IMG/VR virus record: IMGVR_UViG_3300046657_000006
Coordinates: 1-64,000 of that record
Direction: 5' to 3' (one strand)
Origin: a virus
Length of the DNA stretch: 64,000 nt
Shown: one piece after another, positions 1 through 64,000 of the stretch
Layout of the letters: the number at the start of each line of letters is the position of its first letter
How positions within the stretch are numbered: position 1 is the first letter of the stretch
Notes under the pieces: model-generated
Database searches by the model: none
The model's input: only the letters and a program-made list of their open reading frames with translations
Told to the model about the DNA's origin: nothing
Position numbers and translations under genes: made by a program

Positions 1-2
1 TG

Positions 3-101
3 CACAAGGTTAACGAGGCCGAGTTGCTTAAAACTATTGCGTCCATTGAATCTAATCTTGAGATTCTCAGTGAAGGTGGAGATTTGAGTGGAGGGGTATA
101 A
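3..101 (+). CDS. C-terminal fragment of an unidentified protein (cut by window edge)
   Basis: An open frame with no start inside the window runs from the left edge to a TAA at 99-101. The 32 visible residues (ending LSGGV) are acidic and look helical. The next gene starts at 102, directly after the stop, and its ribosome-binding site (GGAGGGG) lies inside this frame, so the two are probably translationally coupled. The product cannot be identified from so short a tail. Confidence 0.55.
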   Translation, partial: HKVNEAELLKTIASIESNLEILSEGGDLSGGV

Positions 102-368
102 ATGGCGCACGGCGAACCGATAACTTCGGTAAATTGGAATTTTCCAACCACTAGCAGCGTTAGCGGCTACGCTTGTACGTCTTGCGGTATATTCGTCTAT
201 CATGGTACGGCTCATGTCTGCTGGAGTGCTGGACTTTCCGCGACCCCGCACAAATGCCCTTGCTGTGACGGATGGGGTAAGCGAGATGCGGTTCGTTCGG
301 CGGATAGCGTGACGCAACGACTTGAGGACTGCCCAAGTTGTAGTGGGTCAGGGGTGATTTGGAGATGA
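102..368 (+). CDS. Small DnaJ-type zinc-finger protein
   Basis: An 88-residue protein with three cysteine pairs: CTSC near residue 26, then CPCCDGWG and CPSCSGSG in the second half. The last two match the CxxCxGxG zinc repeats of DnaJ-like proteins. It probably binds zinc and serves as a small protein- or nucleic-acid-binding factor; no catalytic domain is visible. The ATG at 102 has GGAGGGG seven bases upstream. The stop overlaps the next start (ATGA at 365-368), so it is in an operon with the following small genes. Exact function unknown. Confidence 0.8.
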   Translation: MAHGEPITSVNWNFPTTSSVSGYACTSCGIFVYHGTAHVCWSAGLSATPHKCPCCDGWGKRDAVRSADSVTQRLEDCPSCSGSGVIWR

Positions 369-577
369 GATGCCTACTCCTAGCCGCCATCAGCCTCTGC
401 CTCGTCACCCCAGTAGAAGCCAAGCAGCCCACACCAAAGCAACTGGAAGCCTACTGTCGAGGTGCAGGAGCAGGAGCAGCAATCTGTCCAAGGTACAAAC
501 CGCCATGCGTTGATTCGACCGACAAGACGAGAGACAACGGGCGCACGAGACCGACAAATGTAAACTGTAAGCCATGA
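365..577 (+). CDS. Small secreted protein with signal peptide
   Basis: The start chosen is the ATG at 365, which overlaps the previous stop (ATGA). A TTG at 359 is also in frame but less likely. The product of about 70 residues begins with a short basic N-terminus, a hydrophobic stretch (LLLAAISLCLV) and a plausible signal-peptidase site after VEA. The mature part is rich in Pro, Thr, Lys and Arg and holds several cysteines that could form disulphides outside the membrane. No family recognised. A cell-envelope role such as lysis or superinfection interference is possible but not shown. Confidence 0.65.
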   Translation: MRCLLLAAISLCLVTPVEAKQPTPKQLEAYCRGAGAGAAICPRYKPPCVDSTDKTRDNGRTRPTNVNCKP

Positions 578-683
578 TTTCAATTTCAACGGCACCGCTC
601 CTGCGTCTCCAAGTTTGTCTGGGCGATAGATGAGGGGCAAAGGGTGGGGCGGTGCTGTTGAATAACTCTGTGAGGTGAAACAA

Positions 684-887
684 ATGCCATACGATCCTGA
701 ACAGGAAGAGAACGCCGGCGCAATGGAAGCATCTGTAACGTTCACCAACGCTCACGGCCAATCTGCGAAAGAGTTTAAGGATTACATCGAAGAAGCTCTG
801 AGTGGTCAGGCATTCGCTAACCTGGCTGGCACGATTAGAATTCTCCCCAACCATGACGAGACAGGTGTAATAATTGGGAGCGGGTGA
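684..887 (+). CDS. Small acidic hypothetical protein
   Basis: Start taken at the ATG at 684 because GAGGTG sits 6 bases upstream; an in-frame GTG at 675 would overlap that site. The product is 67 residues, acidic at the N-terminus (DPEQEE) with a predicted alpha/beta mix and no cysteines or membrane segment. About 100 non-coding bases separate it from the previous gene. No family recognised. Confidence 0.6.
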   Translation: MPYDPEQEENAGAMEASVTFTNAHGQSAKEFKDYIEEALSGQAFANLAGTIRILPNHDETGVIIGSG

Positions 888-891
888 CGCG

Positions 892-1275
892 ATGAAAACT
901 GCATGGTTCATCGGTAATCGCAAGACGATCTCATCCTTGCCTTGGTGGCGGCAGTGGCTAGTAAGACTTGCCCTCTGGCTGGCTAATTGGACTTGCAGCG
1001 ATGAAATTCACGGCAACATGATCACCTTCACGGAAGATAGAGCAATTGAACTTGCGAGCCGTGACGGATGGTTCAAGCTGGAACTTCCAGTTGACAGTGA
1101 GTTACCGGAGGAGGCGGTCAACTTCGGCAACAATGATGAGCAGTTTCCTCTGTCTGAGCAAACCTTCATCTACCACCATAGCCAGGTACTAGAAACGATC
1201 CCCGCCGAGAATTTCAGACTACTTCAAGAAGGCGTTGCAAGGCTTAAAGACGCAAGACAAGCAGCGACGGGATAA
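892..1275 (+). CDS. Hypothetical protein with Trp-rich amphipathic N-terminus
   Basis: The ATG at 892 follows GGGAGCGG; a TTG at 874 is the only earlier option. The 127-residue product has a tryptophan/arginine segment near residues 15-34 (LPWWRQWLVRLALW) that could lie on a membrane surface, followed by an acidic, soluble-looking domain. Two other very short genes of this window, at 22301 and 23233, encode a similar P(W/L)WRR(M)L segment. Function unknown. Confidence 0.6.
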   Translation: MKTAWFIGNRKTISSLPWWRQWLVRLALWLANWTCSDEIHGNMITFTEDRAIELASRDGWFKLELPVDSELPEEAVNFGNNDEQFPLSEQTFIYHHSQVLETIPAENFRLLQEGVARLKDARQAATG

Positions 1276-1282
1276 TTATGCG

Positions 1283-1636
1283 ATGCAACAAGCCACGCCT
1301 ACCCCTCACTCATGGGCAGACCTTATCTACCTTGCGCTTGCAGCAATCTTAGGATACGGCGCAACTTACCTTCCTTCATTACTTAGAAAAAGGCAATCAG
1401 ACGCAGAGACGGAAAAGACCAAAGCGGAAACGCGCCAAATCGACCTCAACACAACCATCCATGCCGGCGATGTAATGTTGGGGTTGATCAGAGAAATCGC
1501 AACTTCAACCTCGACCATAGAAACACTTCGCAAAGAGAGGGACTTCCAATTTGACCGTGCCGAAGTGCTAAAAATTGAGAAGGGGCTGCTAGAGAAACAG
1601 CTTGACGACATCATACGGGTGGGCAAGAATAAGTGA
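1283..1636 (+). CDS. Membrane-anchored coiled-coil protein
   Basis: Start at the ATG at 1283; an in-frame TTG at 1235 would overlap the previous gene by 41 bases. The 117-residue product has one N-terminal transmembrane helix (about residues 11-29) followed by a long charged region with coiled-coil character rich in Lys, Glu and Arg. This topology resembles phage inner-membrane spanins and other lysis accessory proteins, but no partner lipoprotein is visible, so that is only a suggestion. It is the last gene of the left rightward operon, ahead of the terminator at 1698. Confidence 0.6.
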   Translation: MQQATPTPHSWADLIYLALAAILGYGATYLPSLLRKRQSDAETEKTKAETRQIDLNTTIHAGDVMLGLIREIATSTSTIETLRKERDFQFDRAEVLKIEKGLLEKQLDDIIRVGKNK

Positions 1637-1697
1637 CTGCTATTTCCCCGCTACTCCATCCCCACTTCAACGGAATTCAGAAGATAGAGCAGTGAAG

Positions 1698-1723
1698 GAG
1701 TCGCGCTTAGGTGCGGCTCTTTT
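1698..1723 (+). terminator. Intrinsic terminator of the left rightward operon
   Basis: A 9-base-pair stem (GAGTCGCGC / GTGCGGCTC with two wobble pairs) closes a TTAG loop and is followed by TTTT. It lies between the last rightward gene (ends 1636) and the convergent leftward exonuclease gene (ends 1726), where a terminator is expected. On the minus strand the stem is not followed by a T run, so it acts mainly rightward. Confidence 0.75.
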
Positions 1724-1725
1724 GC

Positions 1726-2214
1726 TCACCGTTTACCATATAGCATTGCCGCGAACGCTTCTACGTTGCCCATTGCGTCGTTGACTGGATTGTGATCGTG
1801 ATGCGTGACTCGCAAATGTTTCCATTCCCGCGCTGGCGTATAGAAGTTCCCGCGCAGCCCTGCATAGAAATCCGAGATTCGCCGTGACGAGTGTCCGAAC
1901 GGATTTTGATTTAGATACTTCCAGAATCCATCGTTAATCCACTGCCAGTCGTAGCCGTTGTTATCCGAGACGAAAATATAGGGCGGCTTGAACGATCTGA
2001 TCCACAGGTCGAACGCGGAAAACACAATCGCCGGATCATCAACCGCCAACTCAGTCGGCAACGGGATTGCGGGGTTTGAGGGGTCGGGCGTACTTCGCCA
2101 AATTACACCGCGGAAAGTTTCCAGGGTTTTGTATTCAACTGCACCAAACTCCGTCATCTTTCCCACGGACGGCGCACCGCCATAGGCTTCAACGTCAACG
2201 AATATCAAGCTCAT
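1726..2214 (-). CDS. DnaQ-like 3'-5' exonuclease (DEDDh)
   Basis: A 162-residue protein with the ribonuclease-H-like exonuclease pattern: D7 and E9 in IFVDVEA (motif I), a DNNGYDWQ stretch mid-protein (motif II) and HDHNPVNDA near the C-terminus, with the His and Asp of motif III. The family removes nucleotides from DNA or RNA 3' ends with two metal ions; in phages it is linked to proofreading or recombination. The size fits a stand-alone exonuclease. The ATG at 2214 has a GGGGG ribosome-binding site. It is the last gene of the leftward replication operon. Confidence 0.85.
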   Translation of the reverse strand: MSLIFVDVEAYGGAPSVGKMTEFGAVEYKTLETFRGVIWRSTPDPSNPAIPLPTELAVDDPAIVFSAFDLWIRSFKPPYIFVSDNNGYDWQWINDGFWKYLNQNPFGHSSRRISDFYAGLRGNFYTPAREWKHLRVTHHDHNPVNDAMGNVEAFAAMLYGKR

Positions 2215-2226
2215 TACTTACCCCCT

Positions 2227-2574
2227 TCACCTGTCCACGCTGGTTAATGCCAGCATTGCATCCTTTTTATTGCCGCCATTGGCATTGAGAGCAGCTTGTG
2301 CGTCTTCAACGCTTCGCCCTGTTGCCGCTGCGAGTTCTTCTACCGGACTCTTTGGCGCACCCCCAGCATCGTCCTTCGTCGTCTTGGTACTCCGAGTAGA
2401 ACCCTTCGCCCCTGACTTCGTTGACGATGACGGCCTTGCAGATACTACAGTGGACTTTGGGCTGTTGCCATTGCGACTCCTCAAGTAGTCAAGCAGGTTT
2501 GCGCGGTCACGATCATCGAGCGCGTCAACGATATTCATCGCGGTAATTAGTGGTGATAGTTTACGTTTGGACAC
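2227..2574 (-). CDS. Hypothetical protein with C-terminal UBA-like segment
   Basis: Likely start is the GTG at 2574, inside the end of the upstream gene; an internal ATG at 2538 is possible. The product of about 115 residues has a short helical N-terminus, a Ser/Thr/Lys-rich linker of some 35 residues, and a C-terminal segment (ATGRSVEDAQAALNANGG...) that looks like the three-helix UBA fold of translation factor Ts and NAC. That resemblance is by eye and would suggest protein binding. Function unknown. Confidence 0.6.
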   Translation of the reverse strand: MSKRKLSPLITAMNIVDALDDRDRANLLDYLRSRNGNSPKSTVVSARPSSSTKSGAKGSTRSTKTTKDDAGGAPKSPVEELAAATGRSVEDAQAALNANGGNKKDAMLALTSVDR

Positions 2575-2746
2575 TTGTTTGCTGCTTCTCCTTCTCAATT
2601 AACCAGTTCACAAATTCCATTACCAGCCCTTCTCGGCACTGTTCCATTTGCTTTAACGCCAGCGACAAACTCAATTGATCTGCCAAGTTGGGCTGCTTCT
2701 CTGCGACGTATTCGGTCAGAAGTTTTTCAAGTTGTTTGAGTTTCAT
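2561..2746 (-). CDS. Small helical hypothetical protein
   Basis: 61 residues, strongly helical and leucine-rich with charged repeats, no cysteines and no membrane segment. The start ATG overlaps the stop of the upstream gene (ATGA at 2743-2746) and a GGAGGAGAGG stretch lies about 14 bases upstream. It overlaps the next gene by a few codons. No family recognised. Confidence 0.65.
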   Translation of the reverse strand: MKLKQLEKLLTEYVAEKQPNLADQLSLSLALKQMEQCREGLVMEFVNWLIEKEKQQTSVQT

Positions 2747-2967
2747 TTAACGACCATCCTCTCCTCCCTACAGGTTGGACAAACATCGTCCACCAACTCA
2801 CTGCGTCGCCATACGCGGTTACAGTTAGAGCAGCGTGGCGGATCAGGTTTTGGGTTGCTCATACGTCTCCTTGAATAGCCCCCGCAGTTACACACTGCTG
2901 CTGTATGCGGGGTGATGTAGTGGACTGTTCCGCGTGTTATTCCGTTGCCGATTACGCATTCCCGCAT
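2743..2967 (-). CDS. Small zinc-ribbon protein
   Basis: Start taken at the ATG at 2967; a GTG at 2997 is also in frame. The 74-residue product carries CSNC and CPTC pairs about 18 residues apart in its C-terminal half, the layout of a zinc ribbon, plus a CNC stretch earlier. It overlaps the upstream gene by 16 bases and its stop overlaps the next start. Probably a small nucleic-acid- or protein-binding factor; no family recognised. Confidence 0.65.
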   Translation of the reverse strand: MRECVIGNGITRGTVHYITPHTAAVCNCGGYSRRRMSNPKPDPPRCSNCNRVWRRSELVDDVCPTCREERMVVK

Positions 2968-3119
2968 GTTCTCTTGATCACCTGCAGCGCTATCCACGCA
3001 CCCGCGAGACTCCAGCTATAGGCCAAAAACGTACGACCTCTATAAACCGCAAAGCTCAGTGGCCGCTTGCCGTCATGGGTTGGATAACGCTGTGGTTTAA
3101 TGTAAAGCCGTTGCTTCAT
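2952..3119 (-). CDS. Small basic hypothetical protein
   Basis: The ATG at 3119 overlaps the stop of the helicase/methyltransferase gene (ATGA at 3116-3119), so translation is probably coupled. The 55-residue product (begins MKQRLYIKPQ) is basic with a hydrophobic stretch near residues 32-48 that could be a single membrane helix. Function unknown. Confidence 0.6.
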   Translation of the reverse strand: MKQRLYIKPQRYPTHDGKRPLSFAVYRGRTFLAYSWSLAGAWIALQVIKRTCGNA

Positions 3120-5395
3120 ACCGCCTCCGCAAACAAGGAGTCTTGTTCCATTAGGTTTTCGGCGTTCTTGAGATTCGCGCAAGCCTGTTTCCAATATGAG
3201 ACTTTGAGTTCGTCGCCAACAAACCTGCGTCCCATTTCGATGGCCTTATATCCCTCTGATCCGATTCCAGTAAACGGGGAATAAATCAGATCGTTAGGAT
3301 TGCTCCAAAGCTGCAACGCTCGCTCGATTACCTGTAGCTGAAGTGGCGCAATGTGTCTCTCGTCCTTGTCTTCCCGTGCTGACAGTCTTTGCAGTGTATC
3401 GGATGGGTTAATGTCCATCCATACAGGAGAAGCGTATCTCTGCCAGACGTTGATCGAGTCCCGCATTTCATCTCGTTTCCACTTGTCGCGTGTTTGATTA
3501 AGCGTTGGGTCGTCCCCGGCATAGTAGTCAAGTGTCCCCTTAACGCGTTCGGGGTTTTCTCCGGGCTTCCGCATTGTTACAAGATAGTCGGGAATTCCCT
3601 GTCGGCTCATGCAGGAATCATTGACTAACTGTTTGTGTAGTAGGCCGATTGCTTTGGTTCTTTGCATCGCAGTCACGGGGTCTTTCCAAATAACCACTTC
3701 TGAGTGATAGATAAACCCTTCATCGCGAAACATGCGAATCAGATCGCCCCGAAAATCTGAAATACCGATCACTCCATCGCGTTCTTTTGAGGTCGGGAGA
3801 TTCATGCAATGGAAAGAAAGTAGTCGCCCCGGCATCAAGATACGGTATAGCTCCTTAACGAGAAATTGGAAGTGTTCGTAAAACTCCGCGTGAGTCCTTA
3901 CGTTACCCATGTCTCGCTCACTTGCTGAATAGGTATAAAGTGAGGCAAAAGGAGGAGAAAACACTGAATAGTGGACGGAGTCGCTGGCCATTGAACGCGC
4001 GCCCTCAACGCAGTCGCCCAGCCTTACTTCCCAGCGATTACTTTTTTCAACTTGCGGACTGTACGGCTCATTCTCTTTTTGAATTCCGTGCAAGGCTTCT
4101 TTGTTGTACACGCTCATATGTTTTACCATTTCCTTTGCCATTAACATGGCGTCCTTTTCTTTGCGTTCGATATTCCGAACTACTGCACCCTCTGCTTCAG
4201 CGGTAAAAACGTGGCAGTTAACTTCATTACCTTGGCCAAACCTCCAACAACGCCGTATGGCCTGATAGAACGACTCGTAACTATCTGATAGGCCGACAAA
4301 GCCGACGTTAGAGCAGTGTTGCCAGTTCATCCCATACCCCGCGATGCTTGGTTTAGAAATAAGAATCGGAATCTCGCCACTGCTAAACGCTAACATGCGT
4401 TCTTCTTTCACTTCGTCCTTATGGCGTCCAGCCACTTGAACGGCATTTGGAATCGTCTTCTCCAGCAAGTCGGCTTCATCGTTTAGATCACACCAAATCA
4501 ACCACGGCCGATCAGGGCGGCTCATAACGGTTTCGGCACACATCTCCACGCGCTCAGTAAGACTAGCTCGCCGAGCCTGCCTGCGTTCCATTAACCCCTG
4601 CGCTTCTTGTTGAAATAAATACCCGTCCGGCAGTTTGTCGCTATGAACTACGTGGTGTAGCAAGTTAAGCGGCGGCAGCGTAAACCCTTCGTCCGAATAG
4701 CCGAGATCGGAAGGCTTGCGAAGCATTACCGCCCAAGTGCAGATCCACTTCCAGTATTCTTCTTCCGCATGGCCTTTCAATCGCCACTTGGAAGTCTCGC
4801 CCCCGTCGTGGACAAAGAATGTGGATAGCATTTCTGTACGGGTAAACACCCCGAGGAATTCTGAATGGTTCCCAAGTTCCATGAAGTCATTTGGTGCGGG
4901 GGTAGCCGTGCAGCAAAGACGCATAATCGTTTGGCTGAAGGCGTCTACTAACGCGTTGCGAGTTGCGCCAGAATAAGACTTGAGAATGCTGGATTCGTCT
5001 AACACGATTCCGCCAAAAGCAGAAGGATTGAAATGGTGAAGTTTTTCGTAGTTGGAAACGTATATGCCCACGCCTTTAATGTCTGATTGCGTTACAGCGA
5101 TCTTTACCTCAACGCCAAACTTTTCACCTTCTCGGATCGTCTGTCGCGATACCGCCAATGGTGCGAGAATCAGCACGGGTTTGTTTAGTTTCCGTGTTAC
5201 TTCGTCAGCCCAAACCAACTGCATCGGGGTCTTGCCAAGGCCGCAATCGGCGAATATGGCGTCCTTGCCACGCTGTAGCGCCCAACGCGTAATATCGGAT
5301 TGAAATTCAAATAGTTGGGGATTCAACTCTCCGGGCTGAAACCCTGAGGGTGCAATCTTGATCTGCTTGGAATTTAGAAATTGGCCGTAGTCCAT
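3116..5395 (-). CDS. Fusion of SF2/SNF2-type helicase and DNA methyltransferase
   Basis: A 759-residue two-part enzyme. Residues about 25-430 form a superfamily-2 helicase: Walker A DCGLGKT (50-56), DESS (133-136), TATPAPND (163-170) and a motif VI-like QAIRRCWRFGQ (378-388). Residues about 450-750 form an amino-methyltransferase: catalytic SPPF (480-483) followed much later by the AdoMet-binding FTGIGSEGY (708-716). This motif order, catalytic before AdoMet site, fits the beta group; SPPF can occur in N4-cytosine or N6-adenine enzymes. Such fusions occur in phages and defence-related loci. Likely role: ATP-driven tracking coupled to modification of phage DNA, perhaps to evade restriction. 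No nuclease domain is visible, so it is not a complete restriction enzyme. It lies four bases from the clamp gene. Confidence 0.85.
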   Translation of the reverse strand: MDYGQFLNSKQIKIAPSGFQPGELNPQLFEFQSDITRWALQRGKDAIFADCGLGKTPMQLVWADEVTRKLNKPVLILAPLAVSRQTIREGEKFGVEVKIAVTQSDIKGVGIYVSNYEKLHHFNPSAFGGIVLDESSILKSYSGATRNALVDAFSQTIMRLCCTATPAPNDFMELGNHSEFLGVFTRTEMLSTFFVHDGGETSKWRLKGHAEEEYWKWICTWAVMLRKPSDLGYSDEGFTLPPLNLLHHVVHSDKLPDGYLFQQEAQGLMERRQARRASLTERVEMCAETVMSRPDRPWLIWCDLNDEADLLEKTIPNAVQVAGRHKDEVKEERMLAFSSGEIPILISKPSIAGYGMNWQHCSNVGFVGLSDSYESFYQAIRRCWRFGQGNEVNCHVFTAEAEGAVVRNIERKEKDAMLMAKEMVKHMSVYNKEALHGIQKENEPYSPQVEKSNRWEVRLGDCVEGARSMASDSVHYSVFSPPFASLYTYSASERDMGNVRTHAEFYEHFQFLVKELYRILMPGRLLSFHCMNLPTSKERDGVIGISDFRGDLIRMFRDEGFIYHSEVVIWKDPVTAMQRTKAIGLLHKQLVNDSCMSRQGIPDYLVTMRKPGENPERVKGTLDYYAGDDPTLNQTRDKWKRDEMRDSINVWQRYASPVWMDINPSDTLQRLSAREDKDERHIAPLQLQVIERALQLWSNPNDLIYSPFTGIGSEGYKAIEMGRRFVGDELKVSYWKQACANLKNAENLMEQDSLFAEAV

Positions 5396-5398
5396 GAT

Positions 5399-6499
5399 TT
5401 ACCTCAACGCCATTGTTATGTATTTGTAGGAATCATCACCTTCAACGCCAAGCTGGATAAGTCTTTTATCTTCTCCAAACGCACAAGACACTTGCCCTTC
5501 GGTGCGAGCAATGAAGTTAATGAAATGTTCCCCGTTGACCCTGATGTCAAAGTCGGTCCCGTTCAACGACTTACAGTCAACGGGAACGGTATCAGTAGAT
5601 TCTCCTTCTTCACTCTGAGAAGTAATTTCTAGCTTCTTTTTGGAGAACATCAGGGTCAGAGGATGGCGGATTAATTTGGCTTCTCTTGTGGTTACGCATA
5701 CTCGTTTGACTGATGCCGACAACTTATCTGGATCGATGGTTGTTTGATGTTCGAGCGATTGAGGTAGAACCAATTTCCATTTAGGGAAATTCCCGACTAC
5801 CAGACGGGCGACCAGTGTTCTATCGCCATTCTGAAACCTTGCGCTGTTTGGACTCGCCGTAAATTCTATAGTGCCCACGGTTTCACAAAGTCTTTCCAGC
5901 GCGTTAATTGCCCGTACTGGAATTAATGCCTTAAATTCGGCGTTGGAATCAATCGCCGCAGACATGGTTCCGAGTTGTTTGGAGTTAGTGGCGACGAGCG
6001 TAAGCATTTTGTTTTCAGCTTCGAAGTTAACGCACTGGAAAGTAAAGCCTTGTCCCTCTCCCTCTTGCCCGGCACAGAAAGCGGTACGCTTGAGCATTTG
6101 AGCAAGGACGTCCGACTGAACCGTTACAGTTTGGCCTTCCACGGATTCGACTTCGGGAAAGTCTTTCGCGGGGAAGGTTGCCAAGAGGTGCTTTGATGTT
6201 CCGGCCTTAATTTCGATTCGTTGATTGGGCTTCTCGGTAAATTGAATTGTCTCGCTATCAAAAAGTTTGGCCAGAGAAGATAGTTGCTTGATAGGAATAC
6301 AACCTGAATACGGATCGCCTTTTGCTTCAACTTGCGTGGTGATTGTTACGTCGTAATCAGTGGCAGTCAGTTGGGCTAGACCATCTGAAACGCGAACGAG
6401 AACAAAGGCAAGGATAGGAACGGTTGTTTTACGTTCGGCGGCAGCTTGGAGCACGGCTAACTCCGCGGTAAGTAATTCTCGGTTAATCGTAAACATCAT
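5399..6499 (-). CDS. dnaN: DNA polymerase III beta subunit (sliding clamp)
   Basis: At 366 residues this is full bacterial beta-clamp length, with the three-repeat clamp pattern from the N-terminus (MFTINRELL) to the C-terminus (YITMALR, where bacterial clamps usually end in a MPMR-type tail). Beta clamps form a ring dimer around DNA and hold the polymerase on the template. A complete bacterial-type clamp in a phage is uncommon; no polymerase or clamp loader is in this window, so it may load with host machinery or partner proteins elsewhere in the genome. The first ATG (6499) overlaps the stop of the upstream gene; a second ATG follows at once. Confidence 0.93.
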   Translation of the reverse strand: MMFTINRELLTAELAVLQAAAERKTTVPILAFVLVRVSDGLAQLTATDYDVTITTQVEAKGDPYSGCIPIKQLSSLAKLFDSETIQFTEKPNQRIEIKAGTSKHLLATFPAKDFPEVESVEGQTVTVQSDVLAQMLKRTAFCAGQEGEGQGFTFQCVNFEAENKMLTLVATNSKQLGTMSAAIDSNAEFKALIPVRAINALERLCETVGTIEFTASPNSARFQNGDRTLVARLVVGNFPKWKLVLPQSLEHQTTIDPDKLSASVKRVCVTTREAKLIRHPLTLMFSKKKLEITSQSEEGESTDTVPVDCKSLNGTDFDIRVNGEHFINFIARTEGQVSCAFGEDKRLIQLGVEGDDSYKYITMALR

Positions 6500-6666
6500 T
6501 CAGCCTCTTTCTTGGTGTATTCCTTCGCCGCTTCCCATCCAGCAATAAACATCTTCTTTTCCCGATCCGTTAGTAATGTTGCTCTTTCATCAGCGGATCG
6601 TCCTAAAACCCGCGTAGCAAATATGTCTGCTTGCCTGTCTTGCTCCAATGCTTCTTCAGTAGTCAT
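6496..6666 (-). CDS. Small helical hypothetical protein upstream of clamp
   Basis: Start at the ATG at 6666 because AAGGA lies 9 bases upstream; the frame stays open to a GTG at 6711. The 56-residue product is charged and helical (MTTEEALEQDRQADIF...), resembling many phage early proteins but with no known motif. Its stop overlaps the clamp start, implying coupled expression. Confidence 0.6.
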   Translation of the reverse strand: MTTEEALEQDRQADIFATRVLGRSADERATLLTDREKKMFIAGWEAAKEYTKKEAE

Positions 6667-6724
6667 CTTTTGCTTCCTTTCAGTTTGGTTGTTTCCCTCT
6701 CCCTGCCCCACGGGGGGTTGCTAG

Positions 6725-7033
6725 TTACAACGCTCCGATGATTTTCAAGGCGTCTTCCGGCGAGTAGGCGATGCCAATCTTCCCGCCTTGCCATGCCCCG
6801 TGAAACTTGACTTGATCTTCGGTTAACATGTCGTTTGCTCTTGATTTCAGGGAACGCCCTCGACCTGTTAGCCTGTTCTTAGTCTCAATCAAGTAAACTC
6901 GCCCTCTAAAGCCCACCAGACGGTCAGGACACCCTTTGCCTACGTCTCCCAAACAAAGGACGCTTGCGCCAACTGCACGCAACCTAAGGTCTATCTCTTT
7001 TTGGTTGTCATCGGCGCGAGTTTTATGTCTCAT
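6725..7033 (-). CDS. VRR-NUC domain nuclease
   Basis: A 102-residue single-domain protein with the VRR-NUC pattern: an N-terminal E in a helix, GCPDRLVGFRGRVYLIETKN (Asp, then Glu-x-Lys) and LTEDQVKFH with a Gln/His-bearing helix. Stand-alone VRR-NUC proteins are structure-selective nucleases of the PD-(D/E)XK superfamily that act on branched DNA. In a phage replication operon it probably resolves junctions or trims recombination intermediates, consistent with the Erf and NinB-type genes upstream. No clear ribosome-binding site precedes the ATG. Confidence 0.85.
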   Translation of the reverse strand: MRHKTRADDNQKEIDLRLRAVGASVLCLGDVGKGCPDRLVGFRGRVYLIETKNRLTGRGRSLKSRANDMLTEDQVKFHGAWQGGKIGIAYSPEDALKIIGAL

Positions 7034-7059
7034 ATTTGTTGTGCTTGTCCGATCTGGTT

Positions 7060-7404
7060 CTATGCCGCGTCTTTTTGAGCCTTTTCGTAACTGTCAGTCG
7101 ATAGCAGTCCGACTGCCGCTGCTTCTATCGGGTGATCGTGTATCCACCTGTGACAATCGGGGCAGACCGTTTTCCCGTTGCTTCGGTCGTAGCGAAGATC
7201 GGGGCGTCGTTTACGGGTTGCTACATGGTGCGCTTGATTGCTCACTTCGTCTCTCTTCCCGCATCTCTGACAAGTAAAATCATCGCGCTCTCGAATGTCT
7301 CTGCTCCACATCTGATTTGCATAAAGCGTCTTCGGGCGCGGCTTAATGCGCTTCTGCGTTTTCTTCCAAGCCTTCTGGCTGCGCCTTATTGGAGAGCGCT
7401 TCAT
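7060..7404 (-). CDS. HNH endonuclease (small, phage type)
   Basis: A 114-residue protein with a lysine/arginine-rich N-terminus, a CQRC pair, AHHVATRK (the HH of the HNH core) and CPDCHRWIH near the C-terminus: the HNH nuclease with its zinc-binding cysteines. Small HNH proteins in phages act as DNA-nicking or packaging-associated nucleases or as recombination nucleases. Here it lies inside the replication/recombination operon, not beside the terminase, so the second role is likelier. The ATG shares its A with the upstream stop (TAATG) and has GGAAG before it. Confidence 0.85.
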   Translation of the reverse strand: MKRSPIRRSQKAWKKTQKRIKPRPKTLYANQMWSRDIRERDDFTCQRCGKRDEVSNQAHHVATRKRRPDLRYDRSNGKTVCPDCHRWIHDHPIEAAAVGLLSTDSYEKAQKDAA

Positions 7405-7781
7405 TAGAGCTTCCTGATACCGTTAGAAGTCAGACGTTGCGGCTGTCTATGCAGCGCTCCGATAACAGTTGAAAATGTTCGCTCAGTCTCAAAAGGATTC
7501 GGCTCAACAGGTTCAGCCACCAATACTTCTGCCTGTTCGTATTCAAGTAGTCTCTTGAAAGCACTGCGATCAGCGTAACTAGCATGTGTTTCCGCTGCGG
7601 TCTTTTCCTGCTCAGTCTTCTTTTGTGGTAGTCCTAGAGCTTTACGCTCGTTACGTCTTCGTTTCTGATCCGCTGTTGCTGATCGCCGAATGCACGGCTT
7701 ACACCGTCGAGCGTGGGGATAGAAGTCCGATACCGGAAGAGGATTCGTGCCTTCATGTAAGATGTCGGGACAATATTTCAT
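7404..7781 (-). CDS. Hypothetical protein with N-terminal cysteine motif
   Basis: 125 residues. The N-terminus (MKYCPDILHEG...RRCKPCIR) has a cysteine at position 4 and a CxxC about 25 residues later, a pattern like the short zinc-binding heads of phage HNH-related proteins; the rest is charged, helical and low in complexity. No catalytic residues stand out. The start is preceded by a strong hairpin (7793-7827) rather than a ribosome-binding site, and the stop is coupled to the HNH gene. Confidence 0.6.
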   Translation of the reverse strand: MKYCPDILHEGTNPLPVSDFYPHARRCKPCIRRSATADQKRRRNERKALGLPQKKTEQEKTAAETHASYADRSAFKRLLEYEQAEVLVAEPVEPNPFETERTFSTVIGALHRQPQRLTSNGIRKL

Positions 7782-7792
7782 GGCGATTTAAG

Positions 7793-7827
7793 CAGGGCGG
7801 AAATATCCGCTAAGAACCTCCGCCCTG
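7793..7827 (-). promoter_or_regulatory. Stem-loop in leader of the 7404-7781 gene
   Basis: A perfect 9-base-pair inverted repeat, CAGGGCGGA / TCCGCCCTG with a 17-base loop, lies about 12 bases upstream of the ATG at 7781, in a 118-base stretch without genes. No T run follows on either strand, so it is more likely an RNA-level control or processing site than a terminator. It replaces a ribosome-binding site that cannot be seen for the gene. Confidence 0.45.
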
Positions 7828-7899
7828 TCCACCTTTTACTGATTCGTAGATTCACCCTTTCGTAAGATTTAGCCACCTAAGTGACTTTGCTTCTGCCCT

Positions 7900-8112
7900 T
7901 TATGAAGCCAGCGTATAACTCTTTACTCGTTTGCCGTTTGGCAGATCGACAAACTTGCTGACAATGTTATGTCCCTGCTTTTTCAACTCCCAACAACGTG
8001 CTCCTAATCTCATGCATCTGAATGGCTCGAACAGAGCAGTTAGAGGTGTTAACGAGTTTCCCTGCTTGAAGTATTCCAAGATGAGTTCTGACTGTGTTTT
8101 GGTTTGGCTCAC
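7900..8112 (-). CDS. Small winged-helix DNA-binding protein
   Basis: A 70-residue protein matching the phage helix-turn-helix pattern in which an N-terminal helix (SELILEYFKQGNSLTPL) is followed by a second helix with ARCWELKKQGHNI and a short wing (NGKRVKSYTL). Such proteins (Pfam HTH_39 type, by eye) bind DNA, and in phages often sit in early operons. It starts with GTG overlapping the upstream stop (GTGA). It may regulate the replication operon; its target site cannot be told. Confidence 0.75.
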   Translation of the reverse strand: MSQTKTQSELILEYFKQGNSLTPLTALFEPFRCMRLGARCWELKKQGHNIVSKFVDLPNGKRVKSYTLAS

Positions 8113-8348
8113 AACGGGTTCCTCCTCAAGTCTTCGTCAGTAACGAGTTCTGTTTTCTTTCCGCAAATTAAACATGATGGACTGCCCTTGCTCGATAACC
8201 ACTCAACAATCTGATCTGCCGTGACTTTCTGAATCCTTTTATCTCGGCGGCAGATTCGATAACCACCTTCACTAAAATCGCTCTTAGCCACCACGCCCTC
8301 AGCAAACTTCCGGCCTACGTTGAACGGGTGCATTTCATCGGACGCCAT
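8109..8348 (-). CDS. Hypothetical protein with CxxC pair
   Basis: 79 residues, basic, with a single CLIC pair in the C-terminal third (SPSCLICGKKTELV) that could bind zinc or form a disulphide. Overlaps the upstream gene by 14 bases and the downstream helix-turn-helix gene by four. No family recognised. Confidence 0.65.
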   Translation of the reverse strand: MASDEMHPFNVGRKFAEGVVAKSDFSEGGYRICRRDKRIQKVTADQIVEWLSSKGSPSCLICGKKTELVTDEDLRRNPL

Positions 8349-8571
8349 TTCCGTTTAACCCTCGGTACATCTTAACCATCCCCAGTACGTTCTTTGGGCT
8401 GAACCCTGAAAGCATCCACTCAGTTAGAACGGCTTCCCATATTCGAACGTTTGTTACCTCTTCAGCGATACACTGACGCTGTAGGTAATTGGCTTGAAGT
8501 CTCGCGATGTCGCGATAGAGCTTGACCGCCGGATTATCAAGGTTTACGTCGCGGGGGATTCCTTTTGGCAT
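8335..8571 (-). CDS. Hypothetical helical protein
   Basis: 78 residues, helical, with no cysteines. The ATG at 8571 overlaps the stop of the Erf gene by one base (TGATG), so it is probably co-translated with it. It contains aromatic and charged residues typical of small recombination accessory proteins, but there is no recognisable motif. Confidence 0.65.
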   Translation of the reverse strand: MPKGIPRDVNLDNPAVKLYRDIARLQANYLQRQCIAEEVTNVRIWEAVLTEWMLSGFSPKNVLGMVKMYRGLNGNGVR

Positions 8572-9323
8572 CAGAAGGGAACCGTGATCGCTAAATTAGC
8601 TTTCTTTAGTTCACTCATGCTAAGGTCGGCCAGCGTTTTATCGGGGAAGATGTTGCCGAGCTCAACTTCGTAGTTTTTAACCTCTTCAATCTCCGCGATA
8701 AGCCTTTCCCGTTCCTTCGCATCTCCAAGCTGTTCAAGTTTGAGCCTGTCGATCCTCGCGCTCATCAACGCGGCCATTTCCCCAAGTTGCGGATTAGTCA
8801 ACGCGCTCAGTCCTTCGGTGACGTTGAAGTTTTCATTAGCGAACTTGTCGCAACGCTTCGGCCCCCACAGCGGAGTATCGCCAAGGCTATTCAAAACCTT
8901 CCCAGCCGCAAAGATTGCAGTGGTGAGATTCTTGCCTTCCGTGTCTTGCTGGAACTGCTTAGATTCTCCGGTCATCCGATCCACTTTCTGCATCTCTTCC
9001 CGCGAGGCTATCCCACGCTTAATCTCGTAGCCCAGCAGTGCGAGGGCGCGACCGACCGCAGAAGTCTCACAGTTCTCGATATAACTGGTTTTATTGACGT
9101 AGCCCTCACTGCGGTTCTCAAAAGCGTGTCCGGTTGAAGCAGGGGATGCGTCGTCCTGATTACGGTAAATTTCTGCTCGCATCAGGATGAACCCGTGTTC
9201 AGCGTTATGCTCAAGAACCGCAGTGAGTACACGCCCCCCGACGTGTTCCGCGTAGAACTTCTCTAGCCGCTCGTTGACAGGGACGTAGTTAGCGAGCCTG
9301 TCGGATGTCTGTGACTGTGCCAC
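8571..9323 (-). CDS. erf: Erf-family single-strand annealing protein
   Basis: A 250-residue protein whose residues about 80-110 carry the Erf-type core (NKTSYIENCETSAVGRALA), preceded by a beta-rich segment and followed by a charged coiled-coil-like C-terminus. Erf-type proteins form rings that anneal complementary single strands during phage recombination and genome circularisation. The start is a GTG at 9323 with AAAGGG upstream; the gene overlaps the end of the NinB-type gene by 35 bases. With NinB and VRR-NUC neighbours it forms a recombination cluster. Confidence 0.85.
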   Translation of the reverse strand: MAQSQTSDRLANYVPVNERLEKFYAEHVGGRVLTAVLEHNAEHGFILMRAEIYRNQDDASPASTGHAFENRSEGYVNKTSYIENCETSAVGRALALLGYEIKRGIASREEMQKVDRMTGESKQFQQDTEGKNLTTAIFAAGKVLNSLGDTPLWGPKRCDKFANENFNVTEGLSALTNPQLGEMAALMSARIDRLKLEQLGDAKERERLIAEIEEVKNYEVELGNIFPDKTLADLSMSELKKANLAITVPF

Positions 9324-9771
9324 CTGTTTTCCCTTTCTTCGGTTGTTTCATCTCGTAATAAAGATCGGACGGGATAACCACAATTTCCGCAAACTCCGCG
9401 AGAAACTTTGCCGCTCGATCTAGGTATTCGGAAAACTCTTTTGTGTCCATGAATCGAGAGTCGGGAATCATCTCGTCAATAACTTCGCCCGTCTGCTTGT
9501 TGACTATCGGCGTCGTACCGAGAACATGCTTCTTTAGAGCCTCGTGCGCTTGTTCCTTGCTTATCCACGGCTCCCCGCTGGCTTCGCGTAACCACTCAGT
9601 CCATCCCTGAATGTAGGCTGTCCAGTAGTAAGCGTTCTGATCGAGGCTGCGAGTCTTTTTGTGCGGCTTGATAAGTACGTCATACAACCCTGCCGGAAGC
9701 GTGCCGATAAACCGCATCAGCTTGTGCTTCTGATCAGTTGAAGCAAGGTTGATTACTAGAGCGTCTTTCAC
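9289..9771 (-). CDS. ninB: NinB/Orf-like recombination protein
   Basis: Start placed at the GTG at 9771, which overlaps the upstream stop (GTGA at 9768-9771); the frame is open to 9807. The 160-residue product holds KTRSLDQNAYYW near residue 40, the signature of the NinB (lambda Orf) family, and a later HVLGTTP segment. Lambda Orf helps load annealing proteins on single-stranded DNA coated with SSB. Placement directly before the Erf gene fits that role. Confidence 0.85.
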   Translation of the reverse strand: MKDALVINLASTDQKHKLMRFIGTLPAGLYDVLIKPHKKTRSLDQNAYYWTAYIQGWTEWLREASGEPWISKEQAHEALKKHVLGTTPIVNKQTGEVIDEMIPDSRFMDTKEFSEYLDRAAKFLAEFAEIVVIPSDLYYEMKQPKKGKTGGTVTDIRQAR

Positions 9772-10010
9772 GTCACGTCGTCTCTTCGTTGCGAACAGTA
9801 AGGACACGGCTCTCGTGAATTCAATCCTCCGCCGCCTTCGTTAACCAAGTCCCCGTGAACTTCTATTGTGTAACCTTCATTCTTGCAGTAGTCGCACCAT
9901 CGATTCGGGTTCAACCAACAGCGCGGTTCGTGTTTCGCAACTGTCGGCTCAGTGGCCGCAAAACGGCAGAAGTCGCACTTGAATCTTGGCTTGGATTTGA
10001 CCGCTCTCAT
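9768..10010 (-). CDS. Small multi-cysteine zinc-binding protein
   Basis: 80 residues with CDFC near residue 12, a H..C pair near residues 27-31, CDYC near 39 and CPYC near the C-terminus: enough ligands for two zinc sites. The start ATG has AAGGG 6-10 bases upstream, and a TTGACA lies about 40 bases further up (10047-10052, minus strand). No family recognised. Likely a DNA- or protein-binding accessory of the recombination genes. Confidence 0.7.
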   Translation of the reverse strand: MRAVKSKPRFKCDFCRFAATEPTVAKHEPRCWLNPNRWCDYCKNEGYTIEVHGDLVNEGGGGLNSREPCPYCSQRRDDVT

Positions 10011-10098
10011 TTGTTCCCTTTGCTGAATTGGGCGGCGCGGCTAGACTGTCAAACGGATTTGCCGAACACGTCTGCCCCTTTGTCGCTACCGCCCAAAC

Positions 10099-10254
10099 TT
10101 ATTTCTTCTCCTTCTTGCTTGCCTCGATGTGCTTCTCAGCTGCGATAACCATTTCCGCGCTCACCGTGCGCCGATTACTTGCGGCCAGCTTCTTGATGCC
10201 CCTGAAGACTTCGGGCGGGAAGTAGATGTGCGTATCCTTGAATTCTTGTTTCAT
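10099..10254 (-). CDS. Ribbon-helix-helix DNA-binding protein (51 residues)
   Basis: A short gene encoding MKQEFKDTHIYFPPEVFR..., with a beta strand (THIYFP), helix A (EVFRGIKKLAASN) and helix B (TVSAEMVIAAEKHIEA), the Arc/CopG fold. Such proteins bind operators as dimers and usually regulate their own promoter. No ribosome-binding site precedes the ATG. Instead a TTGACA...TACCTT promoter ends 8 bases before it, so the mRNA may be leaderless. It shares a promoter box with the divergent region at 16640-16673, so this protein may act there too. Confidence 0.75.
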   Translation of the reverse strand: MKQEFKDTHIYFPPEVFRGIKKLAASNRRTVSAEMVIAAEKHIEASKKEKK

Positions 10255-10262
10255 GGGAGAAG

Positions 10263-10291
10263 AAGGTACTACGATAGGATAAGGCTGTCAA
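10263..10291 (-). promoter_or_regulatory. Leftward promoter immediately before the ribbon-helix-helix gene
   Basis: On the minus strand, TTGACA (10291-10286) is separated by 17 bases from TACCTT (10268-10263). The ATG at 10254 begins 8 bases after the -10 box, where transcription itself would be expected to start. The flanking AGTTGTTGACA is repeated at the leftward promoter at 16668-16678. Both boxes are overlapped by the end of the 10295-10456 gene. Confidence 0.6.
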
Positions 10292-10294
10292 CAA

Positions 10295-10456
10295 CTATTT
10301 CTTCCGTTTCCACCGCCTTGGCCATTTTGTTTTCAACTTCGGAATTATGCGTTCCTTCCGAACTGTCAACAATTCGCTTGAACGGTTATTCTTGTCCTGA
10401 TCTTTCTCTTTCTGAGTTTCAGTTTTACTGATTAACTTTTTGTAGAAGCTCTTCAT
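10295..10456 (-). CDS. Small highly basic protein
   Basis: 53 residues, unusually basic, ending PRRWKRKK; the N-terminal half is helical (MKSFYKKLISKTETQKEKD). The ATG at 10456 has a GGTGGTG stretch 4-10 bases upstream as a weak ribosome-binding site. Such Lys/Arg-rich proteins are often nucleic-acid-binding. Too short to place in a family. Confidence 0.6.
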   Translation of the reverse strand: MKSFYKKLISKTETQKEKDQDKNNRSSELLTVRKERIIPKLKTKWPRRWKRKK

Positions 10457-10603
10457 AAATCACCACCAAGGAGACTCGGTTGGCAGACGGATACCTTCCC
10501 CTCGGTATCCGCTTAATCACCACCAAGTATGACTTCGGAGGCTTTGACGTACAGGTTCTTCTTGATCTAGTAACTCACCGATATTTTGTGAGTCGGGTGG
10601 ATT

Positions 10604-10801
10604 TTACGTGCCGTCAAGAAAGCGGGGCTGATTCAACCACGATCTAAAGTTGCGACTCCGTTCCCAGCGTCGGCTTAGAAATATGGTGATCGTAGCGAGA
10701 GAACCAGCTTCGTATACTGTAAGCTCTTCCCCCAACACGAACTGATTAGGATTGCTTCTTGGGTCGAAAAGGTCGAATAGGAAGGGAATCCATTGTTTCA
10801 A
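10604..10801 (-). CDS. Possible small protein with TTG start
   Basis: A 65-residue frame beginning at a TTG 18 bases downstream of the -10 of the strong promoter at 10819-10846. There is no clear ribosome-binding site and no family match; the frame contains a mixed, protein-like composition (FVLGEELTVYEAGS). A competing 24-codon frame overlaps its start. The 147 bases between this frame and the next gene hold no further gene, but carry an 8-base-pair hairpin (10488-10511) and two copies of AATCACCACCAAG. Uncertain. Confidence 0.35.
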   Translation of the reverse strand: MKQWIPFLFDLFDPRSNPNQFVLGEELTVYEAGSLATITIFLSRRWERSRNFRSWLNQPRFLDGT

Positions 10802-10818
10802 ATATCTCAGTTAGAGAC

Positions 10819-10846
10819 ATTATAAACGGATTTTACTTGCAGTCAA
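10819..10846 (-). promoter_or_regulatory. Strong sigma70-type leftward promoter
   Basis: On the minus strand, TTGACT (10846-10841), a 16-base spacer and a perfect TATAAT (10824-10819). It faces the recombination/replication operon (10456 down to 1726) and is the best candidate for its main promoter. Transcription would start near 10812. Confidence 0.75.
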
Positions 10847-10886
10847 TAAATTATTTTGGTAGGCTTCTGACCGTCCATCACGTGTC

Positions 10887-10946
10887 AGACATCTCAGTTG
10901 CAAAGCTGCCTCGGCTCCGGTCGGGGCAGTGGCGCGTTAGATGTCT
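10887..10946. repeat. Nested inverted repeat between two leftward operons
   Basis: AGACATCT (10887-10894) pairs with AGATGTCT (10939-10946), enclosing a second 9-base-pair stem, CTGCCTCGG / TCGGGGCAG, with a 6-base loop. It lies between the last gene of the 11-16 kb leftward operon (stop at 10987) and the promoter at 10846. No T run follows on the minus strand; rightward it is followed by TTTCTT. It may end transcription of the upstream operon or be a protein-binding or processing site. Confidence 0.5.
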
Positions 10947-10986
10947 TTCTTGGCCTAGCCCGACACGGTAGAGAGGTTTTTCCTCA

Positions 10987-11109
10987 TCACCTATACTCTC
11001 CATGCAGCTTCTCTTCCTCCACGATCTTCCTCATAACTAAAGTCCACACAGGTAATGGACAGTCTTCAATGAGGTGGAGGGCGATTAGCAGTCGTTTAAG
11101 TAGTTTCAT
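10987..11109 (-). CDS. Tiny basic/helical protein (40 residues)
   Basis: Encodes MKLLKRLLIALHLIED..., ending EEKLHGEYR, with a short amphipathic N-terminal helix. The ribosome-binding site TAGGAG sits 8 bases before the ATG and includes the upstream gene's stop codon, so the reading frame is well supported despite its size. Possibly membrane-associated. No family recognised. Confidence 0.6.
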   Translation of the reverse strand: MKLLKRLLIALHLIEDCPLPVWTLVMRKIVEEEKLHGEYR

Positions 11110-11119
11110 TCGTTCACTC

Positions 11120-11335
11120 CTAAAGTTCGTCGAATACTTTGCCGACTTCAATCATTGCGCCCATATAGCCAACGACAGTGCCCTTGAAAAACGCTTTCTT
11201 AGTCGCGTCAGGTTCCTCATCTTGGAGCTTTTGTTGTGCAGCATGGGATGTCCCCAGCGCACTATAAAGCTCACGCCGTAACGAAGCGATGAACGATTCC
11301 ACTTCTCGTTCGGCCTTCTTTGCAATTTTACTCAT
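11120..11335 (-). CDS. Hypothetical helical protein
   Basis: 71 residues, charged and alpha-helical, beginning MSKIAKKAEREVESF and ending in a glycine-containing hydrophobic helix (GYMGAMIEVGKVF). It overlaps the end of the C2H2-like gene by 8 bases. No family recognised. Confidence 0.65.
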   Translation of the reverse strand: MSKIAKKAEREVESFIASLRRELYSALGTSHAAQQKLQDEEPDATKKAFFKGTVVGYMGAMIEVGKVFDEL

Positions 11336-12002
11336 TGCTCTTCCCTTCCGCTCCTACTTGCTGAGGGGTTGTAACATCTAGTCCCTGTCTTTCACCAGCC
11401 GCGAACGATTCAGGGTCATGCTGCACAGAACTCGCGGTGCTAACGTCTGGGTTGTTGCTCGCTGCGCTCGACTTAGTAAGTTGAATAATTGCTGCGATTC
11501 CCATGCGAGCAGCGCGGCGTTGATTGTCCGTTGCGTCAAGGTCGTCAGCGATAGACGACAACGCTGCCAGTACGGGCTCGCTATCGTCGTACATGCTGAA
11601 CTGGTGCAACTGTTCTTCTGCGGCGAGGGCACGGCCTTCCATACTGTCGTAAACAAAGAACGCGTCGTTAATTGACCGGCACTCTTGAAAGGGCTTATAG
11701 CTTCGCATCGCGGTAGTTAAGGATTCGACGTTGCATTCAAGACGTTCGATCTCGCCGCGACTTTGTAGCGCTTGCTCCATCCATTCATCACGGGATACTT
11801 CGGCCTTTCGCAATTCCATCACCAACCCAAGTTCATTCCCGGATTTGATTCGACATGCCGACGTCGCGCCCGGGGTCTCGCCGAAATGATCTTGCGCCGC
11901 ACCGATGGTGGTGAAACTATCGCCGCAATGGAAGCACGTCCAACCGCCTTCGGGCATCATGTAAGTTTCGGCGACACTAAACTCCAAGTGGGCGTCAGTC
12001 AT
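11328..12002 (-). CDS. Phage protein with N-terminal C2H2-like zinc finger
   Basis: 224 residues. Residues about 20-50 (WTCFHCGDSFTTIGAAQDHFG) form a zinc-finger-like head of a type seen in many phage orphan proteins, followed by a coiled-coil segment (LRKAEVSRDEWMEQ...) and a Ser/Ala/Asn-rich C-terminus. DNA of that tail (CTCGCTGCGCTCGACT, minus-strand sense reversed) also occurs at the end of the 12639-13157 gene, a sign of recombination within the operon. Likely a DNA- or protein-binding factor; role unknown. Confidence 0.7.
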   Translation of the reverse strand: MTDAHLEFSVAETYMMPEGGWTCFHCGDSFTTIGAAQDHFGETPGATSACRIKSGNELGLVMELRKAEVSRDEWMEQALQSRGEIERLECNVESLTTAMRSYKPFQECRSINDAFFVYDSMEGRALAAEEQLHQFSMYDDSEPVLAALSSIADDLDATDNQRRAARMGIAAIIQLTKSSAASNNPDVSTASSVQHDPESFAAGERQGLDVTTPQQVGAEGKSNE

Positions 12003-12259
12003 TTGGAGTCTCCTTGACGAATGCGCCCCGCGATGTATCGGCCTCCAGATGAGTAGTAAGTCTCAGCAATCACCGCACACATCTCCCGCTCTGCCTTTAG
12101 CAGTTCATCCACTTGTGATTGGGTGTAGCAGCGAACTGCGGTTACAGTGCTAAGGTGTTCCCAAATCTGTTCCTTTGTCCCACGCTCATCTAAGAACGCC
12201 ATTTCTACGGCCTTGCGAACTGCATTGAGGCTTACCAATCTGTCGGTTCCGTTACTCAT
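11999..12259 (-). CDS. Hypothetical protein
   Basis: 86 residues, mixed alpha/beta prediction, with two cysteines not arranged as a zinc site. It begins MSNGTDRLVSLNAVRKAVEMAF and contains a YTQSQVDELLKAE segment that resembles the short helical repeats of other genes in this operon (also seen at 15590-15958 as YTQAQLDYAVELE). Linked by ATGA overlaps on both sides. Confidence 0.65.
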   Translation of the reverse strand: MSNGTDRLVSLNAVRKAVEMAFLDERGTKEQIWEHLSTVTAVRCYTQSQVDELLKAEREMCAVIAETYYSSGGRYIAGRIRQGDSK

Positions 12260-12579
12260 CCCTGTCGTCCTTTCATTTGATTGTCGTACTCAGCTAAGGC
12301 GCGATTCAGCCTATGAATTGAGTCCGGGTCGCCGCAGTCTTGCAGTAGTCGGTTGCGAGCGAACGTTGCCGCCTCTGCCAGCCTCTTACACACTGCAAAC
12401 AAGTCCCCGCCTTGAATTGCTAACTGATTTCGCTCGTCGGTCAGACGTTCGATCTCAGCCCTTTCCAGAGTAGGAGAATCGTCGCTGATGGAGAACACGG
12501 GTCGCGTGTAGGTCTCGCCTCCAACAAGTCTGCGTTCAGGTGAAGGCGGAATAGAACTCTTTGTTTTTGATTCACTCAT
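12256..12579 (-). CDS. Hypothetical coiled-coil protein
   Basis: Start at the ATG at 12579, preceded by the repeated box TTTTGAAAGGACTTGAT with AAAGGA as ribosome-binding site; the frame stays open to 12618. The 107-residue product has a proline-containing head and a helical region (LERAEIERLTDERNQLA) typical of short phage coiled coils. No family recognised. Confidence 0.65.
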   Translation of the reverse strand: MSESKTKSSIPPSPERRLVGGETYTRPVFSISDDSPTLERAEIERLTDERNQLAIQGGDLFAVCKRLAEAATFARNRLLQDCGDPDSIHRLNRALAEYDNQMKGRQG

Positions 12580-12638
12580 ATCAAGTCCTTTCAAAACCAA
12601 TTCGTTCAATGCAGACAAGAACTCGCAACTTAATCGGG

Positions 12639-13157
12639 TTAGGAGTTACTCGCTGCGCTCGACTCGGCAGGTTGAAGTGCGGCGCGGCAAATTGCTTCTG
12701 GCAGCGTTGCCGCTTGCGCCTCAACCTCATAGCCTCCGCTCATCCGAAACGAGGCGCTCCACGAAGTGTCCGGCATTCCGTAAACGTCGTTAGTTATACA
12801 GTCAGTGAGCCAGCCTAACTCGCGCATCTTTTCGATCACTTCCATTGCGGCGGCTATGTCGGTTGAGGGCGACCATTTCCTAAAGGTGCGGTCGTACAGA
12901 GCGTTCGCGCCGTAAGTGTACGGCTCACCTCTAAGCACGCCCATCTTGTAGTGAAGCATCCATGCCACATCCCTGCGGTCGTCACCTTCATCACGATCAC
13001 TGCGGACACGCTTCCACTGCATCACCCGCTCCGCAACGAGCGCGTCCAGTTCGCGCCCCGCCACACAAGGTTGTCCGTCCGCTTCGGCGGCTCGGAGAGT
13101 CTCGCCTGATTGAGTTGCGAGGTGTTGGTTCTCATCAACTTCATTTTCTTGTTTCAT
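12639..13157 (-). CDS. Phage ABA-sandwich-domain protein
   Basis: 172 residues. After an N-terminal leader (MKQENEVDENQ, shared with the gene at 13364-13885), residues about 35-165 match the phage ABA sandwich family: LDALVAERVMQWKR, then WSPSTDIAAAMEVIEKMRELGW and a closing ATLPEAICRAAL. The family is common in phage accessory regions and has no known biochemical role. The ATG at 13157 is preceded by AAAAAGGATTTGAT. Confidence 0.8.
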   Translation of the reverse strand: MKQENEVDENQHLATQSGETLRAAEADGQPCVAGRELDALVAERVMQWKRVRSDRDEGDDRRDVAWMLHYKMGVLRGEPYTYGANALYDRTFRKWSPSTDIAAAMEVIEKMRELGWLTDCITNDVYGMPDTSWSASFRMSGGYEVEAQAATLPEAICRAALQPAESSAASNS

Positions 13158-13158
13158 A

Positions 13159-13362
13159 TCAAATCCTTTTTATCGGTGACGCCATGCTCATCATCCAGAA
13201 ATCCATGATCCACATCCAACGTGATTGCAGTTTCTTGAAATACCAACCGTAGGCCGCTTGGCGTTGCAATCGCTCCTGAACGACCACGGCGCGAAGCACG
13301 GCGTTTTCAACTTGCAGTCGCCTAATGTGGTTCAGGTAGTTAGTACGTTCGGTGTTGCTCAT
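13159..13362 (-). CDS. Small Trp/Met-rich hypothetical protein
   Basis: Start at the ATG at 13362, right after the repeated box TTTTGAAAGGATTTGAT; the frame is open to 13437. The 67-residue product has a helical N-terminal half and an aromatic, hydrophobic C-terminus (SRWMWIMDFWMMSMA) that could sit in or on a membrane. Its last codons and stop lie inside the next copy of the repeated box. Confidence 0.6.
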   Translation of the reverse strand: MSNTERTNYLNHIRRLQVENAVLRAVVVQERLQRQAAYGWYFKKLQSRWMWIMDFWMMSMASPIKRI

Positions 13363-13363
13363 A

Positions 13364-13885
13364 TCAAATCCTTTCAAAACCATCGGGCTCGGCTGTACCC
13401 GTCGAAGCGACGGAGTTGGTATCGGGCTTGGTGTCAACGAATTCCACTACTACCCCAAGCACGTCGAATAGCTCGGTAATCCTTTGCTCGCGCTCGCTTT
13501 CGTTCATCTGCGGGTTGTCGTTAACTTCCATTAACTCTTCGACCGCTCCGGCGTGCCTGTAGGCGTATAACCGCTCTTCGTCGGACACAATGAGATCGCC
13601 GAGCGACTCGGGCGCGACCACTTCTTCGACAAGTAGATCTTCCGGTGTATAGACGTTTCGAATTTGGTCAGAACGCAAGCCGCGTCGAATGCAGTCAAAT
13701 CCCAAACAGCACATCTTGCCGTCAGCGTCCCGCAGCAACATCGAGTTCCGTAGATCGCCTCTTAGCCACCTGTCACGCTCGATCACAAGAACGGGATGGG
13801 CAGCACTCAACTCTGAAGTGGGTTTCATCTCGGCACTTGGAACGGCTGAGGTTTGGTTCTCATCAACTTCATTTTCTTGTTTCAC
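13364..13885 (-). CDS. Conserved phage orphan protein with MKQENEVDENQ leader
   Basis: 173 residues, GTG start at 13885. The first 11 residues, MKQENEVDENQ, are identical to those of the 12639-13157 protein although the rest differs. Residues about 38-70 (DRWLRGDLRNSMLLRDADGKMCCLGF) match a segment found in many phage and bacterial proteins of unknown role. The gene ends in a copy of the repeated box. Function unknown. Confidence 0.7.
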   Translation of the reverse strand: MKQENEVDENQTSAVPSAEMKPTSELSAAHPVLVIERDRWLRGDLRNSMLLRDADGKMCCLGFDCIRRGLRSDQIRNVYTPEDLLVEEVVAPESLGDLIVSDEERLYAYRHAGAVEELMEVNDNPQMNESEREQRITELFDVLGVVVEFVDTKPDTNSVASTGTAEPDGFERI

Positions 13886-14034
13886 ATCAAATCCTTTTTC
13901 TGTTTAATTGACAGACCCTCGCTAGTCAGTTGCGCGGCTCGGAGAGAAAAATCATTTCAAGGTTAATGCTGCACAGAACTCACTATGGAGTCGGGCTAGA
14001 TACAGCTCGCTTCGCTCGTCTCGGTGCGCTGACG

Positions 14035-14505
14035 CTACCCCACCCAAACGTAGCCCTCATCCGGCACTTCGCCCTCGCGCTCACTGGCCTTGATTTCTGC
14101 AGCGCGAATCACGAGCACGTCGGGCTGTTTTTCGTAATCTTCAAGAGTCACGTACGACTTGAAAGTGTATTTCTCGTTCGGACGTTCAACGTACCTTCCG
14201 ATATAGCCGCGCTTAACGCCCTTGCCACTTATGAACGCCTCTGACTCAGGTATTTCCTTGCCCGTTTTCTTGTTGATATAAGCGTAGTCACAGCCTCGAT
14301 GGTAGCCCGTCAAGTCTTCGAGCGACTCGCTCTCGCTGATTGAGTAATCACTGCCACAACACGTGCAGGACACGCGATCAGGATTGTGCCCGAATCGGTT
14401 ATAGAAAATTGTTTTAGCTTCGGTTTCAGGGGCTTCGATATAAATCATCGCCCACTTTGCCTTCTGTCCGCCGCCGCTATGCATGTCCCAAAATTTCGTC
14501 CACAT
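14035..14505 (-). CDS. Conserved phage protein with CTCC motif
   Basis: 156 residues, beginning MWTKFWDMHSGGGQK, a start I recognise from conserved phage proteins of unknown role. It continues with IYIEAPETEA, a CTCCGSDYSI zinc-like motif near residue 48 and GCDYAYINK. The downstream 149 bases to the 13885 start hold no gene. GGAGAAAGG precedes the ATG. Confidence 0.75.
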   Translation of the reverse strand: MWTKFWDMHSGGGQKAKWAMIYIEAPETEAKTIFYNRFGHNPDRVSCTCCGSDYSISESESLEDLTGYHRGCDYAYINKKTGKEIPESEAFISGKGVKRGYIGRYVERPNEKYTFKSYVTLEDYEKQPDVLVIRAAEIKASEREGEVPDEGYVWVG

Positions 14506-14561
14506 AACCTTTCTCCAATCTGTCTTTCAAAATAAGAACCCGTGAATGCCACGGTGCACTC

Positions 14562-14744
14562 TCAGCCCAACAAGCGGGCGTTACGAATAATTGCTGCGGC
14601 CTCATAATCCCCCCGCATCAAACAATACAACTCCGCCCTCACTGAAATATGATAGCCTTCATCTGTCGTCCTCATGTGAATACGTGTGCGACTTTCTGAG
14701 GGGTCGAAGCGAGCGTGCGTTAATTGGGTTTCAAGGTTGATCAT
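14562..14744 (-). CDS. Small hypothetical protein
   Basis: Start at the ATG at 14744 with GGAG 8 bases upstream (a GTG lies one codon earlier). The 60-residue product has a beta-rich middle (RTRIHMRTTDEGYHISVRAEL) and a helical end. No family recognised. Confidence 0.6.
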   Translation of the reverse strand: MINLETQLTHARFDPSESRTRIHMRTTDEGYHISVRAELYCLMRGDYEAAAIIRNARLLG

Positions 14745-14780
14745 CACTTAATCTCCGCGTTCATCGGCACCTGTTCATTC

Positions 14781-14993
14781 TTACTTGTCATTGGCTATCT
14801 CGTTGCGGTGACGCTTAATAAACATGATAAGCGCATCGCCTGCCGCGCTAGTTTGATAACCCACGCCATTGCAGAATTCGCAACCGACCGGTGATGGCGT
14901 TTTAGACTGGCCGCTACCATTACAATTCCAGCACTTGTGGTCTAATTCGTCCATAATGGCTTCTACGTCAATTTCTATATTTGCGCCCATCAT
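14781..14993 (-). CDS. Small DnaJ-type zinc-binding protein
   Basis: 70 residues with two CxxCxGxG-type pairs: CWNCNGSG and CEFCNGVGY, about 18 residues apart, the DnaJ central-domain zinc pattern. The same motif type occurs in the gene at 102-368. AGGGAGGG directly precedes two adjacent ATGs, either of which could be used. Confidence 0.7.
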   Translation of the reverse strand: MMGANIEIDVEAIMDELDHKCWNCNGSGQSKTPSPVGCEFCNGVGYQTSAAGDALIMFIKRHRNEIANDK

Positions 14994-15019
14994 CCCTCCC
15001 TTATTCCTGCACCTCGTTA

Positions 15020-15208
15020 CTATTCGTCATTCCAACATTGACATCCCGTTGGTTCGGCATAGCAGGATGAACAGACGCCAACAACTAATGACACAATTTG
15101 AGCGCGCTGCTTATTTGTCAGCAACGGAAACGTCTCCACTACCGTTTCCCAAAGCTCCGTGTATTCTCTGCTTGCTAGGTTGGCTCCAATTTGCTCAACT
15201 TCAATCAT
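15020..15208 (-). CDS. Small helical protein with cysteine tail
   Basis: Start at the ATG at 15208, which follows GGAGGAGCGATAGCG, a ribosome-binding site that also holds the upstream stop. The 62-residue product is helical and ends with a cysteine cluster (CSSCYAEPTGCQCW) that may bind zinc. No family recognised. Confidence 0.65.
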   Translation of the reverse strand: MIEVEQIGANLASREYTELWETVVETFPLLTNKQRAQIVSLVVGVCSSCYAEPTGCQCWNDE

Positions 15209-15210
15209 CG

Positions 15211-15606
15211 CTATCGCTCCTCCACCTTGAAACGTCGGAATGTGTCGATCACTGCGTCCGCGAAGTCGAGGCGTTGCCCGTTCGCAAAGTTCTCCCCTAT
15301 GTACCTCCTGTCGCGCCCTTCGTATAGACTCCAATCGCCATCGTCAATTACCCTCAAAACCGCTTCACGTAGTAGCGACTCCTCCGCTGTCAACTTCCCT
15401 TGCTTGGCGGGAGGTGCAGCGTTCCACGGTTCCGCTTTGTTACCGGTTCCGATTACCTTCCCTTGACTGTCCTGAACAACCCAATCGGCACCGTCTGGCA
15501 CAAAGACCCTGCCGCCCGCGCCCTCATTTGTCCCCGCACCGCTTACGACCCGCTCACCCTCTGCTCTTGCTATAGCTGCTTCCATATGCTCATTTGCTTT
15601 CGACAT
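15211..15606 (-). CDS. Hypothetical protein
   Basis: Start at the ATG at 15606 (AAAAGGAG upstream). The 131-residue product has a Gly/Ala-rich middle (GAGTNEGAGGRVF) and a helical C-terminal half (LREAVLRVIDDGDW). It overlaps the upstream gene by 17 bases. No family recognised. Confidence 0.65.
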   Translation of the reverse strand: MSKANEHMEAAIARAEGERVVSGAGTNEGAGGRVFVPDGADWVVQDSQGKVIGTGNKAEPWNAAPPAKQGKLTAEESLLREAVLRVIDDGDWSLYEGRDRRYIGENFANGQRLDFADAVIDTFRRFKVEER

Positions 15607-15958
15607 TGGAACTCCTTTTGGGCGCAATCGCTTCTAGCACGTGGTTAACTGGAACATAATTCAGTTTCATGTCGCGAATCGCTTCCACAACGCGTTGGTA
15701 TTCAAGTTCCACTGCGTAGTCTAGCTGCGCTTGAGTGTAAAGCTCATCGACTGCCTCCATATGCGACGAGGCGGAACGTGGCGACACTTTCGCGTCTAAG
15801 GGCGTACCGTGAAAGGTTCGATCAACGTCTTCCGTCACCGTGTCGTGAACCTCATCGGCTGCGCGAAGTGAACAATAGGAACCGTCGTCTTCGACGTGCT
15901 CGCAGAAGATATACCCTTGCGCCGCTTTGAACTCGTGTCGTTTCTGCATCGCTCTCAT
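15590..15958 (-). CDS. Hypothetical protein with YTQAQ helix
   Basis: 122 residues. Contains a CEHVEDDGSYC pair early, then a charged linker and a helical segment (LYTQAQLDYAVELEYQRVVEAI) like that in other small proteins of this operon. The ATG overlaps the upstream stop (ATGA at 15955-15958). Unknown role. Confidence 0.65.
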   Translation of the reverse strand: MRAMQKRHEFKAAQGYIFCEHVEDDGSYCSLRAADEVHDTVTEDVDRTFHGTPLDAKVSPRSASSHMEAVDELYTQAQLDYAVELEYQRVVEAIRDMKLNYVPVNHVLEAIAPKRSSNVESK

Positions 15959-16194
15959 TGCTCCTTGCTGTCAGGCGTTACCTTTGTCAGACTGAATACG
16001 GCAACCTCTTGTACCGCGTTTTCATCGAGCGGCGTTATCGACATCAACTTATCCCACAGCGTTCGCAGTCCAGCCATGTCGGATGTAATCAAGATAAATT
16101 CGTTGCCATCTCGCCCTGTTGCCGCAAATCCCTTGTAGTAGGCTCCGCGCTCAACTTTGCCAATGGCTCGTTTAATCAGTTTCGGTCGATCCAT
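15955..16194 (-). CDS. Hypothetical protein
   Basis: 79 residues, beginning MDRPKLIKRAIGKVERGAYY; alpha/beta composition, no cysteine motif. GGAGAGAG precedes the ATG. First or second gene of the leftward accessory operon. No family recognised. Confidence 0.65.
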   Translation of the reverse strand: MDRPKLIKRAIGKVERGAYYKGFAATGRDGNEFILITSDMAGLRTLWDKLMSITPLDENAVQEVAVFSLTKVTPDSKEQ

Positions 16195-16241
16195 CTCTCT
16201 CCTTCATCCTCCTGTCGGTTTCCTAGTGGGGGGCTAGTTGG

Positions 16242-16604
16242 CTATCCGCGCAGCTCTTCGTTAATGAACTTGACCGCTTTCTCTTGGCCGTGCGTAATCC
16301 AGTCAAACTTGCCGTAAGATTCCACGGCCTTACGTAGATCGGCCTCATAATGGTCGCCACGAAACGAGTTGGCACCGAAGGCGATAACGTCTTGCGCAAG
16401 TAGTCCACGGTCAAACACAGCCACGTGGTAAGGCTCATCGAAAACGATTCCAATCATCTTTCCCTGCGCACCTTCGATCTCGTTCAGCTTGTCAATCAAT
16501 CGCGTTTTTGGTTTTGCAACTTCGCTGTCAACAAACTTCACGACGTAAAACCCCGCTCCGCTAACGCCGTTTCGGTGATACGCTACTTCTTCAATTTTAA
16601 TCAT
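16242..16604 (-). CDS. First gene of leftward accessory operon, hypothetical
   Basis: Start placed at the ATG at 16604, which has GAGGAGGA 7 bases upstream, giving a protein of 120 residues (MIKIEEVAYHRNGVSGAGFYVV...). An earlier in-frame ATG at 16637 lies 6 bases after the promoter -10 box and would give a leaderless 131-residue form. The protein has a beta-rich first half and a helical end and resembles conserved phage orphans. It is the promoter-proximal gene of the operon running down to 10987. Confidence 0.7.
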   Translation of the reverse strand: MIKIEEVAYHRNGVSGAGFYVVKFVDSEVAKPKTRLIDKLNEIEGAQGKMIGIVFDEPYHVAVFDRGLLAQDVIAFGANSFRGDHYEADLRKAVESYGKFDWITHGQEKAVKFINEELRG

Positions 16605-16643
16605 CACGTCCTCCTCAGTTGTTGCTCTAGTTGCCATGTGCAG

Positions 16644-16673
16644 AAGGTAGCACGACCAGAAAGTAAATGTCAA
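16644..16673 (-). promoter_or_regulatory. Leftward promoter of the accessory operon
   Basis: Minus strand: TTGACA (16673-16668), an 18-base spacer and TACCTT (16649-16644). The surrounding AGTTGTTGACA and the TACCTTCT box are also found at the promoter of the 10254 gene. It faces left, back to back with the rightward promoter at 16688-16716. Confidence 0.65.
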
Positions 16674-16687
16674 CAACTATTTTAACC

Positions 16688-16716
16688 TTGACGGTAAAAT
16701 CTTTTCAGCGTAGAGT
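16688..16716 (+). promoter_or_regulatory. Rightward promoter of the ribbon-helix-helix gene
   Basis: TTGACG (16688-16693), a 17-base spacer and TAGAGT (16711-16716). The ATG at 16725 lies 8 bases after the -10 box and has no ribosome-binding site, so the mRNA probably starts at or next to the start codon. The two divergent promoters share a region of about 90 bases, a natural place for one regulator to control both arms. Confidence 0.65.
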
Positions 16717-16724
16717 CTGCAAGC

Positions 16725-16913
16725 ATGGGAAGACCAAAACTGTCAGAAACAAAACAGCAAATAGCGGCACGGGTTGCTCCAAGCGTAAAAACGGCTATAG
16801 AGGCGATTGCGAGCAGCGAGCGGCGCACAGAGTCTCAAGTAATTGAAATGCTGCTTGAGCGGTCACTGAAAGCCAAAGCAAGACAGGAGAAAGCGTGGCG
16901 AGCAAGCTCCTAA
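16725..16913 (+). CDS. Ribbon-helix-helix regulator
   Basis: 62 residues: a basic N-terminal strand (KQQIAARVAPSVKT), helix A (KTAIEAIASSERR) and helix B (ESQVIEMLLERSLKAKA), the CopG/Arc fold. Likely a dimeric repressor binding the divergent promoters immediately upstream. It overlaps the replication-initiator-like gene by 19 bases, so both are expressed together, linking regulation to replication. Confidence 0.75.
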   Translation: MGRPKLSETKQQIAARVAPSVKTAIEAIASSERRTESQVIEMLLERSLKAKARQEKAWRASS

Positions 16914-17329
16914 TCAGCGAAGAGCCGCTCCAAGTGTTGCCGAGCCTTGCCGTCTTAATCGGACTACCGGAGGCAATGGTACTTCAGCAACTTCATTACT
17001 GGCTAAAGAAGTCCAAACACGAACACGACGGTCGGGCGTGGGTTTACAACACTCTTGGAGAGTGGCAATCGCAGTTCCCTTTTTGGTCAGAGTCCGTGCT
17101 TCAAAGAACAATGAAGAGCCTTTCAGATCAAGGACTGGTTAGGGTTCACAAGTTCAATAAAGAGAATTGGGATCGCACCAATTGGTATACAATCGAGTAC
17201 GAGGCTGTGGATAACCTTGTGGAAAAGTCTGTGGAAATCTCCGAAACGTGTGACCGAAAACGAATCACGATAGCTACAAAAAGGCGTCTACGATCACGCG
17301 GATTTGCACTATCGAGGGTTCAGGAGTGA
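16895..17329 (+). CDS. Replication-initiator-like protein (DnaD/RepA-type winged helix)
   Basis: 144 residues, GTG start at 16895 with CAGGAG upstream. Residues about 5-115 match phage replication proteins: EPLQVLPSLAVLIGLPEAMVLQQLHYWL, DGRAWVYNTLGEWQSQFPFWSE and DRTNWYTIEYEAV. That domain is a winged helix that begins many phage initiators and DnaD-type proteins. The usual C-terminal part is missing; the frame ends at a TGA and is followed by short repeats, so it may be a short form. Likely binds the nearby repeats or helps load the helicase. Confidence 0.75.
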   Translation: MASKLLISEEPLQVLPSLAVLIGLPEAMVLQQLHYWLKKSKHEHDGRAWVYNTLGEWQSQFPFWSESVLQRTMKSLSDQGLVRVHKFNKENWDRTNWYTIEYEAVDNLVEKSVEISETCDRKRITIATKRRLRSRGFALSRVQE

Positions 17330-17343
17330 GCCTTCTCTTAAAG

Positions 17344-17420
17344 ATCAGAGATTAACTATCAGAGAATAACAGTCAGAGAGTTTCGTTCTCAAACGACTTC
17401 ATCTTGAAAAACAGATGAAG
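17344..17420 (+). repeat. Iteron-like repeats and inverted repeat (origin candidate)
   Basis: Three adjacent copies of a 14-base unit, ATCAGAGATTAACT, ATCAGAGAATAACA and GTCAGAGAGTTTCG, occupy 17344-17385, followed by a perfect 8-base inverted repeat, CTTCATCT / AGATGAAG (17397-17420). They lie directly downstream of the initiator-like gene. Tandem short repeats next to an initiator gene are typical of iteron-type origins, but the third copy is poorly conserved and the region may also be a decayed gene end. Confidence 0.45.
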
Positions 17421-17470
17421 AGGTCAATCAAAAGCTCCTGAGATTAAAAACAGGGAGAGGACAAAATCTG

Positions 17471-17499
17471 GTGACAAGGCAAAGATACTCTGATAAAAT
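17471..17499 (+). promoter_or_regulatory. Rightward promoter with extended -10 before 17508
   Basis: GTGACA (17471-17476), a 17-base spacer and TAAAAT (17494-17499), preceded by TGA to give an extended -10 (TGATAAAAT). The ATG at 17508 follows 8 bases later without a ribosome-binding site, another leaderless-type start. Confidence 0.65.
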
Positions 17500-17507
17500 C
17501 CTTGGTC

Positions 17508-17612
17508 ATGGACAAGTTCAGTAAATGCAAGCAGCATCCCGAGCGTGAAGCGGTTGTTGAAGGGGTGTGTCAAGAATGCTGGGACAGGGCGCTTTTGGTG
17601 GCGTGCAGTTAG
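17508..17612 (+). CDS. Tiny zinc-binding protein (34 residues)
   Basis: Encodes MDKFSKCKQHPEREAVV...CQECWDRALLVACS: a C-x2-H pair followed by a CxxC pair, which can bind one zinc ion. Too short for the ordinary gene threshold, but supported by its promoter and the coherent zinc motif. Similar micro zinc proteins are at 24771 and 14781. No family recognised. Confidence 0.55.
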   Translation: MDKFSKCKQHPEREAVVEGVCQECWDRALLVACS

Positions 17613-17628
17613 GTCGAGGTTAAAAACC

Positions 17629-17859
17629 ATGACAATCTTACTTGCAGGAGTTCTCGGCGGAAGTGGTTTGCTTTCCATCTTAATCACTCTTGTGGTCGTC
17701 CTGATAATCTGCGGGTTGATTTTCTGGGCGGTCAACAAACTAAGCGCAGCTTTTGGAATCCCTGAGCCAATCAAGGCGGTGATCATAGTAATATTGGTGA
17801 TTATCGTTGTATTGCTTTTGCTGGGACTTTTGACTGGTGCTGTACCGATGAGGCTGTGA
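17629..17859 (+). CDS. Two-helix membrane protein (holin candidate)
   Basis: Start taken at the ATG at 17629; the open frame extends to 17545. The 76-residue product has two hydrophobic helices (about residues 10-34 and 50-70) with a short loop (NKLSAAFGIPEPIKAV) between them and a small basic tail. This is class II holin topology and close to small phage membrane proteins of unknown role. A holin would collapse the host membrane at the end of infection; the only peptidoglycan enzyme visible in this window is in the virion protein at 43668. Confidence 0.65.
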   Translation: MTILLAGVLGGSGLLSILITLVVVLIICGLIFWAVNKLSAAFGIPEPIKAVIIVILVIIVVLLLLGLLTGAVPMRL

Positions 17860-17860
17860 A

Positions 17861-18136
17861 ATGAACGAAACCAACGAAAATACTTCTGAGATTGGCACTG
17901 GTTCAGTTTGGGGTAACGGAGAGTTATCTGCGGCTGGTCATTCAGGGTGGAACTTATACATCTGGACAGACGGGGTGGTGGTAGTTGCTCGGTCGGTCAA
18001 TCAGGCAAGAGAAATAGCCGCCCAACGGTTGACAGAATTCCCAGCCGCTTGCGCAATTGTTCAAAGCTCCGAACCCACGATCACGTCTGCCCCAGGTGTG
18101 CGGCTACTCTTCCGCACGGCTATGCGCGTATCTTGA
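17861..18136 (+). CDS. Hypothetical protein with Arg-rich tail
   Basis: 91 residues, starting at the ATG just after the holin-like gene stop (TGAAATG). The middle (GHSGWNLYIWTDGVVVVARSVNQARE) is beta-rich. The C-terminus changes character, with a hydrophobic, basic stretch (GVRLLFRTAMRVS). The frame after its TGA continues open, in the same frame, into the next gene, so the two could be one interrupted gene. Unknown function. Confidence 0.5.
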   Translation: MNETNENTSEIGTGSVWGNGELSAAGHSGWNLYIWTDGVVVVARSVNQAREIAAQRLTEFPAACAIVQSSEPTITSAPGVRLLFRTAMRVS

Positions 18137-18175
18137 AATGCTTTGCCGTCGCAGTTTATCTTTGGAGCGTTAACG

Positions 18176-18418
18176 GTGTATCAATTCATTCGAGAGTTGA
18201 TTAACCGGAAAGCTCGCAAAGGTGAGTACGCGCACCTATTGGCTTTAGCGCAATCAATGGCGCATATGCGGGATGTTTGTGAGTTGACACTAAGTGGCAA
18301 CGCTCTAAAATCAGAACCAGCAGCGCGACAGTTTACAAGGCAGATTCAGAGTGAATTGTTAACCTTACAAGCGCAGGTGAACGCGCTAATGGAAGCAGTC
18401 AAGCCAAAGAAAGACTAG
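18176..18418 (+). CDS. Hypothetical helical protein
   Basis: Start taken at a GTG at 18176 with GGAG 8 bases upstream; a TTG at 18143 is possible. The 80-residue product is helical (YQFIRELINRKARKGEYAHLLALAQSMAHMRD...) and ends in a Lys-rich tail. It is in the same frame as the preceding gene, separated only by a TGA at 18134-18136. No family recognised. Confidence 0.5.
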   Translation: MYQFIRELINRKARKGEYAHLLALAQSMAHMRDVCELTLSGNALKSEPAARQFTRQIQSELLTLQAQVNALMEAVKPKKD

Positions 18419-18482
18419 CGTTTCTTCCATCGTGTTTTAGCGGCTTTCTTGGCGATTGCTTTACGTTGCTCCTGATCCTATC

Positions 18483-18692
18483 ATGTCTGGATTTCAACCG
18501 TCGCAAGCGGAAACCATACTTCATACGGCTGTTAGTTGCCGAGAACCTCTGTATCACACCCGCTGGCTGATGGCACACAATCACTTCCACGAAATAGTGC
18601 ATACGGAAGGCTCTAGTTCTCTTATGGCTGCTTGGAATGAATACCTAAAAGAACTAGAGACCGCCGAGGTTAAGGCCAAAACACCAGCCTAG
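18483..18692 (+). CDS. Hypothetical small protein
   Basis: Start taken at the ATG at 18483 (MSGFQPSQAETILHTAVSCREPLYHTRW). The 69-residue product has histidine-rich helices (HNHFHEIVH) but no complete metal-binding motif. No clear ribosome-binding site. The 60 bases upstream of it, read on the minus strand, give a run of Lys/Ala-rich codons but have no start codon. Confidence 0.5.
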   Translation: MSGFQPSQAETILHTAVSCREPLYHTRWLMAHNHFHEIVHTEGSSSLMAAWNEYLKELETAEVKAKTPA

Positions 18693-18707
18693 AAAACATA
18701 GACATAT

Positions 18708-18739
18708 ACTGGCTTCGTCGAGCTTGTGTGACCGCCAGT
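18708..18739. terminator. Hairpin between convergent genes
   Basis: ACTGGC (18708-18713) and GCCAGT (18734-18739) can pair across a 20-base loop in the 61-base gap between the rightward gene ending at 18692 and the leftward gene ending at 18754. No T run follows, so termination is only suggested by position. Confidence 0.3.
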
Positions 18740-18753
18740 ACCGCCTTTCATTC

Positions 18754-19035
18754 CTAGTCGGATAAAGTATGGGTAACAAAGCCAACAGGCGTAATCAAAC
18801 TACTACCCAACTTTGCATTGAGAAGCTGCAATATAGGATTCCATTTCTTGGGCGGTTTGACGTAGTTACTAAACCATTGCATGCCGTTCGTTATCCAGGC
18901 TCGGCGGAGTTCTGGCAGTGTTTGATGGTAAGTATCGTTCTCAAATTCAGTACCGCAACACGGGCAGATGTTAAAATCCTCCGGTGCGTCGGTCATTTGA
19001 TCAAAAGCGCAAACTGGACAGGTGTAATAGTTCAT
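18754..19035 (-). CDS. CPCC-type cysteine-rich protein
   Basis: 93 residues on the strand opposite to its neighbours. The N-terminal half (YYTCPVCAFDQMTD...FNICPCCGTEFEND) and the ELRRAWITNGMQWF segment match the cysteine-rich CPCC family, which is scattered through bacteria and phages and thought to bind zinc. The family is small and of unknown role. The start overlaps the stop of a tiny upstream gene (ATGA). Its lone orientation and gene type suggest separate acquisition. Confidence 0.8.
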   Translation of the reverse strand: MNYYTCPVCAFDQMTDAPEDFNICPCCGTEFENDTYHQTLPELRRAWITNGMQWFSNYVKPPKKWNPILQLLNAKLGSSLITPVGFVTHTLSD

Positions 19036-19115
19036 TTCTTGTCGAACTCATCAATGACATACTTTCGCTTGTCGAGCGGTCGGAAGTATGTACGCAAGTA
19101 GTTATCCTTGTCCAC
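19032..19115 (-). CDS. Possible tiny gene upstream of the CPCC gene
   Basis: A 27-codon frame (GTG start) with sequence MDKDNYLRTYFRPLDKRKYVIDEF..., overlapping the CPCC start by ATGA. The composition is protein-like and the coupling is good, but no ribosome-binding site is visible and no family is recognised. It could be the tail of a longer lost gene. Confidence 0.4.
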   Translation of the reverse strand: MDKDNYLRTYFRPLDKRKYVIDEFDKK

Positions 19116-19167
19116 TATTTCAAAATGAACCAGTGCCTATTTGACAGGTTAATGCTAAGATTCCAGC

Positions 19168-19827
19168 ATGAGCACTGCGCTAACAGGGATACCAAGTTCC
19201 CCTGTATTTCACCCAGCAACGAACTCTGGTCTAACTCTCAAGCAGCAGCTCTTCATCAAGCACTACCTTGAACTCTCTCTAAATGGCGGCGACAAAAGAA
19301 GTTACGGCGTTGAAGCCGCAAAACTAGCAGGCTATTCAGGCAGTAACGGAACGCTCGCTGCCATTGCCTCAGAAAACTTAACCAAGCCTAACATCCGCGC
19401 AGAGATAACCAGACTCTTCAATCCTCTTGCCTCAGCAGAGGAAACCCTTGCAAGGCTTACAAAGTACTCCAGAAGCTCAATTGCTGACGTTTTAGATGGC
19501 TCTGGCTCATTTGACCTTGATTATGCCAAGGCTAACCATGCTGACGATCTAATCAAAAAGCTCAAGATTAAGCGCAGAATCATCCCCGTAAAGGACGGAG
19601 AGCCTGAAACCGAGATAACCCACGAAATAGAGCTTTACGACGCGATGCAGGCCACGGAAACGCTAGCAAAACACCACGGATTGCTGGTCGATAGGTCTGA
19701 ATCAATCAAAATCAACGTTGACCTAAAAGCTGAGGATTTAGCGAGTATTCTACAAGGTGCGCTGTCAGCAGGAGCAATTGATGTAAGTGGTACAGTTGTT
19801 ATGCCAAAGACGAGTGAAATCGACTGA
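19168..19827 (+). CDS. terS: Terminase small subunit
   Basis: 219 residues. Residues about 22-85 match the terminase small-subunit DNA-binding domain: GLTLKQQLFIKHYLE..., VEAAKLAGYSGSNGTLAAIASENL and TKPNIRAEI. The C-terminal part (about 100-215) is the oligomerisation region. Small terminase subunits recognise the packaging site and stimulate the large subunit. It is 15 kb from the large subunit (35211), which is unusual because they are normally adjacent. The ATG lies 6 bases after a weak -10-like TAAGAT and has no ribosome-binding site. TTGACA lies at 19151-19156, too close to pair with that -10. Confidence 0.85.
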   Translation: MSTALTGIPSSPVFHPATNSGLTLKQQLFIKHYLELSLNGGDKRSYGVEAAKLAGYSGSNGTLAAIASENLTKPNIRAEITRLFNPLASAEETLARLTKYSRSSIADVLDGSGSFDLDYAKANHADDLIKKLKIKRRIIPVKDGEPETEITHEIELYDAMQATETLAKHHGLLVDRSESIKINVDLKAEDLASILQGALSAGAIDVSGTVVMPKTSEID

Positions 19828-20262
19828 ATATTTACAGGGATTTGATAATGTTCTGTAAGTTATAGCAAATAGCCTACGTTACGGCGAAGTAGGACGCACC
19901 GCGCTAATTCACCCCTTCTCTCACCCCTCTAACTAATAGATAAATAAGAACATAGCGCACCATGCGCCCGTGCTGGCTGACAGTTGGAGCAGACGTGCGT
20001 TCATGCGTCCATTGTACCACGCTTAAACAGTGAGATGTTAGGTGAACAGTGGGCAGCTAAGTCATTGACTGGTAAGGGGTAGGGGGCGGGGGTTAACTTT
20101 TCAGGGCAGAATGTACAGGCGATGACGTAGGGGTTCGCGAGGCTAGGGGTTCTTTTCAGGGCGAGGCTATAGCGCGTGGGAGCGAGGTTCGTTTAGGGGG
20201 CGTTTTCAGGAGTTGTAAAATAGGTATTGCGTGTTACGGTAAGACGTGTTACCTTGCTTGGT
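19828..20262 (+). other. Non-coding region downstream of terS
   Basis: 435 bases with no credible gene. It carries three imperfect repeats at 20089-20212 (listed separately) and, next to 20263, CGTGTTAC repeated with GGTAA...TTACC symmetry (20230-20252) that may be an operator for the next gene. Such a region after terS is a natural candidate for a packaging (pac/cos) site. Confidence 0.5.
20089..20212 (+). repeat. Three imperfect GGGG...TTTTCAGG repeats
   Basis: Copies at 20089-20109 (GGGGTTAACTTTTCAGGGCAG), 20146-20165 (GGGGTTCTTTTCAGGGCGAG) and 20196-20212 (GGGGGCGTTTTCAGGAG), 57 and 50 bases apart, about five helical turns. Similar spacing of short repeats occurs in terminase or initiator binding sites. 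They lie downstream of the small terminase gene. Confidence 0.5.
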
Positions 20263-20628
20263 ATGGAAGAACAAGAGATTGAGAAGGCGGTAATAGGGTC
20301 GGTACGGCTGGATTCTGACGTATGGGAGGCGGTGCGAGCGATGCCGGAGTCTTTGAACGTGTATTTACGGCGGGGACTGTTGGGGGGAGGGCTGGTATCG
20401 CGCAAAATTTCCAAGAAACAGGCTCAGGTAGACGCGTTGAGGGCGTCTGACCCGCTGGCGACAATTATGGAGCGAGAGGACATAGAGCACGGGAACATGG
20501 ATTTGCCTTCATCTGGGTCGATTGCGACTTTGGATGCTGTATCGCCTGTGGCGAACTCAAAGACCGGAAAGGCGTCAGTGCAGGTATATCAGAATCGGAT
20601 GCGGCAGAAGGGGGATAAGACGCGATAG
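20263..20628 (+). CDS. Possible ribbon-helix-helix-like regulator
   Basis: Start taken at the ATG at 20263, which lies 7 bases after TACCTT and has no ribosome-binding site; the frame is open to 20227. The 121-residue product begins with an acidic head and IGSVRLDSDVWEAVRAMPESLNVYLRRGL, which resembles a strand followed by a helix of small DNA-binding regulators; the rest is a flexible charged tail. It overlaps or abuts the HNH gene (stop 20628, next ATG 20629). The symmetric repeats just upstream could be its operator. Confidence 0.55.
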   Translation: MEEQEIEKAVIGSVRLDSDVWEAVRAMPESLNVYLRRGLLGGGLVSRKISKKQAQVDALRASDPLATIMEREDIEHGNMDLPSSGSIATLDAVSPVANSKTGKASVQVYQNRMRQKGDKTR

Positions 20629-21120
20629 ATGAGGGTGTCTAGCTTCAAACTGCGAAGACTTGTATTTCAGCGCGATTCCGGCGTTTGCGCTAAGTGTTTT
20701 GCCGATTGCGAAAAGACCGCTCGTGTCTATGCGGGGATACGGGAGAGTGAAGCAAGATTTTTATACGCCCAAATACTTCTCCTCACTCAGGAATCGCATC
20801 CGTTTTGGGAAGTTGACCACATTAAGGAGGTTGCCGATGGAGGTAGCAACGACTTGAGCAACCTTCAAACGCTTTGCATTGGCTGCCATTTCACTAAAAC
20901 GCAGCTATGGAAGGCCAGTAAGCCCAAAGCGATTCGAATCAGACCTAGAAAGACCATAATTCCGAGGCGGTCAACGTCGTTTCGGCTACCAATGGACGTG
21001 GTTGCCACTTTAACTCGATGGGCAAGCGCGGCGGACATCTCGGTTAGCGCCGTTATTATAAATTGCGTTCGGCAAAGGGCGGGGAACACGACGCCGATGC
21101 GCGAGAAGGAGAAACGGTAG
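20629..21120 (+). CDS. HNH endonuclease with C-terminal ribbon-helix-helix-like domain
   Basis: 163 residues. Residues about 10-90 contain the HNH core: CAKC near residue 20, VDHIKEVADGGSNDLSNLQTLC and CHFTK. The C-terminal part (STSFRLPMDVVATLTRWASAADISVSAVIINCV) looks like a ribbon-helix-helix DNA-binding domain. The first part resembles HNH proteins of the McrA/DUF family; the second would give site targeting. Possibly a homing-type or packaging-associated nuclease. It starts at the ATG immediately after the previous stop. Confidence 0.7.
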   Translation: MRVSSFKLRRLVFQRDSGVCAKCFADCEKTARVYAGIRESEARFLYAQILLLTQESHPFWEVDHIKEVADGGSNDLSNLQTLCIGCHFTKTQLWKASKPKAIRIRPRKTIIPRRSTSFRLPMDVVATLTRWASAADISVSAVIINCVRQRAGNTTPMREKEKR

Positions 21121-21149
21121 TCGTTATTGAAGCCAAAGGACAGGAAGAG

Positions 21150-21308
21150 ATGAGGGTTCGAACACTTACGGCAATGAACTTGGCGACCGTTATCATGGCA
21201 GGCGTTCTGTTTGCAACGGTGTCCTTTTGGTGGCGATGGCTGTGGCTGGTGGTAGCAGTTTTCAGTTGCGTTTCTATTGTTCTAAGAGTGAAAGAAACCA
21301 ATGACTAA
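21150..21308 (+). CDS. Small two-helix membrane protein
   Basis: Start at the ATG at 21150 with AAAGGACAGGAAGAG upstream. The 52-residue product has two hydrophobic segments (TAMNLATVIMAGVLFATV and WWRWLWLVVAVFSCVSIVL) separated by a Trp-rich turn, then a short basic tail. The topology resembles small holins or membrane regulators. It overlaps the next gene by 8 bases. Confidence 0.55.
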   Translation: MRVRTLTAMNLATVIMAGVLFATVSFWWRWLWLVVAVFSCVSIVLRVKETND

Positions 21309-21492
21309 ATTATCAAAGAAGGCACAACGGGCAAGGGGAAACTCGGTGACGGAAACGATTTCGATTCACCCTCCGCAGCCTGTAACGGTAACTCTTCCTA
21401 ATGGCGAGCAAGAGGTTTTGAATGTCGGGGATTCCATTGTAGAGAATTTGGACGGGACGCATGAAGTTCTACGGGGTGGAGATAAGGACTGA
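21301..21492 (+). CDS. Small hypothetical protein
   Basis: 63 residues with a basic N-terminus and a beta-rich middle (PPQPVTVTLPNGEQEVLNVGDSIVENLDG). It overlaps the preceding gene and is followed by an 11-base gap. No family recognised. Confidence 0.6.
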   Translation: MTKLSKKAQRARGNSVTETISIHPPQPVTVTLPNGEQEVLNVGDSIVENLDGTHEVLRGGDKD

Positions 21493-21503
21493 GGGAGCGT
21501 GCT

Positions 21504-21713
21504 ATGAGCGAAGAAAGTTACGTTAAGAACAGTTTTATTGTAGGGCGCGACGGTGATCCCTATGTATTTAAGGAACGAATTTCTGAAGGGATTGTTCTCG
21601 CTCGCCTTGATCGGTACGCGGTCGTTCCCTTAGAGCGGTATTTTGACTTGAGCGTGCAGGATAACGTCCGTCAATTATTGGCCGAGGATGCAGTGAAGTC
21701 AAAAGCCGACTGA
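21504..21713 (+). CDS. Small hypothetical protein
   Basis: 69 residues, alpha/beta composition (SFIVGRDGDPYVFKERISEGIVL), no metal motif. GGGAGCG lies before the ATG. No family recognised. Confidence 0.6.
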   Translation: MSEESYVKNSFIVGRDGDPYVFKERISEGIVLARLDRYAVVPLERYFDLSVQDNVRQLLAEDAVKSKAD

Positions 21714-21742
21714 TTCTGTACTAGCCTAAGAGGGGGAGAAAA

Positions 21743-22107
21743 ATGGGCGAAATCATTGAAGAAGTCGGTGGCGAGTACGGCGCGACTGTTCGCTATAAAG
21801 TTCACGAAAACGGAGCTTCGGTAATGTTTTTCGCGGCTGAGATTATTGGCCGCACCGTCCCCTCAAATGCGCCCAACTATAGTCAGGATGAGAACTGCGA
21901 GTTGCTTGAGAAGGCTGAACGGTACGTTGACGGATGGGTCAAGTGGGACGGATGTTCCCACGTTTCTTTGGCGACGAGGACGCCCAACTTCATATTTGCG
22001 GAAAGTCCGAGTTCGACAAGTTGGCGACTGTTCTGGCTGCGATTTACGCTCGCTGTGGCGAATTGATGCGCGAAGCCGGAACAGAACTACTCAAGGGCGA
22101 ATTCTGA
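21743..22107 (+). pseudogene. Frameshifted phage protein gene
   Basis: The first 74 codons (MGEIIEEVGGEYG ... YVDGWVKWDGCSHV) read well, but the frame then yields a low-quality tail ending at 22066. Shifting back one base at about 21965 restores a coherent continuation (FFGDEDAQLHICGKSEFDKL, then ending ELLKGEF) that stops at 22107. The joined product is about 121 residues and fits a small conserved phage protein with a KWDGCS segment. No classic slippery heptamer is in frame at the junction, so a mutation or assembly error is likelier than programmed shifting. GGGGGAG gives a strong start. Confidence 0.65.
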
Positions 22108-22148
22108 TTTCAAAGACCTAAATTCATTTTACCAAATGGAGCGTGGAA

Positions 22149-22304
22149 ATGAACAAGATTTTCTGCGGTATCGGCACGACTATTTCGATCATCGCGATTG
22201 AAGCACACGCGTGGCCGTTGCTAGGGGCGGCTGCGGGATTCCTCGTGGCCGCGATTTGCGTCACCATTGAAGGGATAAATCCGACAAAGGAAGACCTGAA
22301 ATGA
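22149..22304 (+). CDS. Small two-helix membrane protein
   Basis: 51 residues beginning MNKIFCGIGTTISIIAIEA, with two hydrophobic helices (residues about 5-17 and 22-42) and a charged tail (PTKEDLK). GGAGCGTG precedes the ATG. Its stop overlaps the next ATG (ATGA), so the two tiny genes are coupled. Too short for family assignment; lysis-related or membrane-regulatory role possible. Confidence 0.6.
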   Translation: MNKIFCGIGTTISIIAIEAHAWPLLGAAAGFLVAAICVTIEGINPTKEDLK

Positions 22305-22390
22305 ACCAAGAATTTAGTTGGTCTGAAGTGAAGTTTCGTAGAGTACCTTTGTGGAGAAGGATGTTACGGTGGCTGCGGAATGTGGGGTAA
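22301..22390 (+). CDS. Tiny Trp/Arg-rich peptide (29 residues)
   Basis: Sequence MNQEFSWSEVKFRRVPLWRRMLRWLRNVG. The VPLWRRMLRW segment is close to CVPWWRRMLTRF in the gene at 23233 and to LPWWRQWLVRL in the one at 892. The ribosome-binding site GGAAG lies in the end of the upstream gene, with ATGA overlap. Likely a membrane-binding amphipathic peptide. Confidence 0.5.
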   Translation: MNQEFSWSEVKFRRVPLWRRMLRWLRNVG

Positions 22391-22461
22391 CGAGGACAAG
22401 ACCTCGCTGCCGTAACGTCAGGGTTGTACGCCGCGAAGCGCGGCAGAAGGTGAGTTGAGTG

Positions 22462-23082
22462 ATGACGAGCGATGAAATGGAGCGGTTCAACCTTGGGTTG
22501 CCGCCGCTGTTTCCGACTCTACGCGAACGGTTGCGTGAGCGTTACGGGCGCGAGCTTGATGCATGGCTTGAGCGCGGCCAATCGCCAGCAATTATAGTGC
22601 GCGAAACAACTGAACCGCACTACGCGCCATTTATCGACGATGACGATATTCAAGAGTCTGCGTCTGAACTTTATTACCTTGACCTTGAAGGCTACGACGG
22701 GTTTCACCCCGCCAAGCCGCTATCACCTGAAGATGTGGAGGGTATTCGGCAGCAGGTGAAGGCGGCTGTTGCCCAACAGATGCAGACCAGCGGATTGAAG
22801 GCGTTAATTCAAGAAGTCGTGAGCGGGTATTATGACGACCGCGTTGACGATAAGGAGCAGGCCGCGTTCTTTATTTGGGCAGCAATGATCGAGGACGGAC
22901 AGTCACAGCCAGTGGCCGATCTTTGGATACTTGAGCAATCGCCAGATTTCCATGACTACATGTTTCTACTTGAAGAAGGGGCGAGCTTTAATCAGGCGTG
23001 GCGGCTGTGCGTTGAACTGTTGCCACCAGAAGTTGCGGCAGTTTTAGAGCTTGAGTGGTTAGACTTAGAAGAAGCGGCGTAA
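22462..23082 (+). CDS. Hypothetical 206-residue protein
   Basis: Start at the ATG at 22462 (AAGGTGAG upstream; a GTG lies one codon earlier). Acidic, helical, with DLEGYDGF near residue 75, an 8-residue string that is also found, with nearly identical DNA, in the virion gene at 31730-33022. The C-terminal half has a hydrophobic helix bundle (AAFFIWAAMIED...). No family recognised. Confidence 0.6.
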   Translation: MTSDEMERFNLGLPPLFPTLRERLRERYGRELDAWLERGQSPAIIVRETTEPHYAPFIDDDDIQESASELYYLDLEGYDGFHPAKPLSPEDVEGIRQQVKAAVAQQMQTSGLKALIQEVVSGYYDDRVDDKEQAAFFIWAAMIEDGQSQPVADLWILEQSPDFHDYMFLLEEGASFNQAWRLCVELLPPEVAAVLELEWLDLEEAA

Positions 23083-23161
23083 TCACTCAACGTGAAGTGG
23101 GTTTCCGTCTCAGCACGAGAAACGCCACGGTGCCTTTTCAGCCTTAACACCGGAGAACGGG

Positions 23162-23236
23162 ATGAAACATACTTTATTTATCGGAACGATAATTAGCTTA
23201 TGGATTATTATGAGGTTAGGGAGGGAAAGAAAGTGA
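23162..23236 (+). CDS. Tiny membrane peptide (24 residues)
   Basis: Encodes MKHTLFIGTIISLWIIMRLGRERK, a single membrane helix with a basic C-terminus. GGAGAACGGG precedes the ATG, and the stop overlaps the next GTG start (GTGA), which supports translation. Such micropeptides are common in phage accessory clusters. Confidence 0.5.
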   Translation: MKHTLFIGTIISLWIIMRLGRERK

Positions 23237-23334
23237 ACAAACGCCGCGACACTCACGATCATTCCTGCACGTTCTGCGTCCCTTGGTGGCGGCGAATGCT
23301 GACTAGATTTACTTACTGGTGGAGAAGTCTGTGA
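23233..23334 (+). CDS. Tiny PWWRRML peptide (33 residues)
   Basis: Sequence begins MNKRRDTHDHSCTFCVPWWRRML and ends RFTYWWRSL. A His/Cys cluster is followed by the Trp/Arg segment that also appears at 22301 and 892. GGGAGGG precedes the GTG start; the stop overlaps the next GTG. Together with the two neighbouring membrane peptides it forms a short repeated gene set. Confidence 0.5.
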   Translation: MNKRRDTHDHSCTFCVPWWRRMLTRFTYWWRSL

Positions 23335-23576
23335 TCGAATTAAACTCGACGTTCAACACGCTCATTGTTGATTTGGAAGCAGTGTTTGACGTGCAGTTCT
23401 CCGATCACGATCAAGCCTTAAACTTGATCAAGACAGCCTTTTCAGAAGTAATGAATGAGGTCAGCCAAAGATGTAAAGTCTGCGACTCAGAAAAGCTGCT
23501 CTGTGTAGATTGTGAAGGGAATGGCATTGCTGAATCCACAAGAGACTTATTGAAAGGATATATTGATGAGCCGTGA
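23331..23576 (+). CDS. Small helical protein with CxxC pair
   Basis: Start taken at the GTG at 23331 (GGAG 6 bases upstream); an earlier GTG at 23319 is in frame. The 81-residue product has an acidic helical first half and CKVCDSEKLLCVDCEG in the second, a possible zinc site. No family recognised. Confidence 0.55.
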   Translation: MIELNSTFNTLIVDLEAVFDVQFSDHDQALNLIKTAFSEVMNEVSQRCKVCDSEKLLCVDCEGNGIAESTRDLLKGYIDEP

Positions 23577-24087
23577 ATTTAATGACACGCTGGCAAAGCT
23601 GATTAACATGCCGGAAGCAGAGCGCGTGCTTCCTAGCGGAAAGCCACAGATGAGCTGTGAAAGAACAGTTCAAGACGCCTTGGCGCTGGCAGAGATTACC
23701 AAAAAAGTTATTCAAGAAGGAGTCGAGCCGGACATAGAAACCGTCGATGAATACCTCGTACTACTAGCAGATGAAGTGAAGCGTCTCCGCGATAGAGAGG
23801 CGCGAACCAAGCCGATACTCCTGCGATACGATGAAATAGCCGAACCCTTCGCTGAGGTTGTCGGGTTAGGCGAGAACAGGGTTGAAGCTCTCGCCAACGG
23901 CATCCTTGATATGCGAGCGGAAATCAAACGTCTCCGAAAGGAATTGGCATGGATTAAAGACGGGCAACCACGAAGCGTTTGTCCGCACGTTCCGAGCCAC
24001 GAAGACTGTGAGTATCCGCTAACTGTCGTTGATGAATTTCACGATCATTCGGACTCCCCTGAAAGTAAACTAGACGGAGCAAGTTAA
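23566..24087 (+). CDS. Hypothetical coiled-coil protein
   Basis: Start at the ATG at 23566 with AAAGGA upstream, overlapping the previous gene by 11 bases. The 173-residue product is helical (ALAEITKKVIQEG..., LADEVKRLRDREA) with a His/Cys/Pro-rich tail (CPHVPSHEDCEY). No family recognised. The next gene starts immediately after its stop. Confidence 0.6.
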   Translation: MSREFNDTLAKLINMPEAERVLPSGKPQMSCERTVQDALALAEITKKVIQEGVEPDIETVDEYLVLLADEVKRLRDREARTKPILLRYDEIAEPFAEVVGLGENRVEALANGILDMRAEIKRLRKELAWIKDGQPRSVCPHVPSHEDCEYPLTVVDEFHDHSDSPESKLDGAS

Positions 24088-24270
24088 ATGACCTCAACGG
24101 AAATCCTGCTTGCCATTGCCGAACAAATCGAAGCGCATAAATGTTCAGACTGCACGGCACACAATGAACACGAAGTATGCGAACTGCCAGATTTAGCTAG
24201 AATTCTAAGAGAAGTAGCAAGAAAAGCTGAAGCTGCTCAACCCTCTACCCTAACCAAAGAATGTCAATAA
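24088..24270 (+). CDS. Small hypothetical protein with cysteine cluster
   Basis: 60 residues with CSDCTAHNEHEVC (C-x2-C, later C) between helices, a possible zinc site. It starts right after the upstream stop, and the preceding gene's sequence lacks a strong ribosome-binding site. Last gene before the non-coding stretch. Confidence 0.55.
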   Translation: MTSTEILLAIAEQIEAHKCSDCTAHNEHEVCELPDLARILREVARKAEAAQPSTLTKECQ

Positions 24271-24578
24271 GGCAGAACGATTCCCTGCTCGAAAGGGATG
24301 ATCCTGCTCTTGAGGTTGCTGCAGGCTTTCGATTCGGTAGAGCTTGGGTGTGGTTAGTAGGGTCTGCGTGTTAGGCAGTTCGAGCATATGGAGCAGGACG
24401 TAGCGTTTATTTGTAGGATCGACTACCTACCCGTTGCCTGCGTTTCCCACACTTGCACTCTGTCGGCCACGAACCTTTAATTTTCTGAGATTTACGAAGG
24501 TTAGATAAACTCATAACGTATTTCACCGTGCCGACCTCTAACGGATGTTACGTGAGTTGATAGAATCGGAAGGACTTC
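24271..24578 (+). other. Non-coding stretch with long-range pairing
   Basis: About 300 bases with no credible gene. TCCTGCTC (24302-24309) pairs with GAGCAGGA (24391-24398), enclosing a CTGC/GGCAG-type hairpin and a TCCCT/AGGGA hairpin (24282-24298) just before it. It ends in a weak frame and a strong terminator at 24690-24729. This may be a transcribed structured RNA or a leader. Confidence 0.4.
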
Positions 24579-24731
24579 ATGGCTCGCGTAACAACAACGC
24601 GGCGATTATCGAGCATTTTGCGCTTTGAGGCAAGCACTTTTTGTGGTAGACTCTTTCCGGTTAGCCGACCATCCGTAACAACAACACTTTTCAACCTCGT
24701 GAAGAAATTTGCGAGGTTGAATTGTTTTTAG
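24579..24731 (+). CDS. Doubtful 50-codon frame before the terminator
   Basis: An ATG at 24579 has GGAAGGAC upstream and opens a 50-residue, basic frame that ends in the T run of the terminator at 24690-24729. It contains two copies of VTTT arising from a repeated CGTAACAACAAC. Nothing matches a known protein, and the terminator lies within it, so it may be non-coding. Confidence 0.3.
   Translation: MARVTTTRRLSSILRFEASTFCGRLFPVSRPSVTTTLFNLVKKFARLNCF
24690..24729 (+). terminator. Strong intrinsic terminator
   Basis: A perfect 10-base-pair stem, TTCAACCTCG / CGAGGTTGAA, with a 12-base loop, is followed by TTGTTTTT. It ends the transcript from the small-gene cluster to its left and isolates the promoter at 24735. 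Confidence 0.85.
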
Positions 24732-24734
24732 GGC

Positions 24735-24762
24735 TTGACTTCCACCGCGATAAGCGTACAAT
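24735..24762 (+). promoter_or_regulatory. Rightward promoter of the 24771 zinc gene
   Basis: TTGACT (24735-24740), a 16-base spacer and TACAAT (24757-24762), placed right after the terminator. The ATG at 24771 lies 8 bases after the -10 box, with no ribosome-binding site. Confidence 0.75.
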
Positions 24763-24770
24763 GTCTTGTA

Positions 24771-24872
24771 ATGAAGGAATGTAAGAAGTGTGGGCATAGG
24801 TGGTACGCGAGAACGGCCAAAAGGCCGCGTCAATGTCCGAAGTGTTGGTCGGCAAAGTGGGACAAGAAATGA
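24771..24872 (+). CDS. Zinc-ribbon micro-protein (33 residues)
   Basis: Encodes MKECKKCGHRWYARTAKRP..., ending CPKCWSAKWDKK: two CxxC pairs 15 residues apart, a classic zinc ribbon, with basic and aromatic residues between. Such ribbons often bind nucleic acids. Missed by size cutoffs but strongly supported by a promoter, a coherent motif and ATGA coupling to the next gene. The start is leaderless-type. Confidence 0.7.
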   Translation: MKECKKCGHRWYARTAKRPRQCPKCWSAKWDKK

Positions 24873-25102
24873 CTCAAATAATGCTGCGTCATGCCGAAGA
24901 TGACTTTGCCGCACTTTTGATAGCGAACGCGATGGAGAACGTTGGAGCCGAGGTCTTCTCTGTTGTTTCAAACGGAACCTATAAACCGATAGGGTTCGGC
25001 TCTTCCGTGGAAAAGGTGCAGTTTATCGTTTGGGCAAAAGTTAAGGATGACGAACATATAGCCAGAGTTGACACGGCTATAGAGCTGGCTTTTGGGGAAT
25101 AG
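24869..25102 (+). CDS. Hypothetical protein
   Basis: Start at the ATG at 24869, overlapping the stop of the zinc micro-gene (ATGA); the frame is open to 24800. The 77-residue product is helical then beta-rich (ENVGAEVFSVVSNGTYKPIGFGSSVEKVQFIVWAKV). Followed by 350 bases without genes. No family recognised. Confidence 0.6.
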   Translation: MTQIMLRHAEDDFAALLIANAMENVGAEVFSVVSNGTYKPIGFGSSVEKVQFIVWAKVKDDEHIARVDTAIELAFGE

Positions 25103-25105
25103 TTT

Positions 25106-25383
25106 TGCGTAAGCGGCGTTGAAGGAAACGCAGAAGCGACACGGCATTTTGACTGTAACTCATCGGGGGAAGTTTCGGCTTCGAGAGTTTTCCGAACAGT
25201 CTACGGTTCGACTCCGTAGGTCGCCGTGAAGTAAGTTCGGAAGTGGGTGTCAAGCCCCACCTTACGCAGAAAGGGCTAATAGCGGCGTGGTAGTAGACAC
25301 GCAACACAGTGGGAAGCTCGACTAATATCGAGGGAAGGCGGATTTAGTGTGGGAGCCACGGATCGGAAGATCGCATCCCGCCT
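25106..25383 (+). ncRNA. Candidate structured non-coding RNA
   Basis: Within about 280 bases that lack a gene, at least eight helices can form: TGCGTAAG/CTTACGCA (25106-25113 with 25261-25268) as an outer stem; GCGTT/AACGC; GCGAC/GTCGC; a long arm GACTGT...ACAGTC (25151-25201) with inner pairing; a T-arm-like hairpin TACGG-TTCGACT-CCGTA (25202-25218); GTGGG/CCCAC; GCGTG/CACGC; CTCGA/TCGAG; and AGGCGG/CCGCCT (25336-25383). The T-arm resembles tRNA or tmRNA, but no D-arm or usable anticodon arm is present. No terminator directly follows, so the RNA may lead into the 25455 gene. Assignment is by base-pairing only. Confidence 0.45.
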
Positions 25384-25454
25384 CTGGAGGTCAACCAGCA
25401 TCAAGGCCGCGTCGGAGTAACGAACGACCTATTAGCCTGAATTTGGTGAGTTTA

Positions 25455-25874
25455 ATGAGTAGCGAGAAAATCATTCAAAGTCTTGAGGCTCAACTAGGAG
25501 CAATAGCGCAAGAGAACAACGCATTGGTTGACGCTAACCGCGAGTTATCGTTGACAGCGACCGCGCTTCACGAGAGAAATCAATGTTTAGTTGAGGGTAA
25601 TCGAGAGTACGCGGCAGAAATAGCGCGATTTGAAAGCCCTAACGGAGAAGGTAACTGTCGCTTTTGCGGGCAACAACGAGAAGTCTTACAAGGTTCTAGT
25701 CGGAAGTGTTATTGCATTCCGACCATTCGGCAGTATCAGCAAGAACTTCGAGAGGCTTTAGCAGAAGTTCAAAAGCGCGAAGAAGAACGCCGAACTGATT
25801 CTATCGCCATAGCTGAACTTGCCGACTACGCGGCGAACCTAGAGAGTGAAATCAATCAACTGAAAGGCAGGTAA
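25455..25874 (+). CDS. Coiled-coil protein with cysteine cluster
   Basis: Start at the ATG at 25455 with GGTGAG upstream; the frame stays open through the structured region to 25347, but those codons are not protein-like. The 139-residue product has a coiled coil (MSSEKIIQSLEAQLGAI...), a CRFCGQQ/KCYC cysteine cluster in the middle and a second coiled coil. Possibly a zinc-linked dimer. Unknown function. Confidence 0.65.
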   Translation: MSSEKIIQSLEAQLGAIAQENNALVDANRELSLTATALHERNQCLVEGNREYAAEIARFESPNGEGNCRFCGQQREVLQGSSRKCYCIPTIRQYQQELREALAEVQKREEERRTDSIAIAELADYAANLESEINQLKGR

Positions 25875-25875
25875 A

Positions 25876-26370
25876 GTGCTTCCTATTATTGCGGCTATGT
25901 TTGGTGACTTGGGTGATATTGAGCATCCTGATAATCAAAACGCTGACTTCCGTGACGGTTACGCGGAGGGAATATGCAACGATTTATCTCTTGCTGACCG
26001 GAATAACGCGATTACTACAGAATGGCGCAAACGCGGCCAGCCTGATTCCGTGAATGCGTCTTTTGAGGTCTGGAAGCGCGGATATTGGGTAGGACGGATT
26101 GAGGTTGTTAGTGTAAAGCCTTCAATTCCACGAATTAAGAAATGTAATACCTGTGGGGAGCTGTGCACCGTCGAATTGCGGCAATGTCCTCGGTGTAAAA
26201 AGCCGCTCCCAAATTGGACATCGGCAGACGAAAGAAAATATCAAGACCCCCTAGAACATGGTTGCACGAATTGTCGCGCCTGTGAATCTAGTCATTGCCG
26301 AATCTGCGACCCTTGCGGGAAGCCTGAACCGCGTCCGTACGGAATTTCGTCAAAGGAGCAAAATGGCTAA
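25876..26370 (+). CDS. Hypothetical protein with two zinc-ribbon-like regions
   Basis: Start at GTG 25876. 164 residues: a helical N-terminal domain, then CNTCGELC...CPRCKKP (CxxC-CxxC) and CTNCRACESSHCRICDPCG, rich in cysteine pairs. Phage proteins of this style bind zinc and often nucleic acids. It overlaps the next gene by 8 bases. Confidence 0.65.
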   Translation: MLPIIAAMFGDLGDIEHPDNQNADFRDGYAEGICNDLSLADRNNAITTEWRKRGQPDSVNASFEVWKRGYWVGRIEVVSVKPSIPRIKKCNTCGELCTVELRQCPRCKKPLPNWTSADERKYQDPLEHGCTNCRACESSHCRICDPCGKPEPRPYGISSKEQNG

Positions 26371-26584
26371 TAAACCGAGACTGATTGAATGTCCATTAGA
26401 GTGCAAGGGACTACACTCCTCAGGTTGCGGCCCAAACTGCATCCGAACTCGCAACGAGAAAGCATTCGACAGGTATCGTAAGCAGCTTCGCCATGAAGGT
26501 ATTCAGTCTTTAGGTTTTGAGTGGTTGCGCGACAGGCGCGAAGAAGAACGTCAATTTCGCAAGCGACTAGGATTCGACAAATGA
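26363..26584 (+). CDS. Small cysteine-containing hypothetical protein
   Basis: Start at the ATG at 26363 with AAAGGAG upstream. The 73-residue product has a CPLECKGLHSSGCGPNC cluster near the N-terminus and a long basic helix (FEWLRDRREEERQFRKRLGF). Unknown role. Confidence 0.6.
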   Translation: MANKPRLIECPLECKGLHSSGCGPNCIRTRNEKAFDRYRKQLRHEGIQSLGFEWLRDRREEERQFRKRLGFDK

Positions 26585-26805
26585 GAATGGACGCTTACTA
26601 CTATAGCTTTGAGCCTACGGGCGTTACGGAGATTGACCGCATTTTGTCTGCCGTAGCGTGCGCCGGAAAAACCTACCACCACACGGAAGCGTGGCAAGAT
26701 GACTGCTACGCGCCCGAAGGTCACACGGGTAGCAATCCGATTCAGTGGATTCAGAATGCGGCCAACGATGCGGCCAAGCGTTATGCAGAGGAGGCTTCGC
26801 AATGA
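26581..26805 (+). CDS. Conserved phage small protein
   Basis: Start at the ATG at 26581, overlapping the previous stop (ATGA). The 74-residue product (MRMDAYYYSFEPTGVTEIDRILSAVACAGK..HHTEAW) contains a DAYYYxF...AVAxAGK...HHTE pattern I recognise from conserved small phage proteins of unknown role. Its stop overlaps the next frame. Confidence 0.65.
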   Translation: MRMDAYYYSFEPTGVTEIDRILSAVACAGKTYHHTEAWQDDCYAPEGHTGSNPIQWIQNAANDAAKRYAEEASQ

Positions 26806-26930
26806 GGCGAGTGCAAAGGATCGTGACATGCCCGATCACGCCTCGCGGGGCTGACTCTGCTCCAACTCTTAACCTTGCCACTTACACCAAAAGACCTATA
26901 ATCTCTAGCCCGACAGACCCGCCAAGCTAG
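26802..26930 (+). CDS. Possible 42-residue protein
   Basis: An ATG at 26802 overlaps the previous stop (ATGA) and has GAGGAGG upstream, giving a Pro/Thr-rich frame (MRRVQRIVTCPITPRGADSAP...). It ends at 26930 and overlaps the promoter at 26875-26902. No recognisable motif; possibly non-coding. Confidence 0.4.
   Translation: MRRVQRIVTCPITPRGADSAPTLNLATYTKRPIISSPTDPPS
26875..26902 (+). promoter_or_regulatory. Rightward promoter 1 of the virion operon
   Basis: TTGCCA (26875-26880), a 16-base spacer and a perfect TATAAT (26897-26902). It lies about 95 bases upstream of the first virion gene. Confidence 0.7.
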
Positions 26931-26957
26931 AGTTAAAGTAAAACATTAACAAAACAA

Positions 26958-26986
26958 TTGACATCCTTCGGTCATTAAACTAATCT
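26958..26986 (+). promoter_or_regulatory. Rightward promoter 2, next to the scaffold start
   Basis: TTGACA (26958-26963), a 17-base spacer and TAATCT (26981-26986). The ATG at 26996 lies 9 bases after the -10 box with no ribosome-binding site, so the mRNA from this promoter would begin at or near the start codon. Confidence 0.6.
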
Positions 26987-26995
26987 CCGTTTAAT

Positions 26996-28522
26996 ATGAC
27001 TCCTGAAGCTAGTTTATCTAGCACCCCCGATGTGGCTAATTCTGTAGCGGTTAGCAATGAAGGTTCTTCTTCAGCGGATTCATCGACCGCACCGCAAGCT
27101 ACAACAGACTCTTCGTTGGCGAACGTACAATCGCAGTCTGTTCAAGATCAAAACGCAACCCAACAAACACCGGACGATCCGCTCGCAGGTTTACCTTCAG
27201 CCGATGAGCTAAAGGCACTTGTAGCGCAGAACGCTCCGAATGCAAAGGGGTTGGCGCAACTACGCGAGGCTTACGAAAAACGCTCAACCGAGTTTACCGA
27301 ACTTCAAGGGAAATGGAAGACGTTCGAGCCAGTGGCCGACAAGTTTTCTGCCCCTGAAGAAATTCAGAGTTTGGTAGACATGCGAGAGGCGTTACTCGGA
27401 TGGGAAAACCAAGATGGTCGTCTCGTGCCGAGCACAGAACGGTTCATTCAATCGCTTGACCCGCAGCGAGCAGAGTTCTTGTTTGCTGATCTAGCCGATG
27501 GAGTTTCTGCAAGTGGAGAACCTCGGATAGAGAAGGCGCTCAAGTACATGGCCGCTGACCCGGACCGCAGGGCTAACGCTCTAAAGATTCTGGGAGGCGT
27601 AGAACCTTCTGCCGTAGCTCCGCAGTGGCAGGCAACAGAAGAACAGTTGGCCGTAGTCAAACCGGAACTTCAAGACACCTTCAAGAAGCTCCCTTATGAG
27701 AAACGGGAAGCTCTTGCTACCAACGATCCTGAATTCATCAATGATTACTTGGGCGAACAAAAGCTCAAGAATGACTTGATTCAGGAACGAGAGCAAAGGG
27801 CGCAGCAAGATCAACAAATCGCCCAGCAAAGAGAGCAGATGCTTCAGGCGGAAGCTCAAAAGGCGGGCGATGAGAATGTGCGCACTCAACTTTCTGAGGC
27901 CATGACCACTTTCCACAAATCAGTTGTCGATCAGTGCAAACTCATCGAACCACTTGATCCGAATAATCCACCACAGGGAATGGACGCGCAAGCAATAGCT
28001 CAATACAACCAGCAAGCCGAAGCAAGTAATAAAGCTGAGGCGGCTACGGTGACTTTAGCCGTGGTTGGGTTGATAAACGAGCAGACGCGGCCTTTCGTTC
28101 TACCGCTCCTCAAGGAAATAGGGGTTATAGACGATAAATTCCTGAGTGAACTGGACAACGCGGCCAAGGGATTCGGTGATAACGCTAGAAATTACGGACA
28201 TTTGACCTATCAACAGAAGTTACGAGCCAACGGTAACGGCTATCAGCCGGGACAGGATGTAACCATGTTGAATAATGAAGCCCAAAGGAACCGGAAACTG
28301 CTGAGTTACTACGCAAATCAGCTATCCAGCCGTCTTTTGGAGAAAAAAGGTCAAACATTCGGAATGAAAGCCACGGGTCACAATAATATCTTGAACGGAG
28401 TAGCCCCGTCGCGACCTAACGCCAATGGTGGCAGTTACGATCCGACGAAAGCTACTGCTCAAACTCACGATCCACAGAATCCGTGGCCTACCCGTGCAGA
28501 GCTTGGGCGCCAGTATGGCTAA
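26996..28522 (+). CDS. Scaffold-like virion assembly protein
   Basis: 508 residues. A long Ser/Thr/Ala/Gln-rich N-terminus (about 1-60) is followed by a charged helical and coiled-coil region (DLIQEREQRAQQDQQIAQQREQMLQ at about 262-286) and a short ordered C-terminus. This composition and the position immediately before the capsid gene suit a scaffold or internal head protein that shapes the procapsid and is usually removed. The start has no ribosome-binding site but a strong promoter directly before it. Identification rests on position and composition. Confidence 0.6.
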   Translation: MTPEASLSSTPDVANSVAVSNEGSSSADSSTAPQATTDSSLANVQSQSVQDQNATQQTPDDPLAGLPSADELKALVAQNAPNAKGLAQLREAYEKRSTEFTELQGKWKTFEPVADKFSAPEEIQSLVDMREALLGWENQDGRLVPSTERFIQSLDPQRAEFLFADLADGVSASGEPRIEKALKYMAADPDRRANALKILGGVEPSAVAPQWQATEEQLAVVKPELQDTFKKLPYEKREALATNDPEFINDYLGEQKLKNDLIQEREQRAQQDQQIAQQREQMLQAEAQKAGDENVRTQLSEAMTTFHKSVVDQCKLIEPLDPNNPPQGMDAQAIAQYNQQAEASNKAEAATVTLAVVGLINEQTRPFVLPLLKEIGVIDDKFLSELDNAAKGFGDNARNYGHLTYQQKLRANGNGYQPGQDVTMLNNEAQRNRKLLSYYANQLSSRLLEKKGQTFGMKATGHNNILNGVAPSRPNANGGSYDPTKATAQTHDPQNPWPTRAELGRQYG

Positions 28523-28553
28523 GACGACGCACTCTTAGCTAGGAGTAAAATTC

Positions 28554-29846
28554 ATGCCTGACGTAACTACAGTCACAAATTGGGTTGACTGGTATCAGCC
28601 CCAGCTAGTCCGTTCTAAGGACTGGTTCAAACTTCGCGCTCCTCTTTGGAACGCCATTGATGAAATCACGACAGGTGAAGTCGTAAGTCAACGAGGTGTC
28701 AGATTCTTTTTCAACAAAAATCAGGCAGGTGGTCACTCGCTTCCCTCGATTTCGCAACCGGATAACAACCGCGCTATTCCGTCTCAGTCAGACAGCATGT
28801 GGGCTGTCCCACAGATGTACACGATTCCCCTTGTTCTCGATCTGCTGCTCTTGAATGATGCTGGCGGCAACAACGGCCCGAAGAAAGCGCAGGCCATGTT
28901 TACCATCCAAGACATCATCAAGCAGACGACCGGAGCGGCGGCACAGCACCAAGACTTCTTCGCGTGTGGCAACGGCGGCGACATCATGGCCTACGCAGGG
29001 TCGAGCTTGGCCGTAGTTGGCGCTGGACAGACTCTTACTTGTGAAACCGCAGCCGCAGCCGCGCCGGGGCATACAAAGGGCGCTGTAAGGCTCAAAGCTA
29101 ATCAGTATTACCAATCCTACGACACCACGACTGGTCTCCCAGAGGGTACTATTCTGGTTACTTCGTCAAATAACAAGACGACTGCGACCGTTACATTGCT
29201 GTCCGGTGTTGTAACTTCGGGAAATCCAATCTGCGATGTAGGTGGCTACAACGCCGCGCCAATGGGCCTTACCGGACTCATCGACAACAACAACCGCATC
29301 ATGCAGGGTCGCGACACTTCGGTAGACACGATCCTGAACTGCCCCACGGTTGATCTCGCGGGCGCGAAATTCACTGTCACTGACCGCGAAACCATCAAGA
29401 CCATGCTTGTCACCCTGAACATGGATGACAACGCACGATCTCAGCTAACCAACATTACAACCCCCGGATTGATGTCTGACCTGCGCAAGCAGGGTTACGG
29501 CTTCCATCGCACGGGTGACGATGCTCCGGCTGTGGACATCGGCAAAATCTACAAAGACGCGGACGGAACCCGCATTATGGAGATCGCTGACTACGATGAA
29601 GATCGTTCCAGCTTCTTCAAGGGCGCAATCCAGAAGCATACCAATCTAGAATTTGGCGACATTGATCCTGATGGGCTGTCGTGGAGAAACCTCCCCGGCG
29701 TAAACTCGACTGGTTCGCGTTCGTTCTACCGCATGTGGGGAACGAACTGGACGCTGGCGATTGACGACACTATGGCAGTCGCGACAGTGAAAAGAGCCTC
29801 GACAACCGGAATTACTACCCAAACAGTTACGGGTATGGGAAATTAG
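28554..29846 (+). CDS. Major capsid protein candidate
   Basis: 430 residues, the right length for a phage capsid subunit, with alternating alpha and beta segments, a glycine-rich loop (CGNGGDIMAYAGSS) and an acidic-basic C-terminus. It follows the scaffold-like gene and has a strong ribosome-binding site (AGGAG). No catalytic motif. Such a protein would build the icosahedral shell of hundreds of copies. Assignment is from position and size, not a recognised family signature. Confidence 0.65.
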   Translation: MPDVTTVTNWVDWYQPQLVRSKDWFKLRAPLWNAIDEITTGEVVSQRGVRFFFNKNQAGGHSLPSISQPDNNRAIPSQSDSMWAVPQMYTIPLVLDLLLLNDAGGNNGPKKAQAMFTIQDIIKQTTGAAAQHQDFFACGNGGDIMAYAGSSLAVVGAGQTLTCETAAAAAPGHTKGAVRLKANQYYQSYDTTTGLPEGTILVTSSNNKTTATVTLLSGVVTSGNPICDVGGYNAAPMGLTGLIDNNNRIMQGRDTSVDTILNCPTVDLAGAKFTVTDRETIKTMLVTLNMDDNARSQLTNITTPGLMSDLRKQGYGFHRTGDDAPAVDIGKIYKDADGTRIMEIADYDEDRSSFFKGAIQKHTNLEFGDIDPDGLSWRNLPGVNSTGSRSFYRMWGTNWTLAIDDTMAVATVKRASTTGITTQTVTGMGN

Positions 29847-29872
29847 CCTGTCATCGGGATGGGAAACACCCG

Positions 29873-30613
29873 TTACTTGTTACGGCGATAGCGATCCGCG
29901 CTAGGCCGTTCTTTGAAACCCAAGCATTCGTCGTCAGGCCAGCCTGATCGTTTGCGTTTTGCGATAAGGAGTGGGCTTTGATTTGTAATCTCTGCCCACT
30001 CCGCTATGCAATGAGTTTCATTTTCATGGGTTAGAAATACGTTTTTCCGAGTGTTACGCGTGTTGATTGTTTTTGAAACCCAATGCACGTTCATTGGCCA
30101 GTTCTTTGATAAGCATTCTTCGCAAGAGCCGCACCAATAGCCACCGTTATTATCCTTGCGGTCAATTTCATGCCTTGGGGGTACTTCGCCTAAAAGGGCA
30201 AAGAAGCCTTCAAACTTTCGCAGGCCGTCGCAAACGGTAATTCCACGCTCGCTGTAGTCCTTAGCTTGCTTGTAGGCCGGATTGGTTGCGCGGGTCAGCA
30301 TGTCGCTCCAACGTCTGTGGGTTGGGGTTTTATTCATTCCGTGGGTTCGGTTATTGTTTCCACGGATTTCGTTAATGAAACAGCCGCAAGACTTGGTCGA
30401 GCCGTTCTTTAATTTTCCTTTGGCGACGATTCGGAAATTGCCACAAGTACAGCGACACAGCCAGTAGCTCATCATTGACGCGGTCTTGGCATAGCCTGCA
30501 AGAGCGTAGACGGTCAGTCGGTGAAATTCCTGCCCTACGATACTGACTCGTTTAGTGTTTTTGGAAGTTTGCTGACGGAGTTTTGAAAGAATGGTAAGAT
30601 CGAGTTCGGGCAT
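29873..30613 (-). CDS. HNH-like homing endonuclease (opposite strand)
   Basis: 246 residues on the minus strand between capsid and a small virion gene. An N-terminal CRCTCGNF...KSCGCF pair is typical of DNA-binding heads of free-standing homing nucleases; GITVCDGLRKFEGFFALLGEVPPRHEIDRKDNNGGYW and WVSKTINTRN form the HNH-type core. AAGGAG precedes the ATG. It is inserted between structural genes without a known host function, as mobile HNH genes often are. The head motif recurs at 33751-34596. Confidence 0.75.
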   Translation of the reverse strand: MPELDLTILSKLRQQTSKNTKRVSIVGQEFHRLTVYALAGYAKTASMMSYWLCRCTCGNFRIVAKGKLKNGSTKSCGCFINEIRGNNNRTHGMNKTPTHRRWSDMLTRATNPAYKQAKDYSERGITVCDGLRKFEGFFALLGEVPPRHEIDRKDNNGGYWCGSCEECLSKNWPMNVHWVSKTINTRNTRKNVFLTHENETHCIAEWAEITNQSPLLIAKRKRSGWPDDECLGFKERPSADRYRRNK

Positions 30614-30715
30614 TACGTTCTCCTTTAAGCTAACGTGATGTTCTATCGCGGGCGAGAATTTAGCCTCTCGCTCGCAACTAAATTTTCGGTAAGTATACCA
30701 TAGGAGGGCAACTAA

Positions 30716-30982
30716 ATGCCTGCTACTTTGACGATAACTCTCGCGGCGGGACAGAACGGATATTCCCCTGACGAGGCCGGGTTCGTGAAAGAAGAATTGC
30801 TCATTACGGGCGCGTCTTCGGCGGCGGCGGATACCGGAACCTATTCAACCCAAATGAAGCAGCCGCAGCGCGTAGAGTGTGGAACGTGCGTGTTTTCTAT
30901 CAGCGGGCAGACCGTGACCTTGACTGATAAGGTAGGTATTGGCACGGCTACGGCTGGAGCAACCGTTTACGGCTACGCATGA
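30716..30982 (+). CDS. Small virion protein candidate
   Basis: 88 residues, beta-rich and Thr/Ser/Gly-rich (MPATLTITLAAGQNGYSP..., QTVTLTDKVGIGTATAG), like head decoration or stabilising proteins. AGGAGGG precedes the ATG; its stop overlaps the next ATG. Located after the capsid gene. No family recognised. Confidence 0.55.
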   Translation: MPATLTITLAAGQNGYSPDEAGFVKEELLITGASSAAADTGTYSTQMKQPQRVECGTCVFSISGQTVTLTDKVGIGTATAGATVYGYA

Positions 30983-31719
30983 GTTCAACTGCACCTCGCG
31001 GAATTAACCAAGCGGCTTATCAGAAACGTATCAATCAAATCACTGGTACGGCAGACGGTAAGCCGCTTATCAAGCTCATTTGGTGTCCTGATGAATATCG
31101 CTGGATGCCTCATAAGCTGGGAGACGATCCACCGGGATACACGTTCCCGTTTTTTTGTAACGGTCGCAATGAAAACGGAGAATTCGAAGCCCCTAAACGG
31201 TGGGGATTGCTTCAACGGCTGGAGTGGGAGCAGTTTGGCCCAACGTGGGAAGCAATTCGTTACAAGAAGCAGGATGGGGCTGTTTGGGACTTGAAAGGCC
31301 CGTGTCCTTCGGAGAAGTACGTTGAGTTAAAGCTACACACCGACCACAACGGGAAATGCTGTCCGTGCTTATTTGACTGTACTTGCGAAGGCTTCTGTGA
31401 AGGGATACCCATCGAGCCGGATGAAAACCTGATGGGATGGATTCGGAAGGTGGCGTGGGAGTCCAAGCGTGATCCTGATGTCGATCCATTTGCTGACACA
31501 AGGTTTTTTGAAGCGACACATGCGCAACGAGAAGTTAAAAACGCGCATGACAGGGCTTTTGAAAAAGACCGGGCCGATGTAGAGGCATTTGATCGTGAGG
31601 CAGTAGATTTATTTTTGAGATCGCCAGTTACGGTAAGTTCGATGGTTAAGTCAGCTAAAGCCCCAGTGCCCTCTGGGTTCAAAAAACAAAAGGGATCGAG
31701 ACTGTACACACTAACTTAA
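30979..31719 (+). CDS. Hypothetical virion-cluster protein with cysteine cluster
   Basis: 246 residues; a Trp/Tyr-rich first half (LIKLIWCPDEYRWMPHKL) and a dense cysteine cluster near residues 132-148 (CCPCLFDCTCEGFC) that could bind metal. The C-terminus is charged and helical. The start overlaps the previous stop (ATGA). Its position suggests a head or connector role; no family recognised. Confidence 0.5.
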   Translation: MSSTAPRGINQAAYQKRINQITGTADGKPLIKLIWCPDEYRWMPHKLGDDPPGYTFPFFCNGRNENGEFEAPKRWGLLQRLEWEQFGPTWEAIRYKKQDGAVWDLKGPCPSEKYVELKLHTDHNGKCCPCLFDCTCEGFCEGIPIEPDENLMGWIRKVAWESKRDPDVDPFADTRFFEATHAQREVKNAHDRAFEKDRADVEAFDREAVDLFLRSPVTVSSMVKSAKAPVPSGFKKQKGSRLYTLT

Positions 31720-31729
31720 AGGAGATTGC

Positions 31730-33022
31730 ATGAGCGTTGTAGAGAAGCAGATTAGTCAGGGGTTCGCACCTGATGGAAGAATTTTTGAGCCGCCTAAAAC
31801 CAATCAAGAACTTGAACAGCCGAGATATTTGGCTTTTCTTGGTTCATTGATTGATGCCGAGATTGCACGATCCCGGTGGTGGACGAAAGCGGGAGGCATC
31901 GAGATTCAGAATCCCTGCCTTCGCTACGTTAAAAACTTTCTTCGCAAGGGACGTATCACCCCGCTGCTGAAAGACACGCATGACTTTCTTCCTTATAGCT
32001 ACGTTGAAAAAATGGTCGGCACCAACCCCTTGGGAGCTGGCTACTTTGCGCAGCCAATACCTCAAGGGTATGTTCCGCCAGCGCTGCCGCCGTCACAAGG
32101 GCAGTTCCAGCCGGGATTCGGTAACTTGGCAATTGGTGGCCCGTCACCGTACGGAAGTCTGGTAGGGCGTCTTGCGCTACCGGGAGAGCAGGTGGGCGCG
32201 ATTCTAACTGGCGCAGAAAACTTAACGCAAACTAACGTCCAGCGCGGCGTTGTGGAGCTGACCACGTTAAAGGGTCATCCTTATCGTCCTCAGCAAATTG
32301 ACGAGATTTATGTTGATCCAACTATTTGGCAGCTCCAGAAAACAATCTTTCCAACGTACCCAATACTCCCAACGCTGCTGGACGAGATAGAGTCGCTGCT
32401 GGACGAGGCGCGTATCCATACGTCGTTGATTTCCATCGTGGATGAAATGCACGAATCGCTAATTCAGTTCCGTGATTACGCAGACGCGGCGATTCAGAAC
32501 GTCCATCACATGATGCGAGAGTCTGCGGGTCGTGCTGGGTACATCCCGCGCTATACGCAGATGGATTTGGTGCTTCTTGAGCAATTGGGCATGGCGCGGA
32601 AAGACCGCGAGATTCGGCAGGATGCTAAAGTGAATCCGAATAGCCGTCTTGAGGAGATGTTTGCCGCGTGGCTACAGGCTCAGACTGAAGAAAAAGCGGA
32701 ATTAAAGCGAATGCGACAAGAGCAAGACGCGCCAATCATCACCGAAGACACCATGAAAGCCCAACCTGTAACTGAAATAATGTCTGACCTTGAAGGTTAC
32801 GACGGGTTTCCCGGAGCATCGGGTTATTCAGGATTCTCAGGTGCAGTGGCCACTACCGAGCATGAGGTAATAACCGCAAGTAGTGACGAGCGATTGCCCA
32901 ACCCTGTAATTCCACCGCTTGAAGTGGCAGAATTCGCCTGTAGCGGGTGTGGCAGGACTTCCCCTACCCTAGCAGGTCAGAAGGCGCACGAACGTCACTG
33001 TGAAGCCGTAAAGAAGGAGTAA
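31730..33022 (+). CDS. Virion-cluster protein with collagen-like segment and C-terminal zinc finger
   Basis: 430 residues. Most is helical and charged; near residue 355 comes DLEGYDGFPGASGYSGFSG, a short version of the GYSG repeat of the 49399 and 63534 genes, and the C-terminus holds CSGCGRTSPTLAGQKAHERHC, a C2H2-like finger. The DLEGYDGF string and its DNA recur in the 22462 gene. Probably structural. It follows the previous gene closely and abuts the next. Confidence 0.5.
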   Translation: MSVVEKQISQGFAPDGRIFEPPKTNQELEQPRYLAFLGSLIDAEIARSRWWTKAGGIEIQNPCLRYVKNFLRKGRITPLLKDTHDFLPYSYVEKMVGTNPLGAGYFAQPIPQGYVPPALPPSQGQFQPGFGNLAIGGPSPYGSLVGRLALPGEQVGAILTGAENLTQTNVQRGVVELTTLKGHPYRPQQIDEIYVDPTIWQLQKTIFPTYPILPTLLDEIESLLDEARIHTSLISIVDEMHESLIQFRDYADAAIQNVHHMMRESAGRAGYIPRYTQMDLVLLEQLGMARKDREIRQDAKVNPNSRLEEMFAAWLQAQTEEKAELKRMRQEQDAPIITEDTMKAQPVTEIMSDLEGYDGFPGASGYSGFSGAVATTEHEVITASSDERLPNPVIPPLEVAEFACSGCGRTSPTLAGQKAHERHCEAVKKE

Positions 33023-33772
33023 ATGGGCACTATCAACTCAATGATGGACGGCACGCTGATACGCTTAGATGATCCGCGAGCGCAGAGGCCGGGAAACGCC
33101 CAATTACTCCAAGAGGTTTGTAGTCAGATCAGAAATTTGTTCCGCCAGAAACGGAACTCAGGAAATGTATGGCAGTTTGGAACCACAAGTGTTGATGTTT
33201 CACCCGGAGAGAACACTTACCAGATAGGTGTTAACGATTTCGGAACTCCGCTTTCTGTAATAACCGTGAACGATACAGGCGACAGTAATTTTGTTGTTCG
33301 CCGCATTCCTTTTTACACCCCACAAGACCTTGCGTTTAATTGGGGGCTTCCGGCCAATGCGGGTTATTGGCTTACGGGGAACTGGAACGATCCGTGGCAT
33401 ACGGCACTTCGCTGCGCGATTTTTTGGACAAACAACCTTCCGTACATTCAATTTGAGCCTACCCCTCAATACGGATGTTCTTATTCCATTAAATACTTGC
33501 AGAACGCCAACAACGTAGGCGTCACAGCGTTAACCGCATCTCCGCTGCCGGATGAGGACTGTGATGTCGTGGAACTCCGTGCCGCCCTAGGGTTGCTAGC
33601 AATGGCAGAGTGGGAAGGTAACGATCCACAATCGAATTCAAACAAGCGCAAGGAAATGATGGTCACCTTGAGTCGGAACGAGCAACTTGCTGCTGAACAG
33701 TTCAACATAGCCAATTTGATTACGAATGCCCCCGGAGTTAAGACACGCGATCAGGCGATGCTTTCTTGGTGA
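33023..33772 (+). CDS. Head-tail connector-like virion protein
   Basis: 249 residues with a beta-rich core (GVNDFGTPLSVITVNDTGDSNFVVRRI) and a helical C-terminal half (VVELRAALGLLAMAEWEGNDPQS...). The size, composition and position between capsid and terminase fit a neck or adaptor protein. It begins at the ATG right after the previous stop. Its last 22 bases overlap the end of the opposite-strand nuclease gene. Confidence 0.5.
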   Translation: MGTINSMMDGTLIRLDDPRAQRPGNAQLLQEVCSQIRNLFRQKRNSGNVWQFGTTSVDVSPGENTYQIGVNDFGTPLSVITVNDTGDSNFVVRRIPFYTPQDLAFNWGLPANAGYWLTGNWNDPWHTALRCAIFWTNNLPYIQFEPTPQYGCSYSIKYLQNANNVGVTALTASPLPDEDCDVVELRAALGLLAMAEWEGNDPQSNSNKRKEMMVTLSRNEQLAAEQFNIANLITNAPGVKTRDQAMLSW

Positions 33773-34596
33773 GAGACCTTCGTTTGAAGAGGGCGGCTAA
33801 GAGCATCTTCAGGACTCCACCGCTTGAGCCGAGATGTAATCGTTTGAAACTTTAATCCCGTTTTGCGTACCCATTGTGACACGGTTAATGTCTCCCCAAA
33901 AGCCGTTACCAAGTGATTCGTACGTTTATTTGAGTTCTGCTCTTCGCTGTTGCCCCATTTTGTGTTAATAGGGTTATAGCCCTCGTCGTTATTGATTCGA
34001 TGTAGCGAAAGTTCTGGTGAAGGTCGTTTTCCCATATCTCGGAGAAACGTTTCAAATCCAGTTTTACCTTGCCATTCCGGGCAAACGGTAATGCCGCGAC
34101 CGCCCCAATCTGAATACGAAGGATGAAGAGCCGACAGGCATCTTTGAGTCATATTGTTCCACGCTGCGTATTCAACGGCATATTCTGGATTTCTTGATTT
34201 CCCGTGAGTGGTATTCCGTTCGCGCACGACATCTCGATTTAGACACCCACAGCTTTTTACGGTGCCTCCTACTAGGTTGCAAGAACTTGCGTAATGCGTT
34301 TTCCCACAATCGCACAAACATTCCCACTCAATTAGTTGCTTTCGTTTTCTGCCGCTCGGACGCAAAGCAAGCAGTCGCGTAAATCGCTTATTAGTTAAAT
34401 CGAGCCGATGCCTCCCCCTAGCGCACCCGCAACTTTTAGTGTGGCCGTTGACAAGGCTAACTGCTTTTACGAAAGCGGTGTTTCCGCAATCGCAAAGGCA
34501 CTCCCAAACGATAGTCCCTTGTCGGCGTTCGGTGGTAGGGCGTAAAGCTATAAGACTGTGGAATCGCTGATTTGTGATAGACTTTCTGGCAGGCAT
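33751..34596 (-). CDS. HNH-like homing endonuclease with duplicated CDCG heads
   Basis: 281 residues. Two copies of a CLCDCGNT...TKSCGC / CLCDCGKT...VKSCGC zinc-like head (residues about 31-59 and 92-119), then the HNH-like core: WGGRGITVCPEWQGKTGFETFLRDMGKRPSPELSLHRINNDEGYNP and TKWGNSEEQNSNKR. The duplicated head suggests two DNA-binding modules. AGGAGAACC precedes the ATG. Encoded opposite to the virion genes, overlapping the end of one; likely a mobile, free-standing nuclease. Confidence 0.75.
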   Translation of the reverse strand: MPARKSITNQRFHSLIALRPTTERRQGTIVWECLCDCGNTAFVKAVSLVNGHTKSCGCARGRHRLDLTNKRFTRLLALRPSGRKRKQLIEWECLCDCGKTHYASSCNLVGGTVKSCGCLNRDVVRERNTTHGKSRNPEYAVEYAAWNNMTQRCLSALHPSYSDWGGRGITVCPEWQGKTGFETFLRDMGKRPSPELSLHRINNDEGYNPINTKWGNSEEQNSNKRTNHLVTAFGETLTVSQWVRKTGLKFQTITSRLKRWSPEDALSRPLQTKVSHQESIA

Positions 34597-34671
34597 CGCG
34601 GTTCTCCTATCGAACTAAGATGTTGGGGCTAGCGGGCGCATCGCACGTCTGCTAGTCCCGCAAATTATAGC

Positions 34672-34971
34672 ATGGAATCTACTAATTTTGACGACACGAC
34701 AGAAGCGTTACCAAACGGTGCAAATCTGCCTGAACACCCCGCGCTCACAACCTCCAAGAAAATCACAGAGTATGGTCGAGTTTGGGATGATGCAGACGGA
34801 GTTACACTACACGGTGGACTTCACGAAGCTGAAATCAGAAACTTAATGAATGGCGATCAGATGGCCTTGAAGCATCTTTACAGGTTCGCAATCAGAAACA
34901 AGAGAATCTTTCACACCCGCAACTTGGTTTGTATTGACGTAAAAACAGAAAATGTGGACACCGCTGACTAA
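34672..34971 (+). CDS. Small protein related to the 50100 tail protein
   Basis: 99 residues. The second half (GLHEAEIRNLMNG...LYRFAIRNKRIFHT..IDV) aligns by eye with GLHEDEIRAIVNG...LYSYALRPPRIYST..IDV in the 50100-50801 protein, so the two are probably paralogues within the phage. The N-terminus is acidic. No ribosome-binding site precedes the ATG. Probably a virion or assembly protein. Confidence 0.55.
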   Translation: MESTNFDDTTEALPNGANLPEHPALTTSKKITEYGRVWDDADGVTLHGGLHEAEIRNLMNGDQMALKHLYRFAIRNKRIFHTRNLVCIDVKTENVDTAD

Positions 34972-35194
34972 AAGCATTTACAACTCCCTGAATGACCTTG
35001 CATCTACCTGCGGGCTTCAAGGCGAGTCAGGCTCAGAAGAACTATTCGACATGCTGGGAGCGGCGTATCTAGAGTTGGATGCTGAGTGCGTTCTGGAAGA
35101 GAGCCATGAAGAAGGGCTTTGTTTAGACATGAACGCAGAACTAGCCCACAAGATAGAAAAGTACCTCACAAATAATCAGCCACGCGGCCACTGA
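34952..35194 (+). CDS. Small helical virion-cluster protein
   Basis: 80 residues, overlapping the end of the previous gene by 20 bases. Helical and acidic (MWTPLTKSIYNSLNDLASTCGL...). Its stop lies inside the promoter preceding the terminase gene. No family recognised. Confidence 0.5.
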   Translation: MWTPLTKSIYNSLNDLASTCGLQGESGSEELFDMLGAAYLELDAECVLEESHEEGLCLDMNAELAHKIEKYLTNNQPRGH

Positions 35195-35195
35195 G

Positions 35196-35204
35196 TGGTA
35201 TAAT
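35196..35204 (+). promoter_or_regulatory. Extended -10 promoter right before terL
   Basis: TGGTATAAT (35196-35204) is a perfect extended -10 element. The GTG start of the terminase gene begins 6 bases later (35211), and no ribosome-binding site is present, so this is a candidate leaderless promoter. No good -35 is seen at the usual spacing, which an extended -10 can tolerate. Confidence 0.6.
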
Positions 35205-35210
35205 TCTACC

Positions 35211-37178
35211 GTGCCCGAAGTAACCCTCGAACAGACCTACCAGTTTATTAAGACCTGCACAGCCGAACAACTCAATAAAATCCTTGAATGGCTGAAGGTG
35301 AATCAGCCTGAAAACTACCAGAAGGTTGCTCAGTATCTTCAGGCAAATCGGGGTTATTTAACCGAAGTCAAAGGCTACGAAGCGTGGCTCAAGATGATGG
35401 GGCCACATTCGTTCACGGGGGATTTTTCCGAGTTTCATAAGGACATCTGGAATTGGTATTGGCCGCTCACTGAGAAACAGAAGCACGGCAAGCCAATGGA
35501 CTTGGAAGACCTAACTTACTTTGCTATCTGGGGGCGTGGTTTAGGAAAATCGACCAACGCCGAGTGGTTGGCAATCTGTGAGGGATGTTTGATTGGAAAA
35601 GGCTTTGTCTTGTATGTCTCCGGCACGGCAGAACAAGCTGAGGCGCACGTAGAGGCCATTAGAGAGCGTATAGAGCAAGAAGGAGCGCTGTCTCAATCCT
35701 ACCCAGCAATGCAAAAGCCGGAAGTAGGGGAGCATAAAGCTAACAAGAAAGCGAAAATTCAAGGTTACGGCTGGCGACAAGATTACTTGATGACCGCTAA
35801 TGGTTGGGCGGTGCGTCCAGTTGGGTTAGATAAGGCTATTCGTGGATGGAAGCGCGGTGACAATCGTGTAAGTCTCATAATTTTAGATGACATCGACGAT
35901 GACGATGACTCGCCTGAAGTAATTCTCAAAAAAGAACGTCGCATAGCCAAGAAAATCCTGCCAATGGGCACAGCGCGAACGAAAGTGGTTTTTGCGCAAA
36001 ATCTCATTCACTCCAATTCAGTTTTGAATCGGATGCACACGCGGCAGACTGACATTCTAGCGCTGCGCAAGGGCGATGAAGCAATTAAGGCGTTTGAGGA
36101 AATAGAAATCCAGCATGAGATTACCCCTCGCGGGCCTCGCAGCATTATCAAGAGCGGTAAACCGACGTGGCCGCACATCGACATGGCTGAATGTCAGTCG
36201 TTTCTTGATCGTTCGGGGCTTGATGGTTTCATGGCTGAGTACCAGCATGACTTCTCTGGTGAGCAGGATGATCGCGTATTGCCTGAATATGATGACCGGG
36301 TGTTGAAAACCCACCTGATTACTTGGGGGCAATTTGAGGCGCTATACAAAACCAATCGCATTCCTTCCGCATGGGCTTGCGATGTTGGGCTTGATATTGG
36401 TTACACAACTGGCCACAAATCCGCGTGGACGTTTCTCTCTAAGGTTCCAGAAGGCTATCCCTTAGCAGGGAGCATCTTTCGTTATCGGGGCTGCGTGTTT
36501 ACTTCAACTACGATTGGAGACATGGAAGTTGCGGTTCGTGGTCGCATGTGGCCTAGTGAGCAGATTCAGCGAGAGTTCATGTCGCATGAAAAACTAGGTG
36601 AACAGTTAGTTCTGAATGGCGAGCATGGCTGGCACTTTCACCCTTGCGATTCCGCGAAGACCGCTGGAATCGCACAATGGCGGCATTTCCTTCGCCCTGA
36701 TAAATCTAAACCGCATCCATTTCATAGAGACGAAAAGGGGGCAGATGGTCTATGGAAGATCGGGTGTCCCGCGTGGTTCGATATAGTTGTCCCAGAACAG
36801 TTTCACGCTTCCGACATGAAGGATGATTTGGGGCTAAAGATTCACCGCGATCAGGCTTATAAATGGAAAATGCGAAAGGTGGAAGAAACTAAATCAGGAA
36901 TGACTGTTGAGCAGCCAATGAAAGCCGATGAGGACAGTTGCGATTCAACAAGAATGCTGACAGTAGCATTTGGGCCAGTTCAGCAGCCCATGACATTGGC
37001 TCAAAGAATTCAATCCATTATACCCGCTGGATACCACGATTCTGAGCTTGCTCAAAGAACTGACATAGACCCAACCCAAAAAGCAATGACAAGCGACATG
37101 GCAAATTGGTTCGCCAAGCGACAACTGAAAGCGAGACTTCCTAAGCCCAAAGACCAGTTCGGGCAAAGTCTCAGGTAA
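35211..37178 (+). CDS. terL: Terminase large subunit
   Basis: 655 residues, GTG start. The N-terminal ATPase has Walker A GRGLGKST (108-115) and Walker B LIILDD (222-227) with a following acidic run; the C-terminal nuclease begins with CDVGLDIGY (D391, D395). TerL docks on the portal, drives DNA into the head with ATP and cuts the concatemer. The gene lies far from terS (19168), just before the portal gene. The start has an extended -10 but no ribosome-binding site. Confidence 0.92.
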   Translation: MPEVTLEQTYQFIKTCTAEQLNKILEWLKVNQPENYQKVAQYLQANRGYLTEVKGYEAWLKMMGPHSFTGDFSEFHKDIWNWYWPLTEKQKHGKPMDLEDLTYFAIWGRGLGKSTNAEWLAICEGCLIGKGFVLYVSGTAEQAEAHVEAIRERIEQEGALSQSYPAMQKPEVGEHKANKKAKIQGYGWRQDYLMTANGWAVRPVGLDKAIRGWKRGDNRVSLIILDDIDDDDDSPEVILKKERRIAKKILPMGTARTKVVFAQNLIHSNSVLNRMHTRQTDILALRKGDEAIKAFEEIEIQHEITPRGPRSIIKSGKPTWPHIDMAECQSFLDRSGLDGFMAEYQHDFSGEQDDRVLPEYDDRVLKTHLITWGQFEALYKTNRIPSAWACDVGLDIGYTTGHKSAWTFLSKVPEGYPLAGSIFRYRGCVFTSTTIGDMEVAVRGRMWPSEQIQREFMSHEKLGEQLVLNGEHGWHFHPCDSAKTAGIAQWRHFLRPDKSKPHPFHRDEKGADGLWKIGCPAWFDIVVPEQFHASDMKDDLGLKIHRDQAYKWKMRKVEETKSGMTVEQPMKADEDSCDSTRMLTVAFGPVQQPMTLAQRIQSIIPAGYHDSELAQRTDIDPTQKAMTSDMANWFAKRQLKARLPKPKDQFGQSLR

Positions 37179-37246
37179 AGCAGCGAAAGTTGTTGCAGTT
37201 AAAGCAGTTTACCTTTAGACTACGCTCCCAGAGAGGTTTATGGTGA

Positions 37247-37435
37247 TTGCCTGCTAAATCTACTGCCCAATTTCGATTCATGCAAGCCGTGGCGCACGGA
37301 AGCGTCAAGAAGTCGGGGCTGTCTCGCGCGGTTGCAGCAGAATACGTTAGCGGTCAATCACCAAAGGGTTTACCTGACCACGCAAAGAAACCGAAAAGAC
37401 GAGGGATTGAACATATAAAGGTCGGGAAGCATTGA
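37247..37435 (+). CDS. Small basic phage protein (DUF3008-like)
   Basis: 62 residues with TTG start at 37247, giving MPAKSTAQFRFMQAVAHG..., close to the DUF3008-type pattern PAKSKAQQRFM found in many phages, ending in a basic tail. The resemblance supports the TTG rather than the internal ATG. Role unknown; often near head genes. Confidence 0.65.
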   Translation: MPAKSTAQFRFMQAVAHGSVKKSGLSRAVAAEYVSGQSPKGLPDHAKKPKRRGIEHIKVGKH

Positions 37436-37506
37436 AAATTAAGTTGGGCGACTAAGCTCTCGCAAGCTCGCCGCCCGATCACAGCATTACTGATTAAGGA
37501 GATGCT

Positions 37507-38145
37507 ATGACAAGTTTGATACTACTGTCTCAGTGGCAGAGTTCGCAAGTTGAATTTTGGCGTAAGACGATCTTTGAAGGATACGACGTTTCTAGTCAGG
37601 GGCGAATACGCTCTTGGTGGGTAATCGTTGCTAATAAGGGATGGAGCAACGGAGCACGCGGAGAACTGTCCGACTCACCTAGAATTATTCAGGGAGCGGC
37701 TGGCGACAGCTCGGGTTATCCATACCTCAACGTGCGTGGTACGAATCGCGCTTGCCCTAAGATTCATCGCCTTGTCGCAATTGCGTTTATTCCGAACCCC
37801 GAGAATAAGCCGGAGGTTAATCATAAAACCGGAGTCAAGGCGAATAACTGGACTGATAATTTAGAGTGGGCAACACGTCAAGAGAATATCGATCACGCAT
37901 GGAGAATAGGATTACGTGATGACATCATGCCGAGCGGTGAAAGCCATTATGGTTCAAAAATTTCAGATGAGCGTGTCCTTGAAATGCAAAGACTTTATGA
38001 TCAAGGGGTGAAACCGATTCATCTAGCGCCAATGTTCGGTGTTACATTAGCGAACACTTATGACCTAGCAAAAGGTGCTCGCGGTAGAGGAAAAACTTTA
38101 AGGGAGAAATCACATGAGCGGATTGCTAACCTACACAACCGATAA
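37507..38145 (+). CDS. HNH homing endonuclease (NUMOD4/HNH_3 type)
   Basis: 212 residues. Residues about 20-75 resemble the NUMOD4 DNA-binding motif (FEGYDVSSQGRIRSW), 85-130 the HNH_3 core (CPKIHRLVAIAFIPNPENKPEVNHKTGVKANNWTDNLEWATRQENIDHA), and the C-terminus a helix-turn-helix-like segment. Free-standing homing nucleases of this type copy themselves between phages. It sits between terL and the portal, in the same direction as both, with a good ribosome-binding site (AAGGAG). Confidence 0.85.
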   Translation: MTSLILLSQWQSSQVEFWRKTIFEGYDVSSQGRIRSWWVIVANKGWSNGARGELSDSPRIIQGAAGDSSGYPYLNVRGTNRACPKIHRLVAIAFIPNPENKPEVNHKTGVKANNWTDNLEWATRQENIDHAWRIGLRDDIMPSGESHYGSKISDERVLEMQRLYDQGVKPIHLAPMFGVTLANTYDLAKGARGRGKTLREKSHERIANLHNR

Positions 38146-38470
38146 CAGAGAGACAAGTGCCCTCTGTGGATACGCCGCGCTCCAAGCAGGAGTGCAAGGT
38201 TATTTAACGACAGCAGGGATTACTGCTGCGACTTCGGGCCAAGACTTGATCGATCTGGTCAACGCGGCTGTTGTTGCTGCGGGGGCGGAGTCGCCAGCCC
38301 AACGTCTGGCTATTGCAAAAGCAATCCAAGAAGGGATCAATCTTGGCGATTTTTCTGCAACGAGAGTGCAGTCTGCAACCACTCCGTTATCCCTTGCGGA
38401 ATTGACATGGGCCACGCAAAATCCCGCGATCTACAATGGGTTCCTTGGGCCGAATCTCATAACGGGGTAG
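38114..38470 (+). CDS. Hypothetical virion-cluster protein
   Basis: 118 residues, Ala/Thr/Gly-rich (TYTTDNRETSALCGYAALQAG...). Overlaps the homing nuclease gene by 32 bases, which suggests the nuclease was inserted nearby. GGGAGAAAT precedes the ATG. No family recognised. Confidence 0.5.
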   Translation: MSGLLTYTTDNRETSALCGYAALQAGVQGYLTTAGITAATSGQDLIDLVNAAVVAAGAESPAQRLAIAKAIQEGINLGDFSATRVQSATTPLSLAELTWATQNPAIYNGFLGPNLITG

Positions 38471-38472
38471 CC

Positions 38473-38832
38473 ATGCACGATATTACCGAGTTAGCGCGTA
38501 ATGCGTGGAACGCTGCACGCACGGATTCCGCTCCGGTGTTTGATGACTTGGAAGAAAGCTATCGCCAGAGACTCTTGGATCGTGCTCAAAACGTCGCAAC
38601 TTTAGGATACCCAACAAGTGAAGGCGGAATCTTCCAGACGTTTGAGCAGAACGTGATTGAGGTGTTGCAACCTGAGAGATTCCATCCGCTTTCGAAACAA
38701 TTCGCTCAAGTTCCCGAAGAGGTAAAAGAGGAACTAGTTGCCGAAGTAGAGGAAGAGAAGCCCAAGAAGAAAGCGGCACCAAAGACTCCGGTTAAGAAGG
38801 CTGTGAAGGCAGTTAAGAAAGCTAAGAAATGA
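38473..38832 (+). CDS. Small protein with Lys/Pro-rich tail
   Basis: Start at the ATG at 38473, just after the previous stop; the frame is open to 38407. The 119-residue product has a helical N-terminus (MHDITELARNAWNAARTDSAP) and a Lys/Ala/Pro-rich C-terminus (KPKKKAAPKTPVKKAVK) like histone-type or virion DNA-binding tails. The stop overlaps the next ATG. Confidence 0.6.
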   Translation: MHDITELARNAWNAARTDSAPVFDDLEESYRQRLLDRAQNVATLGYPTSEGGIFQTFEQNVIEVLQPERFHPLSKQFAQVPEEVKEELVAEVEEEKPKKKAAPKTPVKKAVKAVKKAKK

Positions 38833-39221
38833 AATTCTTTCGACTCTTAGCAAGAATTCGGTACTGGCGCAATCGGGCACTCAGGGCTGAGACGCGAATT
38901 ATTGAAATCTCTGCTCAGGCCGAAGCAGAACGTTATCGAAACATGAGCAGAGAAGACGCTTTTGCGTCGGCGGCATGTTTGCAAGGTCGAGGGATGGTGG
39001 GGATAGTACCTCGTGACGCTCCGGCTGAAACTCGACGTTCAAGGTTTGTGGAGCAAGTTGACCCGTGGCAAGCGCTTACCAGAATAGAGAAAGACGAGTT
39101 TGAAAAAGAGTGGCTTGTGGATGCGATTACTCATGGCGTTGACCCTCGTAGAGCGCAACAGGATTACTTGAAAGAACTTGCTCGACGTAAACAGTTTAAC
39201 GATGAGCCGACAATCGGCTAA
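38829..39221 (+). CDS. Hypothetical helical protein before the portal
   Basis: 130 residues, very basic and helical (MKFFRLLARIRYWRNRALRAETRIIE) with an acidic C-terminal half. ATGA overlap with the upstream gene. Ends 14 bases before the portal frame. No family recognised. Confidence 0.55.
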   Translation: MKFFRLLARIRYWRNRALRAETRIIEISAQAEAERYRNMSREDAFASAACLQGRGMVGIVPRDAPAETRRSRFVEQVDPWQALTRIEKDEFEKEWLVDAITHGVDPRRAQQDYLKELARRKQFNDEPTIG

Positions 39222-39235
39222 CGTGTGACCCCCTT

Positions 39236-41815
39236 GTGGCAGCTAATTTCACCCAACTCTCAGTTCCCCTCGCACGCAATAGCGCGAACTTCGCGCCAAT
39301 AAAACCTCTTCAAAAGTTACTTCAAGATAAAAAACCCGCTTCTGACGATCAAGCCTCGGAGTTTGAAAAGGCCGTAAGACGTGTTTACCAAGCTCGAATG
39401 AAGTATGAGGAATCTGCGTGGAATGAACTTTACTCAATGGCGCAGTTAGTTGCTTTATTTAGAACTGGCAATCAACTTTTAGTTCGTCGTCCTTATGGCG
39501 TTGGCTATTATGTGCGCCCGATTGCCAATGACGATACTTACCGTCAGACAGCAATGAACATGATGGGTTTTCATTCTCAGATTTGCGAATCGAAAATCAC
39601 CGCCTCAAATCCAAATGTAAACATGCGAGCGGGAGATGATACTCCGCAGTCTATTGCGGCGGCTCAGGCATGTAGACCTGTGGTTGATTGTTATGAGACG
39701 GAGTGGTACACCTCGAAGTTTACGCGTAGGGAAGCTCTGGATTTACTGACGAATGGAATGTTCATTCATATCGTTCGTTGGAATCCTTTTAAGGGTGGGT
39801 GGTCGGTTCAGGAACGCCAAGTTTCTCAAGTCCAAAAGCAGTCTGATGATGGGTACGGAGAGTGCGCGGAATGCTCTTTTGTCGGACGCGCCCAAGACTT
39901 TGACGGCGAAGTTTGCCCAGAGTGTCAAAGTGGGGCAGTGGACGTTAAACCGCCGACAATGATTAACCTGAATCAAATTCGGATGGGTGAGTCTCGGCCA
40001 GTGGGTGAACCGGAATTGATTCGTACTCCGTTTCAAGGATGGAGATGGGACTTATCGAAAGACCTTGAAGAGTCAAGTTGGGCGATCTTCCGTCAAAGAA
40101 TCACTCAGGGTGTTGTGAACTTAATGTTGGGGGACGTAGTTATTCCCGACACGGATAGTTCCAGTGATCGGGGATTAGAGATTCTTCATGCCCTTGCCTA
40201 TGCCGGACAGGCTTTTCAAGGCCAGTCGAACCAGTCAACTTATGGCTATGGCCGCAATACTGATCGCCAACCGACTATGTGTGAGTTTTGGGTGTCGCTT
40301 GAAGATATGGCAGAGATTCAAATTGAAGAATCTGTGACTGTATCGGGGCAGACGATTCCCAAAGGCCGCATGAGTGATTTCTTCAAGGAGCCTGTTTGTA
40401 TTGTTGGTCTTAACGACATGTCGGTAGTCGTAGGAGTGTATGCGAGCGAATCCCACAAACAGCAAGCGATTACAGGTCAGTGGATTATGCAGTCGGATTC
40501 CGGCGCAGGACGAGGCATGGAAGACACTGCCGCCGTGCAGAGAAGATTCAACGCGGTAGACGGCCAGATTTATCAAGGCTTGGCAATGACCGCGACTCCG
40601 GCAATTCTGACAGACTCTCGATTCCTACATGACGATCAGGATGAGTATCTGTTTACTCCCGGCAAGAATGTTGGGATAAACATGAGTCTCTTGCCGCCAA
40701 ATTTAGGACTGAAGGATGCGTTCTTTCTAGGTAATCCGGGAAATGTCAGTCAGCAATATATAAACTACGGTACTCAGTTCCTTCGGCAGATGGCCGATAT
40801 TTCGTCTTTCGCAACCGAGTTTTCGGACGTGTTAAGCATTGATAACCGAACGGCTACCGGAGCGCAGATAAGCAACGCTTTGGCTAATTCACTTTATGGC
40901 CCAATGCTCGCGACTAAAGCCCAAGCAAGAGTAACAATAGCCAAGCGAATCGTAGAGCTTGTAGCGAAGCACGATGCGACTGAAAGATACTTTCCGGGCA
41001 AAGGTAATGCACGGGGAAGAATGGTTTCAGGGCGCGACTTGAAGGGCAAGGTTGTATTTGAGTTAGTTCCTAATTCAGAGCTTCCGGTTACAAGTTTTAG
41101 TCAGCAGACAGATGTAAGGGTGTTCTTTGAATCGTTTGGTGGCGCACCAATAGCAGCGCAGTTAAAGAAGGCTGATCCTGAGTTTTTCCGTGCGACCGCA
41201 GCGCCGTTTAACATCCCTTGGGGTAACGAGAGCGATGACGATATTTCAACGTTGTGCCTCGATAGACTCGAACAAATGAAGCTGAACCTTCAGGCGGGAG
41301 TTTCTGACCCGAAGATGTTGGCTCAGACGATTCAGCCGCCAATTTCGGTTATTGAACCCAAGCACAAAGAGAAGGCGGATTGGTACGCAGATTTTCTCGA
41401 TCTTAAACAAGGCCAAGAGTCTGATATTATTTTGCGCGAGGCTGTGACTGAAGTTTATTGGTTGCACATGAATTACGAAACGCAGAAACAGATTCCGCCG
41501 TCTTTGAATGCTGGCATCGTAGCCGCAGCAGGGCAAGCGCCGATGGCATTGGGCGCGGCGGCGTTACAGCAAGAACAAGCACCGCCTCAAGAGCAAGATG
41601 AGAGCACGCAGATTGAAGCTGACGTGGCTATGTCTCAAGCTGACAATGAAAACGATTTGAAGTTGAAGGCGATGGAGTCGGAAACAGCAATCGCTGTAGC
41701 AAAACAACAAGGGGAGAATCAGCTTGCGGCGACAAAGTTACAGGGTGAGAACCAGAAGGCCGTAGCTAAATTGAAACCCAGGCCTGTAGTAAGACCCGCA
41801 GCAAAGGCAAGCTAA
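39236..41815 (+). CDS. Portal protein (P22-type size) with zinc-ribbon insertion
   Basis: 859 residues. Length, location after terL and the mix of segments, including a long helical C-terminus rich in Gln/Glu, suit a large portal like those of P22-type podophages. A CAEC...CPEC zinc ribbon (C210, C213, C227, C230) is inserted in the first third. The portal forms the twelve-fold ring through which DNA enters and leaves. The GTG start at 39236 has no ribosome-binding site and is the least certain point. The final Lys/Gln-rich tail resembles DNA-contacting barrel ends. Confidence 0.7.
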   Translation: MAANFTQLSVPLARNSANFAPIKPLQKLLQDKKPASDDQASEFEKAVRRVYQARMKYEESAWNELYSMAQLVALFRTGNQLLVRRPYGVGYYVRPIANDDTYRQTAMNMMGFHSQICESKITASNPNVNMRAGDDTPQSIAAAQACRPVVDCYETEWYTSKFTRREALDLLTNGMFIHIVRWNPFKGGWSVQERQVSQVQKQSDDGYGECAECSFVGRAQDFDGEVCPECQSGAVDVKPPTMINLNQIRMGESRPVGEPELIRTPFQGWRWDLSKDLEESSWAIFRQRITQGVVNLMLGDVVIPDTDSSSDRGLEILHALAYAGQAFQGQSNQSTYGYGRNTDRQPTMCEFWVSLEDMAEIQIEESVTVSGQTIPKGRMSDFFKEPVCIVGLNDMSVVVGVYASESHKQQAITGQWIMQSDSGAGRGMEDTAAVQRRFNAVDGQIYQGLAMTATPAILTDSRFLHDDQDEYLFTPGKNVGINMSLLPPNLGLKDAFFLGNPGNVSQQYINYGTQFLRQMADISSFATEFSDVLSIDNRTATGAQISNALANSLYGPMLATKAQARVTIAKRIVELVAKHDATERYFPGKGNARGRMVSGRDLKGKVVFELVPNSELPVTSFSQQTDVRVFFESFGGAPIAAQLKKADPEFFRATAAPFNIPWGNESDDDISTLCLDRLEQMKLNLQAGVSDPKMLAQTIQPPISVIEPKHKEKADWYADFLDLKQGQESDIILREAVTEVYWLHMNYETQKQIPPSLNAGIVAAAGQAPMALGAAALQQEQAPPQEQDESTQIEADVAMSQADNENDLKLKAMESETAIAVAKQQGENQLAATKLQGENQKAVAKLKPRPVVRPAAKAS

Positions 41816-41816
41816 G

Positions 41817-42209
41817 ATGCTCAAGACAAGTCAAAGCGGTAGATGGGAAATACTTTGTTGTTGGTGGTATCTCAAATTGCGGCGTAAGGATGTAAGCGCA
41901 AGTGTGTGGCTATCGCGCAAACGATGGGCATTGGGTTTCGGGAAAGGCGCTTGGCACCTATCTATTTGGAATGCTAGGAAATGGAGTTTCCTTGACTGTG
42001 GAACTAATTACCGAGAAGACGGCATAAGGATAGGAGGGGTTTGCTTTGTGCTGGCGCACGGTTGGTTGCTCGGAAAGCCGTTTGGCGGGGTCGGCTATTC
42101 AGAGTCTGAACCAGAAGACCGATTTTACCGAGTAGATGATTGGGACGTTCCCGGACAGAAGCCGCCTCCGAGCGGAGGGACACTTGAAGACGCGATGGGG
42201 TTTAGCTAA
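41817..42209 (+). CDS. Trp-rich hypothetical virion-cluster protein
   Basis: 130 residues with many tryptophans and arginines in the first half (SGRWEILCCWWYLKLRRKD, WHLSIWNARKWSF) and an acidic, Pro-rich C-terminus. The ATG lies just after the portal stop, and its own stop overlaps the next ATG (TAATG). No family recognised; may be a portal-associated protein. Confidence 0.5.
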   Translation: MLKTSQSGRWEILCCWWYLKLRRKDVSASVWLSRKRWALGFGKGAWHLSIWNARKWSFLDCGTNYREDGIRIGGVCFVLAHGWLLGKPFGGVGYSESEPEDRFYRVDDWDVPGQKPPPSGGTLEDAMGFS

Positions 42210-43666
42210 TGGCATCACTTCGAGACTTATTGCGACGGACTCCCGGATTTGCTGGTGGGAACCTGGAAGACCAACTGACGCAAGCGGCTCAAGCTCAACA
42301 AGGCCAACGACCACAGAGCTTTCGCGAGCTGATGGGTGAGAATAATCCCGATCCGTTTATGCGGAACCCTAACGCGCTACTTGACAACCCAAATCCGCAA
42401 GTTCTTACTCCACAAAACCAGCAAGCAATTACACGCCCGCGAACTGTAACCAGCCCAGCGGCGGCATCTATGCGGGATATGATAACTCGCCAATCTGAAT
42501 CTCCGGTTCAGCGCCCAGACATGAACCCTGAAGCCAATCCTCTTCCGATGCGTCAGATGCAGCCGGAAATGAATCCGCTCCCTATGCGACCGTTTAGCAT
42601 GAATGGGCAGAACGTAGCAGGAGAAGACGCGCCGTTTGGTTCCAGTGGAGAACCGTTTAGCCCCGACAGGCCGCGTCGAACTCAGATGCGAGACTTTATT
42701 GCTGACGATGAAGCATTTTTACGAGACGTAGAACAGCAGCCTCGTAATTGGCGAGATAAAACAGTTGATGCAATCCGTGCTTTGAACACGAATTTTAACG
42801 GCGCGGGTCAAGTTTCCCCGCCAACCAAACGCGAACGAGAACTTGCGAGAGCGCAAAGTACACTAGGCCGCGATGTCACTTTGAGAGACAAGTCCACGGC
42901 AGCGGCAGCGAGAGAAGCGAATATCCTTGCCGCAGAAGAAAGACTCAAGCAAGGCGACAGGCGATTGGATTTAAGCGCCGACACCTTGAAGGCGCGTACT
43001 GAACGATGGAAGACAATGGGACGGAACGAACGTCGCAAAGATGCCCTTGCTATCTACAATTCTGGTGGAGCGAACGACCCTGAAACCCTGAGTGCCATTT
43101 CAGATGCTTTAGACCTTCCGGCTGACTTGAAACCGAAATTCGTCGCGGGTGAGATTGTTGCGCAGCCAGACGCGACGGGCGAAGTGCAGCTAATCAACAA
43201 GCGTGACGGGTCTAAAGTAAGTACGGGTGTAAAGACCTATGAGACAACTAAAGAAGCTGGAAGGGATGCTCGGCAGGAGCGTAGTGCGGTTGCTGCGATG
43301 GCTCGTACAAAAGCTCTAATTGGGGCAGGAATGGCAAAGTTGGGCGATCCATCTGTCATCGAATCTACCGTTCAGGATTTGGAAGATCAAGCGCAAGAGG
43401 CCGATGAGTCGGCAGCGGATTTAACCGAGAAAGGCTTTCCTTCACAGGGAGCGAAAGCAGCAGATAGAGCGGTAAAGTTGAGACAGTCTATTGCAGACCT
43501 GAAAGTAGAAGCAGGGAAGGTTCGCAGTGGTCAGGCTGCTGCTGGAACTGGAGCCCCGAAGTCAGGACGAACCATTGAAGGAGCAATTAGAGCGTTTACT
43601 AAAAGCCAGAAACGTGCTCCTACGCCTGATGAAGTAGCAAAGATGAAGGCCGCGTTAGGTCAATGA
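42209..43666 (+). CDS. Internal virion/ejection-type protein
   Basis: 485 residues. The N-terminal third is Pro/Asn/Met-rich and disordered with repeated motifs (NPEANPLPMRQM, PEMNPLPMRPF), the middle is a charged coiled coil (AREANILAAEERLKQGDRRLD...), and the C-terminus is helical and basic. It precedes the giant peptidase protein, where podophages encode injected internal proteins. Function inferred from position only. Confidence 0.45.
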   Translation: MASLRDLLRRTPGFAGGNLEDQLTQAAQAQQGQRPQSFRELMGENNPDPFMRNPNALLDNPNPQVLTPQNQQAITRPRTVTSPAAASMRDMITRQSESPVQRPDMNPEANPLPMRQMQPEMNPLPMRPFSMNGQNVAGEDAPFGSSGEPFSPDRPRRTQMRDFIADDEAFLRDVEQQPRNWRDKTVDAIRALNTNFNGAGQVSPPTKRERELARAQSTLGRDVTLRDKSTAAAAREANILAAEERLKQGDRRLDLSADTLKARTERWKTMGRNERRKDALAIYNSGGANDPETLSAISDALDLPADLKPKFVAGEIVAQPDATGEVQLINKRDGSKVSTGVKTYETTKEAGRDARQERSAVAAMARTKALIGAGMAKLGDPSVIESTVQDLEDQAQEADESAADLTEKGFPSQGAKAADRAVKLRQSIADLKVEAGKVRSGQAAAGTGAPKSGRTIEGAIRAFTKSQKRAPTPDEVAKMKAALGQ

Positions 43667-43667
43667 G

Positions 43668-46600
43668 ATGGACGAGGACTACGGAGATGTGATTTCTGCC
43701 GCGATGCCTACCCCCGCGCCTAAACTTACCAGAACGGTACGCGGAGCTGAGAAGCTTAAAGGCGTCCAACCCGATCTTGTAAATCATTGGAACAAACTTC
43801 AAGACGAATTCAGTAAGGCTGGCTTAAGCCCTGCGATCAAGTCTGGGTTTCGTACCGCTGAACAGCAAAACTCGCTTCATAGACGAGGCTATCCCACAAA
43901 AGGCAATGATGGGTACGTAAATATCTCCCCCCATCAAGAGGGGCGAGCGTTAGACATTTCTTTCTCTGCCGCCCAAAAACCCAAAGGCCGAGAGATTATC
44001 GCTGCGTATGCTAAGGCTAATGGTCTTCATGTTCCTTCTGATGAGCCGTGGCATCTAGCGATTCCGAAAGCACTAAAAGCACAACAAGATGACTATGCCG
44101 ATGTGATTGGCGCAGCGGTTCCGAGGGCTAAAACTGAATCTACAGCAACAGCGGATTCTTACGATGAGGTGGTAGCGGCTGCTGCGCCAAAGGGAAAACA
44201 GCCGTCGATTACTACCGCTTTAGATAAACTTACGGCAGACGTTACTAATCGCACGTCAAATATTAAAGCTCCCCGTCCTGCACATGAAGGCCAACCGCGT
44301 GCATCTACCGTGAACTTATCTTCAGATGAACTGCGCGTGATGAAGGGCGAGCAGCCTGTTGATCGTCAAGCCTACTCGCGACAGCAGGACGCGCAGGCGC
44401 GATTGAGCCGCATGCGGGATGAATCGTACCGTGAAAGACAAGCAAGAGAAGCGAAGGACATTGCGTGGCGTAAAGCGAACCAGCCCGAAATTGATCGGCA
44501 GACTGAATTGTACAAGCAAGACATTCGCAAGTCTGGTGGTAATGCTGTTCGATGGCTGACAGAGTTAGGTAAAAAGGGCGCTGGGCAAATGCTCGAAGTT
44601 TGGCCCGGCGACACGGCGAGAATTCACAGTGAGGCGGCAATACGCGCAGCCGAAGAAGAGGGAGCAAGTAGATCGCAACTATCTAAGGGCATACAAAATA
44701 TTGGCGCTGGTTTTATCGGTTCTGCTCCTGAACTTGGCGCAATGGCGTTAGGTATCCCTGCTCCTGCGGTGTTTGCTGGTGGCGGTGCAATCCGTTCCAA
44801 GTCAAGTGACCCGCTGGAAGTTGCCAATGTTGCCGAACACGGCGGGGCAACTGGATTGGCATACGAGATTCCCGGCGTTGGTGAGGGAGTGAAGAAGGTT
44901 CTCAGTGGCAGTGCCGCCACAGGGTTAGGCACGGCAGCGATTGATTTGGCATCGGGGGCGACCCCAAAGGAAGCCTTGATTAGCGGCGCGACTAACGCCC
45001 TTATGCGTGGTGTACCCGAAGCCGCAAGGATGCTCAAACATGGTGTCCCTGAACGCCCTGAAACCATAAGCGCCCAATTAGAACAGCGTGGTTATTCTTT
45101 AGTCCCTGAAGGAACTCCAAAACCGTCCATTCCGCGAGGCTTCAGAACAGAAAAGACACAAGATGGAGTTGTGTACTTCGATCCAAAAAGAATCAGCCGC
45201 GAAGAAATCAGAAACACTCCCACGCAAGAACTGCTTGGCCATTTAGAACCAAAATCGGAATCAACTACTGAAACCGTGGTAGCTAGAACTCCCGAAGGTA
45301 CAGAGATTCAGTCTTCAGCCGTTTCGCCCGAGAATGTAGAGAAACAAGCTGAAGTGATGCAGGAACAGTATCCCGCTGCCAAGATAGAAACAGGCGGCAA
45401 TGACCTTGCTGAAAAAGTGATTGCGGAGCGCGTTGAACCACAGAGGTTCCAACATCTTCAGTTTGGCGAAGTGGAGGCTCTACCTGATCAAGTTGGCGCG
45501 GGAAATGGCAGACTGAAAGTTGCTGAAGTTGCGAATCCCGAGAAGGTTCATTACGTCAAAAAGGCAGACTTACGTGGTCGCGGAAATGAAAGAATGGTTC
45601 CGCTGAAAACAGAACCTCAGAACATATCAACCGCGCCGCCGTTAAAACCTGAAACCGCTGCCGAGAATGCGGCGCGAATAGAAGACGCCAAGTCTCAACT
45701 TTCAGAACTCTCCCAAAAGAGAGGAGAAACGATTGAAACCCCCGTAGCCCCCAATAAATCCATTGACGCTGCGGATACTTCCGTGGAGGGGTTGGGGGCA
45801 ACCTCTCCATCTACTACTGCCGCTAAGAAGGCGAGCATGGCGGCTGATCGGGCAGAATTGGATTTGCCTGAACTTCCCCCTGCCGAACGTCGAAGTTGGC
45901 AAGAATCGCTCGACAAAGCGAAGGAAAAGGGCACACAGAACGCGGGTGTATTGGCCGATGAAGTTCTAAAGAGGCCGCGAGCGTTGAACGATACAGAGAC
46001 GGCGCAATTAGTTCTTCGCGCCCAAGAGGTAAAAAATGAACATAGCAGAGTAATGAAGGAAATCGGAGCCGCGAAGGACATTGAAACCATTCAAGCGAAA
46101 CGAGCGGAAGCGGAAGCACTTGAAGGGGAATTCGATAAACTAACTCAAGCGACAAAAGCATCCGGCACTGAAAAAGGCCGCAATCTGGCAAGCCAGAAAC
46201 TCACAATCAACCAAGACTTTGATTTAGTGAGCATGGTTCAGCGTGCCAAAGCCGCGAGAGGGCGAGAGCTGAGACCCGAAGAACGCGCCAAAATTGAGAC
46301 TCAGGCAAAACAGATTGAAGAATTGACTGCGAAACTTGCCGAAGCAGAAGACCGCGTCAAAGCTACGAGTCTGCAAAAAGAAATTGACAAGGTGGTTCGC
46401 CGTGGTCGCAGAGCAGAAACGAAAGCGACTCTTGATGATGAATTCGCAGATTTAAGAGCCCAATTCGCTCAAGCGCGAGCAGAAGCGCCAAGAGTGCAAG
46501 CGTCCGGTTTGGCGGGGTTAGACCCTGAAGGGAAACTAACAGTCTTGATCGGCAAGATGGCGCGGAACCGAGTGAAGGCGGGAACGGTTCAGGCTGAAGC

Positions 46601-48815
46601 CCTTGTGGATGAGATTTACTCTGCGATAAAAGAGCACGTTGAGGGCGTAACACCGAGAGACGTAAGAGATGTTATCTCAGGCTATGGAATTGAGAGCAAG
46701 GGACGTAATCAGTCTGAGGATGCAGTGCGATTGGGAACCATTCGAAGCGAACTTAAACGTCTTTCGGTTAAAGAAGATATAGAGGCAGGAAAACGGTTAA
46801 GCCCTGCTGATAAATCCCGTCAAACGCAACTTCTGAAGCAGGAAGCAGAGCTTCAACGGCGGATTGATCAGCGGGATTTCAGTCCCACGCCGAAACGCGA
46901 AGCGCCCGTTTACAGTCGAGAGACGCAGAAGATTCAAGACCGCGTTCAGAAAATCAAATCTGAGTATCAAGCAGAACTAGAACGTCAAAGTCCGTGGTAT
47001 TGGTTGAAAAACCTTTCAGGGATTCGTAAGGCGGGGATGCTCTCAGGCTATCTTACTCATGTCCGTAATATTGCGGGCACGGGTGGGTATATTGGTTTTG
47101 ATGAGGTTAGACGATTGCCGTCCGTAGTGGCCGACGCTGCGTTATCAAGCGTGACGGGGGTTCGGACTACCACGCTCAGTCCATCTGCAATGTTAGATGG
47201 AGTGCTTCAAGCTGTGAAAGTTGGCGGGCGTGAAGCGAAAGAAATCCTGAAGCATGGCGCACCAAAAGAACAACTAGAAAAACAGCAACTTCAGGAAATC
47301 AACACAGGCGTAAAAGCAATTGATAAGACTTTCAATTTAGTCTTTCGTGCCATGTCTGCATCTGACCGAGTTTTCTATCAGGGTGCTTTTAAGCGAAATC
47401 TAGTTGAACGTGCTCAAGCTCAAGCCAAAACCGAAGCGCGAACTAATAAATCCCTCGATTGGCGTACCCGTGCTAAAGAACTAACTGAGAACCCGTCCAA
47501 GGAAATGGATGCTGACGCGAAACATGACGCCTTAGTTGCGACGTTCAACAATAACAATCGGCTTTCAGACGCTATCAAGCGTGGACGCGGAGCGTTGGGT
47601 GCTGGTGGCAATTTTGCGCTGGACTTAGTTCTACCTTTTGATCGGACGCCAACTAACGTGATTGCAAGGGTGATTGAGGCAAGTCCCGCAGGGTACTTTA
47701 AGAACGCAGGACAAGCGGCTAAGGCTTTTTGGAACCGTAGTTTCACTCCCGCAGAGCAGAGAGCGTTTGTAGAGACTTTCGGACGTGCGACCACGGGAAC
47801 GGCGTTGACCGCTTTGGGATTTGCTCTGGCCGCCAAGGGGTTGCTGACTACAGATGATTATGGAACCACCTACCTTGAAGTTCGAGGGCGGAAAATCAAT
47901 CTGAGCGCGATTGCTCCACTGGGAACGCTATTGAGTGTCGGCGCGGGACTCCAAAAGCAACACGCCAAGGAAGATTCAACTAAGAGAAGTTACGCGGGAG
48001 CGGTTCTTAAACCTTTAGCTGATCAGCCATTATTAAAATCAAGTAGCCAAGTGTCTGATTTGGTGAAAGACCCGAACCGAAGCGCGGGGAAGTTTGTTGC
48101 TGGGCTAGCTTCTAGCTTCATTCCAATGAGCGGAGCGGTACGAACAGTAGGCGAAGCGATTGACCCCGCGCAGAAACGTTATCCCGACTCATCATTTTCA
48201 GAACAGTTCAAGCGCAATGTCCCTAAACTCAGAGAATCCCTTCCCGCAAGTCGCGTGAGACTTTTAGGTTCCGAAGTCAATAAGGCAACTCAAGAAGCTG
48301 AACGGCTAGGAGTTACCATCAAGGGAGCAGTAAAACAGCCTGACGAAACCTCGGAAGAATTTCAAAAACGTCAAGCGGTACAAAACGGAAACATCAAGGT
48401 TTTAATGGAAAACGTTATAGCTTTACCGGACTACGATAACGCCTCCGATGAGGACAAGACGAAGTGGCTGAAGCAAGCGTCTGAATATGCGTCTAAAGAA
48501 ACTCTTGAAAGTCTTCCTGAAAAGCCAGAGAAGAAGGAAGAGAAACAATTTCCAATGCCGTCAGCGAGCGTGGGATTTGAAAGTACATACCCTGCCGATG
48601 GCCTCGCAAAATATGAGCGCATGTCTGAAGCGCAACGTGTTAAAGTAAGAGATTCAATGGCACAGAAAGCGTGGATATTAACGCATTCTACGGCTCTTTC
48701 AGACGAAGAAAAGGCAGCGTACAAAGAGAGGTTGGATAAGCTCGGAATCACGCCTCGTCCAGCGGGAGAAAGGCCGAGGACAACAACCCTCAGGCAGCAA
48801 TTGATGGCACAGTAG
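43668..48815 (+). CDS. Giant virion protein with N-terminal M15-type peptidase
   Basis: 1715 residues. Residues about 28-135 form a VanY/M15-like peptidase: SGFRT (59-63), SPHQEGRALDI with H89 and D96, and PWHLAI with H129; these enzymes cut peptidoglycan cross-links. The remainder is a very long helical chain with coiled coils, Gly/Ala-rich hydrophobic stretches and a Pro-rich end. Short repeats DY.DVI.AA.P flank the peptidase at 4-13, 140-151 and about 160-171. Probably ejected with or ahead of DNA to open the cell wall. It is coupled to the previous gene by spacing (2 bases). Confidence 0.7.
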   Translation: MDEDYGDVISAAMPTPAPKLTRTVRGAEKLKGVQPDLVNHWNKLQDEFSKAGLSPAIKSGFRTAEQQNSLHRRGYPTKGNDGYVNISPHQEGRALDISFSAAQKPKGREIIAAYAKANGLHVPSDEPWHLAIPKALKAQQDDYADVIGAAVPRAKTESTATADSYDEVVAAAAPKGKQPSITTALDKLTADVTNRTSNIKAPRPAHEGQPRASTVNLSSDELRVMKGEQPVDRQAYSRQQDAQARLSRMRDESYRERQAREAKDIAWRKANQPEIDRQTELYKQDIRKSGGNAVRWLTELGKKGAGQMLEVWPGDTARIHSEAAIRAAEEEGASRSQLSKGIQNIGAGFIGSAPELGAMALGIPAPAVFAGGGAIRSKSSDPLEVANVAEHGGATGLAYEIPGVGEGVKKVLSGSAATGLGTAAIDLASGATPKEALISGATNALMRGVPEAARMLKHGVPERPETISAQLEQRGYSLVPEGTPKPSIPRGFRTEKTQDGVVYFDPKRISREEIRNTPTQELLGHLEPKSESTTETVVARTPEGTEIQSSAVSPENVEKQAEVMQEQYPAAKIETGGNDLAEKVIAERVEPQRFQHLQFGEVEALPDQVGAGNGRLKVAEVANPEKVHYVKKADLRGRGNERMVPLKTEPQNISTAPPLKPETAAENAARIEDAKSQLSELSQKRGETIETPVAPNKSIDAADTSVEGLGATSPSTTAAKKASMAADRAELDLPELPPAERRSWQESLDKAKEKGTQNAGVLADEVLKRPRALNDTETAQLVLRAQEVKNEHSRVMKEIGAAKDIETIQAKRAEAEALEGEFDKLTQATKASGTEKGRNLASQKLTINQDFDLVSMVQRAKAARGRELRPEERAKIETQAKQIEELTAKLAEAEDRVKATSLQKEIDKVVRRGRRAETKATLDDEFADLRAQFAQARAEAPRVQASGLAGLDPEGKLTVLIGKMARNRVKAGTVQAEALVDEIYSAIKEHVEGVTPRDVRDVISGYGIESKGRNQSEDAVRLGTIRSELKRLSVKEDIEAGKRLSPADKSRQTQLLKQEAELQRRIDQRDFSPTPKREAPVYSRETQKIQDRVQKIKSEYQAELERQSPWYWLKNLSGIRKAGMLSGYLTHVRNIAGTGGYIGFDEVRRLPSVVADAALSSVTGVRTTTLSPSAMLDGVLQAVKVGGREAKEILKHGAPKEQLEKQQLQEINTGVKAIDKTFNLVFRAMSASDRVFYQGAFKRNLVERAQAQAKTEARTNKSLDWRTRAKELTENPSKEMDADAKHDALVATFNNNNRLSDAIKRGRGALGAGGNFALDLVLPFDRTPTNVIARVIEASPAGYFKNAGQAAKAFWNRSFTPAEQRAFVETFGRATTGTALTALGFALAAKGLLTTDDYGTTYLEVRGRKINLSAIAPLGTLLSVGAGLQKQHAKEDSTKRSYAGAVLKPLADQPLLKSSSQVSDLVKDPNRSAGKFVAGLASSFIPMSGAVRTVGEAIDPAQKRYPDSSFSEQFKRNVPKLRESLPASRVRLLGSEVNKATQEAERLGVTIKGAVKQPDETSEEFQKRQAVQNGNIKVLMENVIALPDYDNASDEDKTKWLKQASEYASKETLESLPEKPEKKEEKQFPMPSASVGFESTYPADGLAKYERMSEAQRVKVRDSMAQKAWILTHSTALSDEEKAAYKERLDKLGITPRPAGERPRTTTLRQQLMAQ

Positions 48816-48824
48816 GGAGAACTT

Positions 48825-49064
48825 ATGGCACAAAATAATTTCCGTAACTTTATATCGCCCGACTTCCAGGCCTCTCAACAGCCAATGATGGAGTGGATGC
48901 CGTGGGAGAACCAAGAACAGCAAGGGGCAGATTTAGGTTCGATTCTTGGGCAGTTAAAACCACAAGGCCAAGCTCCAGCAATGGGTAAAGGAGACATGAT
49001 GGCAGGTGGCACACAAGGGAAGAATCCAATGATGGGTGCTGGAAGTGGCAAGAGTTCGCTATGA
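48825..49064 (+). CDS. Small Gln/Met-rich virion-cluster protein
   Basis: 79 residues, rich in Gln, Met and Gly (QQPMMEWMPWENQEQQGADLG), with no folded domain. AGGGAG precedes the ATG. Its stop overlaps the next start (ATGA). Such proteins often act as small minor virion components. Confidence 0.55.
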   Translation: MAQNNFRNFISPDFQASQQPMMEWMPWENQEQQGADLGSILGQLKPQGQAPAMGKGDMMAGGTQGKNPMMGAGSGKSSL

Positions 49065-49399
49065 CCTTTATACCGGATACTAACGCAGGGGCGTGGTCGC
49101 AGCTTTTCATTCTCGGAGCTACTTGGCCCTCAACTACTATCACGATGACACGTGACGATGTTGTCGTGATTCCTGTTTCCGCTGCGTTATACATCTATTC
49201 TCCAGAAGGAGACTTACTGGAAACTTTTGCGGCGTCAATTAGCGGTGGGGGTGTAATGACAATCGGCCCCGTATCCGCCGCAACGACAGCGGCGTTTAGT
49301 TGGACTTACGGAAATTCCGTACTGAGGGTTACTGAAAGCGGGAGCGTGGTGACTGACCTCCTTGCTGGCAATGCGACGGTTCGCAATTACGCTGATTGA
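49061..49399 (+). CDS. Beta-rich virion-cluster protein
   Basis: 112 residues, beta-rich with Thr/Val/Ser repeats (WPSTTITMTRDDVVVIPVSAALYIYS), like small tail or base-of-fibre proteins. It overlaps the genes on both sides (ATGA, TGATG). No family recognised. Confidence 0.5.
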   Translation: MTFIPDTNAGAWSQLFILGATWPSTTITMTRDDVVVIPVSAALYIYSPEGDLLETFAASISGGGVMTIGPVSAATTAAFSWTYGNSVLRVTESGSVVTDLLAGNATVRNYAD

Positions 49400-50103
49400 T
49401 GAGTGATATTACTGTTAACATAACCCAAGGGCAGATTATCGTCGCGGAACTAAACCGGGGACAGTCGGGCTATTCCGGTCGTTCTGGATTCTCCGGTTAT
49501 TCAGGGGCAAATCCCGGCGCTTCCGGCTACTCTGGGTACTCAGGGAAAAGCGGTTATTCAGGAATCTCGGGTAAGTCGGGGTATTCCGGGGCGAGTGGTT
49601 TTTCAGGATACTCAGGACGGTCAGCATACTCAGGATATTCAGGAATTGCGACATCGGGATATTCCGGGTATTCCGGCACAAGTGGGTTTAGTGGTTACTC
49701 AGGGAAGTCAGGCTATAGCGGGATTTCGGGCTACAGTGGATATTCTGGGGCACTCGCAGGAACGCCAACAGTTTATGTCGCTCTGTTAACCCAAACGTCA
49801 ACTAATGCTCCTGTTGCGACCGTATTGGTTAACACGCTTGGAAGTACGCCAAGCTGGGGTTATACGAGTCAGGGTATTTACACTGCGACCGCGACAGGGG
49901 TTTTCACGGCGAACAAGACGGGAGTTTTCATGTCGCCGCTCCCGCATTTAAGTGCGACTGCGACCCAGATCGCAGAATACCAACACACTTCGGCAGACGT
50001 GATTACAATTCAAACTATGGCGCAAGATGGCACTAACAGTTTAAGTAGCCTCTCCAATGGGCGATTGACTGATACAATGATACGCGTTGAGGTCTATCCG
50101 TGA
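49399..50103 (+). CDS. Collagen-like (GYSG)n fibre protein
   Basis: 234 residues. Residues about 22-121 form an unbroken run of three-residue (Gly-X-Ser) repeats, mostly GYSG, GFSG, GKSG and GISG, with Tyr, Phe, Lys or Ile in the variable place; this is a collagen-type triplet with Ser where animals have Pro. It is followed by a folded beta-rich domain (TPTVYVALLTQTSTN..., DVITIQTMAQDG). Start at the ATG at 49399 (TGATG). Collagen-like tracts in phages occur in tail fibres and adhesive appendages as trimers. Ser and Tyr hydroxyls could carry sugars; see the 55073 gene. Confidence 0.8.
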   Translation: MSDITVNITQGQIIVAELNRGQSGYSGRSGFSGYSGANPGASGYSGYSGKSGYSGISGKSGYSGASGFSGYSGRSAYSGYSGIATSGYSGYSGTSGFSGYSGKSGYSGISGYSGYSGALAGTPTVYVALLTQTSTNAPVATVLVNTLGSTPSWGYTSQGIYTATATGVFTANKTGVFMSPLPHLSATATQIAEYQHTSADVITIQTMAQDGTNSLSSLSNGRLTDTMIRVEVYP

Positions 50104-50801
50104 GCCTTACATCTTCAGTAATAATTCGTTCCGCATATATTCGCATTGGCGCGTGGCAGGGAGATAGCGCCGAAATCAACGCACAGTACAATGCTGACTC
50201 TAACTTTGAGCAGATAGTATCTGAAGCGTTTCCTGCTCAATCTATGTGGGACATGCTTACCGGAGTAGAGAATGAAATTGCGACTGCGGTAGCAATGAAC
50301 CAAGACAACACGCTGCGAGATAACATCTTCGACATTGCAACAGTTACCAGCGGTGGCCGTATCCCTTCAGTTGGTGACAGCTCATCTTCTGCCAAAATCA
50401 TTGGAGTATGGGGACAAGTAAGACAGGCAAGCACAGGGATCGAGTTAACGCCCGGACTCCATGAAGATGAAATCAGAGCGATAGTGAATGGGCCGACAGG
50501 GCTGTTCAAGTCAACGCTTTATTCTTACGCATTGAGACCGCCAAGAATTTACAGCACCGTCAGCGACCTTCAAATTGATGTTTGTGTGTTTAATTACGCA
50601 GCGCGAGCGGCAGCAATTGCGGCTAACGGAGCGTTGCTATTCCAGATGTGTCAGGACGCTTATTTCTACGGTTTAATGTCGAATCTTTCCAATGAAGATG
50701 CAAATTACACGGCGCTGGCGAGTCAATACAAACCGATGTATCAAGAGTGGCTGGCAAGCCAGCAACCCCCTAGAGACGTGGTAGCAGAAGCGGCTGCATA
50801 A
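50100..50801 (+). CDS. Tail-neck or tail-tube accessory candidate
   Basis: 233 residues, GTG start overlapping the previous stop. Helix-rich with SVIIRSAYIRIGAWQGDSAE at the front and GLHEDEIRAIVNG...RIYST in the second half, which aligns with the 34672 protein. The position after the fibre-like gene suits a tail structure. No family recognised. Confidence 0.5.
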   Translation: MSLTSSVIIRSAYIRIGAWQGDSAEINAQYNADSNFEQIVSEAFPAQSMWDMLTGVENEIATAVAMNQDNTLRDNIFDIATVTSGGRIPSVGDSSSSAKIIGVWGQVRQASTGIELTPGLHEDEIRAIVNGPTGLFKSTLYSYALRPPRIYSTVSDLQIDVCVFNYAARAAAIAANGALLFQMCQDAYFYGLMSNLSNEDANYTALASQYKPMYQEWLASQQPPRDVVAEAAA

Positions 50802-50803
50802 TT

Positions 50804-51355
50804 ATGGCACAAACGTACAGCATGGTTAGGGAGCAATGCGTGGAGGGAGTTATTCGTAACTCCACGAATCCACCTCCGCTTGACAGAATCAGAGCAATCT
50901 TTGATGCGTCTTTCTTCGCTATAAATTCTCAGACCTCTGAAGCGTTCGCGGCACGGAACGACAAGCGCGAACTCTTGCGTGTTGTAGAGACTCTTACCTT
51001 TACGGCAGGAAGCGCGAGCGTTCCGACTGATACATTAAAGAAGTTTATAGCCGATGCTACGTTGACAGTTGGAACAACAATCTACGGATTTAGAAAATAT
51101 AATGATTACATCCGTGGTCACGATCCGAGACTTGGAGCATGGACGCAGATCGGAGAATCGCTTTTAGCTAATAAACCGCAAAACGCAGGAGTGTTGACAG
51201 GTAGCGCGAACTTCTCTTCGATACAATCTCCCGCTGTTCCAGCTACGGAAAGTGCAGACTTCGACGCGCCGGAGGATTATTATCCAGACTTTATAGCCGC
51301 CATGACTGGCTATATTTTAGGGCAGACTATGGACGTGGCTGCGGAAACCGCATGA
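50804..51355 (+). CDS. Hypothetical tail-cluster protein
   Basis: 183 residues, mixed alpha/beta (MAQTYSMVREQCVEGVIRNST..., FTAGSASVPTDTLKKF). The next gene follows one base after its stop. Likely a virion part by position; no family recognised. Confidence 0.5.
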   Translation: MAQTYSMVREQCVEGVIRNSTNPPPLDRIRAIFDASFFAINSQTSEAFAARNDKRELLRVVETLTFTAGSASVPTDTLKKFIADATLTVGTTIYGFRKYNDYIRGHDPRLGAWTQIGESLLANKPQNAGVLTGSANFSSIQSPAVPATESADFDAPEDYYPDFIAAMTGYILGQTMDVAAETA

Positions 51356-51356
51356 A

Positions 51357-53420
51357 ATGGAAACTCTCTTATTTCCCCCAAATACCTACTGCCCCACAAG
51401 CCAGCGTAGCGGCGTTAGCGGCAATACTCTGCTCAGGATGTCCAATAAGATATTGGCGGGCATTGCACCTGATGTCTACCTAGAAGCGTACAAAGGCTCA
51501 CTCAATCTTGACGAAGTAATTCCCACCCTTGATTTAACCGGAACCCTTACTGCTGGAGTTGACGATCTGGAGATTGTTGGCTCAGGAACTCAGTTCACCA
51601 CGGAACTTCGCAGCGGCCAGATGTTTTGGGCTGAAGACGATATGTTTATGGTGAACACCATCATAGACGACACTCACCTTACGGTTTACCGTGAGCCAAC
51701 CACCGCTTTGGTTGCTGCAACGGGTGAACGAATGCCCGTGTTATTTGAAATTGCCCGTCAGCGTGGAACGTTGATACAAGGCAACGCTTATCAGTTGGAC
51801 ATGGGTTCAATTCTCGGCACGGGAACGGGCACGCTTAGAATCAACGGAGACGTTCTACAAGGCGAGTCGATGGTCTTTACTGGAGGGCCATTGATTGCGA
51901 TCTTTGACCCTACCACGGGAGACTATGCGGTTTATGATGTGGGGTTCGACACCCCTACGGTTGCGCCTACTCTGACAGGTGTATCGGGCGGAACAAAAGG
52001 AATGGTTGCGGGCGAGTATTCCATTCGTCTCGTACCGTCAAGCACCATCACTGCGGGATACAGCAATCCCGGCCCGCGAGCTAACGTGACCTTGGTGAAC
52101 GCAAACGATCGCATTCAGGTAGACGTTAACGCTGTCGCAATGGACACGGCGGCAGGGCAAGACCAGTGGGATGTTTATGCGACCCAGTTAGGAACCAATG
52201 TCAATCAAGGCCCGTGGAACTTTGTGCGCAGCGTTCCGGCATCGGAAATAGTTGCGGGAATTTTCTTCATTGAATATCTGAATGCTGAGATATCTCGACA
52301 GGGTGAATTGGACTTCGATGCCGATCCGCCCCCTACTAAAGCGGGATTTTTAGCAATGCTGCAAGGTAATCCTCAGTGGGTCAGTTGTTTTGGGAAATGG
52401 AGCGGAAGCCCCGGCCCGTCATTAGTTCCCGCGAAGCCTCAAGACATAGAAGCCGCTCCCGCAATCTGGAACGTTACATCGTCACCTCCTGAAGACATTA
52501 TCGGGGTTGTTAGTTCGCTTGCTCGCTTATATTTCCTCTGCCCTCAGACGTTGCAGCAGGGCATTTATGCTCCCTCCGGCGATCCGCTTATCCCGCCAAC
52601 CCAAATTAGGCCATATTGGTCAATGGGGTTCAGCAATCCTTATCAATTGATGTTTGCGCTGGGTGTTTTGATTGGTTACGCACAGGGAAATCCGGCACGA
52701 TCCATCGCGGACGCGGAGACGGTGGACGCGCAGTTTCTTGGGGGAAACGTTGCAGAGGTCATTCAGGATTGGGTTGACGCGCATGTGATGGTAGCGCGTG
52801 ACCCCGACCCACTTGTGAACGCTGCATGTTTTTTCCATTCTGCTAGTGCTCAGAATGCGGCAGGGTTTTGGACGACAGAAGTATTACTCTGGGGGTTTTC
52901 TCAGCAGGATTGGATAGGCTCGGTTCTACTAACAAGTGACGAACAGGATATGGTGGTAAGTGGAGTTGCTACCGTAGATAATGAGTTGTACTTCCTAGCC
53001 GGAGGGCGCGTGGGTGCAGATATTCAGTTTGACACTTTCAAGTGGAATGCCCGTGCTGGCGTTCCGGTGGACTACTACGAGGTGTGGGAATTACAGGCTG
53101 GCGGAATTTTAGACCATAACAAGTCAGTTAAAGCCGTGCGAACTTCTGGCAAGTTTACCAATGGGCAGTTGCAAGTTTACGGATTTGATAGTGCAACTCC
53201 CGAAGATTTGGCTAATCTTGAAGCGGGAACTAACGCTCAAGTAGCAATCAACTTAGGGACAACCACAAACGTAGAAAACACCCCCCGCGTTAGAATCAAC
53301 GTGCCCAATATGTTTACGTTCACTTGTCGAATCAGCGGAACCTACAACGGGACAGACGAGCAAGTTGATCGCACTAATGGAGCGGTGCTTGACTATATCG
53401 AGAGCGGGGTTCGCAGATGA
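51357..53420 (+). CDS. Large beta-rich tail structural protein
   Basis: 687 residues, strongly beta-rich with repeated Thr/Gly/Asn segments (LTGTLTAGVDDLEIVGSGTQF, GSGSIL...) and no coiled coil. The size and composition resemble tail-hub or DNA-stabilising tail proteins of short-tailed phages. Its stop overlaps the next start. Identification from composition and position only. Confidence 0.55.
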   Translation: METLLFPPNTYCPTSQRSGVSGNTLLRMSNKILAGIAPDVYLEAYKGSLNLDEVIPTLDLTGTLTAGVDDLEIVGSGTQFTTELRSGQMFWAEDDMFMVNTIIDDTHLTVYREPTTALVAATGERMPVLFEIARQRGTLIQGNAYQLDMGSILGTGTGTLRINGDVLQGESMVFTGGPLIAIFDPTTGDYAVYDVGFDTPTVAPTLTGVSGGTKGMVAGEYSIRLVPSSTITAGYSNPGPRANVTLVNANDRIQVDVNAVAMDTAAGQDQWDVYATQLGTNVNQGPWNFVRSVPASEIVAGIFFIEYLNAEISRQGELDFDADPPPTKAGFLAMLQGNPQWVSCFGKWSGSPGPSLVPAKPQDIEAAPAIWNVTSSPPEDIIGVVSSLARLYFLCPQTLQQGIYAPSGDPLIPPTQIRPYWSMGFSNPYQLMFALGVLIGYAQGNPARSIADAETVDAQFLGGNVAEVIQDWVDAHVMVARDPDPLVNAACFFHSASAQNAAGFWTTEVLLWGFSQQDWIGSVLLTSDEQDMVVSGVATVDNELYFLAGGRVGADIQFDTFKWNARAGVPVDYYEVWELQAGGILDHNKSVKAVRTSGKFTNGQLQVYGFDSATPEDLANLEAGTNAQVAINLGTTTNVENTPRVRINVPNMFTFTCRISGTYNGTDEQVDRTNGAVLDYIESGVRR

Positions 53421-53938
53421 GTGAAATCGGAAGCGGGTTAGATAGCCCTGCGATTGAGCAAGACCCAAGTATCGCGCAATTGCAAGCTCAACAATCTACC
53501 GCAGGGTTTATCTCCAGCTTTCTTCCGGACACCGGATTCGTAGAAAGTCTTAACGCTCTTTCAGGGTTAGTTACCATCCAAGCAGGGACAAGTAGCCCCA
53601 ACTACGCAATCGTAGTCAGTTCTGACGGTGTAAGCACTATTTCTATCGGGGTTCGCTACACAGCCAGTATTATTGAAACGTCAGCCCCGATTACAACATC
53701 AGACGCGAACGACACCATCTTGGTAGACACTAACGCGGGGCCAGTAACGATCACCTTACATTCTCCATTGACGGCCTTCGTTAAGACTTACACGTTTGTT
53801 AATATCGGATCGGGAACTATGACGATTGACGGTGGGGGTGCAAGTATCAGTGGGGCAGCGACACAATCGACAGCAGTTCAGTGGACGGCCTTCACTCTTC
53901 AGCCTTACGCTTTGGGAGTTTACTGGGTGATTGTATGA
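53417..53938 (+). CDS. Tail-fibre-like beta-rich protein
   Basis: 173 residues: a Gln-rich head then Thr/Ser/Gly-rich beta segments (VTIQAGTSSPNYAIVVSSDGVSTISIG and PVTITLHSPLTAF) like a knob or shaft of a fibre. ATGA overlap with both neighbours. No family recognised. Confidence 0.5.
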   Translation: MSEIGSGLDSPAIEQDPSIAQLQAQQSTAGFISSFLPDTGFVESLNALSGLVTIQAGTSSPNYAIVVSSDGVSTISIGVRYTASIIETSAPITTSDANDTILVDTNAGPVTITLHSPLTAFVKTYTFVNIGSGTMTIDGGGASISGAATQSTAVQWTAFTLQPYALGVYWVIV

Positions 53939-54696
53939 GTTATTTTCCACCTTCATCATTAACTCAAAGTGGATCGTATAACGACCTCCTGAACAAGCCG
54001 TCACTAGGAACGGCCTCAACCCAGAATACGAATCAGTTCGCGACTGCCGCTCAGGGCACAGAAGCGCATACAGCACTACAGCCGTCAGACATAGGTACAA
54101 CGGCAGGCAAGATACCTACCGTTCCCGTGCCGATGGCGTCAATGTCGTCTCCAGTAAAGGCCACGATTGATGAAATCACGTCTATGGGTGGCGCGACATG
54201 GATTACCACGCTGGGGCGAAAGAGCGCATTAACTAACTCTATTACAGTGACCAACTCCGAAAAGTCCGTGGTGAACTTGGCTGTTCCCGCCAACAGTTTA
54301 CGCGTTGGAGCGGTTTTTCACTTCCGCGCCTTTGGCAACTTCTCAATGCTGTTGAACCTCACCTCGACCTCGAAGGCGCAGATGCGGATTGGATCGGTAA
54401 GCCTGTTGGGCGCACTAGCGGCAGTAGTTACGGTAAATAACGCGAAAGGGCTATCCGGTTCAGCGCCATTTATGATTGAAGGCGACTGCACAGTGAAATC
54501 AATCGGCTCGGTGGGTCAGTTATCGGGTAGACTGTGTATGTGGGGCGCGATTATTGCTCCGTTCAACGATGATATTAGTGTTCCATTGGCCGCGACGATC
54601 AACACGACTATTAACAATGTTTTGGAACTGACCTACCTCACTACTAACGCGGCGGCGAGCGCGGTCTTTGATGTAGCTTTTGTCGAGGGAGGGTGA
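53935..54696 (+). CDS. Tail fibre with SGSYNDLLNKP motif
   Basis: Start at the ATG at 53935, overlapping the previous stop (ATGA). The 253-residue product begins with MSYFPPSSLTQSGSYNDLLNKPS; the SYNDLxNKP string is a common head of phage tail fibres and baseplate tips. A beta-rich body follows, with Asn/Thr repeats. It would contact the cell surface. No enzyme motif. Confidence 0.65.
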   Translation: MSYFPPSSLTQSGSYNDLLNKPSLGTASTQNTNQFATAAQGTEAHTALQPSDIGTTAGKIPTVPVPMASMSSPVKATIDEITSMGGATWITTLGRKSALTNSITVTNSEKSVVNLAVPANSLRVGAVFHFRAFGNFSMLLNLTSTSKAQMRIGSVSLLGALAAVVTVNNAKGLSGSAPFMIEGDCTVKSIGSVGQLSGRLCMWGAIIAPFNDDISVPLAATINTTINNVLELTYLTTNAAASAVFDVAFVEGG

Positions 54697-54697
54697 T

Positions 54698-54991
54698 ATG
54701 GCGATTGATACCGCGATTAAACGCGCCAACATGATCGGTGAAATGATGGTGGCGGTTGACAAGCTCATGGAAGCGATTGGTGCGGCAGCGGCATTGCAAA
54801 CCGAGATCGACTCAAACGCGGCTGACCTCGTATTCGTGGATGCTGACTTTGACGTAGACGGTCTAAGACATCTGGACGCAGCAGCTTTCACGGCAATTCT
54901 TGAGGAGTTGGACTTTACCGATCCATCGAAACTGGTAGGCTGGATTTATGCTAACGGCAAGCACGCAATCTTGAATAAGATTCGTCCTTAG
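54698..54991 (+). CDS. Small helical tail-cluster protein
   Basis: Start at the ATG at 54698 with AGGGAGGG upstream. The 97-residue product has Ala-rich helices (VAVDKLMEAIGAAAALQTE) and an acidic middle (DLVFVDADFDVDGL). It precedes the glycosylation module. No family recognised. Confidence 0.5.
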   Translation: MAIDTAIKRANMIGEMMVAVDKLMEAIGAAAALQTEIDSNAADLVFVDADFDVDGLRHLDAAAFTAILEELDFTDPSKLVGWIYANGKHAILNKIRP

Positions 54992-54993
54992 CA

Positions 54994-55072
54994 TGATAGA
55001 ATAAAGAAGGCTGACCCGACGTGATCGAGCCAGCCCGACCCACAAAACCAAGACTACAAGGCGTCTCGGATC
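54994..55072 (+). promoter_or_regulatory. Extended -10 element and leader of the glycosyltransferase gene
   Basis: TGATAGAAT (54994-55002) is an extended -10 element. It is followed by about 65 bases that can form a GGCTG/CAGCC hairpin before the ATG at 55073, which has only a weak AAGG upstream. The giant gene may thus have its own promoter and a structured leader. Confidence 0.45.
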
Positions 55073-58000
55073 ATGGATAGTCAAGATATTACCACGTCAC
55101 GCTTCAGCATTGTTATACCCACGTTCAGCAACGTTGAGGGGCTCCGACTCCTGCTCGCCAGTATTGTCGAATACACCAACCTCCAAGACGTTGAAATAAT
55201 TTGCGTGGCAAATGGCGCAAACGAAGAGACCCGAACTATCTGCCATGAATTTCCGGTTCTGCTGACGTGGCTAGATGAACCATGCGGGTACGCGGCAGCT
55301 ACGAACCTAGGCGTCAAGCGAGCTTCCGGCGAGTACGTTTTACTCTTGAATGACGATACTCAGGTTCTTGACAGTCCCAAGAACCAGTGGCTTGAAACGC
55401 TCTGTACTCCCTTCTCCGATCCTAAAGTAGCCCTGACAGGGATTCACGAAATCTACAGCCACGAAATCCGGCACAACTTTCCGCCGTTTTATTGTGTGAT
55501 GATCCGGCGAGAGATGTTTGAGGTAATTGGCTATCTTGACGAATCTTTTATTTCATTTGCCGAAGATTGCGATTTTGTGGCGCGACTGATTCGAGCAGGA
55601 TACAAGTACGTGAATGTAGATGCTGACGCCGCGTACAAGGGACATCAAATGGTCGGGACTTTCCCTCTCTACCATGTTGGTTCAGTCACCGTGCATCAGA
55701 ACCGTGAAGCCTATGAACAACAGGTGCAGAGGAATCTAACAATCTTGCGGGAGCGATATAAGAAACTTCGATTGTTAGTGGCAATCCCCAACTACGGAAC
55801 CGATAACATTGAGTACCTACAGCAAGTCGTAAACGAGTTGTGCTCATTCAAAGAATACGAAGTCAGCATAGTTATTCACAGCAGCGTACCGATGGTATTT
55901 GGGCATGAGCAAGTTACCGTTCAGTACCATGAAGCACCGCCCGATGGAGACTGGATAAACCTTGCATGGGAATGCCGCAAGACGATTTATGAAAACCGCG
56001 ATGCGTATGACCTGTTCCTTTACAATGAGAACGATCAACTTGTTACGGAGAGAAATATAGACGCCTTCCTGCGAGTGAGTGAAGTGCTACCCGAAGATAA
56101 AATTGCGGGATTCATTCGCTATGAAGACCACGAAGGCCAGAGATTCTACCCTGACTTTCACCGCAAATTTGTGTGGGATTCCAGTTCCGTGTTTCATGTT
56201 GGTGAATACGCTTTCGCTCACTTCACGAACCTGCATCAGGGGAGCTTTCTTGTTACTCGTAAACAGCTAGATCGAGCAATTGAGATAGCGGGTGAGAACG
56301 CCTTCTACAACATGCGCGGGAGAGTATGGAGCAGCCCTTACGATAGTCTAGCCAGAGTCTCCACTGACTTGTACGACACGGGTTTTGAGAAAGTAATTCC
56401 CGTTTCTCACTTTGATGACTTTCTCATTCACCATCTACCTGACAAGTATTACGGAGTCTACGACACGAAATGCGATGATGTAGTTATGCCGATTATCAAC
56501 TCAATGGTGAAGCGACCAAAGTACTCGATAGTCGTTCCCACTTTTCGACATTTATCCGATTGTCTCATTCCGTGCTGCGAGACGTTAAAGAAATACACCG
56601 ACCTCTCAAACATGGAATGCGTAATTGTCGCCAATGGGTGCGGAGACGACGGCACGCGAGAATATGTCGAATCTCTTGGCGAACCATTCCGCCTTATCTG
56701 GTTTGACGATGCCCAAGGCTTCACTCGTGCTACAAATGCTGGCATCCGTGAAGCGCGAGGGCAATATCTCGTGATGCTCAACAATGACGTTTATTTTACC
56801 GATCAGACCGTGAATGGCTGGCTGGATAAACTTCAATCTCTTTGGGACAAGGCAGAGAACCCTGCGGTAGTAGGAGCGTTGGTCGAGGACGTGTTTATCG
56901 GCAAGAAGTTTGTAGCGTTCTATCTCGCCATGACTTCACGAAAGGTTCTCGATAAAGTTGGACTCCTTGACGAGTCAGTATTTTCCTCTGGCGGCGAAGA
57001 TGTGGATTGGTGTATTCGCGCACAGAATCTTGGCTATGAAATCATCGGCAATCAGACAGTCTACGATGAGCACGGTGAGAAGCGATTTGCGATTGATTTT
57101 CCTATTCACCACTTAGGCGAGCAGACGGTTTTAGAGAACCCAAACTTCATGGAAGACTGGCAGAAGTCGAATGCTATTCTCACTGAGCGATACGGAACTC
57201 GCTATAGCATCGTCATTCCTACTTTTAATCACGTTGACGATCTACTGAGGCCGTGCATTGAAAGCATCATTGAACACACTGATTTATCACGGGTTGAATG
57301 CTTGATAGTTGCGAACGGTTGTACCGATCAAACGCGAGAGTTTGTTGAGTCTCTGGGTCATCCATTTAAACTTATTTGGGTTGATGAAAAGATCGGATTT
57401 ACCAAGGCTACGAATTTAGGGATGAAGGCCGCTGAGGGTAAGTACATAATCTTCCTTAATAACGACACGATCCTTAAAGGTGAGTGGATTCCAATTCTTG
57501 AGCAAGCGTTTATTGATCGTCCCGACTGTGGCGCTTCTGGGCCTCTCAAGTTTATTGGTGAAGAGGGTACGTCGAATGATTTTCTGATGTTCTTCTGCTG
57601 CATGATTTCGCGTGAGGCGATAGACAGGTGCGGCTACCTTGATGAAAGATTTGCTCCGGCTGGGGTCGAAGATGTTGATTACGGAATTCGCTTGCAACTT
57701 GCTGGCTACAAGCTCATTCAAGTGCCTGAAGGGGAAGCAATAGATCGTCGCACTGACCTCTCTAGTGGTTCATTTCCAATCGTCCACATGGGCAACGCTT
57801 CCTACGGTAAAGAAGAAGGCTGGCACGACATCCTGAAGCGGAACAATGAACTCTTAAAACAGAAGTTTCCCGAATACTTCAGTGGCATGAAGTGGCTAGA
57901 GACGGGAACGAACTGGTTTGAACTTCACAGGAAAATGAAAGAGATAGACCAACAAGTCTATTATGAGCTGTTTGAAGTCGATGTCTACAGCGTCCTGAAA

Positions 58001-61000
58001 GAAGAAGTCGCAGGCAAAACAATCATCGACATTGGGGGTAACAAGGGATACTTCTCAATCAAGTGCATAGAGTTGGGCGCAAAAGAATCTCATTGTTTTG
58101 AGCCTGTAAAATCTATCTACGAAGAATGTTTGGAGATGACGAAGGGCTTTCCGCAGATTCACAGCCACAACCTTGCAGTGCTAGACGGAAGCGTAGACAG
58201 CGTGACAATGCACGAGGATAGTTGGTGTTCGCATATTTGGGGAGAAGAAGGAACGACCACGCCTTGCGTCTCGTTGGAGAACGCTGTAAACGCTGCATAC
58301 GACGGGCACGACTTGGTGCTGAAGCTCGACTGCGAAGGTTCCGAGTATGAGATTCTACTTAACACCCCAAAAGAAGTGTTACGCAAATTTTCCACTATCT
58401 ACCTTGAAATCCATGAACTGCCTAACCCTCGGTATCGGGCACAAGGAAAGATGCTCTTAAGGCGCATCGAGTCGCTGGGATTTAAGGCGATAGTTGGCCC
58501 ACAGCCGGGAACGTGGTTTGACGATGGAAAGACGTTTATTCCTTCCCCAATTACCATGTACAAATGCCTCCGTCAGCCAGTAGTCAATGTAATTATTTCT
58601 ACCTATCAACGCCCTCGACTATTGAGAGAGGCGCTGGATTCGGTCTTAGCGCAGACTTACCGGAACATCAACGTGCTTGTGGTGGCGGACGGTAAGGATG
58701 AGCAAGTCGAGCAGATTGTCAGCAAGTATCAGGGACACGATATTTCATTTAAGTATTACGACATCCCGCACGATGGAAATATCGGCAGCAGGGCAAAGAT
58801 TCACGGCATAGAACAAGTTAAAGAAGGCTATGTATGTTTTCTTGATGACGACAATGTTCTACTGCCTGAGTACGCGGAAACGATGGTGAGCCTAATTACC
58901 CCTGAGAAGCAAGTAGGTATTGTTCAGGTTCTCAAGCATCGCACATTCCCTAACGGAGAGAAGGCGATCAAAACGATCCCGCCTGATGGAAGGTTCCCTG
59001 AATGGGAAAACATCGACACGCTAAACTTCCTAGTTGAGCATTCGATTGCAAAGAAGTGTAAAGAATCATGGATGCAGCAGGACGGGATGGTCAATCAAGA
59101 TTTCAAGTTCATTACTGAGTGCCTGAAGCATACGGGATATGGATTTGAGCCCAAGATTCTCGCTCACCATCGAGAAGTCAAAGAGGACGACGCGCCTAAA
59201 TCGAAAGTGTGGGATGTATTTCCGTTCTTCCAAGAATTTGACGTGTTGGAACTTCGTTTGAATGAGCTTGATTCCGTCGTGGATAAGTTTGTGATCGTGG
59301 AAGCGAACATGACGCACGCGGGGAATCCAAAGCCCTACTATCTAAGCGAGAACATGGAAAGGTTCGCCAAGTGGAAAGATAAGATCATTATTAAACAAGT
59401 TGACCTGACGACTCTTAATTTCTCGCTATTCGACTACGATCCCACTTGGGTAAGAGAGCACTATCAACGTGACGCGGCCAGAGAGGTTCTCTATGCTTAT
59501 TGTGCCCCGCAGGACTTCATTATCGTCGGGGACGTGGACGAGATTCCCCGCGCCTCAAAGGTCAAAGAGTACATAGAAAGCAATCCTGACAAAGCGGGCG
59601 TGTTGGTACAAAGTCGGAGCATGTACTACTTGAACTACAGGTGCGTGAAGACTGATGAGCCGCAGTTAAACTCCAAGATTCTGCCTTACTTGATGATGGG
59701 TTCGTGTTCGCTAAACGATATTCGGTTTGCTGACAAAGAAAACTTATTGCCGACCATGCGGATAGAAGGCGCTGGATGGCACCTAACATTTTTGGGTGGT
59801 CTGGATGCGGTTACACAGAAAGTAAGAGCGTGGGCGCATCAGGAGATTGGCGAGGGACTAAGCGATGAAAACATTGTTGCACGGGTAGACGCAGGCCAAG
59901 ATATTTACGACTCAGCAAACTCTGAGTGGGAGCTTGTCGAAATAGACGAAACATTTCCTAAGTACGTGCAGGAACATCAAAAATCGTTAATACATGATGG
60001 GCTTATCAAGCCCGTCATCGCCACTACGATAATTCCGTTCAAAAAACCTCGCTCACCGATTGGTATTTTGAAGCCTACCGTGACCGCTTGCGTGAGCACT
60101 AAAGACAGATATTTTTCCACGCTGCCAATGTGCATTGCGGCGATTGCAAATCAAACTCGCAAGCCTGAGAAGTTGGTAATCTATGACGATGGTGAGCAGT
60201 TGGACTTACGCGAGCATGAGCCTTACGAGGCCATTTTTCGCATGTTGGAAGAACAAGGAATCAAGTGGGAAGTGGTCGCGACTCCGCGTAAAGGGCAAGT
60301 GACTAATCATCAACATTGCTTAGACATGGCAGATACTACGTTCGTCTGGAGAGTTGACGATGATTTAATTCCGTGTCCTGACAACCTTGAACGACTGCTC
60401 AATACTATCCGCGATTACAGTCCCTCTCGTGATTTCAGTGAACACTCGATTGGCGCGGTAGCAGGGCTGATTCATCACCCGCATAATGTAAGACCGTTGC
60501 CGGATTCAGTGACGGGGAAGCTCGCGGACGTGTCGCTAGGCTTAAATATGCAGTGGTTCGCTTTTTCCGGTTCTCCGCGAGTTGTGGAGCATTTATACAG
60601 TTCGTTTCTGTACAGAGTTTCAGCGGCCAGAGAAGCGGGTGGGTATCCAATTAACTTATCTGTTTGCGGGCATCGTGAGGAGAGCATATTTTCGCATCAG
60701 ATACATCGTGCGGGCTACGTGCTGCTAATACAACCGGACGCCAAGTCCTATCACCTTCAAGCCGCGACCGGAGGCATCCGCGCTCACTCTGCACATCCTG
60801 AATATTGGGAGCATGATGAAGCTGTATTCCAAGAATACTTGAGAGTATGGGGAGTTGACTTGCGCGAGATGAAGTTAATTGCATTGGATTGCGGAATTGG
60901 CGACACGTTCGCATTCAAATCGATACTCCCCGAAATATATAAAACTTACCCCGATAAAAACCTTGTGCTCGCGGTGTGTTATGAAGAAGTGTTCAAGGAT

Positions 61001-61150
61001 ATTATTGGACTTCAGATGGTTTCCATAGCAGACGCAAAACTGTTGCTCGGCTCTCGTTTTGAAGACCATTCTGTATACAAATGGATGGCTGAAAAGGGGT
61101 GGGCTGGCTCACTAACTGATGCTATGATGATGTGTTATGGAACAGCTTAA
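55073..61150 (+). CDS. Poly-glycosyltransferase with FkbM-type methyltransferase
   Basis: 2025 residues, a chain of enzyme domains seen from motifs: GT2 (about 10-230, NDD at 93-95); a GT-like segment (233-478); GT2 (483-705, NND at 570-572); GT2 (711-935, NND at 796-798); FkbM-type methyltransferase (970-1165, IDIGGNKGYFS); GT2 (1170-1365, DDD at 1258-1260); GT17-like (1376-1640, GDVDEIPR at 1486-1493); GT2 (1668-1930, VDDD at 1761-1764); and the N-terminal half of a GT9-like domain (1933-2025, GIGDTFAFKS). Several transferases in one chain suggest stepwise assembly of an oligosaccharide, perhaps capped by O-methylation. Substrate unknown: virion fibre, host surface glycan or phage DNA are all possible. 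The last domain is completed by the separate gene at 61997. Confidence 0.85.
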   Translation: MDSQDITTSRFSIVIPTFSNVEGLRLLLASIVEYTNLQDVEIICVANGANEETRTICHEFPVLLTWLDEPCGYAAATNLGVKRASGEYVLLLNDDTQVLDSPKNQWLETLCTPFSDPKVALTGIHEIYSHEIRHNFPPFYCVMIRREMFEVIGYLDESFISFAEDCDFVARLIRAGYKYVNVDADAAYKGHQMVGTFPLYHVGSVTVHQNREAYEQQVQRNLTILRERYKKLRLLVAIPNYGTDNIEYLQQVVNELCSFKEYEVSIVIHSSVPMVFGHEQVTVQYHEAPPDGDWINLAWECRKTIYENRDAYDLFLYNENDQLVTERNIDAFLRVSEVLPEDKIAGFIRYEDHEGQRFYPDFHRKFVWDSSSVFHVGEYAFAHFTNLHQGSFLVTRKQLDRAIEIAGENAFYNMRGRVWSSPYDSLARVSTDLYDTGFEKVIPVSHFDDFLIHHLPDKYYGVYDTKCDDVVMPIINSMVKRPKYSIVVPTFRHLSDCLIPCCETLKKYTDLSNMECVIVANGCGDDGTREYVESLGEPFRLIWFDDAQGFTRATNAGIREARGQYLVMLNNDVYFTDQTVNGWLDKLQSLWDKAENPAVVGALVEDVFIGKKFVAFYLAMTSRKVLDKVGLLDESVFSSGGEDVDWCIRAQNLGYEIIGNQTVYDEHGEKRFAIDFPIHHLGEQTVLENPNFMEDWQKSNAILTERYGTRYSIVIPTFNHVDDLLRPCIESIIEHTDLSRVECLIVANGCTDQTREFVESLGHPFKLIWVDEKIGFTKATNLGMKAAEGKYIIFLNNDTILKGEWIPILEQAFIDRPDCGASGPLKFIGEEGTSNDFLMFFCCMISREAIDRCGYLDERFAPAGVEDVDYGIRLQLAGYKLIQVPEGEAIDRRTDLSSGSFPIVHMGNASYGKEEGWHDILKRNNELLKQKFPEYFSGMKWLETGTNWFELHRKMKEIDQQVYYELFEVDVYSVLKEEVAGKTIIDIGGNKGYFSIKCIELGAKESHCFEPVKSIYEECLEMTKGFPQIHSHNLAVLDGSVDSVTMHEDSWCSHIWGEEGTTTPCVSLENAVNAAYDGHDLVLKLDCEGSEYEILLNTPKEVLRKFSTIYLEIHELPNPRYRAQGKMLLRRIESLGFKAIVGPQPGTWFDDGKTFIPSPITMYKCLRQPVVNVIISTYQRPRLLREALDSVLAQTYRNINVLVVADGKDEQVEQIVSKYQGHDISFKYYDIPHDGNIGSRAKIHGIEQVKEGYVCFLDDDNVLLPEYAETMVSLITPEKQVGIVQVLKHRTFPNGEKAIKTIPPDGRFPEWENIDTLNFLVEHSIAKKCKESWMQQDGMVNQDFKFITECLKHTGYGFEPKILAHHREVKEDDAPKSKVWDVFPFFQEFDVLELRLNELDSVVDKFVIVEANMTHAGNPKPYYLSENMERFAKWKDKIIIKQVDLTTLNFSLFDYDPTWVREHYQRDAAREVLYAYCAPQDFIIVGDVDEIPRASKVKEYIESNPDKAGVLVQSRSMYYLNYRCVKTDEPQLNSKILPYLMMGSCSLNDIRFADKENLLPTMRIEGAGWHLTFLGGLDAVTQKVRAWAHQEIGEGLSDENIVARVDAGQDIYDSANSEWELVEIDETFPKYVQEHQKSLIHDGLIKPVIATTIIPFKKPRSPIGILKPTVTACVSTKDRYFSTLPMCIAAIANQTRKPEKLVIYDDGEQLDLREHEPYEAIFRMLEEQGIKWEVVATPRKGQVTNHQHCLDMADTTFVWRVDDDLIPCPDNLERLLNTIRDYSPSRDFSEHSIGAVAGLIHHPHNVRPLPDSVTGKLADVSLGLNMQWFAFSGSPRVVEHLYSSFLYRVSAAREAGGYPINLSVCGHREESIFSHQIHRAGYVLLIQPDAKSYHLQAATGGIRAHSAHPEYWEHDEAVFQEYLRVWGVDLREMKLIALDCGIGDTFAFKSILPEIYKTYPDKNLVLAVCYEEVFKDIIGLQMVSIADAKLLLGSRFEDHSVYKWMAEKGWAGSLTDAMMMCYGTA

Positions 61151-62000
61151 AACATCTGGCGTTTATCTCATTTTGAACACTCTTAATAGTCGAATTTATA
61201 TTGGGTCTGCGATAGACGTTCAAAAGCGTTGGAAAGAGCATCGAGGGACTTTACGAAAAGGGACGCATGTAAATCGCCACTTGCAGCGAGCGTTTTCTAA
61301 ATATAGTGAGGCTGCTTTTGAGATATTAATGCTGGAATATACCCTTCCCCACAAAGATGCTTTAATGATGAGAGAGCAACATTACTTAGACTGGCTACAG
61401 CCCTTCGGCTCTGACGGATACAACATTTGCAGAAAAGCTGGCTCTGTTTTAGGTGTAAAACGTTCTCTTAAGCACCGTGAGCAAATACGACAACGCATGA
61501 TTGGAAACATCCCGTGGAACAAGGGCAAAAAACGTCCGCCTTTTTCAGATGAGTGGAGGCGTAAGATGGGACGGCCCGGCGAGTCAAACCCGTTTTATGG
61601 GAAACAGCATTCTGTTAAGACGCGAACAATCCTTAGTGTTAAGGCTACCGAGCGGCTAAGTGACCCAACCAAGAATCCTATGTACGGGACTCACTTGCCA
61701 AGCGAAAAGAATGGAATGTTTGGAAAAACGCACCCCCCTGAAGTTCGAGAACGCATGGCGGTCAACAAGGGCAAAAAATTCAGCCCCGAAGTGCGTGAAA
61801 AGATGCGTTTAGGGCAAAGGGATGGACACAAATCTTCTACTCCTGTAATCCAAATGGACATGCAGGGTAATGAATTAACGCGATATCCGTCTGCCCCTAA
61901 AGCAGCAATAGCGGTCGGCACGTCACTATCTAATCTACGGTGTTGCTTGTTAGGTAGAAGTTCTACCGCCAAAGGCTATAAGTGGAGATATGCAGAATGA
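61137..62000 (+). CDS. GIY-YIG homing endonuclease inserted in the GT9 region
   Basis: 287 residues. The N-terminus has the GIY-YIG form GVYLILNTLNSRIYIGS with RWKEH and a later MREQHYLDWLQ; the middle has NUMOD3-like repeats (GKKRPPFSDEW..., GMFGKTHPPEV) and the end a NUMOD1-like DNA-binding segment. It overlaps the preceding stop by 14 bases and its stop overlaps the following ATG, so it is inserted exactly between the two halves of a GT9-like domain. A homing nuclease cuts genomes lacking it and copies itself in. Confidence 0.9.
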   Translation: MEQLKTSGVYLILNTLNSRIYIGSAIDVQKRWKEHRGTLRKGTHVNRHLQRAFSKYSEAAFEILMLEYTLPHKDALMMREQHYLDWLQPFGSDGYNICRKAGSVLGVKRSLKHREQIRQRMIGNIPWNKGKKRPPFSDEWRRKMGRPGESNPFYGKQHSVKTRTILSVKATERLSDPTKNPMYGTHLPSEKNGMFGKTHPPEVRERMAVNKGKKFSPEVREKMRLGQRDGHKSSTPVIQMDMQGNELTRYPSAPKAAIAVGTSLSNLRCCLLGRSSTAKGYKWRYAE

Positions 62001-62518
62001 TCTTGATCTCCCCCTACGCCGCCAAGTTAAGAGACAGGGAAGGCATCAACCCCAAAAACTATCCCCACTGGTTACAACTCGTTGCGCTCTTAAAGCACCG
62101 CCGCTACCAAACCACTCAGATAGGTGTCTCGGGCGAAGAACGCATAACGGGCGTGGATTACTTTGTTGTCGATAAGCCCTTGGCTGAAATCGCAAGAATG
62201 GCTAGCAACGCGGAACTCGTAATCTCCGTAGATAGCTTCTTGCCCCACTTGTGTCACGCAGAGAAAATCAAGACGCCTGTGATAACGATTTTTGGGCAAA
62301 GTGATCCTCTCGTTTTTGGCTATCCCGATCACGTCACACTACTCAAAGACCGCAAGTATCTTCGCGAGCTTCAGTTTCGACCGTGGGAAGAAGCGACTTA
62401 TGATCCAGATGCGTTTGTGATGCCCGTGGAAGTCGTAAAAGTAGTAGACGAGTTATACCATTCCGGCAAGCTACTAAAATGCGTAAATGCAGGGTTCGCT
62501 TCATCTGCAAATGGCTAA
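61997..62518 (+). CDS. C-terminal half of a GT9-like glycosyltransferase
   Basis: 174 residues beginning MILISPYAAKLRD, with GVSGEERI and a SVDSFLPHLCH motif, IFGQSDPLVFG. These are the C-terminal half of GT9-type (heptosyltransferase-like) enzymes, in which that half binds the nucleotide sugar. The N-terminal half is the end of the 2025-residue protein. Because both halves are intact and directly flank the homing nuclease gene, they probably assemble into one enzyme. The ATG overlaps the nuclease stop. Confidence 0.8.
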   Translation: MILISPYAAKLRDREGINPKNYPHWLQLVALLKHRRYQTTQIGVSGEERITGVDYFVVDKPLAEIARMASNAELVISVDSFLPHLCHAEKIKTPVITIFGQSDPLVFGYPDHVTLLKDRKYLRELQFRPWEEATYDPDAFVMPVEVVKVVDELYHSGKLLKCVNAGFASSANG

Positions 62519-63005
62519 TACCCTCCGCGCCCTCAATCCCGCCACAGAGCAAGAGTTATTCTGCGAAGCGTTCAACTGGCGTACAAGCCCAAAGAAACAC
62601 ACCCGCGTAGACCGGATGCCTTTTGAGCAATTCTCTGCCGACTACTCAAATCAGGTGGTAATGGGGTTGTTCAATGGGGAACTTTGCGCGGTCTATATGT
62701 TCATTGAAGTTGCTCCGAAGGAATTTGAGGCGCATTTTAGCTCACGAAAAGACGCTTCTCATGCCGATGTATTTGCAGGAGCGAAGACAATGGTTGATTG
62801 GTTTCACTCTCAGGGAGCAGTGATAACGGCGTCAATTGTTGAACGAAACCGCCCTTTGAGAGCCTTTGTTGAGTCTCTTGGATTCGTGCTTGAAAAAACT
62901 GCTTGCCAAGAAGTTAAAGTAAAGGGTAAGGTAGAGTCCGTTAAATACTTGTCACGGATGGATTACCACGATCAGCCTAACGGCACGCTACGTCAGTCGC
63001 CTTAA
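62511..63005 (+). CDS. GNAT-like acetyltransferase-fold protein
   Basis: Start taken at the ATG at 62511, overlapping the previous gene; the frame is open to 62487. The 164-residue product has the general GNAT order: an alpha/beta N-terminus, VVMGLFNGELCAVYMFIEV, then AG(A)KTMVDWFHSQGAVITASIVERN(R)PLRAFVESLGF, close to the acetyl-CoA-binding turn and beta-strand. Similar proteins are found near podophage tail genes and modify amines or proteins. Function inferred. Confidence 0.7.
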   Translation: MANTLRALNPATEQELFCEAFNWRTSPKKHTRVDRMPFEQFSADYSNQVVMGLFNGELCAVYMFIEVAPKEFEAHFSSRKDASHADVFAGAKTMVDWFHSQGAVITASIVERNRPLRAFVESLGFVLEKTACQEVKVKGKVESVKYLSRMDYHDQPNGTLRQSP

Positions 63006-63056
63006 CCCCCACATTCAACGCGGGCAAAGATTCCTGTCTTTGGGAGGCCAAGTCTA

Positions 63057-63518
63057 ATGGGTCTCAGTGGAAGCTCGCAAAAGCAGAATACCAACAACGC
63101 GACGACCAGTACCTACGGTTATCAAACGCCGCCTTCTACTCCAGACATCGACAAATTACGCAACACTCAATTTGAGGTTGATCCGGGCATAGCAGCCCAA
63201 TATGGCCGTCAGCGTAATGACCTTCGATCCAGCTTCCAACAGCCCACAGGCGCGTTTTTAAGTCCACAAGTAAGAGATGCCCAGCTTCGTTCAGGAATGG
63301 AACGCCTAGGCCGTGATGAAGCTCAAGCAAGTCGAGAGGGAACCTTTGATAAAAACAGGCTGGAGTACGGGCGCAATTCAGCAGTTGCAGGGTTAACCGC
63401 CCCCCAGCTAACCCAGACGGGTAGCACGAGTTCTGGATCGGGTACGATTACACAAAATCCAAGTCCTTTTTCAACCGCGCTTGGTGTGGGTTCTGCCCTC
63501 GCGCCTTTGTCTCTGTGA
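63057..63518 (+). CDS. Virion-like Ser/Gln-rich protein
   Basis: 153 residues beginning MGLSGSSQKQNTNNATTSTYGYQ, a Gly/Ser head followed by a charged helix (QYGRQRNDLRSSFQQPTGAFLSPQVRDA) and a Gly/Ser/Thr-rich end. GGGAGG lies 9 bases before the ATG. It resembles short internal virion or fibre-attachment proteins in podophages. No family recognised. Confidence 0.55.
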   Translation: MGLSGSSQKQNTNNATTSTYGYQTPPSTPDIDKLRNTQFEVDPGIAAQYGRQRNDLRSSFQQPTGAFLSPQVRDAQLRSGMERLGRDEAQASREGTFDKNRLEYGRNSAVAGLTAPQLTQTGSTSSGSGTITQNPSPFSTALGVGSALAPLSL

Positions 63519-63533
63519 TCAGGAGAAGCAGTT

Positions 63534-64000
63534 ATGCCTCTTAATTCGACCTATGTAAAAGATGTCGCGGTGACTAACGCGGATAAGACTATCACTGTCT
63601 CGGAAGACGTAATTACCTTCACGATAGCCAGCGGTCAGATAGCGACACTTCCTCCAGCGAAAGACTGCATCAACACGCCTCAGACGGCAAAGATAATCAT
63701 TAACGCGGGCGGATCAGGCGGTAATTTAACTATTGCGGCTCCGTCGGGTAACACACTGATTGGGCAGGATACATTGCTTCCCGGCGCGACGGCTTTAGTC
63801 AACGCGATGCGAGCGACGGTCTGGTCGTCAACGGGTGGATCGGGTGCTCAAGGTGCTTCAGGGTACTCCGGTTATTCAGCTTACTCTGGCTTCAGCGGAG
63901 CGTCTGGATTTAGTGGGTTCAGTGGAATTTCCGGCAAGTCTGGATTCAGTGGTTACAGCGGAATTTCAGGATTCAGTGGATATTCGGGAATCAGCGGATT
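63534..64000 (+). CDS. Collagen-like fibre protein (cut by window edge)
   Basis: Start at ATG 63534 with AGGAG 8 bases upstream. About 155 residues are visible: a beta-rich N-terminal domain (MPLNSTYVKDVAVTNADKT..., a 100-residue body) then GASGYSGYSAYSGFSGASGFSG and further GFSG, GISG, GKSG and GYSG repeats running off the window. The repeat type is the same as in the 49399 gene, though that gene has its repeats first. Likely a trimeric surface fibre; full length unknown. Confidence 0.8.
   Translation, partial: MPLNSTYVKDVAVTNADKTITVSEDVITFTIASGQIATLPPAKDCINTPQTAKIIINAGGSGGNLTIAAPSGNTLIGQDTLLPGATALVNAMRATVWSSTGGSGAQGASGYSGYSAYSGFSGASGFSGFSGISGKSGFSGYSGISGFSGYSGISG

Follow-up and report, generated by a model that had tools for sequence, protein, structure and literature searches.

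Start-codon-adjacent promoters and putatively leaderless genes, including the large terminase, in an uncultured phage lineage

The locus and its source record

The window analysed here is a stretch of 64,000 nt, the bulk of a virus record that measures 72,865 bases, has about 50% GC and carries an exact direct repeat of 127 bases at its two ends. Genes are directed leftward from position 16637 and mostly rightward from 16725. Genes are named below by the position of their start codon, and the landmarks are as follows.

5399–6499: sliding clamp
At 16895: replication initiator
19168–19827 (+): terminase small subunit
35211–37178 (+): terminase large subunit, GTG start (phrog_38, E 2e-24)

The sliding clamp gave matches of about 25%, to diverse phages only. 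Related viral records were gathered using the terminase and the 26996, 28554 and 20263 proteins as queries. Searches against named phages, at the nucleotide level and with the terminase, returned no useful relative, and a genome-collection search found a single terminase, in a Nitrospirae MAG and too distant for host prediction.

Layout of promoters and start codons

An earlier note on this DNA had listed nine start codons as lacking a ribosome-binding site and as having a −10 box 6–9 bases upstream. When the upstream DNA was read, a TANNNT box ending 6–9 nt before the start codon was seen at all nine, two of which (10254 and 16637) begin minus-strand genes. The −35 boxes named for 24771, 17508 and 26996 are also present (TTGACT at 16 nt, GTGACA at 17 nt and TTGACA at 17 nt, respectively), but that list was incomplete: 10254, 16637 and 16725 have good −35 boxes too, giving six starts with a TTGAC-type or GTGACA box 16–18 nt above the −10. 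Counting an extended −10 as equivalent adds 35211 to these six; the −35 match is partial at 20263 and inadequate at 19168. The Shine–Dalgarno (SD) match is shorter than 4 nt at the called starts, and 16725, 17508 and 24771 were judged SD-less by eye, in agreement with the earlier listing, although 16637 has an SD-led alternative start inside its frame. Ordinary SD sites are found at about half of the other genes. From the usual choice of transcription start site, leaders of 0–3 nt would be predicted across the set.

Regulator-type genes

Four of the starts precede short reading frames, most of them of regulator type.

10099–10254 (−): 10254 gene, 51 aa, Arc-like ribbon-helix-helix (RHH) repressor-type, putatively leaderless
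10263–10291 (−): P10254, −35 TTGACA (10286–10291), 17 nt, −10 TACCTT (10263–10268), 8 nt to ATG
16688–16716 (+): P16725, −35 TTGACG (16688–16693), 17 nt, −10 TAGAGT (16711–16716), 8 nt to ATG
16725–16913 (+): 16725 gene, 62 aa, Arc/CopG-like repressor-type, putatively leaderless
17471–17499 (+): P17508, GTGACA, 17 nt, TAAAAT, 8 nt to ATG
17508–17612 (+): 17508 reading frame, 34 aa, CxxH...CxxC motif
24690–24721 (+): terminator-like stem, 14 pairs, 5 of them G-C, just upstream of P24771
24735–24762 (+): P24771, TTGACT, 16 nt, TACAAT, 8 nt to ATG
24771–24872 (+): 24771 gene, 33 aa, zinc-ribbon-like, putatively leaderless

The 10254 and 16725 proteins look like Arc-type RHH repressors. The former has weak PHROG matches to Arc-like repressors and an Antitox_RHH match below the cut-off; the latter matches phrog_3431 (E 2.8e-5), and a single-sequence model places helices at residues 19–31 and 36–61, as in the RHH fold (pLDDT 85). 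The eight bases between the −10 box and the ATG of 10254, CTTCTCCC, are pyrimidines throughout, and the A of the ATG is therefore the first purine available. A 65% identical homologue on another viral contig (L061/G015), whose alignment begins at Met1, is preceded by TTGACG-17-TAACTT-6-ATG, the same layout as at 10254. P16725 stands back to back with P16637; homologue searches with the 16725 and 16637 proteins found none.

Whether the 17508 reading frame is a true gene is uncertain; the gene finder did not call it, and no homologue was found. The 24771 protein has zinc-ribbon Pfam matches below threshold and homologues in three related records (G010, G006 and G002), and the starts of those homologues are without the promoter-start layout. 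In the window, 24771 is the cleanest unit, with the terminator-like stem directly above its promoter; such stems are no commoner here than in shuffled sequence.

The head of the presumed capsid operon

26875–26902 (+): second promoter-like site, TTGCCA-16-TATAAT, 84 nt above P26996
26958–26986 (+): P26996, TTGACA, 17 nt, TAATCT, 9 nt to ATG
26996–28522 (+): 26996 gene, 508 aa, first gene of the presumed capsid operon, scaffold-like to judge from its position

The 26996 gene is followed in its block by 28554, which encodes a highly conserved 430-aa protein. This is presumably the capsid protein, an assignment that rests on gene order because the structure prediction was unusable (pLDDT 29). Judged on sequence, the upstream site looks stronger than P26996 itself. 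Homologues of 26996, compared at 37–50% identity, keep the layout in several records: TTGACT-18-TAGTAT-6-GTG in G007, TTGCGT-18-TATCGT-7-GTG in G001, TTGCAA-18-TACACT-8-ATG in G010 and TAGATT-8-ATG in G002. It is not clearly visible before the homologues in G008, G011 and G014.

The terminase large subunit

35196–35204 (+): extended −10, TGGTATAAT, 6 nt to GTG, no −35

The extended −10 that the earlier note had called perfect is an exact match. It lies within a 16-nt gap behind the preceding gene, and because of this position 35211 may also be read from an upstream transcript. Among terminase homologues the box is kept in G004 (TATAAT-8-GTG) and G011 (TATACT-7-ATG); in G007 and G014 a TATAAT is set further back, 16–17 nt from the ATG, and G001, G002 and G003, which hold the closest homologues, lack the promoter. 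Given these mixed layouts, the case for the terminase is good in the window and partly supported in relatives. As a leaderless start, GUG performs poorly in E. coli, yet works in some other bacteria (PMC9031893).

The less clear starts

16242–16637 (−): 16637 gene, heads the leftward block
16644–16673 (−): P16637, −35 TTGACA (16668–16673), 18 nt, −10 TACCTT (16644–16649), 6 nt to ATG 16637
19156–19161 (+): −10-like box of 19168, TAAGAT, 6 nt to ATG, weak −35
20227–20255 (+): P20263, TTGCGT, 17 nt, TACCTT, 7 nt to ATG
20263–20628 (+): 20263 gene, 121 aa, called coding

These three starts had been put forward with less assurance, and they fare differently. An in-frame ATG at 16604, 33 nt inside the 16637 frame, is preceded by GAGGAGG; for this reason it is probably the true start, and P16637 more likely yields a transcript whose leader is 33 nt long and carries a conventional SD site. 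The 20263 start is probably leaderless as read from its upstream sequence, though no comparable promoter precedes its homologue L062. The case for 19168 is weak.

Enrichment beyond chance

Genes were called by a composition model blind to promoters and SD sites. The test set comprised starts whose SD match was below 4 nt and whose upstream DNA was free for 15 nt or more; the expectation was taken from TANNNT at different offsets within those upstream regions. In the window's phage, TANNNT occurs at 6–9 nt in 9 of 27 SD-less starts against 1.7 expected (Poisson 7e-5), a count that takes in 16637 and the further starts 23319, 51438 and record position 65632, and leaves out 16725, 17508 and 24771, which the gene finder did not call. 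At SD starts of the same phage the box was found in 0 of 28. Nine related phage records gave 26 of 154 SD-less starts against 8.1 expected (5e-7), with two qualifications: a stretch of about 31 kb is common to G011 and G014 at 88% identity, so that the two are not fully independent, and the 26996 and terminase starts of relatives had been partly inspected before the test was designed, so that those few were not blind. The excess at SD starts of the nine relatives is small and not significant (13/175 vs 8.3).

TANNNT tops the ranking of all 64 XYNNNZ patterns (35 vs 9.9, P 4e-10), the remaining A+T-only patterns showing no rise at 6–9 nt. Chance alone would produce about 10 of the 35 boxes. The boxes in this position also have higher −35 scores than TANNNT elsewhere upstream (Mann–Whitney p 0.005). 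The distant record G005 is without the pattern (2/20 vs 1.1), and it is weakly present in G016, another distant member (3 vs 0.7). By the same method there was no excess in lambda (0) or Felix O1 (1), and the count for Thermus phage P23-45 was not significant (4 vs 2.0).

A generic promoter scan found 22 sites against 15.2 in shuffles; the number of promoters is thus only mildly raised, and it is the spacing test that carries the case. Strong promoter matches inside genes, such as that at 18311, were set aside. In a stricter scan for full promoters by distance, the window's phage had a peak (6 vs 1.1) that single relatives lacked; in them the signal is visible only after pooling and with the −10 box alone.

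Interpretation and alternatives

The explanation that we favour, with fairly high confidence, is that about seven transcription units in this phage begin with leaderless mRNAs, with leaders of 0–3 nt, made from start-codon-adjacent promoters. The leaderless reading is best for 10254, 16725, 17508, 24771, 26996 and 35211, and probably for 20263, because the pattern is enriched, is replicated in relatives and is kept across diverged homologues; of the starts first proposed, 16637 falls away and 19168 is weak. The motif, its spacing, its enrichment, the absence of SD sites and the conservation in relatives were all observed directly, and from them we infer the position of the 5′ ends, leaderless translation and use of the host polymerase. 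A host sigma-70-type RNA polymerase would use the −35/−10 promoter (the extended −10 at the terminase), and the placement of that promoter would cause transcription to start at, or 0–3 nt before, the start codon. The ribosome, probably as a 70S particle, would then bind the 5′-terminal AUG or GUG without an SD site; 70S-type binding of a 5′-terminal start codon is established for leaderless mRNAs generally (PMC9031893). The leaderless heads would comprise small regulators (two Arc-like repressors and zinc-ribbon-like proteins) together with late packaging and structural genes.

The promoters might instead be real but serve ordinary short leaders, with translation from an in-frame, SD-led codon downstream. 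This describes 16637, with its GAGGAGG followed by ATG 16604, and might extend to 20263, where GGGAGG may lead a start 78 nt into the frame. As a general account it is unlikely, since no SD-led downstream alternative exists for 10254, 26996, 35211 or 19168, the homologue of 10254 aligns from Met1, and the fold of the 51- and 62-aa repressors would leave little room for a later start. Even less credible is that the juxtaposition is a coincidence in A+T-rich DNA, with expression from upstream promoters through unstructured leaders, aided by ribosomal protein S1 or coupling. Chance would account for ten or so of the 35 boxes, and upstream sources of transcript exist for 26996 and 35211; against this, TANNNT and no other A+T pattern is raised at 6–9 nt, better −35 boxes accompany it, and its positions are retained in diverged homologues.

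A variant of the favoured explanation, and compatible with it, is that leaderless mRNAs are made while 26996 and 35211 are expressed mainly from longer transcripts, leaderless translation serving chiefly the regulators. Three points speak for it: the second promoter at 26902, a terminase start that follows another gene by 16 nt, and, in G014 and G007, a terminase −10 box that stands 16–17 nt away from the start codon. The longer transcripts would likewise be without an SD site, however, and the 26996 layout is kept in several relatives, which leaves this variant possible but somewhat doubtful. A more speculative suggestion is that leaderless mRNAs form a translation class of the phage's own, in which regulators and the heads of packaging and capsid operons would be favoured when infection shifts the levels of initiation factors or free 70S ribosomes; we consider this very improbable.

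Comparison with known systems

Bacteria and phages with leaderless genes have been described before, and the mechanism is not new. Zheng et al. 2011 (PMC3160421) described bacterial leaderless genes in which a TANNNT box stands some 12 bp upstream of the start codon; such genes span phyla and average 13% in three Acidobacteria genomes (PMC3160421). The present genes resemble them in the box, its distance, the absence of SD sites and the mixture of SD-led and leaderless genes, but those are host-chromosomal whereas these belong to a phage. The pattern suggests a host with a good tolerance of leaderless mRNAs; Acidobacteria would be only a guess, based on that study. In Deinococcus-Thermus, a −10 motif adjoining the start of the reading frame drives leaderless expression, which a −35 enhances best when placed at 17 ± 1 bp (PMC12340547). 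The −10 motif beside the start codon is shared, but there leaderless expression is a major mode and was tested with reporters, whereas here it concerns a minority of genes and is read from sequence.

Among phages, the classic leaderless repressor mRNA, that of lambda cI, is transcribed from PRM. Like the genes described here, cI is a phage repressor-type gene at a 5′ AUG, near a replication gene; unlike it, the present repressors are Arc-like RHH proteins, and the layout extends to late structural genes. Thermus phages such as P23-45 have leaderless transcripts as well, and at three P23-45 starts a TATTATT box stands in the expected position. In these phage genes, too, 6 nt separate the −10 box from the ATG, but they belong to another phage lineage, and the P23-45 sites have the TATTATT box in common. 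The cI mRNA is named as leaderless in PMC9031893, and phage transcripts are often leaderless, as remarked in PMC5312081. For an uncultured phage lineage, the layout gives start codons and promoters that SD-based annotation could misplace. What these uncultured phages appear to add is a clade-level, replicated sequence case that spans both regulators and the heads of late operons.

Promoter elements and adjacent features

The -35 regions of the two leftward promoters, P10254 and P16637, contain the same 14-base element, AATAGTTGTTGACA, at 10286-10299 (-) and 16668-16681 (-), with no further exact copies in the window; a third TTGTTGACAG lies at 10363-10372. The element is a possible shared operator for the Arc-like repressors, whose predicted genes start at 10254 (-) and 16725 (+). 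The promoter with the top score in the record is the following:

10819-10846, minus strand: predicted promoter, TTGACT-16-TATAAT

No genes are called around it, and the next ATG opens a frame of 15 codons only; the promoter possibly serves a small RNA.

Two adjoining genes have near-identical starts:

12639-13157, minus strand: N-terminus MKQENEVDENQ
13364-13885, minus strand: N-terminus VKQENEVDENQ

The upstream DNA is also almost alike (AAAAAGGATTTGAT), and the pair looks like a tandem duplication.

Genome ends and further genes

An exact 127-base direct repeat occupies record positions 1-127 (window 1-127) and 72739-72865 (the end of L008, the record beyond the window), suggesting a complete, circularly mapping genome. 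Further genes include the following:

record 65632 (L008:1632): 744-aa gene, TATTTT 6 nt upstream of its ATG
3116-5395, minus strand: 759-aa protein combining SNF2/helicase and N6/N4 DNA methylase domains
5399-6499, minus strand: sliding clamp (DNA polymerase III beta) encoded by the phage

In the related viral records G011 and G014, genes for large proteins with N-termini similar-looking to that of the 744-aa protein have TAGTTT 8-9 nt upstream of the ATG. The SNF2/helicase-methylase protein is matched in another related record, G006, over residues 2-436 (70%). The clamp shares only ~25% identity with those of named phages.

Follow-up and report, generated by a model that had tools for sequence, protein, structure and literature searches.

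Most of what is known of glycan synthesis by multi-domain viral enzymes comes from the giant viruses that infect eukaryotes. The PBCV-1 proteins A064R and A111/114R each carry several glycosyltransferase (GT) domains on one polypeptide, the virion glycan being built without host machinery, and A064R has an O-methyltransferase at its end (PMC7826918). TibC glycosylates the serines of a fibrous surface protein, the mapped sites being Ser and not Thr (PMC4358343), and in BclA-type glycosylated bacterial collagens the collagen-like repeats lie in a surface fibre whose short glycan contains rhamnose and ends in a methylated sugar (PMC6222408). In Aeh1 (nrdA/mobE) and in Aeromonas phage 25 (gene 43) an enzyme is coded in two pieces with a homing endonuclease between them, and for phage 25 invasion of an existing boundary has been suggested in review as possible (PMC2988022).

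The window analysed here, 64,000 nucleotides of a 72,865-base IMG/VR virus record, resembles the PBCV-1 system in that a single virus-encoded polypeptide carries multiple GT domains. The likeness is one of domain plan: the PBCV-1 proteins belong to a eukaryotic virus, serve a capsid-protein N-glycan, measure 638 and 860 aa and have three domains, in a system with neither a split GT9 nor a collagen-like substrate. The present frame (55073-61150, + strand) runs for 2025 codons from an ATG with no internal stops, and is identical in the parent record. From its sequence and that of its relatives, the locus is proposed to encode a methyl-capped O-glycosylation machine directed at the serines of the phage's own Gly-X-Ser fibres and including a two-polypeptide GT9-like enzyme, a reading assigned a probability of roughly 0.58. 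The features concerned are as follows.

49396..50103, + strand: Gly-X-Ser collagen-like fibre protein, proposed substrate (translation; PHROG tail-fibre matches)
55073..61150, + strand: multi-domain glycosyltransferase/methyltransferase ORF, 2025 aa
55073..55765, + strand: module 1, GT2 (LNDDT; ED), PF00535 5.1e-16
55766..56518, + strand: module 2, no family, possibly GT-A-like (YNEND), one standalone bacterial homologue
56519..57190, + strand: module 3, GT2, PF00535 3.2e-16, 40% identical to module 4
57191..57862, + strand: module 4, GT2, PF00535 4.1e-21
57863..58570, + strand: FkbM-type methyltransferase, PF05050 2.6e-6, TIGR01444 over cut-off
58571..59179, + strand: module 6, GT2 (DDDN), PF00535 1.2e-20
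59180..60055, + strand: module 7, GT17 (GDVDE), PF04724 6.6e-25, homologous module in relative L004
60056..60808, + strand: module 8 (GT2L), the cassette's core GT2-like module (WRVDDD, HREE), PF00535 1.8e-10
60809..61147, + strand: module 9 (GT9N), candidate reduced GT9 N-lobe with invariant GxGD, present in all relatives
61137..62000, + strand: GIY-YIG/NUMOD3 homing endonuclease gene at the GT9N/GT9C junction, PF01541 1e-12, PF07460 3.5e-11
61997..62518, + strand: GT9 C-lobe (GT9C), separate protein, PF01075 2.4e-7, hhalign 9.5e-14, fold match
63534..64000, + strand: second Gly-X-Ser tail protein, ending at record position 64076

A Pfam search with the whole protein returned five distinct Glycos_transf_2 stretches (E = 1e-85), and as isolated segments modules 1, 3, 4, 6 and 8 scored 59.5, 60.2, 76.1, 74.6 and 41.4 bits against PF00535 (cut-off 23.3), with DXD-like motifs (NDD, NND, NND, DDD and DDD, respectively) near segment residues 93-103. 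The GT17 module (PF04724, 88.3 bits, over cut-off) covers profile positions 72-310 of 348, and the methyltransferase exceeds the curated cut-offs of both PF05050 (28.1 against 22.7 bits) and NCBIfam TIGR01444 (59.9 against 37.7 bits). The initial annotation had proposed at least five GT2 modules, a GT17-like module and an FkbM-type methyltransferase inside the frame, with profile searches as the means of checking; all three assignments were borne out, most segments belonging to glycosyltransferase families. The ORF comprises five GT2 modules, one GT17, the methyltransferase, one segment without a family and a C-terminal GT9-half-like piece, amounting to about seven sugar-adding domains and one that adds methyl groups. 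Module 2 (aa 232-482), the GT-like segment of that annotation, matched no Pfam or NCBIfam family and, with hhalign, no GT2 profile; its one homologue is the standalone bacterial protein L433 (35% identity, E = 1.2e-31), and a YxEND motif recognised by eye suggests that it is possibly GT-A-like. For GT2L, represented by the 46-row family A5 and a model of pLDDT 90, the best fold matches of the model were polypeptide GalNAc-transferases (Z 20.5, as against 18-19 for other GT-A enzymes). Polysaccharide GTs lie within about 2 Z units of that match.

As a single-sequence query against IMG/VR the whole protein gave no matches, and megablast against phage records gave none; an IMG/VR search with a two-sequence alignment of the C-terminal part yielded 543; the relatives considered here, many on fragmentary contigs, were drawn from the best 80 of these. 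They revealed a recurrent cassette, in which a Gly-X-Ser collagen-like fibre is followed by a GT2/methyltransferase, a GT2 with a short GT9N-like domain, and a GT9 C-lobe. Among 69 non-redundant units the present ORF is the longest, in keeping with its earlier description as an unusually long and varied poly-glycosyltransferase, and by these comparisons it stands at the extreme of a cassette found across viruses, whose modules elsewhere form separate ORFs or smaller fusions (519, 730 and 1329 aa), the separate upstream ORF corresponding most often to module 4. Upstream neighbour ORFs carried a methyltransferase in 53 of 54 cases, which marks it as a normal cassette component. With 84,980 genomes yielding only 3 loci, the cassette is, as far as such searches define it, virus-restricted; the open-licence literature yielded no description of it or of Gly-X-Ser repeats of this kind. 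In large phages MT-GT2-TPR-GT9 occurs as one ORF with flanking Gly-X-Thr collagens. A sequencing or assembly fusion of several genes was rejected as the origin of the long frame, given the lack of internal stops and a 1329-aa fusion that occurs independently in L004. The suggestion that domain order might encode glycan order found no support, module set and order both varying between relatives.

The product of 49396-50103 contains 23 triplets in long runs, with Ser/Thr at 96% of Y positions. Uninterrupted Gly-X-Y tracts place it in the collagen-like class (the counterpart in phage P19250A matches PF01391 at 5.6e-124), and the repeats are nearly proline-free, with Tyr, Ile or Phe at X and Ser at Y, so that triple-helix formation is uncertain. 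More Gly-X-Ser tail proteins follow the 63534 gene beyond the window. BclA and the phage fibre share collagen-like repeats, and the methyl-ended BclA glycan has its parallel in the methyl cap proposed for the phage; BclA, however, is a spore protein with Gly-Pro-Thr repeats, whereas those of the phage are Gly-aromatic/aliphatic-Ser, and the likeness drawn here concerns the fibre. The initial annotation made no mention of this fibre as a likely target.

It is because of genomic linkage that the fibre is considered the probable substrate. Of the 32 non-redundant loci whose upstream sequence is long enough, 31 have fibre repeats adjoining the cassette, and the cassette was present in 62 of 120 contigs chosen for Gly-X-Ser repeats only, as against 1 of 120 Pro-Thr collagen contigs and none of 37 random contigs (p = 4e-22 for the contrast between the two repeat types, computed before dereplication). 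Such linkage, limited to one repeat type and placing a Ser-rich repeat beside nearly every cassette, would not be predicted were the enzymes to alter host LPS or another surface glycan, for example as a superinfection block. That role has been proposed in print for glycosyltransferases of pelagimyophage host-recognition regions (PMC7029224), and the WaaC/WaaF-type GT9 enzymes matched by the fold of GT9C do act on the LPS core; hydropathy analysis of the big ORF and GT9C nevertheless revealed no stretch of transmembrane strength, unlike the membrane-anchored GtrB-type enzymes, and a host-glycan role is deemed unlikely. Cassette and fibres might also be no more than neighbouring host-recognition modules that happen to be carried together, with the enzymes acting on some third substrate: hypervariable tail-fibre regions are known (PMC7029224, PMC10202952), and long Gly-X-Ser virus records without a GT2 match exist (e.g., G232, 84 kb, and G221, 51 kb), from which it follows that the cassette is not a prerequisite for the repeats. 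Against this, adjacency and gene order are near-constant over diverse contigs, and the analogous large-phage ORF adjoins a different, Thr-rich collagen, so that mere co-travel appears distinctly improbable. Phage GTs can also glycosylate DNA bases, T4 being an example. A DNA glucosyltransferase family of PHROG gave one weak match (E = 6e-7), inside the general GT2 signal, but the genes lie beside, and are linked to, fibre genes, and a scan of part of the window's ORFs recognised no gene for base hypermodification, leaving DNA a most implausible substrate.

Profile and fold matches show the product of 61997-62518 to be a GT9 C-domain, i.e., the predicted donor-binding lobe. In addition to the hhalign match to the GT9 C-domain, a PDB profile match extended over WaaC 180-296, and the model superposed on WaaC 180-323 (Z 15.6) and on TibC 218-395 (Z 16.0), its fold matches at Z 15-16 being the C-domains of WaaC, WaaF and the protein-Ser heptosyltransferase TibC. 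Invariant K, E, D and H residues fall in the stretch aligned to the WaaC C-domain. The ATG at 61997 overlaps the TGA stop of the endonuclease, an alternative GTG start at 61982 also being program-listed. The half GT9 noted originally thus has a real C half in a separate gene, but is not an accidental truncation, the split being common to every relative: no fusion was found among 145 GT2L-GT9N and 136 GT9C ORFs, none of the former containing both lobes. Since the missing half lies past the endonuclease, the frame, although real and uninterrupted, ends at 61150 within a larger functional unit.

The C-terminal tail of the big ORF (aa 1913-2025) is a 113-aa segment with a GxGD motif that matched no Pfam family. 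Aligned by hhalign with the GT9 N-domain, it fell into register at the GD motif with E about 0.08, 8 of 60 shuffles scoring equally well or better. Profile bridges to the GT9 N-domain through 56 bacterial GT9s or through L430-432 were not significant (33 of 100 shuffles scored as well in the bridge-sequence test), and WaaC and WaaF were not among the 50 fold matches listed for the GT2L-GT9N model, which the GT2 domain fills. Homology of this tail, first called half a GT9-like module, to the GT9 N-lobe is accordingly suggestive, not significant. These statistics, and a GT9N length of about 80-110 aa where the WaaC N-domain has about 178 aa, would suit an unrelated small domain beside a standalone nucleotide-sugar-binding or regulatory GT9C, an arrangement compatible with fibre glycosylation. 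It is rendered doubtful by the unfailing adjacency of the two, whose genes share precisely 4 nt (ATGA or GTGA) at 65 of 70 distinct junctions, by the register that hhalign chose for the invariant GxGD, and by the occurrence in large phages of a complete GT9 that follows GT2 within one ORF. Alg13/Alg14, a membrane-bound eukaryotic UDP-GlcNAc transferase, is a GT-B enzyme split over two polypeptides at the lobe boundary; being of another family, it resembles the proposed split GT9 in principle only. TibC/AAH heptosyltransferases share the GT9 fold with GT9C, but TibC is a single polypeptide forming a dodecamer, whereas the phage C-lobe is separate and the candidate N-lobe far shorter and GT2-fused.

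The big ORF and GT9C are parted solely by the endonuclease gene, which fits the free-standing GIY-YIG class in having a GIY-YIG domain with NUMOD motifs and in that the relatives' site is empty; a homologous insert was found in L003/L004 only, the junctions of all other relatives being empty. An Rfam search of 60900-62300 returned no intron family, and the endonuclease ORF fills the interval. A group I intron or intein was rejected as the cause of the split, there being no Rfam intron and no room beyond that ORF, and the relatives being split without any insert. As in Aeh1 and phage 25, a homing endonuclease lies between two pieces of a candidate split enzyme; here, however, the relatives are already split without one, which indicates entry into a pre-existing boundary, as may have happened in phage 25.

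On the proposed fibre-glycosylation reading, neighbouring genes would supply a late-expressed fibre with Ser at nearly every third repeat position; the repeats and linkage are observed, and co-expression is presumed. GT2L may then add the first sugar to Ser, or may alternate with the GT9-like enzyme. The latter would be assembled from the short, GT2L-fused N-lobe and a free C-lobe with the donor-binding residues, both halves being made in step through the 4-nt stop/start overlap; the separate ORFs, the overlap and the C-lobe assignment come from the data, and assembly, coupling and the N-lobe assignment are conjectural. The GT2, GT17 and methyltransferase modules, recognised as domains, would lengthen the chain, and methylation would cap it. 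In the present phage the cassette genes appear to have merged into a single frame and the endonuclease to have invaded the GT9N/GT9C junction, overlapping stops and starts being retained on both sides. A broader view, put at somewhat below even odds, is of a widespread O-glycosylation system confined to viruses. Its two-polypeptide GT9-like enzyme, with the N-lobe joined to a GT2 that acts on peptides and at the extreme to an entire GT2/GT17/methyltransferase assembly line, would decorate many serines of a proline-free class of phage fibre with Gly-aromatic-Ser repeats and give a heavily glycosylated, methyl-capped coat.

These phages display the multi-domain idea of the giant viruses as a recurrent cassette with a candidate substrate, the chemistry of which, a Ser at nearly every third position, is readable from sequence. 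If true, the proposal would account for the part played by many of the 'auxiliary' glycosyltransferases and methyltransferases encoded close to phage tail genes, furnish a simple annotation rule, and make available for study a naturally split GT-B enzyme together with a glycan assembly line contained in a single protein. It also permits a specific prediction for the cultured Methylophilaceae phage P19250A, in which _0023 to _0026 encode, in the same order, a Gly-X-Ser protein, a methyltransferase, GT2L-GT9N (35% identity) and GT9C (41%); this cassette is minimal and unfused, with neither extra GTs nor an endonuclease. Its proteins carry annotations as hypothetical or tape-measure.

The frame at 55073-61150 (+), which encodes 2025 aa and is open from end to end without interruption in a parent IMG/VR virus record of 72,865 bases, is real. 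Taken segment by segment, the frame agrees with the domain list of the initial annotation apart from the 'GT-like' segment at aa 232-482, which received no confirmation. The modules (numbered along the frame) and the two ORFs that follow are:

aa 1-231: module 1, GT2
aa 232-482: module 2, unassigned
aa 483-706: module 3, GT2
aa 707-930: module 4, GT2
aa 931-1166: FkbM methyltransferase (MT)
aa 1167-1369: module 6, GT2
aa 1370-1661: GT17
aa 1662-1912: GT2L, divergent GT2
aa 1913-2025: GT9N, short tail, candidate reduced GT9 N-lobe
61137-62000: GIY-YIG/NUMOD3 homing endonuclease ORF, directly 3' of the big ORF
61997-62518: GT9C, GT9 C-domain ORF, directly 3' of the endonuclease ORF

All five GT2 modules retain a DXD-like motif, and modules 1, 3 and 4, with pairwise identities of 31-40%, look like old tandem copies. 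A standalone 285-aa homologue of module 2 (L433), found in a genome (G158) that shares its class with the Opitutae MAG G031, matches no known family, and the two are candidates for an undescribed GT-A-like family.

GT9C can be identified securely, from profile and model comparisons, as a GT9 C-lobe. Its profile match in the PDB was WaaC 180-296, hhalign returned 9.5e-14 against a GT9 C-domain profile (56 bacterial sequences aligned with WaaC, WaaF and WaaQ), and its AlphaFold model (pLDDT 91) superposed on the C-domains of WaaC, WaaF and TibC with Z of 15-16, the next fold scoring 12. Invariant Lys, Glu, Asp and His residues lie inside the stretch aligning with the donor-binding lobe of WaaC. 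GT9N carries an invariant GxGD and, when compared with GT9 N-domains only, aligned at the GD motif with a non-significant score; it is thus likely, though not proven, that this GT9 is divided where its two lobes meet, and GT9N and GT9C would together form one enzyme.

An IMG/VR search with the GT2L-GT9N alignment yielded 543 relatives, the best 80 of which were fetched. Across all fetched loci, GT2L-GT9N was present in 145 ORFs, GT9C in 136 and both in none, and 65 of 70 distinct junctions displayed an exact 4-base overlap (59 ATGA, 6 GTGA), the arrangement expected for coupled translation. Since a search of 84,980 bacterial and archaeal genomes returned only three loci, all split and one (L243) also bearing fibre repeats, the unit appears essentially viral; the count is a lower bound because that search requires short conserved patterns.

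In the window phage the endonuclease gene overlaps the big ORF end with its start and the GT9C ATG with its stop (TGA), so that stop/start overlap is preserved on both sides of the insert, which is shared only with two near relatives (L003 and L004). No intron was found at the GT9N/GT9C junction. Methylophilaceae phage P19250A carries GT2L-GT9N and GT9C as two genes with an ATGA overlap and no endonuclease, so the division of the GT9 most likely predates the endonuclease insertion.

The methyltransferase is a core part of the cassette, lying directly upstream of GT2L-GT9N in 53 of 54 cases (49 with class I families, 4 with FkbM), frequently in a GT2-fused ORF. Fusion is graded:

MT-GT2L-GT9N: 519 aa
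GT2-MT-GT2L-GT9N: 730 aa
GT2-MT-GT17-MT-GT2L-GT9N: 1329 aa
window protein: 2025 aa

Two additional records carry poly-GT ORFs (1081 and 1413 aa) shortly upstream of GT2L. The big ORF is therefore the cassette in fused form with additional GTs rather than a lone oddity. Nothing supports the earlier suggestion that domain order writes the order of the glycan.

The cassette is specifically linked to a fibre protein encoded upstream, nearly proline-free and with long (Gly-X-Ser) tracts in which X is mainly Tyr, Ile or Phe. This protein was present in 31 of 32 loci (exception L058) chosen by GT alone, dereplicated at 90% and with at least 3 kb of upstream sequence. Conversely, GT2L occurred in 62 of 120 stretches chosen solely by a Gly-Tyr/Phe-Ser DNA pattern and in 0 of 37 random stretches (28/70 versus 0/37 when dereplicated, p=1e-6), while 120 Gly-Pro-Thr pattern stretches gave no GT2L and one GT9C-like match (any cassette module, Fisher p=4e-22, without dereplication). 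Whole-record searches added 8 GT2L carriers among former negatives. The repeats can nevertheless occur without the enzymes, since several long repeat-bearing virus records, searched whole, gave no GT2 match (G232, 84 kb; G221, 51 kb; G203, 46 kb); these are natural controls for the viability of unglycosylated repeats.

The Gly-X-Ser tracts of the window phage (record positions) are:

49396-50103
63534-64076 and 64107-64652: a pair of small proteins that resemble each other, with Gly-X-Ser tails running straight to the stop codon; tail-only modules, not central rods
around 68248-69718 (L083:7349-8819): tract ending at 68460, a second beginning soon after in a different frame, possibly through separate genes, slippage or sequence error

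The fibre protein is the probable substrate, its serines being the predicted acceptors of the candidate cassette enzymes. The best fold matches of the GT2L model were polypeptide GalNAc-transferases (Z 20.5), compatible with a peptide Ser acceptor, in a near tie with other GT-A enzymes (18-19). GT2L would begin the glycan chain and methylation would cap it.

Phage-encoded glycosylation of virion proteins is reported in mycobacteriophages. Among the close fold matches of GT9C is TibC, an enzyme of GT9 type whose glycosylation targets are serines in a fibrous autotransporter (PMC4358343). The collagen-like spore protein BclA bears a rhamnose chain whose terminal sugar is methylated (PMC6222408). 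The nearest precedents for multi-domain viral glycan synthases are PBCV-1 A064R, which includes a methyltransferase, and A111/114R (PMC7826918). The open-licence literature searched yielded no description of the cassette, the split GT9 or Gly-aromatic-Ser fibres. Three large-phage IMG/VR loci (L430-L432; parent contigs 210, 78 and 267 kb) hold a separate version of the same enzyme-collagen association, in which MT, GT2, TPRs and an undivided GT9 share a single ORF (941-951 aa) with several Gly-X-Thr collagens on its flanks, possibly a parallel system serving Thr-type fibres.

Elsewhere in the window, the ORF at 62487-63005 overlaps the GT9C end and has weak PHROG matches to an acetyltransferase and an internal virion protein (E 0.01-0.08), and 43668-48815 encodes a putative virion protein of 1715 aa with a VanY/endolysin-like N-terminus. 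Five consecutive ORFs (246-508 aa) at 26996-33772 had no PHROG match at E 0.01, and hardly any phage record contains a relative of this phage's terminase. A phage gene at 5399-6499 (-) specifies a DNA polymerase III beta clamp in which all three domains are present.
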